A program made the position numbers and the translations under genes. From Diplocarpon mali (Eukaryota > Ascomycota > Leotiomycetes > Helotiales > Drepanopezizaceae): a stretch of DNA of 28,438 nt. This document shows, one piece after another, positions 1-28,438 of the stretch (positions are counted from its first letter, which is position 1; every line of letters begins with the position of its first letter). The notes under the pieces were generated by a model, which had not been told where the DNA came from, searched no databases, and worked only from the letters and a program-made list of their open reading frames with translations. The stretch covers positions 1 through 28,438 of the forward strand of contig JAENRP010000456.1 of the NCBI GenBank assembly GCA_024741835.1, in the 5' to 3' direction.

Positions 1-214
1 GGAACCAACTTAGGTATTAGTTTTCCTTAGTTCTTTTTAAAGGATAAAGAGAACTATTATTAAATAATACTCTCTTTGCTAAACGACTACTTCTTCTTAT
101 AGCATTACTATTAGTATTTAATAAGATAGGTCTTAGTATAATAAGGGCTTTAGTAGTTTAGGTAGATGCTAGTATACTTTAATAGCTTTTACTAATAGGA
201 AGAGAGACTTATAT

Positions 215-215
<1 letters not shown>

Positions 216-249
<34 letters not shown>

Positions 250-250
250 C
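216..250. repeat. (ATT)n microsatellite encoding an Asn run in relic gene 1
   Basis: About eleven tandem ATT/TAT/TTA triplets. On the minus strand, in the frame of relic gene 1, they read as consecutive AAT (Asn) codons just after the segment SPASLSSITDNSLKD. A homopolymeric Asn stretch in a disordered C-terminal tail is common in AT-rich fungal proteins, and the repeat may have expanded after the gene died. Confidence 0.85.
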
Positions 251-332
251 CTTAAGGGAATTGTCGGTAATAGAGGAAAGGGAGGCAGGAGATTCTATAG
301 ATACTACTTCCTTAGCCTTACCCTTTACCAGA

Positions 333-361
333 TCAAGTTGCAAGCTAGGCCTAGGAGTTAT
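333..361. repeat. 29-bp palindromic repeat, copy 1
   Basis: Central A at 347; core CAAGCTAGGCCTAGGAGT. On the minus strand it reads ITPRPSLQL in the frame of relic gene 1. It lies at the place equivalent to the copy at 4227 in the paralogue. Confidence 0.7.
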
Positions 362-1154
362 ATTAGGTGTTTTTACATAAGGTTTCTTAGTGCTATACTT
401 CTTAAATAGAATCGTCTTATCAATTATATTATTAGCCTTAATATTATCTTTTATATCTTTAGTCTTTATTTAAAACTTATTACTATATAACTATAGCTTT
501 AATTATTAAACCAGCTTTTAAGTATTAGTAAAATCTTTAAAAAGTTCTTATTTATACTTCTTTAGATATACTAATAGCTAAGATACGTCTTTTGCGAATA
601 AATCCTTTATAGTCATTACTATTAATAGATTGTTTTATAATCTTCTACCTATAAGGGCTTCTGATAATAGACCACCTTTTATTATTCCAATTATTACTTA
701 AAATCTTATAAAAGATTTATAAATTATACCCTATCTTAATAATTAAGGCTTTTTTATATTAATAGAATCAATAAGGAAATCTTTTAAATCAGCTCTATTC
801 TTAAGCGTATTATTGCTAATAACTTTTATATAGTTATTGCTAATAGTAAGAAAACCACCCTTCTTAAGCTTTCTATTAGAATCCAGGTTAATAAAAGTGC
901 CTTATCTTATAAATATAAAAAATAGAGTAATCTTATTAAAGATATACTCCTTTAAAATTATTCTATCCTTAATATTTAATTCTCTCTATTAAGCTGCGCT
1001 TTATATTAAGTTTAGCAAGATCTATTAAGAGTTTTTAAAGCGATAGGATATAAGTATAAATAACTTATAAGACTTTTCCTATATAGTAAATTCCTTAGTT
1101 AATTATTTAATAGTAAGAATTATATAATAGTTAATAGTTCTACTATTAGGAGAA

Positions 1155-1183
1155 TTGACCTATAAGCTAGGCCTAAGAGTCAA
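1155..1183. repeat. 29-bp palindromic repeat, copy 2
   Basis: The ends TTGAC and GTCAA are still perfectly complementary, around a central A at 1169. The minus-strand frame reads LTLRPSL-stop-V, where the stop is a probable former Gln codon. It is positionally equivalent to the copy at 5112 in relic gene 2. Confidence 0.8.
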
Positions 1184-2384
1184 CCTTACAAATCTCGAAT
1201 TAGCATTAATCTTAGTAGAAACAATTCGCAAATAGTAGTTAATACTTATAAATTATATAGGCTTAAGATATACTACTAGCTTATATAAAGAATTATAATA
1301 AGTTAATAGAGCATTAAGATATAGACTATAGTATATCCTTAAGGTCTATTATATTAAGCTATAAGTTATATTATAAAGAAAGGTAGAAGGAGGGAAAGGC
1401 TTTTTATCAAAGGTCTAGAAATAATATTAGTATATTTATAGCTCTTCTTATACTAATATCAAAAAGGAATTCTTTCTATAGTTACTAGTACTATATATGC
1501 GCATAGTGCTTAAGAAAGCATAGCTTAACAACTTAAGTATATTTAAGAAACCTTTAGTATAAAGTAATATTAAAGTATCCTTAATTAGTATAGTCTTATA
1601 CTAAGCAAGGGTCTAAGCGATATTATAGAATAATTTAAAGGCCTTAGATGCTACTCTAAACTTAAAGAAACCTAATAATATATCTTTCTTAATTTGGATA
1701 GCCCTTCTATTGCTAATAGCTATAATTGCATAGTTTCTAAGGTATAATAAGAATAAAGTTAGGTTAGGTATAGTATAAAATTTATATATATTAAAGGAAA
1801 CTTACTTATTAGTTAAAGATACTATTATCAGCTTATAATATTATATATATTATTATTTATATAGAATATAAAATTTTTCGAAACTGAAGTCCTTAAATAT
1901 CCTTATTATAAATTTACTTAATTATATCTTCATCTTTAATATTATTGCAATCTTAAATCTATTACTATATTAAAGTATTATCTTAATATTAAAGGAAACT
2001 TTATAGCACTCTATAGAGATAATTATTATACTATTTTCTAGCTTTTCTTTAAGGATATAGTAAGCGCCCTTCGATTTCTTATGCTTAATAAAGAAATGTA
2101 TAATATTATCTATAGAAAATTCGTCTTATTATAGCTTTATAATTTGTTTAATAGCTCTTGCCATTGCTTCCTATGCTAGCAAAACTTCTCCTTAACCTTC
2201 CTTTTTCAAACGCTTTATTATTAACTTATAGAATTTTAAAATAAAATTTTACAAGTCTTTAGAAAAGGTCTATATAATATTAGATATATCCTTCTTAATA
2301 TTATTAAAAATTTCTATTATATTAATAATAAGGTTATTTTCTTTATTTATTAGATCATCTTTAGAGTTTATATTATTATATATA

Positions 2385-2413
2385 ATAACCTATAGGCTAG
2401 GCTTATAAGTCAA
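2385..2413. repeat. 29-bp palindromic repeat, copy 3 (extra copy in relic gene 1)
   Basis: Central A at 2399, core CTATAGGCTAGGCTTATAAG. The minus strand reads LTYKPSL-stop-V in the gene 1 frame. The equivalent place in relic gene 2 (about 6310) has no copy, so this one was gained here or lost there. It lies only 157 bp from copy 4. Confidence 0.75.
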
Positions 2414-2570
2414 CTTCTTTACTATTAGTATTCTAAGTGTTTAAGGCATTTTTAAGGATAGTAAATCAAATTCGTCTAAGTCTAATAATTAGTAATTATA
2501 ATAGTTAGCTATTTGAGTTCTAAGTATTATAAGTACCTCTAGCTTAAGGATATCCTCTTTATATAGTACT

Positions 2571-2599
2571 TCCACCTATAGGCCAGGCCTATAAGTCAA
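2571..2599. repeat. 29-bp palindromic repeat, copy 4
   Basis: Contains a perfect 17-bp inner palindrome, TATAGGCC-A-GGCCTATA, at 2577-2593. The minus strand reads LTYRPGL-stop-V after the segment AESISEPE. It is positionally equivalent to the copy at 6498 in relic gene 2. Confidence 0.85.
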
Positions 2600-3555
2600 T
2601 TCAGGTTCACTTATCGATTCTGCTACTATTAGTAGTAACTTTAAGATAATAGGTATAATAAATTCCTATCTTTCTATTTTATTATTAAAGTAGTTTATAG
2701 TATACTTAGCTAGATATATTATCTTATCTTTTATAATAAGTAAACTATATTAAGACTATTATAAGCTAAGGGTATTTAGAATGGTTTGATTTAAGAGTGC
2801 TAAATTATTATACTATAATAGAGTATCTTTTATTATCTAAATGGCCAAGTGCATAATAGTACTTAAGAAACCTATAAATTTTCTACCTTGCGTACTATTT
2901 CCTTATAGCTTTTTTATACCCTCTTAGATAGCGAAATAATTTAATACCTATATAGCCTTTGCTACTAGTTAGTATATTTTAAAAATTTTGCCAAGCCCTT
3001 GCAAGGCGTTATTAGCAGTAATATTAGTTATAAAGTATATTTGAAAAAGTATACTATAAGTGCTACTTATAAACTATAATAATCTTTTTATATACTCATT
3101 TTTCTTATCTTAATTCTTTTAAAATAGATTGACTAAATTGGTATACCTTTGATATTCTTATAAAAACTTTTCATAATCAATTCCCTTTATCTTAAGCTTA
3201 TTCTTAAGAAAATCATCGAAGTTTAAAAATCCTTCTTTAATTGCAAAGATTCTATAGTTTAATACTTTAATAGATAAGTTTAAAAATACCTATTATTCTA
3301 TCTTACCTAATATTCTATAAGTGCTTACTATATCTTTTAATAATCTTAGTAACTTACCCTCTTATAAAAAGCCACCCTTTAATATTAGCTTATTATTAGT
3401 AGTATTTATTGACTTACTGCTTAAGGTAATAACTGATATATTTTTCTTAAGTATAGTTCTTTTACTTAAGTTTAATAGTGCTATAGTAAAGTATTTAATA
3501 GGAATAGAATAATAGAATATATAAAGGCTTATTTAAAAAAGATTAATAAAATAGT

Positions 3556-3972
3556 AAGCTTATACTAAGAAAGAATTGATAATAGAAGATAGTAGTAGTA
3601 GTATTACTAGTACTAGTGCTAGGATTTAGTAGGGTTATAGAAAGGTAAAAAAAAGTATAATTATAGTATAAAGAGAGGTTTATTTATAAAGATAGGAATC
3701 GCATTAGTATATAAAGGAAAAGTAGGTATAAAGAGGCCGAAAGTGGGAATAAAAGTAGGATATAATATATATAAGAACCTATAATTAGTAAATGATAATT
3801 ATTAAAGGTAAGGATGATATTTTAAAGGTAAGCGTTAGAAAGTTATATATAAAGGAAATAATTAAAGGATAGATTATATAAAGAATAAAGTAAAGTAAAG
3901 AATATATATAAAATAGAATAATAAATAGAGAATAAATAAGTGCTAGTATATAAGAAGTAGATAATTTTTAAA
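3556..3972 (+). pseudogene. Purine-rich plus-strand relic frame between the two tandem genes
   Basis: The plus strand changes from pyrimidine-rich (the template side of the minus-strand relics) to strongly purine-rich here. One plus frame, read through TAA/TAG, is protein-like: it starts near KKELIIEDSSSSITSTSARI and continues with Lys/Arg/Gln/Glu-rich stretches such as IIIKGKDDILKVSVRKLYIK and ends near SASI-stop-EVDNF. No start Met, family or domain is visible. It could be a short charged protein gene killed by RIP, or only a compositional strand switch. The corresponding space upstream of relic gene 2 (about 7480-7700) is also purine-rich but not recognisably similar. Confidence 0.3.
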
Positions 3973-4226
3973 AATGATCTAACTTAAATTTGTAAGTTCT
4001 TTAAATAGTTTTCTCTAAAGGTAATAGGCTAGATTCTTTAGATTGCTTACCTTAATTATCAGTTCTATTATCACTTTAGAGTCTTCTTCTTTTATATTAA
4101 TTCTTACCTTTTAGCGATTTCTCTAATTCTAATGCCTTTATTAAAAGAACCTCTATTTATACCCTTAGGTTTAGTAGCCGAAGTTCATCTGAACTATCTT
4201 ATAGGCTAAAGCTAGCTAAGTCCAAC

Positions 4227-4255
4227 CTTACTCACAGGCCAGGCTCGCGAGTCAG
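4227..4255. repeat. 29-bp palindromic repeat, copy 5 (least decayed arm)
   Basis: One of the two least mutated copies: CTCACAGGCCAGGCTCGCGA around a central A at 4241, then GTCA. The minus strand reads LTREPGL-stop-V in relic gene 2. Together with the copy at 5112 it suggests an ancestral arm TTGACTCGCAGGCC. Confidence 0.85.
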
Positions 4256-5111
4256 TCTTGGCATTTTTAAGCTTAAGGGTAAAAACAGGGGATTGGTTCT
4301 TAAATTAAGGTCTAATACTATTTTAATATCTTAGTTCGTCTCCTTTTCGAATTTTCTTATAATAATGCCTTTATTAATTAGTATATTAGGCTCTTAGATA
4401 GTATTTACTTTATTATATTATCCTTAAGACTTAAGTCTATAAAGAAGCGACTTAGTATTTATAATATTTGTTTAAGCTTTAATAAGGGTATTAAAGAGCT
4501 TTTAATTATATTCTATAAGGTGAATTTTCAATTCGTCTTTATTAAGAAGAAATAACTCTTATACTTCGATTATAATTAATAGATCTATTTAAGACTATTA
4601 ACTAATAATAGCTTTAAAGAGGCTACTATAGTTCTTAAGATAAAAAGCTACTTTAAAAGGTGCAGCAGTTCTACTTATATTAATCTATTAAGGTACTAAG
4701 GGTTACTCTAAAGTAGAGATTGAAAAGATAAGATTAGAGATTCGAATCTCATTTTCTAAGGTATTCTTATTGCAAATAGCTATATAATTATTATAAAAGG
4801 CTATAAAACTACCAGTTTTATAAGAATTATTTAAAAGCATCTTAAGAAGATATTCCTATTTTATTATTATTATAATTAGATTACTATTATTAGTAATAGG
4901 TCGCAAGATCTCCTTTTACTTTAATTTTATAATTATTTAAGCTAGCTAAGATTTTAAACTAAGTGCTTAAGAAGTCTATCGACTTATCTTCTTTATAAAT
5001 AAAGTGAGTTTTATATTCAATTAAAAGCCGACCTACCTATTAAGGCTTTTAAAAGCTAGCCCTTATCCGATTAGTAGGATTTGATAATCTAAGATTTACT
5101 TTTTAATAAAA

Positions 5112-5140
5112 TTGACTCGCAGGCTAGGACTGCAAGTAAT
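5112..5140. repeat. 29-bp palindromic repeat, copy 6 (intact left arm)
   Basis: The left arm TTGACTCGCAGGCT differs at one base from the inferred ancestral arm; the central A is at 5126. The minus strand reads TCSPSLRVN in the frame of relic gene 2. Confidence 0.85.
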
Positions 5141-6497
5141 AATCGGATTTTCTTTATTAGTAATACTTATATCTCTCTTTATTAAAATAACTTAATTATA
5201 AAGACTAAGATTAATTAATTAAAAAGGTTCAAGGTAGGTCATAAGCTAATAAGCTCTTCTACTTTTCGCTATTATAGCTAAGAGGTAGAGTCTATAATAT
5301 ATCCGAAGGACTTATTAAATAAGACTGAATATTATATTATAAAGAAAATAAAAAGCTATAGAGGTCGCATTATCTATAGAGTAAAAGTAATAAAGGTATA
5401 TCTCTACTTCTTATTTTATAATAGAAAGGAATATACTTATAAAAGTACTATTATTAATAGTAAAATTGTCAATTAGGAAGCGGCATCCGAAGAGTTCAGG
5501 TATTATAATTGACCCTTCTTCCTCTATTTCCTCCTACTATTTATTACTTAATAATATTAATAAAAAGGAATTGTTCTATTTAATTAGCTCTAATGCTTTT
5601 AAGGCTTTAGGATCAGCCTTGAATTTTATAGCACTTAAAGATACCTTTATTATTAATAAGTTAGATTTGCATATCCTTAAAGAGACGAAGAACTAATTAT
5701 TAAAGTAGATTAGAAAAAGATCAATATCTTCTACTATATAAAGAAGTTTAAGGTATTTAATAGTTTTATTAATATTAAATCCTTTATAATTAAGACTATA
5801 GTAAATCGAAAGAAAGCGAATATAAAGGTTATAAAGTCTTTTCCCTTTGATTCTTACGCTAAGAAGATACTATCAAAAGCGAGTTTTTATTATAAAGGAT
5901 ACCTAAATGTTATATTATTCTTTAAGCTTAAGGTTAAGAATAACTAATTAAGGTATATTGCTATAATTATAAATGTCTTAATTAATAGATTCCTTTTCGC
6001 ATTCTCTTTCTTATAAGATAAAATAGTCTTGCTTAGCATTTAAGAGACTAAGTTCTTGACTTTTATAATTATTAAAGAATTGAATAATATTTATAAAAGC
6101 GAATTTATTTAAGGTAAGCTATTAAATCTATTTAATAGCTCTTTTAATTATTTCTAAAGTAGTAGGAATAGGGTCTTCCTTTATATTATTATTTTTAAAG
6201 CAGTTGTATATAAATATAAAGAAGTTAAGAACTAGCTCTTTTAAATTATTAAGAAAGGAGTTTAGATAGGCGCGTAATCCTTTAGTTTTAAATTGCAAAT
6301 TAGCTAAGGTAGCTATTAAATGATTTATCCTTTTTAAAGGTTAAGTTAAAATAGGTCATTTAGCTAAAGGAAAGTCCTTTAAAGATTCTGAAAATTCCAA
6401 AGAGGCTGCGCTAAGCGTTTGGGTAATTTATTCGATAGCTGTTTTTAAAATCATTTTAATAAAAGGTAGGTTAGGTCTAGTTTTAAAATTCTCATTT

Positions 6498-6526
6498 CTA
6501 ACTCTTAATCTAGGACTGCGAGTTAA
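6498..6526. repeat. 29-bp palindromic repeat, copy 7
   Basis: Central A at 6512, ends TAACTC and GAGTTAA. The minus strand reads LTRSPRLRV in a frame that stays open on both sides (SIKLYN before, RNENFKT after). Confidence 0.8.
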
Positions 6527-7369
6527 ATTATATAGTTTAATACTTATTATATCTTTAAGTTAAGAAGCGAATTTTAAGGTAGGCTTAATTATAAATAACC
6601 AATTCCCTTCTTTATTATTAAAGAAATCTTGTTTAAACCCTATTATAAGAGTCTAATTCTCTTTTAAAATAAGCAAACTATAAGTAGAAGCGCAGAGCCT
6701 TAGTATATTAATAATAGTGCTATTAAGTAGGGTAATATCTACAGTTTAATTTGATCTTTTTATAGCCCTATTAACTACTATAAGTACTGCATTAGATAGG
6801 CCTATAAATCTGCGATTGCGAATTCGATTGCTTTAGAATTTTATTACTCCTTTTTAAATAATAAAGAAATTAAGAATCTAAATAGCTTTAGTAGTAGGAG
6901 TGTTTTCCTTAAGAATTTTTAATAATACTTATCTTCTATTATTAGAATTAATATTTATTAAGAAGTGCAAATAAAATAGGAGTCCTCTTTTATTAATAGT
7001 TAAATTATCCAATTATTAAATAGATTCTTCTCTTTTATCTTAATCTATTTTAAAAGTATTAGCTAAAGTTATATATTAATTTATATTAGCTAAGAATTCC
7101 TCTTTAAAGATTTCCTTTAGTCTTAATTCTTTAGTTAAGAAGTCGTTAAATTAGAGAATTCCAAAGGCCACTTAGGTTAAAAGGTTATTAATGGCATTTG
7201 CGTAAGTTGAAAGGAGTTTTTATTGCTTTATATCTCTTAAGGCTATATAAGTCGATTTAAAGTTCTTTAATAATATAATAGCTTTACTATCTTAAAAGAA
7301 GTTTATAACTAGTATTTGTTTATCCTTTATCGCAATAGGTAAAACCATTTATAAGTTCTTTAAAGGCAT

Positions 7370-7639
7370 ATTACTTATAAAAGATAGGGAGTATAAATAA
7401 GAGAGTTTAATAGGATATAAGAATTAAAAGGGTATATAAGCTGCAATAGGTTTGCTATATATATATTAAGGAGATTGGACTTTTTTTATTTATTTATTTA
7501 TTGTTTAAAGAAAGTAATAGGAATGCTATAATTAAAGGCTAATATTAAGAATATAAAATAAGTTAAAGTAGGTAAGAATTTAAAGTGATCTTAAAAGATC
7601 TATATCTTAAATAATAAAGGAGGCGACCTTATTAAAAAT
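7370..7639. other. AT-rich spacer between relic gene 2 and the Gypsy pol end
   Basis: No gene is supported. It holds a TTTATTTATTTATT run near 7487-7501, a TATATATATATT run near 7458-7469, and purine-rich sequence on the plus strand from about 7505. A Gypsy 3' LTR would be expected here, but no similarity to the LTR-like sequence at 26727-26976 was seen. Confidence 0.5.
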
Positions 7640-7770
7640 GTAAAAATAAGGATTAGAAGAAGGTAGGATAATTAATAGGTTAGGAAATCGTTTAGTATTT
7701 CTATTTACATTCTTTAGATATTTTAAGAATAATAACTTAAAGTTGCGATTAATTAGGTATTTTAATATTC

Positions 7771-7799
7771 TTTACTTATAGGACTGGCTTATAGGTTAA
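7771..7799. repeat. 29-bp palindromic repeat, copy 8 (inverted centre)
   Basis: The central base is T at 7785 where most copies have A, so it may be inserted in the opposite orientation. The minus strand reads LTYKPVL-stop-V near the C-terminus of the Gypsy polyprotein (SNISNFKPLDKD just before). Confidence 0.7.
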
Positions 7800-7979
7800 A
7801 TTGGAAAAATCTTAGTCTTTATCTAAAGGTTTAAAGTTGCTTATATTGCTATTAGTTTTTATAAAAGATTCGGAGGTTATATCAATTTCTAATTTATCTT
7901 CTAAAGGGAATAAGGTCTAATTGTATTAATAAAAGCGCTTTAGTCAGTTAGCTATAAAGGTTCCTTTAATATTAATTCT

Positions 7980-9100
7980 ATTAAGTTCTTAAAGAGAATA
8001 GTATCCTTTTTCTTTCTACTTAGATTTAACCTTAAATAGACTAAGCTATTAATAGTTAAGTTTAGTATCTATTAATATATTAATACTTCTTATAATATTA
8101 TAGACTAGGATAAGATTATCTTTTCAAATAAGGTGCGTTTTAAGTACTTTAGAAGCAGCCTATGCTTCCTTAGCTTTTTCCTAATATTATTTCTTTTATA
8201 AAATGATTTCCTTTATATTTATATCTTAAAGCTTAAGTTATTAGCATCTTATTATAAGTAAATCGGAACGGTTTTAAATTTGACTATAGTCGAATAATCT
8301 TTAAATAGGCTATTAGGATTTAAGTAAGAGCTATACCTCTCTACTATAAATAAGAAAAAATAGTATAACTCTAGTTAGTTTATAAATTATTATTCAATAA
8401 GTAAAGAGTATTTTATAAAAGTGTTTTATCTAATTCTTAAATCTTCTATAAGTAACTTTGAATAGCCTATTAAGAATATTGCAATATCCTTACTCTATTA
8501 CTCTATTAGCTTTTAAGTTATATACTAAGATTTGAACTTATTTAATGCTATATTTTTATAAAAAAGCTTTAATTACTCCTTTATTTTTAAGGCCTCTATT
8601 AATAGTTAATCTATTAAAAAGTCTATAGCAATAGACTACGTCTTCTTAAAGGAACTTTATAATAGATTTAGAGTTAGTAGATTTTAAAGGTTATCCTTTA
8701 AGCTATCCTAATAGGTCTTTTTTTACTAAAATAAAATATATAATCCTATTTTCAATTATTAGTACTTATATAATATTAAGACTAACTTTATAAAAAAGGC
8801 CTAATAGCCAAGTTAGGAATAAGGGATTCTCTTCCCGATTAGGTTTTCGTTTCTAATAAGAGATATAACTTTTCATAAAAGCTTTATAGTCCTTAAAAGA
8901 ACCCTTTTAAAAGAATTTTCTTAAGAGTTAATAGTAAGTAGACTTAGCTCCTTAGTAGCCAATCTTCTTATAAATATTTTAAATAGCCTTAGCTTATAGT
9001 TTATTATTATTTAAATAGAGCTATATAGGAAATAAGTTATCGCTCCTTTTAAATAATCGTCTTCCTTATATTAAATAAATCAGAGCTTTAGCTTTAAATT
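7980..9100 (-). pseudogene. Gypsy integrase relic
   Basis: Minus-strand frame. The zinc-binding part near 8830-9000 retains the segment KIGY-stop-GAKSTYY, comparable to the H-x-G-x-x-x-TY of Gypsy integrases, and then YISY-stop-KRKPNRE. The catalytic core follows: KVSLNII near 8780 (first Asp now Asn), TINRGLKNKGV near 8600 (the D-G-G-P-E-N block, Asp now Asn), and NLKANRVIE near 8505, where the Glu remains. Past the core, LYINSL-like and INIKGTFIAN segments near 7960-8050 match the conserved C-terminal tail of fungal Gypsy integrases. It would have joined element cDNA to the chromosome. It is certainly inactive. Confidence 0.8.
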
Positions 9101-9205
9101 TCTAAAAATCCTTAAGAGCAACTATCTTTAATCGTTTAAGTGTAATTAAAAATTTCGCAATTTTTTTAAAGTCACTTAAGTAGTTAAGTAATAAAATTCT
9201 CTTAT

Positions 9206-9234
9206 TTAACTTATAAGCTAAGCTCGCGAGTTAA
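9206..9234. repeat. 29-bp palindromic repeat, copy 9 (different reading frame)
   Basis: Central A at 9220; ends TTAACT and AGTTAA are exact complements. It lies between RNase H and integrase. The surrounding pol frame on the minus strand runs through it as LASLAYKL, not as L-T-x-x-P-x-L-x-V, so here the insert is read in another frame. Confidence 0.75.
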
Positions 9235-9399
9235 GTCCCTTTAAAGCAGTATATTAATAGATAACTAACTTCGTTCTCTACCTACTTATTAATATCTATT
9301 TCATTTTCTTTAATTAAATTAAAGGAGTAAGGATAAGTTCTTTTTAAAAGGCTATTAGTAGTAGTATTTTTCATTCTTAGAATATATTTAACTTTAAAG

Positions 9400-9790
9400 T
9401 CCATTAGTCTTATTTAAATAATCCATTTTATTAATAAGGCTCTTAGTAAGTCATTTATAGCTCTATTCAATTGTTCTACTAGCACTTTAATATTAGTTTT
9501 AAAGATAAAGTAAGTGCTATAAAGGTCGCTTCTTATCTTTTTTATTACCTTTAAAGCGCCTTTGCATTCCTATTTAATAGTATTATACTTTATCTTTACT
9601 AGATTTTAAAGACTATTTTTAAAGTAAGCTAAATGTCTTTTCTATTAGCTATTAGCTTATTAAAGGATAGTACCCTATTTAATTAAGCTTATATCAACTA
9701 TTAGTATAATTAGCTTAGCATCGGCTCTATAGTCTATTTTAATTAGATATAGCGCTTTAAGCAACGCTTACTTCAGTTATTTTATAGCCT
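9400..9790 (-). pseudogene. Gypsy RNase H relic
   Basis: The minus strand reads a segment beginning IDYRADAKLIILIVDISL, which corresponds to the 'D-A-S-x-x-G-x-G' opening of Gypsy RNase H. It is followed by KYNAIK-stop-ECKGALKVI and FIFKTNIKVLVEQLNRA, matching the conserved E-C and T-D-x-x-x-L blocks (the Asp is now Asn), and by MDFKVKYILRMKNTTTNSL, the usual 'H-x-x-G-x-x-N-x-x-A-D-x-L' end. In the element it would degrade RNA from the RNA/cDNA hybrid. The part below about 9611 is missing from the second Gypsy copy. Confidence 0.85.
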
Positions 9791-9989
9791 CTATTTAAAG
9801 TTCCTCCTATTAAAACTTAGCCCCTTTTTAAAATAAGGCGTAAATAAGTGCTGCTTTTTTAATAAAATCCTTAATTTAAATGCGATAGTATACTATAATG
9901 CTAATAAATGCGCAGGCTTTTGCTATATTATTATACCTCTTCTATTTATCGATTTTAAGTACTTTAGCCCTTTAAGGACTTCAGCTATT

Positions 9990-10700
9990 AGAATTAGTAA
10001 TAAAACTAATAATTTCTATTAATAGAAGATAGTATTATAACTTCGGACTAACTATTACTCTTACCCTTTCGAATCGTATAAGCACTTAGTTTAGGTTTTA
10101 AATATATTTTATTATAAATTATTATATATTAAGGAGAACTTCTTTATAATTATAAAATAATCTTAATCCTTTTACTCTTATATTATCTATATAAGGGAGC
10201 GTAATATTAGGTATATAATCTATTAGTATTTTATAAATTACTTAAATAAATTAAGCAATCGAATTTATAGCTTCTTAAGGTAATCTTATTATCTAAAGTA
10301 GCTTAAGAGGGGTTTGAATTACTATTATATCTCTTGATTTAACGTTAAGAATGAATTAGTTATATTTAAAGAAGAAGTTAATAAGAGAGCTATAGGTTAA
10401 TCCTACGAATTTATTTAAGAACTTATCTATATTTAAAGGAACGTTAATATCTTTAATAGTTACTCGGTTCATCTTTACTACTACTATTATTAGTCTATAA
10501 GTTCCCTTCTCTTTCTTAGCAATTAGGAACCATTTATTCTTATAAGGGCTATTATAAAACTCGAGAATACCTTACTTTAGCTTATCCTTTAATATTTCGA
10601 TTACCTTTTCTTAAAAAGCTTTAAGGACCTTAAATGTTTTCTTTTACTAGGCTTTATAAGGTATTATCTTAATCTTAATATAAGGTATAACCTCTTTTCG
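9990..10700 (-). pseudogene. Gypsy reverse transcriptase relic
   Basis: The minus strand reads GILEFYNSPYKNKWFLIAKK near 10510-10570, then TYRLIIVVVKMNRVTIKDIN, then VKSRDIIVIQTPLKLL near 10320 and LP-stop-EAINSIA-stop-F. These match the finger and palm of a fungal Gypsy RT family (G-I-x-E-x-x-x-S-P-Y, then the D-x-F-x-G-Y and Q-T-P-L-G-L blocks). The catalytic box reads Y-I-D-N at 10182-10193, so the second Asp of the D-D pair has become Asn by GAT to AAT. The substrate would be element RNA primed by a tRNA in the virus-like particle. Confidence 0.9.
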
Positions 10701-11172
10701 AATCTAGCTAAGTTCTATCTAATCAAAAGCTAAGGCGTCTTCTTAATTTGTTAAGGTTTTATAGAATAGTTCGCATTCTTACTCTATTAAGTCTTTTCCA
10801 ATTTTCAATATATTAAAACGTTTTTTTATTAGCCGATATCCAATAGGTTTATTAGAAAATCTGCCTATAATAAACTTATCGAATTTGCCACCTAGCTTTA
10901 GAGGTTGAAGCTTCTTATCTTATTCAAACTAATCATTTAGTCCTTTAGGCTTTAAGCTATTAGAGATTCCCTAATTTACCGATTGTACTTTATCGGCCTT
11001 GCTTTTATATATAGTTCGAATATTAGCTAATACTATACTTCTCTATTTCTTTCCTTTTTTATCAAATCTTATAAAACGGTCCGAATTTTCCTTTTTAAAA
11101 ATAAATAAAAGATTTTCTAAATCGTTAATTTAAAGTGCGTAAATAGAAATATTATTAGTAATTTTATTATTT

Positions 11173-11201
11173 TTCACTTGCGGGTCTAACTTATAAGTGG
11201 T
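11173..11201. repeat. 29-bp palindromic repeat, copy 10 (inverted centre, diverged)
   Basis: Ends CACTT and AAGTG are complementary around a central T at 11187. The minus strand reads TYKLDPQVKN in the pol frame. It is more diverged than the others but at the same 29-bp spacing, and lies 134 bp from the next copy. Confidence 0.55.
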
Positions 11202-11334
11202 TTTTAAGTTTTTTAAAATGATTGGTAAATTATTAAAATTTATAAAATAAACCCTCTTCTTTGCTTTATTTTTCTTTTTTCTTAATTATTAATTTAATAA
11301 AACGCTAATTGTACTATTTTTCAAAATTCCAGAT

Positions 11335-11363
11335 TTAACTCTTAGGCTAAGATCGTAAGTTAA
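11335..11363. repeat. 29-bp palindromic repeat, copy 11
   Basis: Ends TTAACT and AGTTAA are exact complements around a central A at 11349. The minus strand reads LTYDLSLRVKSG in a frame open on both sides. Confidence 0.8.
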
Positions 11364-11699
11364 ATCGCTATTATTCAAAATCGGCCAACTTACCTTTCTT
11401 TTACTATAACTCTTTACTAAGTGCCTTCTTTTACTAGTATTAAGCCTAGCCCTTATATTAGCTAATCGTTTTCTAAAACCTTATTCTAGAATTCGGCTAT
11501 ATCTCTTATAATAACCATTTATCCTTTTAAAGATCGATCCGTATTCTAAAGACTAGCTTTTATAAGACTATTTTTAAAATAGTTAAATATTAGCTAAGAT
11601 TTTAAAATAAAGGGTATTTTTAAAAGAATATCATTTGAAAAATTCTCTATTATTAGAAAGTTAGTATAATTAACAATTCCTCTAACTTTAACCTTTACG

Positions 11700-12620
11700 T
11701 TTTTCACCTATTTATTAAAATTGTATTTCGATCTAAAGATAGTTGAATAAATAAAGAGTCGATCGCTAATGATTGTCAATTAAGCTATTTCTATTACTTT
11801 TCTAGTTATTATATTAACTTCTAAACTATAATCAATTAAAGCCTTTGCTTTAATTGATTCTTCTATTAAATAAATAATAATAGGGCTTTTTATTACAATT
11901 ACTAAACAATTTCAATTAATATTCTAAGATATTAAGACTATTACTATAATATTATAGTACCTTTAGGTTCCTTTGTCTTTTACAATCTAGAGACATTTGA
12001 TTAAGGCTAAGTGCTTTTCGGATTTCTTTTATATTATAATTTCCATTTCCTTATTATTATTCAAATCTTTAAAGGCAATTAGGATATACTTTCCTAGCAC
12101 TTTATCAAACTGTCTAATTAAATCAAATAGGTCTTTAAATGTAAGGTTAATTTGCTAAGCTATAATATTCTCTATAGCTTTTTCTATTACAATTAAACTA
12201 ATATATTTATTAATGAATTTTTCTTATTTTAATATCTATCTCTTTCGCTTAAGGTTAAGGGTTTACGTAATAACTTTAACTTCTTAATCTTTAAGCTTAA
12301 AGTTATCTTTATCTATTATATCTCTAATTAATTTGTCTGCTATATTAGCTTTATCTTTATCTACTATAGTTTTAGATTATTAGGTATCTTTTAGCATTTG
12401 GACTCTATATTAAGATTCTTAAGTTATATATATTAATTTCTAGACTTTAGCTGGTTTTATTAGTATTAAGGAAGTAATAGATTTAAAAAGACGCTAAGTA
12501 TTCGAAGGGTTTTTAAATATAAAAGCAGTATTAATATTAGTAGATATATTATTATTAACCTATCTTAAAATAGAAATTCCTCTAACTTTAGTAGTAGTCT
12601 AGTTCGAAGTTTAGTTAGTA
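11700..12620 (-). pseudogene. Gypsy retropepsin and Gag C-terminal relic
   Basis: The minus-strand frame runs from RLFKSITSLILIKPAKV near 12490 through NLTFKDLFDLIRQFDKVLGK near 12110 to KALIDYSLEVNIITRKVIEI near 11800-11850. The last resembles the Gypsy retropepsin opening 'A-L-I-D-S-G-S-E-V-N-L-I', with the D kept and the following S-G altered. It is followed by a plausible flap and second half (YTNFLIIENFSNDILLKI near 11640). In the element the protease would cut the Gag-Pol polyprotein. Assignment rests on the D-x-x-x-E-V-N-x-I pattern and on its place upstream of RT. Confidence 0.6.
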
Positions 12621-12699
12621 AGTACTCTCTTAAGTAGATTGCTAGCTGGACCTATATATATATAAGTTAGGACCTTAGAGTTGATTTCGATAATATGCT

Positions 12700-13006
12700 T
12701 CTGTTCGGCCAAATCCTCATTCCACTTTATACTATATATTATTATTCGAATAGTCTATAGTTATAAATGATTCTAGTATTTTTAATAAGGATAGCATTTA
12801 GCCTAGGATCTTTAATATAAAGCATCTTATACTTATTAATATATATAACCCTAGTATTAATAAAATAATAGAAAAGAGGATAATTATTATAATACTTATA
12901 TAAAGCGCAGTTAGGTTCTTTATTATTGCAAAAGTTGCAAGTTAGTTGTTTTCTATTGCTATTTCCTTAATACCCTATAGTATTAATATTGGCAAAGTGC
13001 TAGTTA
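12700..13006 (-). pseudogene. Gypsy Gag middle segment, left of the Copia insertion
   Basis: One minus-strand frame reads LTCNFCNNKEPNCALYKYYN near 12910-12960 and then YLMLYIKDPRLNA-like sequence near 12800. The C-x-x-C spacing and position could be a decayed Gag zinc-binding patch, but the frame choice is uncertain. The segment is directly continuous with 24763 onward once the Copia insertion and one GGATT copy are removed. Confidence 0.45.
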
Positions 13007-13011
13007 GGATT
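13007..13011. other. Left target-site duplication GGATT of the Copia composite
   Basis: GGATT immediately precedes the first LTR (TGTCGTGCAG) and recurs directly after the last LTR at 24758-24762. Five bases is the usual Copia integrase footprint. Confidence 0.85.
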
Positions 13012-13209
13012 TGTCGTGCAGAATGGGCGGAGTCTCTACTTATTCTAAAGACCCTCCACGTGACTCCTGCTAAGTCATAGACTCTCCCTTTTCTTTCCGA
13101 AGTCTCCTTATTATATATATACTAGATAATAATATAATAAATCATCTTTATCTATATTAGCGAGCCTCTTAAGCGACCTAATAAAGGCCCTCTAGCCGAC
13201 TGTACTATA
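13012..13209 (+). repeat. Copia 5' LTR of the outer element (198 bp)
   Basis: Starts TGTCGTGCAGAATGGGCG and ends CTGTACTATA (the final TA is probably an original CA). Aligns over its full length with 17157-17354 and 24560-24757, with differences that are mostly transitions. A TATATATA stretch near 13112-13120 is a possible TATA box. Confidence 0.9.
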
Positions 13210-13273
13210 GTTATAAGCCCTATAAGCACTTTAATATGCTTTCTCTTTATATACAACCGGCTAGAGGGCCTTT
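13183..13273. repeat. Perfect 16-bp inverted repeat across the LTR/internal junction
   Basis: AAAGGCCCTCTAGCCG at 13183-13198 and its exact reverse complement at 13258-13273 enclose the LTR end and the expected primer-binding site. The arms extend imperfectly outward. In the second copy (17328-17343 and 17402-17418) the pairing survives partly. Confidence 0.8.
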
Positions 13274-13434
13274 TAAGCTCTTAATCGACTTTTCGAGTAT
13301 TTATAATAACTTAAAGGACCTTTATTTTTAATTAATAAATCTCTATTTTCCAATTGAACCTTATTTGCAAATTTCATTTATATACTTAACCTTTTCACTA
13401 GACTCTATTTAATATATCTAACTCTTTAAGTATC

Positions 13435-16400
13435 TCCGAGCCTCGCTTTAATACTTCTACCTCTTAAGTAAAGTGGTTTAATAAATATATATTCTTCGCT
13501 AAGCTTTATAATATCACTATTTTTGCCGATCTAAGACTCCTATTTAAGTCAATTATAAAGACCGAGCCTTAAGCTCTCTTTATATAAGAGCTTAAGGAAC
13601 TGAAAATGGCTAACCTTTATATAATATACGCAAGGTTATATAAAGAGTATATAGCAACTCTATCTAAATAGATTTACGCCTACTTTCCTTTAGAAGACCT
13701 ATTAAAAGCTCCTCCTCTATAGGCTTTATATAAGGATATTAAGGATAAATATAAAATCCTAATAAAGGAGTACCATATTTGTAAGGAGATTTAAAAGACT
13801 TAATGCAAATACTATAAACTACTCTTAAAATAGATCTTTAAGACTATTAATAAAACGCTCTTAGCTTCTGCGATAACTTAAGTATAAATCTAAGCTAAGA
13901 AGCTCTCCTCCTTAATACCTGATAGAGATACTCCTATAATTAGAACTACTACTAATAACCTATATTCCATTTTAGTAAATTAGCAACTCTTACTCTAAGG
14001 CCTAGTATCTATTTTAAAGCATAATATTACGCCTTCTGATAAGGCTATTCAATCTTAGATAAGGCTCTAGTATCGCAATGTATTATACTAAAGCAAGACT
14101 AAAAGAACTAATACTTAGCAGTAGATCTAAGAGTAGCAAGAGGCGTATTACTTAATAGAATAATATAGTCTTCTTAAAATTAAAGGGAGATTAAGAGTTA
14201 TTGACTTTTTAAACTTAATTATAATAAAGATTAATTTAAGTTAAGCGACTCACTTAAAGGAGGAAATTATTACTAATAAGCAAATAAGAACCTTATATAA
14301 GCATAACCTAATATAGCTAAGCTGCGCTTTAGCAGGCATTAAATCTAATAGAGCGATTGATAATAAAGGGCTAGCAGTTTTTGCTACTCGAGAGTCTCTC
14401 TTAGATGCTAAAACCCTTTTGAAGACTCTAGCGAGTAGCTCTTAAAATCGCTTTATAAGCTTTAAAAGGGAGATTAGGCCTAAGTGCTCTTATAGAGGCT
14501 TTAAAAATCACTATTAGAAGCCCTAGGACTATCGGAAACTATTATATACTATAGATAGGCGTAAGGAAAATATAAAGGTTCTCCTCTCGCAAGAGGAGGT
14601 CCTATAAATATAAAAGGCGTTAAATGTAAAAGACTAGTTCAAGGGTCTTTAAGTATAGCTTAAGGAGAATAATATTATAGTAATAGCAATTGATAAATTT
14701 AAAGGAAAGGCTTTAGCCTTTAAAAAGGATAGTTCAAGTAAAAGGGAGAACTTACTAGTCTTTATAGTAATAGATCCCTTTGCCTTTAATGCTTTTAAAG
14801 AATCGTTTAATATCTACTACCTCTTTAAGCTAAAACGCTACCCGCTTTCCTTAAGTACACTCCTTAATAATTGCGCAGCTACTTATATTATTAATTCAAA
14901 GGATTTACTTATTGCAGATACCTTTAAGCCTTTTAATAACTTATAGTAATATATTAAAGTAGGTACCTTAAGACTCCTAATCATTAGGAGAGGTAATAGA
15001 TATATGGCAGACTCTCTTCTATAGCGTAATAGCTCTCCTATAGGAATAATGCTACGCAATATTGCTATTATAAAGGAATTTACTACTAATATTATCTTAA
15101 AAAGGCTCTTTGCAGATAAGGGTTTTTAGTACTCTAGGATAGACCTTACTTTACACTTTAAGAGTATTAAAGACTTTATAAAGCAAGCTTAGTTAAAGCG
15201 TTGCTATAATCTTATTTTCTTTAAATATAAGCCTATTAACTATTTAAATCTTCTAAATATACTTTAATATAACTTCTCTACCTTAATAGCATTCCCTATA
15301 GCTAAGACAATGCTTTATAATAGGTTTTAGTCTAGCTATATACCTATTAAGGTGCAGGATAATAATATATATATTTAGCACCTTTGCGCTAGCTACCTAA
15401 GCGCAAAGGCTCTTTAAGCGCTAGTCAAGTGCGCTAAGAGAGTAAAGATCAAGGGAATATAAAGGCTAGAGTGCCCTATATATGCAATAGCGTCTACTAA
15501 GTAAGTTATTTCTTATGCTACCTTTAAGAACCGATCTCTAAAGCCCTTCTTTAAGATCTCCTAAGATCTCTTTAACTTTCTAAATAACTTATATAATAGT
15601 TGCTTATAAGTTCTTTTAATTAAAGATAAGTATAGTAGTATACTTTAGATATTCCTATTAAGATCAAAGGGCAAAGATATAGTTATAAAGGTCCTTTAGG
15701 CCTTTAAAGCATAAGTAAAACGCTAATATAGGCTTTTAATTTGCAAGATTAGGCAAGATAATAATACTTTAGTAATCTTCTTAAAGGAAGACTCTCTTAT
15801 AAAATACTAAAGATAGGTAAAAGAGAAGGGAATCGATTTAGAGCTTATTCCTACCTATATATACTAACCTAATAGAAGCGTAGAGCAAGTAAGAAGGGAG
15901 TTAATTAAACGCTCTATTAAAATAAGAATCTACGCTAGGCTTCTAGTAAGCCTTTAGCTAAAGGTTATAAAGGTTACTATATACCTCTATAATATCTCCC
16001 TACTTGCTAAGAAGAAGATGATCTTATTAAGCAAAGCTCTTTATAATTAGTTTAAGTAGTATTTTCAATTTTATAAGCTGCTACTTATTAAGTAGATAAT
16101 AGTAAGCTTAAAGCTTAACTAAAGTCGCATTTATATATATAGCGCTTGCGTATACCCTTTAATTAAAGAAAAGGAGGCAAGGAAGGACTGCCGAACCTTT
16201 AAAATTGAACTATAAAGGTACTTAAGTTACTTAATTAGATATATTACCTTTAATATTTATAAAATCTAAGTTCCTATACTCTAATAAGTAATAACAACTT
16301 ATAATATCGAATTCGATAAGTCTCTCTTCTATAGTCCAGAAGCTAAGCATATAAACCCTATATTGCGCTAAGAACTTAAAATAACCCTTTAATTGATTAA

Positions 16401-17156
16401 AAAGGAAGAAGGAGCTTAAGATGCTAAGTTCGAAGGTATTTTTAAGGAATCAGAGCTTATTATAAGGTCGAACGCAATCGCTATAAAAGAAGCTGCTATA
16501 TAAGAAGAGCTTGCATTATAGACCGACGCTGCTCTATAACCTCTAACTAATAATATAAAAGGCCTTAACTTAAATCCAAATTCTCTAAGAGACCCGCTTA
16601 AAAACTCAAGGGCAGAAGTAAGCAAACTAAAAGCCATTTCGCTAGTCTTTAAAAAGGCAAATAGCAATTAAAGCTTAAGGGTAATAATTCCCTATAAAGG
16701 CCCTACCGAAAAAGGAACTATAGACGACTCTAAGGGAGTCTTTAAAGACGAGTTCTATAAGGCGATCGGCAGATCTTTAGCTGCTATTCTACGTAAAAAT
16801 AAAGATGGCTTAAGGGCTTTAAGATAGAGTCTTTAATTATAAAGGCAAGCCCTAGTAAACTTTAGTAAAAGGCTAAAGGCATTACTACTAAGATTTAAGA
16901 GAAGCTCTAATAGTCTTATAAGAAGCGACCTAGTAAGAGGAGTAGGCCTTAATAATATAATACCTCAAGTTGTAATACTAGCTTAAAGACTATAGGCTTA
17001 AGAGATAAAGCTACTCAGACTCTTAAAGGAACCTTTAGTAATAATAAAAATAAAAAAGGAGACCTATAAAGAAAAGCGCAAGGAGGAACTCCCTCTTCTT
17101 AAGCAAAAGAGGATAAGACGCTTAAGCGTTAAGCAATAGGAGACTTTAAAAGTATA
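13435..17156 (+). pseudogene. Copia Gag-PR-IN relic A (outer element, truncated before RT)
   Basis: A single plus-strand frame with many TAA/TAG, from about PRFNTSTS near 13445. Gag-like sequence (NKYIFFAKLYNITIFADLRL near 13480; KCSYRGFKNHYQK-like patch near 14490) leads to a retropepsin-like motif, NNCAATYIINSKDL near 14868-14910, whose catalytic Asp is now Asn. Integrase follows: pre-integrase segment near 15400-15510, LIKDKYSSILQIFLLRSKGK near 15620 (first Asp present), LKEDSLIKY near 15785, and TYIY-stop-PNRSVEQV near 15855-15890 (Glu present). ITTYNIEFDKSLFY near 16290-16330 matches the conserved post-integrase T-R-D-V-x-F-x-E block. The frame stops dead at the middle LTR, so no RT or RNase H remains. 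Confidence 0.85.
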
Positions 17157-17354
17157 TATCGTGCAGAATGGGCGGAGTCTCCACTTATTCTGAAGACCCT
17201 CTACGTGACTCTTGCTAAGTCATAGACTCTCCCTTTTCTTTCTAAAGTCTCCTTATTATATATATATTAAAGAATAATATAATAAATCATCTTTATTTAT
17301 ATTAGCAAGCCTTTTAAGCGACCTAATAAAGGCCCTCTAGCTAACTATACTATA
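17157..17354 (+). repeat. Copia middle LTR: 5' LTR of the inner element (198 bp)
   Basis: Begins TATCGTGCAGAATGGGCGGA (TG to TA at the tip) and aligns base for base with the first LTR. It is directly preceded by GTATA (17152-17156), the proposed target of the inner insertion; the same GTATA is uninterrupted in internal B near 21297-21302. Confidence 0.9.
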
Positions 17355-17579
17355 GTTATAAGCCCTATAAGCACTTTAACATACTTTCTCTTTATATGCA
17401 ACCGGCTGAAGGGCCTTTTAAGCTCTTAACCGACTTTTCGAATATTTATAATAATTCAAAGGACCTTTATTTTTAATTAACAAATTTCTATTTTTTAATC
17501 GAACCTTATTTGCAAATTTTATTTATATACCTAACCTTTTCATTAGATTCTATTTAATATATCTAACTCTTTAAGTATC

Positions 17580-20500
17580 TCCAAGCCTCGCCTTAACACT
17601 TCTGCCTCTTAAGTAAAGTAGTTTAGTAAATATATGTTTTTCGCTAAGCTTTATAATATTACCATTTTTACCGATCTAAGACTCCTATTTAAGTTAATTA
17701 TAAAGACCGAGCCTTAAGCTCCCTTTATATAAGAGCTTAAAGAACTAGAAACGGCTAACCTTTGCATAATATATGCAAGGTTATATAAAAAGTATATAGT
17801 AACTCTATTTAAATAGATTTACGCCTGCTTTCCCTTAAGAGACCTATCAAAGGCTCCTCTTCTATAAGCTTTATATAAGGATATTAAGGATAAATATAAA
17901 ATCCTAATAAAGGAGTACTATATTTGCAAGGAGACTTAAAAGACCTAATGCAAATATTATAAACTACTCTTAAAATAGGTCTCTAAGACTGTCGATAGAA
18001 TACTCTTAGCTTTTGCAATAGCTTAAGTATAAATCCAAGCTAAGAAGCTCTCCTCCTTAATACCTAATAGAGATACTCCTATAACTAGAACTACTACTAA
18101 CGACCTGCATTCTATTTTAATAAACTAGTAACTCTTACTCTAAGGCCTAGTATCTATTTTAAAGTATAATATTACGCCTTCTAATAAGGCTATTCAATCT
18201 TAAATAAGGCTTTAGTATCGCAATATACTACGCTAAGGCAAGACTAAGAGAACTAATACTTAGTAGTAGATCCAGGAGTAGCAGGAGGCGTACCGCCTAA
18301 TAGAATAACATAGTCTTCCTAAGATTAAAGGGAGACTAGGAGTTACTAACTTTTTAAACTTAATTATAGTAAAGATTAATCTAAGTTAGGCGATTCACTT
18401 AAAGGAGGAAATTATTACTAATAAGTAGATAGGAACCCTATATAAGCATAACCTAATGCAGCTAAGCCGCGCTTTAGCAAGTATTAAATCTAATAAAGCG
18501 ATTGATAATAAAGGGCTAGCAGTTTTTACTACTTAAGAGTCTCTCTTAGATGCTAAAACCCTTTTGCAAGCTTTAGTAAGCAGCTTCCGAAATCGCTCTA
18601 TAAGCTTTAGAAGGGAGATTAGGCCTAAGTACCCTTATAAAGGCTTTAAAAATCACTATTAGAAGCTCTAAGACTATTAGAAACTATTATATATTATAAA
18701 TAGGCGCAAGGAAAATATAAAGGTTCTCCCCTTGCAAGAGGAGGTCCTATAAATACAAAAGGCATTAAATGTAAAAGATTAGTTCAAGGGTCTTTAAGCA
18801 TAGCTCAAGGAGAATAATATTATAATAATAGCAATTGACAAATTTAAGGGAAAGGCTTCAGCCTTTAAAGAGGATGGTTTAAGCAAAAGGGAGAACTCAC
18901 TAGTCTTTATAGTAATAGATCCCTCTGCCTTTAATGCTTTTAAAGAATTGTTTAATATCTACTACCTCTTTAAGCTAGAACGCCACTTGCTTTCCTTAAG
19001 TATGCTCTTTAATAATTGTATAGCTACTTATATTATTAATTCAAAGGATTTACTTATCGCAAGTACTTTTAAGCCTTCTAGCAACTTATAATAATATATT
19101 AAAGCAGGTACCTTAAGACTCCCAATCATTAGGAGAGGTGATAGATATATAGCAGACTCTCTTCTATAGCGTAATAGCTCTCTTATAAGGATAACGCTTT
19201 ATAATATTACTATTATAAAGGAGTTTATTATTAATATTATCTTAAAGAGGCTCCTTGCGGATAAGGGTTTTTAATACTTTAGAGTAGACCTTACTTTGCG
19301 CTCTAAGAGCATTAAAGATTCTATAAAGCGAGCTTACTTAAAGTGTTACTATAATCTCATTTTCTTTAAATATAAGCTTATCAACTATTTAGATCTCTTA
19401 AATATACTTTAATATGACTTCTCTACCTTAATAGCGTTCCCTATAGCTAAGATAATACTTTATAATAAGTTCTAGTCTAGCTATGCACCTACTAAGGTAT
19501 AGGATAATAATGCATATACTTAATACCTTCGCGCTAGCCACTTAGGCGCAAAGGCTCTCTAAGTGCTAGTTAAGTGCGCTAAAGGAGTAAAGATCAAGGG
19601 AATACAAAGGTTAAAGTGCCTTATATGCGCAGTAGCATCTGCTAAGTAAGTTATTTCTTATACTATCTTTAAGAACCGATCTTTAAGGCCCTTCTTCAGA
19701 ATCTCCTAAGATCTCTTTAACTTTTTAGACAACTTATATAACAATTGCTTATAGGTTCTTTTAATTAAAGATAAGTATAATAGTATACTTTAGATATTCC
19801 TATTAAGATCAAAAGGCAAAGATATAGTTATAAAGGTCCTTTAGGCCTTTAAAGCATAAGTAAAACGCTAATATAGGCTTTTAATTTGCAAGATTAGGCA
19901 AGATAATAATACTTTAGTAATCTCCTTAAGAGAAGACTCTCTTATAAAGTACTAAAGATAGGTAAAAGAGGAGGGAATTGATTTAAAGCTTACTCCCACC
20001 TATATATATTAACCTAATAAAGGCGCAGAGCAAGTAGGAAAGGAGTTAATTAAACGCTCTATTAAAATGAGAATCTACGCCAGGCTTTTAGCAAGCCTTT
20101 AGCCAAAGGTTATAAAGGCTATTATATACCTTTATAATATCTCCCTACTTATTAAGAAGAAGATGATCTTATTAAGCAAGGCTCTTTATAATTAGTTTAA
20201 GTAGTATTTTCGATTCTATAAGCCGCTGCTTATTAAGTAGATGATAGTAAGCTTAAAGCCTAACTAAAGTCGCATTTATATATATAGCGCTTGCGTATAC
20301 CCTTTAATTAAAGAGAAGGAGGTAGGGAGGGACCGTTAAACCTTTAAAATTAAACTATAAAGGCACTTAAGTTACTTAATTAAATATATTACCTTTAATA
20401 TTTATAGAATCTAGGTTCTTATACTCTAGCGAGTAATAACAACTCATAATATCGAATTCGATAAGTCTCTCTTCTATAGTTTAAAAGCTAAGCGCGCAAA

Positions 20501-23069
20501 CCCTATATTACGCTAGGAACTTAAGATAACCCTTTAATTGATCGAAAAGGGAGAGAGAGCTTAGAATGCTAAGTTCGAAAGCATTTTCGAGGAATTAAAG
20601 CTTATCGTAAGGCCGAATACAATCACTGCAAAAGAAGCTACTATATAAGAAGAGCCTATATTATAGATTAACACTATTCTATAGCCTTTAACTAATAATA
20701 TAAAAGGCTTTAACTTAAATCCAAATTCTTTAAGAGACTTGCTTAGAAACTCAAAGGTAGAAGCAAGCAAATTAAAAGCCACTTCGCTAATCTTTAAAAA
20801 GGTAAATAGCAACTAAAGCTTAAGGGTAATAATTCCTTATAAAAGCCCTATTAAAGAAGGAACTGTAGACAACTCTAAGGGAGTCTCTAAAGATAAGTTC
20901 TATAAGGCGATCGGCAGATCTCTAGCTACTATTTTATATAAGAATAAAGATGGCTTAAGGGCTTTAAGATAAAGTCTTTAATTATAAAGGCAAGCCCTAG
21001 TAAACTTTAGTAAAAGGCTAGAGGCACTACCGCCAAGATCTAAGAGGAGCTCTAATAGTCTTATAAGAAGCGACCTAGTAAAAGGAATAGGCCCTAATAA
21101 TATAATACCTTAAGTTATAATATTAGCTTAAAGACTATAGGCTTAAAAGATAGAGCTACCTAGACTTTTAAAGGAACCTTTAATAATAATAAAAATAGAA
21201 GAGGAGACTTATAAAGAAAAGCACAAGGAGGAACTCCCTCTTCTTAAGCAAAAGAGGATAAGACGCTTAAGCGTTAAGCAATAGGAGACTTTAAAAGTAT
21301 ATACTACTACTTTAAAGTATATACTCTTTTAAAGTAATATTAATTTACCCTACTCTTTATATGCGCAAGAGTTTATATTAACCTTTTAAGTAAATGAATA
21401 AATAAAGGAGGATAGGAAGGACTATTTAACAGTTTATATAGTTATTAAAGCTGCAGTTGATAATCGGGCAAAGGATAGAGCGCAATCTCTTAACTGCCTA
21501 TAGCACTAAGGCTTTCTACTAAAGCCTTTAAAAGGATGGCTAGACCTAGAGAAGCACCCTTTTAGCGAACGATTTAAGGAAAGAGGGCGTTAGGAGATTA
21601 AGAATTTAAAATCTCAAAGTTACTAGAGAATTATATAAAAGGATTACTCGAAACCCCTACTAATACTATTAAAATAGGTTTTTACTTATAAGGTTAATAG
21701 CTCTAGCGAGCTTTTAAAGTGCCGATTATAGCTAATTATATAAAGGGATCTTTAAGATAAAGCTTTAATTTTCTCAACTTATATAGCTATACTTATAGTA
21801 AGGTCTTTTAAAGTATTAATAGCGCTTACTATATACTTCGATATAGAAGTAAAGCAGTTCGATATTATTAACGCATTTATCAACGCTCCTAAAGACCTAA
21901 GGAGTACTTTAGTCATATGCTTCCTATTAAATGGCTTTAAGCGCCCTAGTATAGTAGTAGAATTGGACTGCGCGCTCTATAGGCTAAAAGACTCTCTAGC
22001 ACTATAGTATAGGAACTTCGCAAGAATGCTTAAAGGCCTTTAACTTAAGCTATTAAGCAAGGAGACTTATATTTTTATAACAAAGGATTATATAGTCTTT
22101 ATAGCATTTTATATTAATAATATTTAAGTGTTATATAAGGCCTTTAACCTAGATCAGGCGACTTATCTAATTAAAGACTTAAAGAGGGCGTACAAGCTTA
22201 CTATTATAAGAGATATCTCCTAGTTCCTTAGAATAAGGATTATTTAAGATAAGAAGGCAAAGAGGATCTCCTTAGTTTATAATACTTATATTAAGAAGAT
22301 CGCTCAAAAGTTCGAAGCTAATATAAGGAGAGTGCCTAGTATTCTATTGCTAAAGAAGGAGTTTGTTAAGAACTTAAGGTAAGCTTCCTTAGAAAAGGTA
22401 AAAGAGTACTAAGAAAAAATAGGCTCTATTCTTTATATAGCAATTATAATACACTTAGATATTGCGTTCGCAGCCTTTTAATTATCTTTCTTCCTAACTA
22501 ATCCAAGCTTTAAGTACCTTTTAACCGCGGACTAGACGCTTTAATACCTATATAGTATATGCTTCTTAGGAATTGCCTATAGCTTTAAGGCTAGGGAATA
22601 CCAATTGGTTGTATCTTTAAATGCTTCTTTTAAAGATAATCAAAAGACCTATAGATCCTCTTAAGGATACGTCTTCTTCTTATTTAAAGGACCGATTATT
22701 TAGAAAGCGAATCGCTAAGCGACTATTACGCTCTCTTCTACTAAAGTAGAACTCTATAATATAGTTTCTATTGCAAAGGAGATAATAGCTATAAAACGCC
22801 TCTTTAAAGAGATTCGCATAGACTCCTTCTTTAAATAGAATATATATTATAATAATTAATAGACGATTCGGCTAATTATTATAAAGAATAAGAAGATTAA
22901 GATAAGCCTTTAATATATTAAAATCAGTAATATATAGATCTGCTAAGAGTATTAAAGAAGAAGCTTTTAAATAATCTACCTTCCTATTAGGAAGATGCAC
23001 GCAAATAGGCTTATTAAAAACCTAAACTACTAAAAGTTTAAAAGCTTTATTTATTTATTAAACTTTTAA
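17580..23069 (+). pseudogene. Copia Gag-PR-IN-RT-RH polyprotein relic B (inner element, full domain set)
   Basis: Repeats relic A up to about 21302 at an offset of 4145 bp, then continues. RT: QFDIINAFINAPKDLRST near 21845-21905 and LDCALYRLKDSLAL near 21965-22005 match the Copia 'D-V-x-x-A-F-L-x-G' and 'L-x-K-A-L-Y-G-L-K-Q' blocks. The catalytic Y-V-D-D reads Y-I-N-N at about 22111-22122, so both Asp are lost. RNase H: ATITLSSTKVELYNIVSIAK near 22720-22780 and MHANRLIKNLNY near 22996-23030, equal to the Copia 'A-D-x-L-T-K' end. TAA at 23067-23069 fits the natural C-terminus. Most other stops are former Gln or Trp codons by inference. The protein would have carried out a full Copia life cycle before decay. 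Confidence 0.9.
23031..23068. terminator. 11-bp inverted repeat over the end of the Copia pol frame
   Basis: TAAAAGTTTAA at 23031-23041 and its exact reverse complement at 23058-23068 can pair around a 16-nt loop and overlap the last codons of pol. The sequence shows a hairpin; a role in termination or 3' processing is only a guess, and such AT-only pairing can arise by chance in this composition. Confidence 0.25.
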
Positions 23070-24559
23070 AGCTTTTAAATAATTGTTTAATAACTCGCAC
23101 TTATTAATAAGTAGTCACTTATTATTAAGAGACTTATACTTATAAGCTCTTACTCTCTTATAATTACATTTATTTGTTTTCTCTTATAAAGTGCACTATA
23201 GAAGCTTTTCCTTTTTTAAAAATATAAGAATAGGTAATATTCCTAAGCTACTATTATAAGGCGCAACCCTCTCTTAGATTCTCCTAGCTAGGGCTAGGAG
23301 CTAAGATGCTATAGCTAAGAGCTCTATATAGATCTCCTTTTAAAAGAGGCCTATTGGTACTCCTTTGGCCAAAGGCCTGCTGGCAAATATATTAGCAATA
23401 GTAGGGGCAAAGGCGAGGGGTATAGTAAGGGTAATAAGAGCAAAGGCGGTAAGGGCGGCGGCGAGGATAGGCGTAGCAATAGCAAGGGCTAAGGAGATAA
23501 ATAAAGAGACTATAGCAGCAGCTGTAATAGCAGAGGCAAAGGGGATAGGAGCAGCGGCAATAGCAATAGGGGCGAACGGGTCTAAGCTAAAGGGCTTAAG
23601 AGCAAATAAGAACGGTATACTAAAAGCAAGGGAGGTAGTAATACTACTACTTATAAGAGTAGTAGGCCCTTTTAATACTAGGGTCCGATCGCTCCTATCT
23701 TTTAAAATTAGCTTAAAACTTAATAAGACTTAATAAATGTACTATAAAAGCTTTAAAGCGCACCCTTTACTATATTAAGCAATAGTACTACCTCCTTTTT
23801 AAAGGCGCCGCAGGCGCAGGCCGATATAACAGCCTCTTAAGAGGCAAAGAGAAGTCCATTAGCCTACTAGCAGCTATTGCTTAATACTATATAATAAATA
23901 TAATATATACCAAAGGTACTATTAAAGTACTAACAATCGAGATTGCTAGTACTCTTATATGCGATGCAATATACGCACGCATTATCGCGCTCTATTATAA
24001 GCTTAAGCATATAGTATATAGCAGGGGCAAGGCTCTTAGGTAGCGGCAGTAGCAGCAGAGGCGGCGGTAGCAGTAAGGGCAATAGCAGCAGCGGCTTATT
24101 GCCTAGCAGGTACTAGGACAATTGCGCTAGGGTTACAGCTCTTAAAGGAGCGCTAGCAACTTAGCGCAAAGTTAGTATAACGCAAGGTATAGGGACTCTA
24201 AGGGTCTTACTTTATAAGAGCAGCTAAGGCTATAATAAGCAGGAGTTCCTTTTATATTTAAAAATTATTAGTATAAAGACGATATTTTTAAATAATAAAG
24301 GAGGGTTATTTTTAAAAAAAGGGAAGGAGAACCTCTGCGATAGAAATACTTTATAAAAAGCCTAATAGAGCATTAGTATAAAATCATAAAGATTCCTAAG
24401 CGCGCTTATTACTTATAGTAACCCTTCTTATTTTAAAAGGAACGACCTTTAAAAGGGCAGTATATAAGATAGAGCCTCTTTTTCTTATAATTGCTATTCT
24501 TTCTTTTATTTTATTTATATAGCTAAGCGATTCTAAGAGCATCGCTTAACTAAAGGGTA
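23070..24559 (+). other. 1.5-kb post-pol region of the Copia element
   Basis: Copia elements usually have a short stretch between RNase H and the 3' LTR; here there are about 1,490 bp. The part near 23340-24230 is visibly richer in G and C than its surroundings and still contains many CpA, TpG and CpG steps, so it looks less affected by RIP. The last bases before the LTR include TAAAGGG, a short polypurine run that could be the plus-strand primer. It may be a normal 3' extension of this family or sequence acquired by one copy; internal A is truncated and cannot tell. Confidence 0.6.
23235..24240 (+). pseudogene. Relic frame rich in Gly/Ser/Lys/Arg/Asn downstream of Copia pol
   Basis: One plus-strand frame (codons starting at positions divisible by 3) stays protein-like for about 1 kb if TAA/TAG are ignored. 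It begins around YYYKAQPSLRFS, then AYWYSFGQRPAGKYISNSRG near 23345-23405, a block GKGGGEDRRSNSKG near 23450-23490, SSSCNSRGKGDRSSGNSNRG near 23520-23575, GPIAPIF near 23680, and a second low-complexity block GSGSSSRGGGSSKGNSSSG near 24036-24095. Both blocks are in the same frame, which argues for one disordered, basic protein or domain. No family was recognised; a Gag-like nucleic-acid-binding tail or a captured host fragment are possible. A second frame near 24020-24200 is Gln/Arg-rich and also fairly open, so the frame is not certain. Confidence 0.4.
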
Positions 24560-24757
24560 TATTATATAAAATAGGCAGAGTCTCTACTTATTCTAAAGAC
24601 CCTCTATATGACTCTTGCTAAGTTATAGACTCTCCCTTTTCTTTCCGAAGTCTCCTTACCATATATATACTAGATAATAATATAATAAATCATCTTCATC
24701 TATATTAGCAAGCCTCCTAAGCGACCTAATAAAGGCCCTCCAGCCGACCGCACCATA
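24560..24757 (+). repeat. Copia 3' LTR (198 bp, proposed recombinant of two LTRs)
   Basis: Begins TATTATATAAAATAGGCAGA, which differs from the first LTR only by transitions, and ends CCGACCGCACCATA. It is followed directly by GGATT, the duplication that precedes the first LTR. No internal sequence follows, so it closes the composite and is not a separate insertion. Confidence 0.9.
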
Positions 24758-24762
24758 GGATT
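24758..24762. other. Right target-site duplication GGATT of the Copia composite
   Basis: Exact match to 13007-13011; pairs the outermost LTRs as the ends of one insertion. Confidence 0.85.
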
Positions 24763-25000
24763 AATTCCTTCTTCTTTAACTAGCTATTACATTCTTATAT
24801 TAGTTGGTTATTCCGAATGATAAGAAGCAGGAGTCTAATAATAAGAACTACTAGGTTAGCTTATAGTAGCCGAGTTTTACTTATTACTAAATTAAGGAAT
24901 ATAGTATTTTTCTTATAAAAGATTATTAATCCTAATTTTTAAGCTTTAGATTTAGAGTTTTATAAATTAGGTCTTAAGTTCCTTAATTTTAAAGTTAGAT

Positions 25001-25029
25001 CTTACTCTTAAGTTAGGCCTATAAGTGAA
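25001..25029. repeat. 29-bp palindromic repeat, copy 12
   Basis: Central A at 25015. The minus strand reads FTYRPNLRVRSN within a well-preserved Gag frame (VKKNLIVIP before, FKIKELKT after), so the insert does not break the frame. Confidence 0.8.
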
Positions 25030-26009
25030 AGGTATAACTATTAGGTTTTTCTTTACCTCTTTTATAACTTTTAAAGCCTTTAAGTATTCTTAGACTAGGC
25101 TTTTAAGGTCTTTAATATAAGAGGGTGTAAGGGCTTTTTCCTACTTTATAATATTAATAGTTCTCTTATTAAGATTTGATTTTAAAGCAAAGGCCAAGAA
25201 TTCCTTAAATAAGGTAAAGGTTATAGGGTCTTGCTTATCGATTTTAAAATGTTTAATAATCTTATTTTAAAGGCTAGTAAGTAATCTAAGTAAGAAAAGG
25301 CAGCCTCTTTTAACTTTACTAAGTATTTTCTAGCTAATTAAGGTATTTAATATATAAGTAAAAGTCCGATAGTAGTTCTTAAGTTCCTTAAGAGTTTAAG
25401 TGATTAGAACAAATTCCTTTAAGAAAGCTAAAGTATTACAAATCTGCTATCTATTAAATTCTTAGAATTTAGACTTAAGAGCCTTAATAAGGAGTTCTTA
25501 TAAACTATACGTTTTCCATTTAAAGAGGGATTTAATAATATCCTTACTTATATAATTATAATAGTAAGGAAGCTAAGAAATCATATCCTTTTATATAATA
25601 TTAAAATCGTAATAAGTTTCCTTATATTACTTAAGGAAATTAGTAATATTAGCTCTTATAAAGTAAGGAGCGCTAAAGGAACTAAAGAGGAGAAAGTGAT
25701 TAGTAATAGCCTTAAATATAGCTATTATTGTTTTATACTAACTGTCTAAGTTAATAGAATTTATAAAAGGCAAAGGGGAAGCTTTAATATTGCGAGATTA
25801 ATTACTAAAAGGAGTACTTCGAAATTTAAAAGGGCTTAAAGAACATTTAGAATCTGAGTCAATCTTAAAGTGATTAAGACAAATTTAAAAAGATTTAAAT
25901 AAAGGGTTAGTAAAAAGTTTAAAATTATTATTATTTTTAGTATTTTCTAATATTAATATTAAAAAAGTAAGTAGCAGTCTTAAATTATTTAAGGATATCT
26001 TTTTATTCT

Positions 26010-26038
26010 CCCACTTATAGGTTAGGCCTAAGAATAGA
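26010..26038. repeat. 29-bp palindromic repeat, copy 13
   Basis: Central A at 26024, core CTTATAGGTTAGGCCTAAGA. The minus strand reads ILRPNL-stop-VGE in one frame and FLGLTYKW in another; both flanking frames are locally open, so the frame used here is ambiguous. Confidence 0.65.
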
Positions 26039-26461
26039 ATTCCGGATTCTATTAAAAGTTTAATCTAAGTTTGCTAAGAGATTTTAAATAGGTGCTAAAT
26101 AGCTAATAGAAGCATTGCAACTAATTATAGTAAAATAAGGTTTACCTAATTAAAGACTAATTTCTAAGATAAGGTTTATATATAAGATTCTTCTTAGCCT
26201 TTAGGCCAATTCCTATTAGTCCTTAGAATAAAGGGGTCTCTAGAGACGATTCTAGGGCAGTTTTTAAAGTTCTATTAAGCTAAGGCAGCTGAATTATCAG
26301 ATTCGGATTTTTAAAGATTCTAAAGAGGCATTTCTAATTAGAGTTTATACTTAGTATTACTTAAGTACTCGAAACTACTACTATTTGAGATTGCTATTAT
26401 AAGGTTTATCAAACTTTTTATATTAAAAAGCCGAAAATTCCGAGAATCTTAGAGTTGAGGA

Positions 26462-26473
26462 GGAAAAAAAAAA
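26462..26473. repeat. Homopolymer A run in the Gypsy 5' region
   Basis: An uninterrupted run of about a dozen A on the plus strand (T on the element's sense strand) between the LTR-like end and the Gag start; probably untranslated leader. Confidence 0.7.
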
Positions 26474-26726
26474 ATAGGGGTTTTTCGAAGCAGAGCTAAA
26501 AAGGGAAAATCTAAGGTTATTAATAATTGCTAAATGAAAATCGATAGTTCTAAGTAATTAGGCAATTAAAGAGAGAGATATTAATGATTTTCGATACTAA
26601 TCGAAGTACTTAAAAGTGGTTTTTAAAGATGTTTTTCAAAAGGCCGGTCTCTTATTTGCAAACTAAAAGATTAATAAGATTATATAAGGACGGAAATCTC
26701 AAGAAATCGGTCCTTGCGTAGGTCAC

Positions 26727-26976
26727 TAATATAAAATAGAAGGGAGATAATATAAGAATAGGCCTAAGGGAAGACCTAAAAACAAAAGGAGGAAGCACTA
26801 TAAGCGGGCTCTCTTAGATAAGATATTAAGAATAAGTCCTAAGTATAGGATATATTCAGTACTTATAGCAACGCGCGCCTATCTCTATATATAGAAGATG
26901 GCCCTTTTATCCTCCTACTGTCCTGCGCCGATCATATGATATATATTACAAGACCTATCTATCTCAGGTCTCTATA
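26727..26976 (-). repeat. Probable Gypsy 5' LTR (about 250 bp)
   Basis: Inferred from position: it lies just upstream of Gag on the minus strand, shows no coding character, is less AT-rich than the flanks (CTGCGCCGATCATATGAT near 26923-26940) and begins exactly where homology of the second Gypsy copy stops. On the minus strand it would start near TATAGAGACC (original TG by inference) and end before GTGACCTACGC near 26722-26732. No second copy is present in the window, so LTR status cannot be proved. Confidence 0.45.
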
Positions 26977-28438
26977 CTACTTTTAAAGTAAGCTAGATGT
27001 CTTTTCTATTAGCTATTAGCTTATTAAAGGACGGCACCTTATCCAATTAAGCTTATATTAACTATTAGTATAATTAGCCTAGCGTCGGCTCTATAGTCTA
27101 TTTTAATCAGATATAGCACTTTAAGTAATACTTGCTTTAATTATTTTATAGCTTCCATTTGAAGTTCCTCTTATTAAAACTTAGCCCCTTTTTAAAATAA
27201 GGCATAAATAGGTACTACCTTTTTAATAAAATCCTTAATCTAAATGCAATAGTATACTATAATGCTAATAAATGCGCAAGCTTCTGTTATATTATTATAC
27301 CTCTTCTATTTATCAATTTTAAGTACTTTAGCCCTCTAAGGACTTCGGCTATTAGAATTAGTAATAAAACTAATAATTTCTATTAATAAAAGATAGTATT
27401 ATAACTTTAGACTAACTATTGCTCTTGCCCTTTCGAATTATATAAGTACCTAATTTAAGTTTTAAATGTATTCTATTATAAATCGTTATATATTAAGAAG
27501 AACTTCTTTATAATTATAGAATGATCTTAATCCTTTTACTCTTATATTATCTATATAATAGAGCGTAATATTAGGTATATAATCTACTAATATCTTATAG
27601 ATTACTTAAATAAATTGAGCAATTGAATTTATAGCCCTTTAAGGTAATCTTATTATTTAAAGTAGCTTAAGAGAGGTTTAAATTGCTATTATATCTTTTA
27701 ATTTAATATTAAGAATAAATTAGTTATATTTAAAGAAGAAGTTAATAAAAGAGCTATAGGTTAATCCTACGAATTTATTTAAGAACTTATCCATATTCGA
27801 AAGGATATTAGCGTCCTTAATAGTTACTTAGTTCATCTTTACTACTACTATTATTAATCTATAAGTTCCTTTCTCTTTTTTAGCAATTAAGAACTATTTA
27901 TTCTTATAAGGGCTATTATAGAACTTGAGAATACTTTACTTTAGCCTATCCTTTAATATTTCGATTACCTTTTCTTAAAGAGCTTTAAGGACTTTGAATA
28001 TTTTCTCTTATTAAGCTTTATAAAATATTATCTTAATCTTAATATAAGGCGTAACTTCTTTTTAAATCTAGCTTAGTTCTATTTAATTAAAAGCTAAGGC
28101 GTCCTTTCGATTTATTAAGGTTTTATAAAGTAGTTCGCATTCTTACTCTATTAAGTTATCTCTAATTTTTAATATATTAAAATGCTCTTTTATTAACTAA
28201 TATTTAATAAGTTTATTAGAAAATCTACTTATAATAAACTTATCGAATTTGCTACTTAGTTTCGAAGGTTAAAGCTTCTTATCTTATTTAAACTAATCAT
28301 CTAAGCTTTTAAGCTTTAAGCTATTAGAGATTCCCTAATCTACTAATTGTACTTTATCAGCTTTACTTTTATATATAGTTCGAATATTAGCTAGTATTAT
28401 ACTTCTCTACTTCTTTTCTTTTTTATTAAATCTTATAA
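26977..28438 (-). mobile_element. Second Gypsy copy: RT to start of RNase H, truncated
   Basis: Aligns with 9611-11070 of the first Gypsy along its length, almost entirely with C/T or G/A differences. The minus strand again shows the RT blocks, including the catalytic box reading Y-I-D-N near 27545-27560. At the low-coordinate end, homology stops at CTACTTTTAAAGTAAG, in the middle of RNase H (H-L-A-Y-F-K), and the LTR-like sequence starts. The element continues beyond the right edge of the window. The most likely reason for the break is that the first Gypsy inserted here. It carries no palindromic repeat, but none is expected in this interval. Confidence 0.85.

Follow-up and report, generated by a model that had tools for sequence, protein, structure and literature searches.

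How did one short palindrome come to lie thirteen times in relic coding sequence within a single stretch of the genome of Diplocarpon mali, an apple-blotch-type fungus? The stretch analysed, hereafter the window, is 28,438 nucleotides long (contig JAENRP010000456.1, positions 1 to 28,438). An initial annotation had placed 13 copies in it, embedded in decayed genes; all 13 carry the palindrome, and copies do lie in the relics of two open reading frames, ORF2 and ORF3, and of a Gypsy pol. They are given below, with ORF2 residues numbered after P0043, an intact relative:

333 to 361: ORF3, near the C-terminal end, frame f0
1155 to 1183: ORF3, aligned with the copy at ORF2 residue 745
2385 to 2413: ORF3, within a stretch of ~21 residues missing from ORF2
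2571 to 2599: ORF3, aligned with the copy at ORF2 residue 283
4227 to 4255: ORF2, residue 1040, LTREPGPRV in the intact protein
5112 to 5140: ORF2, residue 745, FTRGPGPRV
6498 to 6526: ORF2, residue 283, LTRGPGPGV
7771 to 7799: C-terminal tail of the Gypsy pol, frame f0
9206 to 9234: linker between RNase H and integrase of the Gypsy pol, frame f1; TRLASPACES in the less mutated copy L057
11173 to 11201: pol frame upstream of the reverse transcriptase (RT), f0
11335 to 11363: pol frame upstream of the RT, f0
25001 to 25029: region B, the part of element A (described below) upstream of pol
26010 to 26038: region B of element A

The window has a G+C content of 28% and contains CpA at 0.38 times and TpG at 0.28 times the expected frequency, a base composition that is the mark of RIP (C>T/G>A decay). 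When compared with less mutated copies, the 4227 palindrome differs from L052 at 4 of 29 bases, all four being C>T/G>A, and the 5112 palindrome at seven, six of them of this kind; the 9206 palindrome differs from L057 at ten bases, all C>T/G>A, and the 2385 palindrome from L059 at 12, of which 11 are. Since the less mutated copies differ from the window mainly by such changes, the older arm reads ACTCSCGGKCC, and since the window is RIP-decayed the original arm was GC-rich; the arm first taken as ancestral, TTGACTCGCAGGCC, is itself RIPped. The conserved palindrome consists of a 23-bp GC-rich core, ACTCSCGGKCC-S-GGMCCGSGAGT, and approximately six weakly conserved AT-rich bases per side (flank information reaches about the sixth base over 38 sites, 20 of them RIPped), so that with its flanks the motif spans 23-35 bp. 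In either arm, position 5 can be G or C and position 9 G or T, and the two arms of one site often disagree at these positions. Of 11 arm positions, 7-10 are complementary in each of 14 less mutated sites; in the 13 window copies the figure is 6 to 11 of 14. An Rfam search of the window returned 0 families.

A symmetrised profile built from the 13 copies found exactly these sites in the window at 10 bits or more, against 2.04 expected from 50 order-2 Markov sequences, and at 18 bits the ratio was 13 observed to 0.08 expected; the profile was trained on the same copies, and in a leave-one-out analysis each omitted copy still ranked in the top 13. When the core is read as ACTCSCGGKCCSGGMCCGSGAGT and only C>T/G>A changes are allowed, all 23 bases are explained in eight of the 13 copies, 22 in four and 21 in one. 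This RIP-tolerant core occurs at eight places in the window at 23 bases and at 12 places at 22, with means of 0.0 and 1.0 in five Markov sequences, and the excess becomes small at 20 bases or more (52 in the window vs 33.8).

The same excess was observed over the whole genome. The RIPped pattern with up to two mismatches has 452 sites, one GC-rich variant with up to three mismatches has 66 forward and 65 reverse, and the degenerate GC-rich core with up to one mismatch has 151, the reversed control yielding 0 in each case. A pattern that allows C>T and G>A changes has 8604 sites in the 49.4-Mb genome, about one per 5.7 kb, and five in the reversed control. A chance origin is rejected, as the profile, the RIP-tolerant core and the genome-wide counts all exceed their controls; that the palindrome is real, dispersed and more frequent than chance, as initially proposed, is borne out. 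Many of the 8604 sites are copies inherited along with a host repeat. On contig C1, 51 of the 52 sites listed fall in four islands inside the first 523 kb (hand count). A solitary site of this contig, G000:C1:292109, is ~100 kb or more from the next sites listed. Each of the 31 stretches read around less mutated sites belongs to one of the host repeat families (L059 was placed by eye); as they were picked from the best matches, host genes may still be among the carriers.

The surroundings of the window copies make up one giant Ty3/Gypsy-like element, element A, whose order on the minus strand is region B, Gypsy pol, ORF2 and ORF3. Its parts are:

341 to 3403, minus strand: relic ORF3, distantly paralogous to ORF2 (23-31% identity over three pieces by tblastn with P0043)
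4055 to 7369, minus strand: relic ORF2, whose intact relative P0043 is the hypothetical protein PZA11_006394 of D. coronariae
7806 to 11024, minus strand: relic Ty3/Gypsy pol (RT, RNase H, integrase)
about 13012 to 24758: nested LTR element or elements in element A, with three LTR copies, palindrome-free
24756 to 26984, minus strand: the rest of region B, continuous with 11394-13011 in the uninterrupted copy L026

Copy L026 runs without interruption from window 8898-13011 into 24756-26984, and the heptamer TAGGATT, which flanks the gap on both sides in the window, is single in L026; ~13012-24755 is therefore a nested LTR insertion. LTR copies of the nested element were observed at 13012, 17159 and 24570, with a 4145-bp repeat period. 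Over their common stretch, four sister copies (L024, L025, L027 and L029) carry palindromes at the same positions as the window, and on C1 the sites from 394937 to 406603 and from 430263 to 441925 both repeat the window spacing from 26010 down to 2571 (1009, 1916, 162, 1967, 2697-2698, 1386, 876-885 and 1644-1648 nt), the counterpart of the 7771 site being absent among the C1 sites listed in both repeats. Element A copies hold up to nine or more palindromes each. As all 13 window copies lie in this one element, they were inherited there, and the window taken by itself is no proof of dispersal.

Several other properties of element A were noted. Pfam searches of six-frame reads of 1-9902, 8500-13010 (minus), 10700-13010 (plus) and 24756-28438 returned only the RNase H of the Gypsy pol. 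On the minus strand, 3' of this pol, 341-7369 holds two long paralogous ORFs, of which ORF2 is of the P0043 type (1105 aa); to our knowledge, it is unusual for a Gypsy-like element to encode two additional proteins this large. All 42 scored genomic copies of the P0043 type contain stops. A second Gypsy pol piece at 26976-28438, ~89% identical to 9612-11074, adjoins region B at 26976-26984. A direct repeat present at both ends of element A (L029:1-84 and window 26893-26976) is possibly part of its LTR, and a stretch E (L060, L081 and L082), which adjoins region B in L012, may be an end of the element.

Outside element A, the palindrome lies in three further families, none of them related to it or to each other. 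Copia-1, a Ty1/Copia element (L054, L055), has two sites in the gag-protease interval and another two in the integrase-RT interval, and one of its sites lies beyond the last Copia-1 frame. Copia-2, a second Ty1/Copia (L056, L028, L042), has three sites after the RNase H stop, 66 and 61 nt apart, together with an array of eight palindromes spaced by 48, 48, 48, 39, 48, 39 and 90 nt. This array was located at L028:9326-9714, its spacings are all multiples of 3, and the same series occurs at C1:43-464 and C1:509410-509741. Family F (C48, C140, C160, C4, C21) has one site and, 1.8 kb further on, two or three at 45 nt; Pfam found nothing in three short family F reads. Simple inheritance in a single repeat family is thus true for the window and false genome-wide, and of the initial claim of unrelated contexts the part concerning the window falls, its three contexts being pieces of one element, while the genome as a whole upholds it with four host families.

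Within families, the number of units varies. Among 22 Copia-1 linkers aligned and counted by eye, seven have three units and 15 have two, and in all 40 linkers listed the difference in length to the query is divisible by 3, being non-zero in 37. Likewise, L102 has three units vs two in L096 and L099 (family F), and L089 two vs three in L056. The units measure 39-54 nt, or 13-18 residues, and this pattern clearly reflects tandem duplication acting locally. No Copia-1 copy without the motif was found among the aligned linkers, and no presence/absence polymorphism was seen within the family.

Two intact proteins of D. coronariae carry the palindrome in frame, translated as TRGPGPRV or TPGPGPRV: P0043 three times and P0044, a Copia-1 relative, five times, with two copies between gag and protease and three between integrase and RT. 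The P0044 copies lie between gag (65-220) and Pol_BBD (392-473) and between an SH3 domain (758-828) and RBR (895-920). The related proteins P0045 of Rhynchosporium (51% identity) and P0046 of Blumeria (36%) are without them. Two D. coronariae protein matches to the present genome have 70% and 90% identity. A regular expression for the peptide, run over 62 proteins, returned P0043, P0044, P0047 and P0050, the last two being rejected as carriers because their matches are Pro/Gly runs. Pfam and PDB sequence searches with P0043 found nothing, and its single-sequence structure prediction (mean pLDDT 33) was not used as evidence.

Of the 11 window copies to which a frame could be assigned, ten are in f0 (T-R-x-P-G-x-R-V), as are the P0043 and P0044 copies, and one, in the pol linker between RNase H and integrase, is in f1. 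The latter was confirmed in L057, where one frame is open throughout the linker (YRLKGTRLASPACESNKRI). This linker is variable in length and sequence among 20 pol relatives, and none of 42 proteins in the pol-relative search has the motif peptide. Most frame-assigned copies are in frame inside ORFs, in linkers or tails between domains, and some copies are in non-coding 3' parts. When ORF2 and ORF3 are aligned, the copies at residues 283 and 745 occupy the same columns and that at 1040 only roughly so, and the 2385 copy forms an insertion of ~21 residues in ORF3 relative to ORF2. Some positions may therefore be old and inherited, as opposed to inserted; the shared columns point either to copies of great age that were preserved as DNA or to more than one entry into the same site.

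We consider it probable (about 0.6) that a short imperfect palindrome found its way, at many positions, into several LTR-type retroelements of the nuclear genome that are unrelated to each other. The motif itself, its copy number, the four unrelated host families, the empty counterparts in relatives, the two frames, the in-frame indels and the RIP decay are the observations behind this reading. Its main challenge comes from the peptide: T[RP]GPGP[RG]V could serve retroelement polyproteins as a linker or as a site of processing, and protein selection would then have spread and maintained it, with the palindrome a by-product of the codons. The strong f0 bias agrees with such selection; it hints that the f0 peptide has some function or is tolerated, and of all the results it weighs most against a wholly selfish element. 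The location of sites at gag/PR, IN/RT and RT-RNaseH/IN junctions and the net linker indels in threes agree with it as well. However, the pol linker copy gives a different peptide from the same DNA, three copies lie past the Copia-2 RNase H stop and one past the last Copia-1 frame, and the peptide does not demand the complementarity of the arms. Because of the two frames, the non-coding copies and the complementary arms we favour spread at the DNA level, and hold the peptide explanation to be rather unlikely.

Spread at the DNA level could in turn be that of a MITE-like transposon, formed by two terminal inverted repeats joined head to head and mobilised by a transposase encoded elsewhere. The inverted arms, their AT-rich flanks and the joint occurrence of complete arms would fit it, but among 47 matches read by eye, from 431 on both strands, no half-site lacked its partner: the second arm was present in all 47, which speaks against the motif as the ends of a longer transposon. 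Moreover, no target-site duplication is visible by eye in 38 flank pairs, no clean empty site was found in the DNA, and DNA transposons make up 0.29% of a D. coronariae genome vs 20.7% for Copia and 5.7% for Ty3 (PMC11527701, available part), so that we regard this origin as improbable. We give even less credit to a signal acting in cis, as RNA or DNA, in packaging, dimerisation or regulation of the retroelements and maintained by its function at every site. Folding of 35-nt stretches from six less mutated copies, which gave hairpins of -13.3 to -19.7 kcal/mol, and the many sites per element A copy speak for it; against it, copy number varies by tandem units within one family and between families, and the nested LTR element at 13012-24758 carries none.

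Among the known systems closest to it are the Rickettsia palindromic elements (RPEs), which it resembles in behaviour, as the initial annotation had suggested by analogy. Like them, the motif is a short palindromic DNA found in frame in unrelated protein-coding genes and tolerated by the protein: it occurs in the intact proteins P0043 and P0044, in the relic pol, and across Ty3, Copia and ORFs without a Pfam domain. Unlike RPEs, which the available part of PMC10969869 describes as bacterial and ~150 bp long, it lies in retroelement genes of a eukaryotic nucleus and has a 23-bp core with information to +6 per side. Homology to RPEs or presence in Rickettsia was not found, the exact core pattern having 0 matches in contigs of 84,980 prokaryote genomes; it had 0 in viral contigs as well. 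The GC clusters of yeast mitochondrial DNA are also short GC-rich palindromes in AT-rich fungal DNA, present in varying number as here, and for them unit merger and shuffling have been proposed and an RNA-mediated route discussed (PMC4478555, available part). Those clusters, however, are mitochondrial, mostly intergenic and have a putative AG target duplication, in contrast to a motif of nuclear retroelements found largely in coding frames; P0043 and P0044 are encoded on contigs of 3.07 and 4.80 Mb, and the mitochondrial sequence of D. coronariae is given as 77,646 bp (PMC11527701, available part).

PARCELs, too, are repeats in coding sequence that have dyad symmetry and an association with mobile elements, and occur in bacteria and some eukaryotic microbes, but they are tandem amphipathic repeats of 25 residues (PMC2996958, available part), whereas the present motif is a mostly dispersed 23-bp palindrome with a Pro/Gly-rich peptide of eight residues, in tandem units of 13-18 residues where these are present. 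Coding palindromes of Nematomorpha mitochondria and hairpin elements of sponge mitochondria resemble it as hairpins within or between organelle genes, and differ in being organellar and, in the available parts of PMC6649704 and PMC2800124, not one repeated word in retrotransposons. No account of this repeat was found in the literature searched, and 'palindrom' is absent from the available main text of the D. coronariae genome papers searched. The best reading is that of a tiny retrotransposon passenger that behaves like RPEs and mitochondrial GC clusters and is a member of neither.

As to how such a passenger could have spread, its distribution suggests that it moved as a unit between families, and the unit, judging by the matches read, would be the whole palindrome and never half of it. 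The Pro/Gly-rich peptide it encodes (TRGPGPRV and similar) would be tolerated in linkers and tails between domains. Once in a host element, the palindrome was passed on with it, multiplied locally in tandem units, and then, together with the host, mutated by RIP. The likely route would be reverse transcription, with hairpin-promoted template switching between co-packaged RNAs; we prefer it since all hosts of assigned type are retroelements, since no transposon bounded by terminal repeats with these ends was observed, and because of the proportions of Copia, Ty3 and DNA transposons reported for D. coronariae. More tentatively, the motif could be a mobile hairpin of 23-35 bp borne by nuclear retrotransposons, in effect a parasite of parasites, which jumps from one LTR retroelement to an unrelated one in the course of reverse transcription and persists through stop-free translation in several frames; this possibility, which we would not yet call likely, would make it the first protein-coding palindromic element of such design in a eukaryotic nucleus.

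Until now, palindromes that encode protein were a curiosity of bacteria, and short GC palindromes that move one of organelles. Here a single word, present in thousands of copies in the nuclear retroelements of a fungus, within reading frames and in the gaps between domains, constitutes a natural experiment on the spread of the smallest repeats, in which sister copies, intact proteins and the RIP clock make the route of movement directly testable across assemblies and relatives. If that route is reverse transcription, it would be a way for retrotransposon proteins to gain new linkers.
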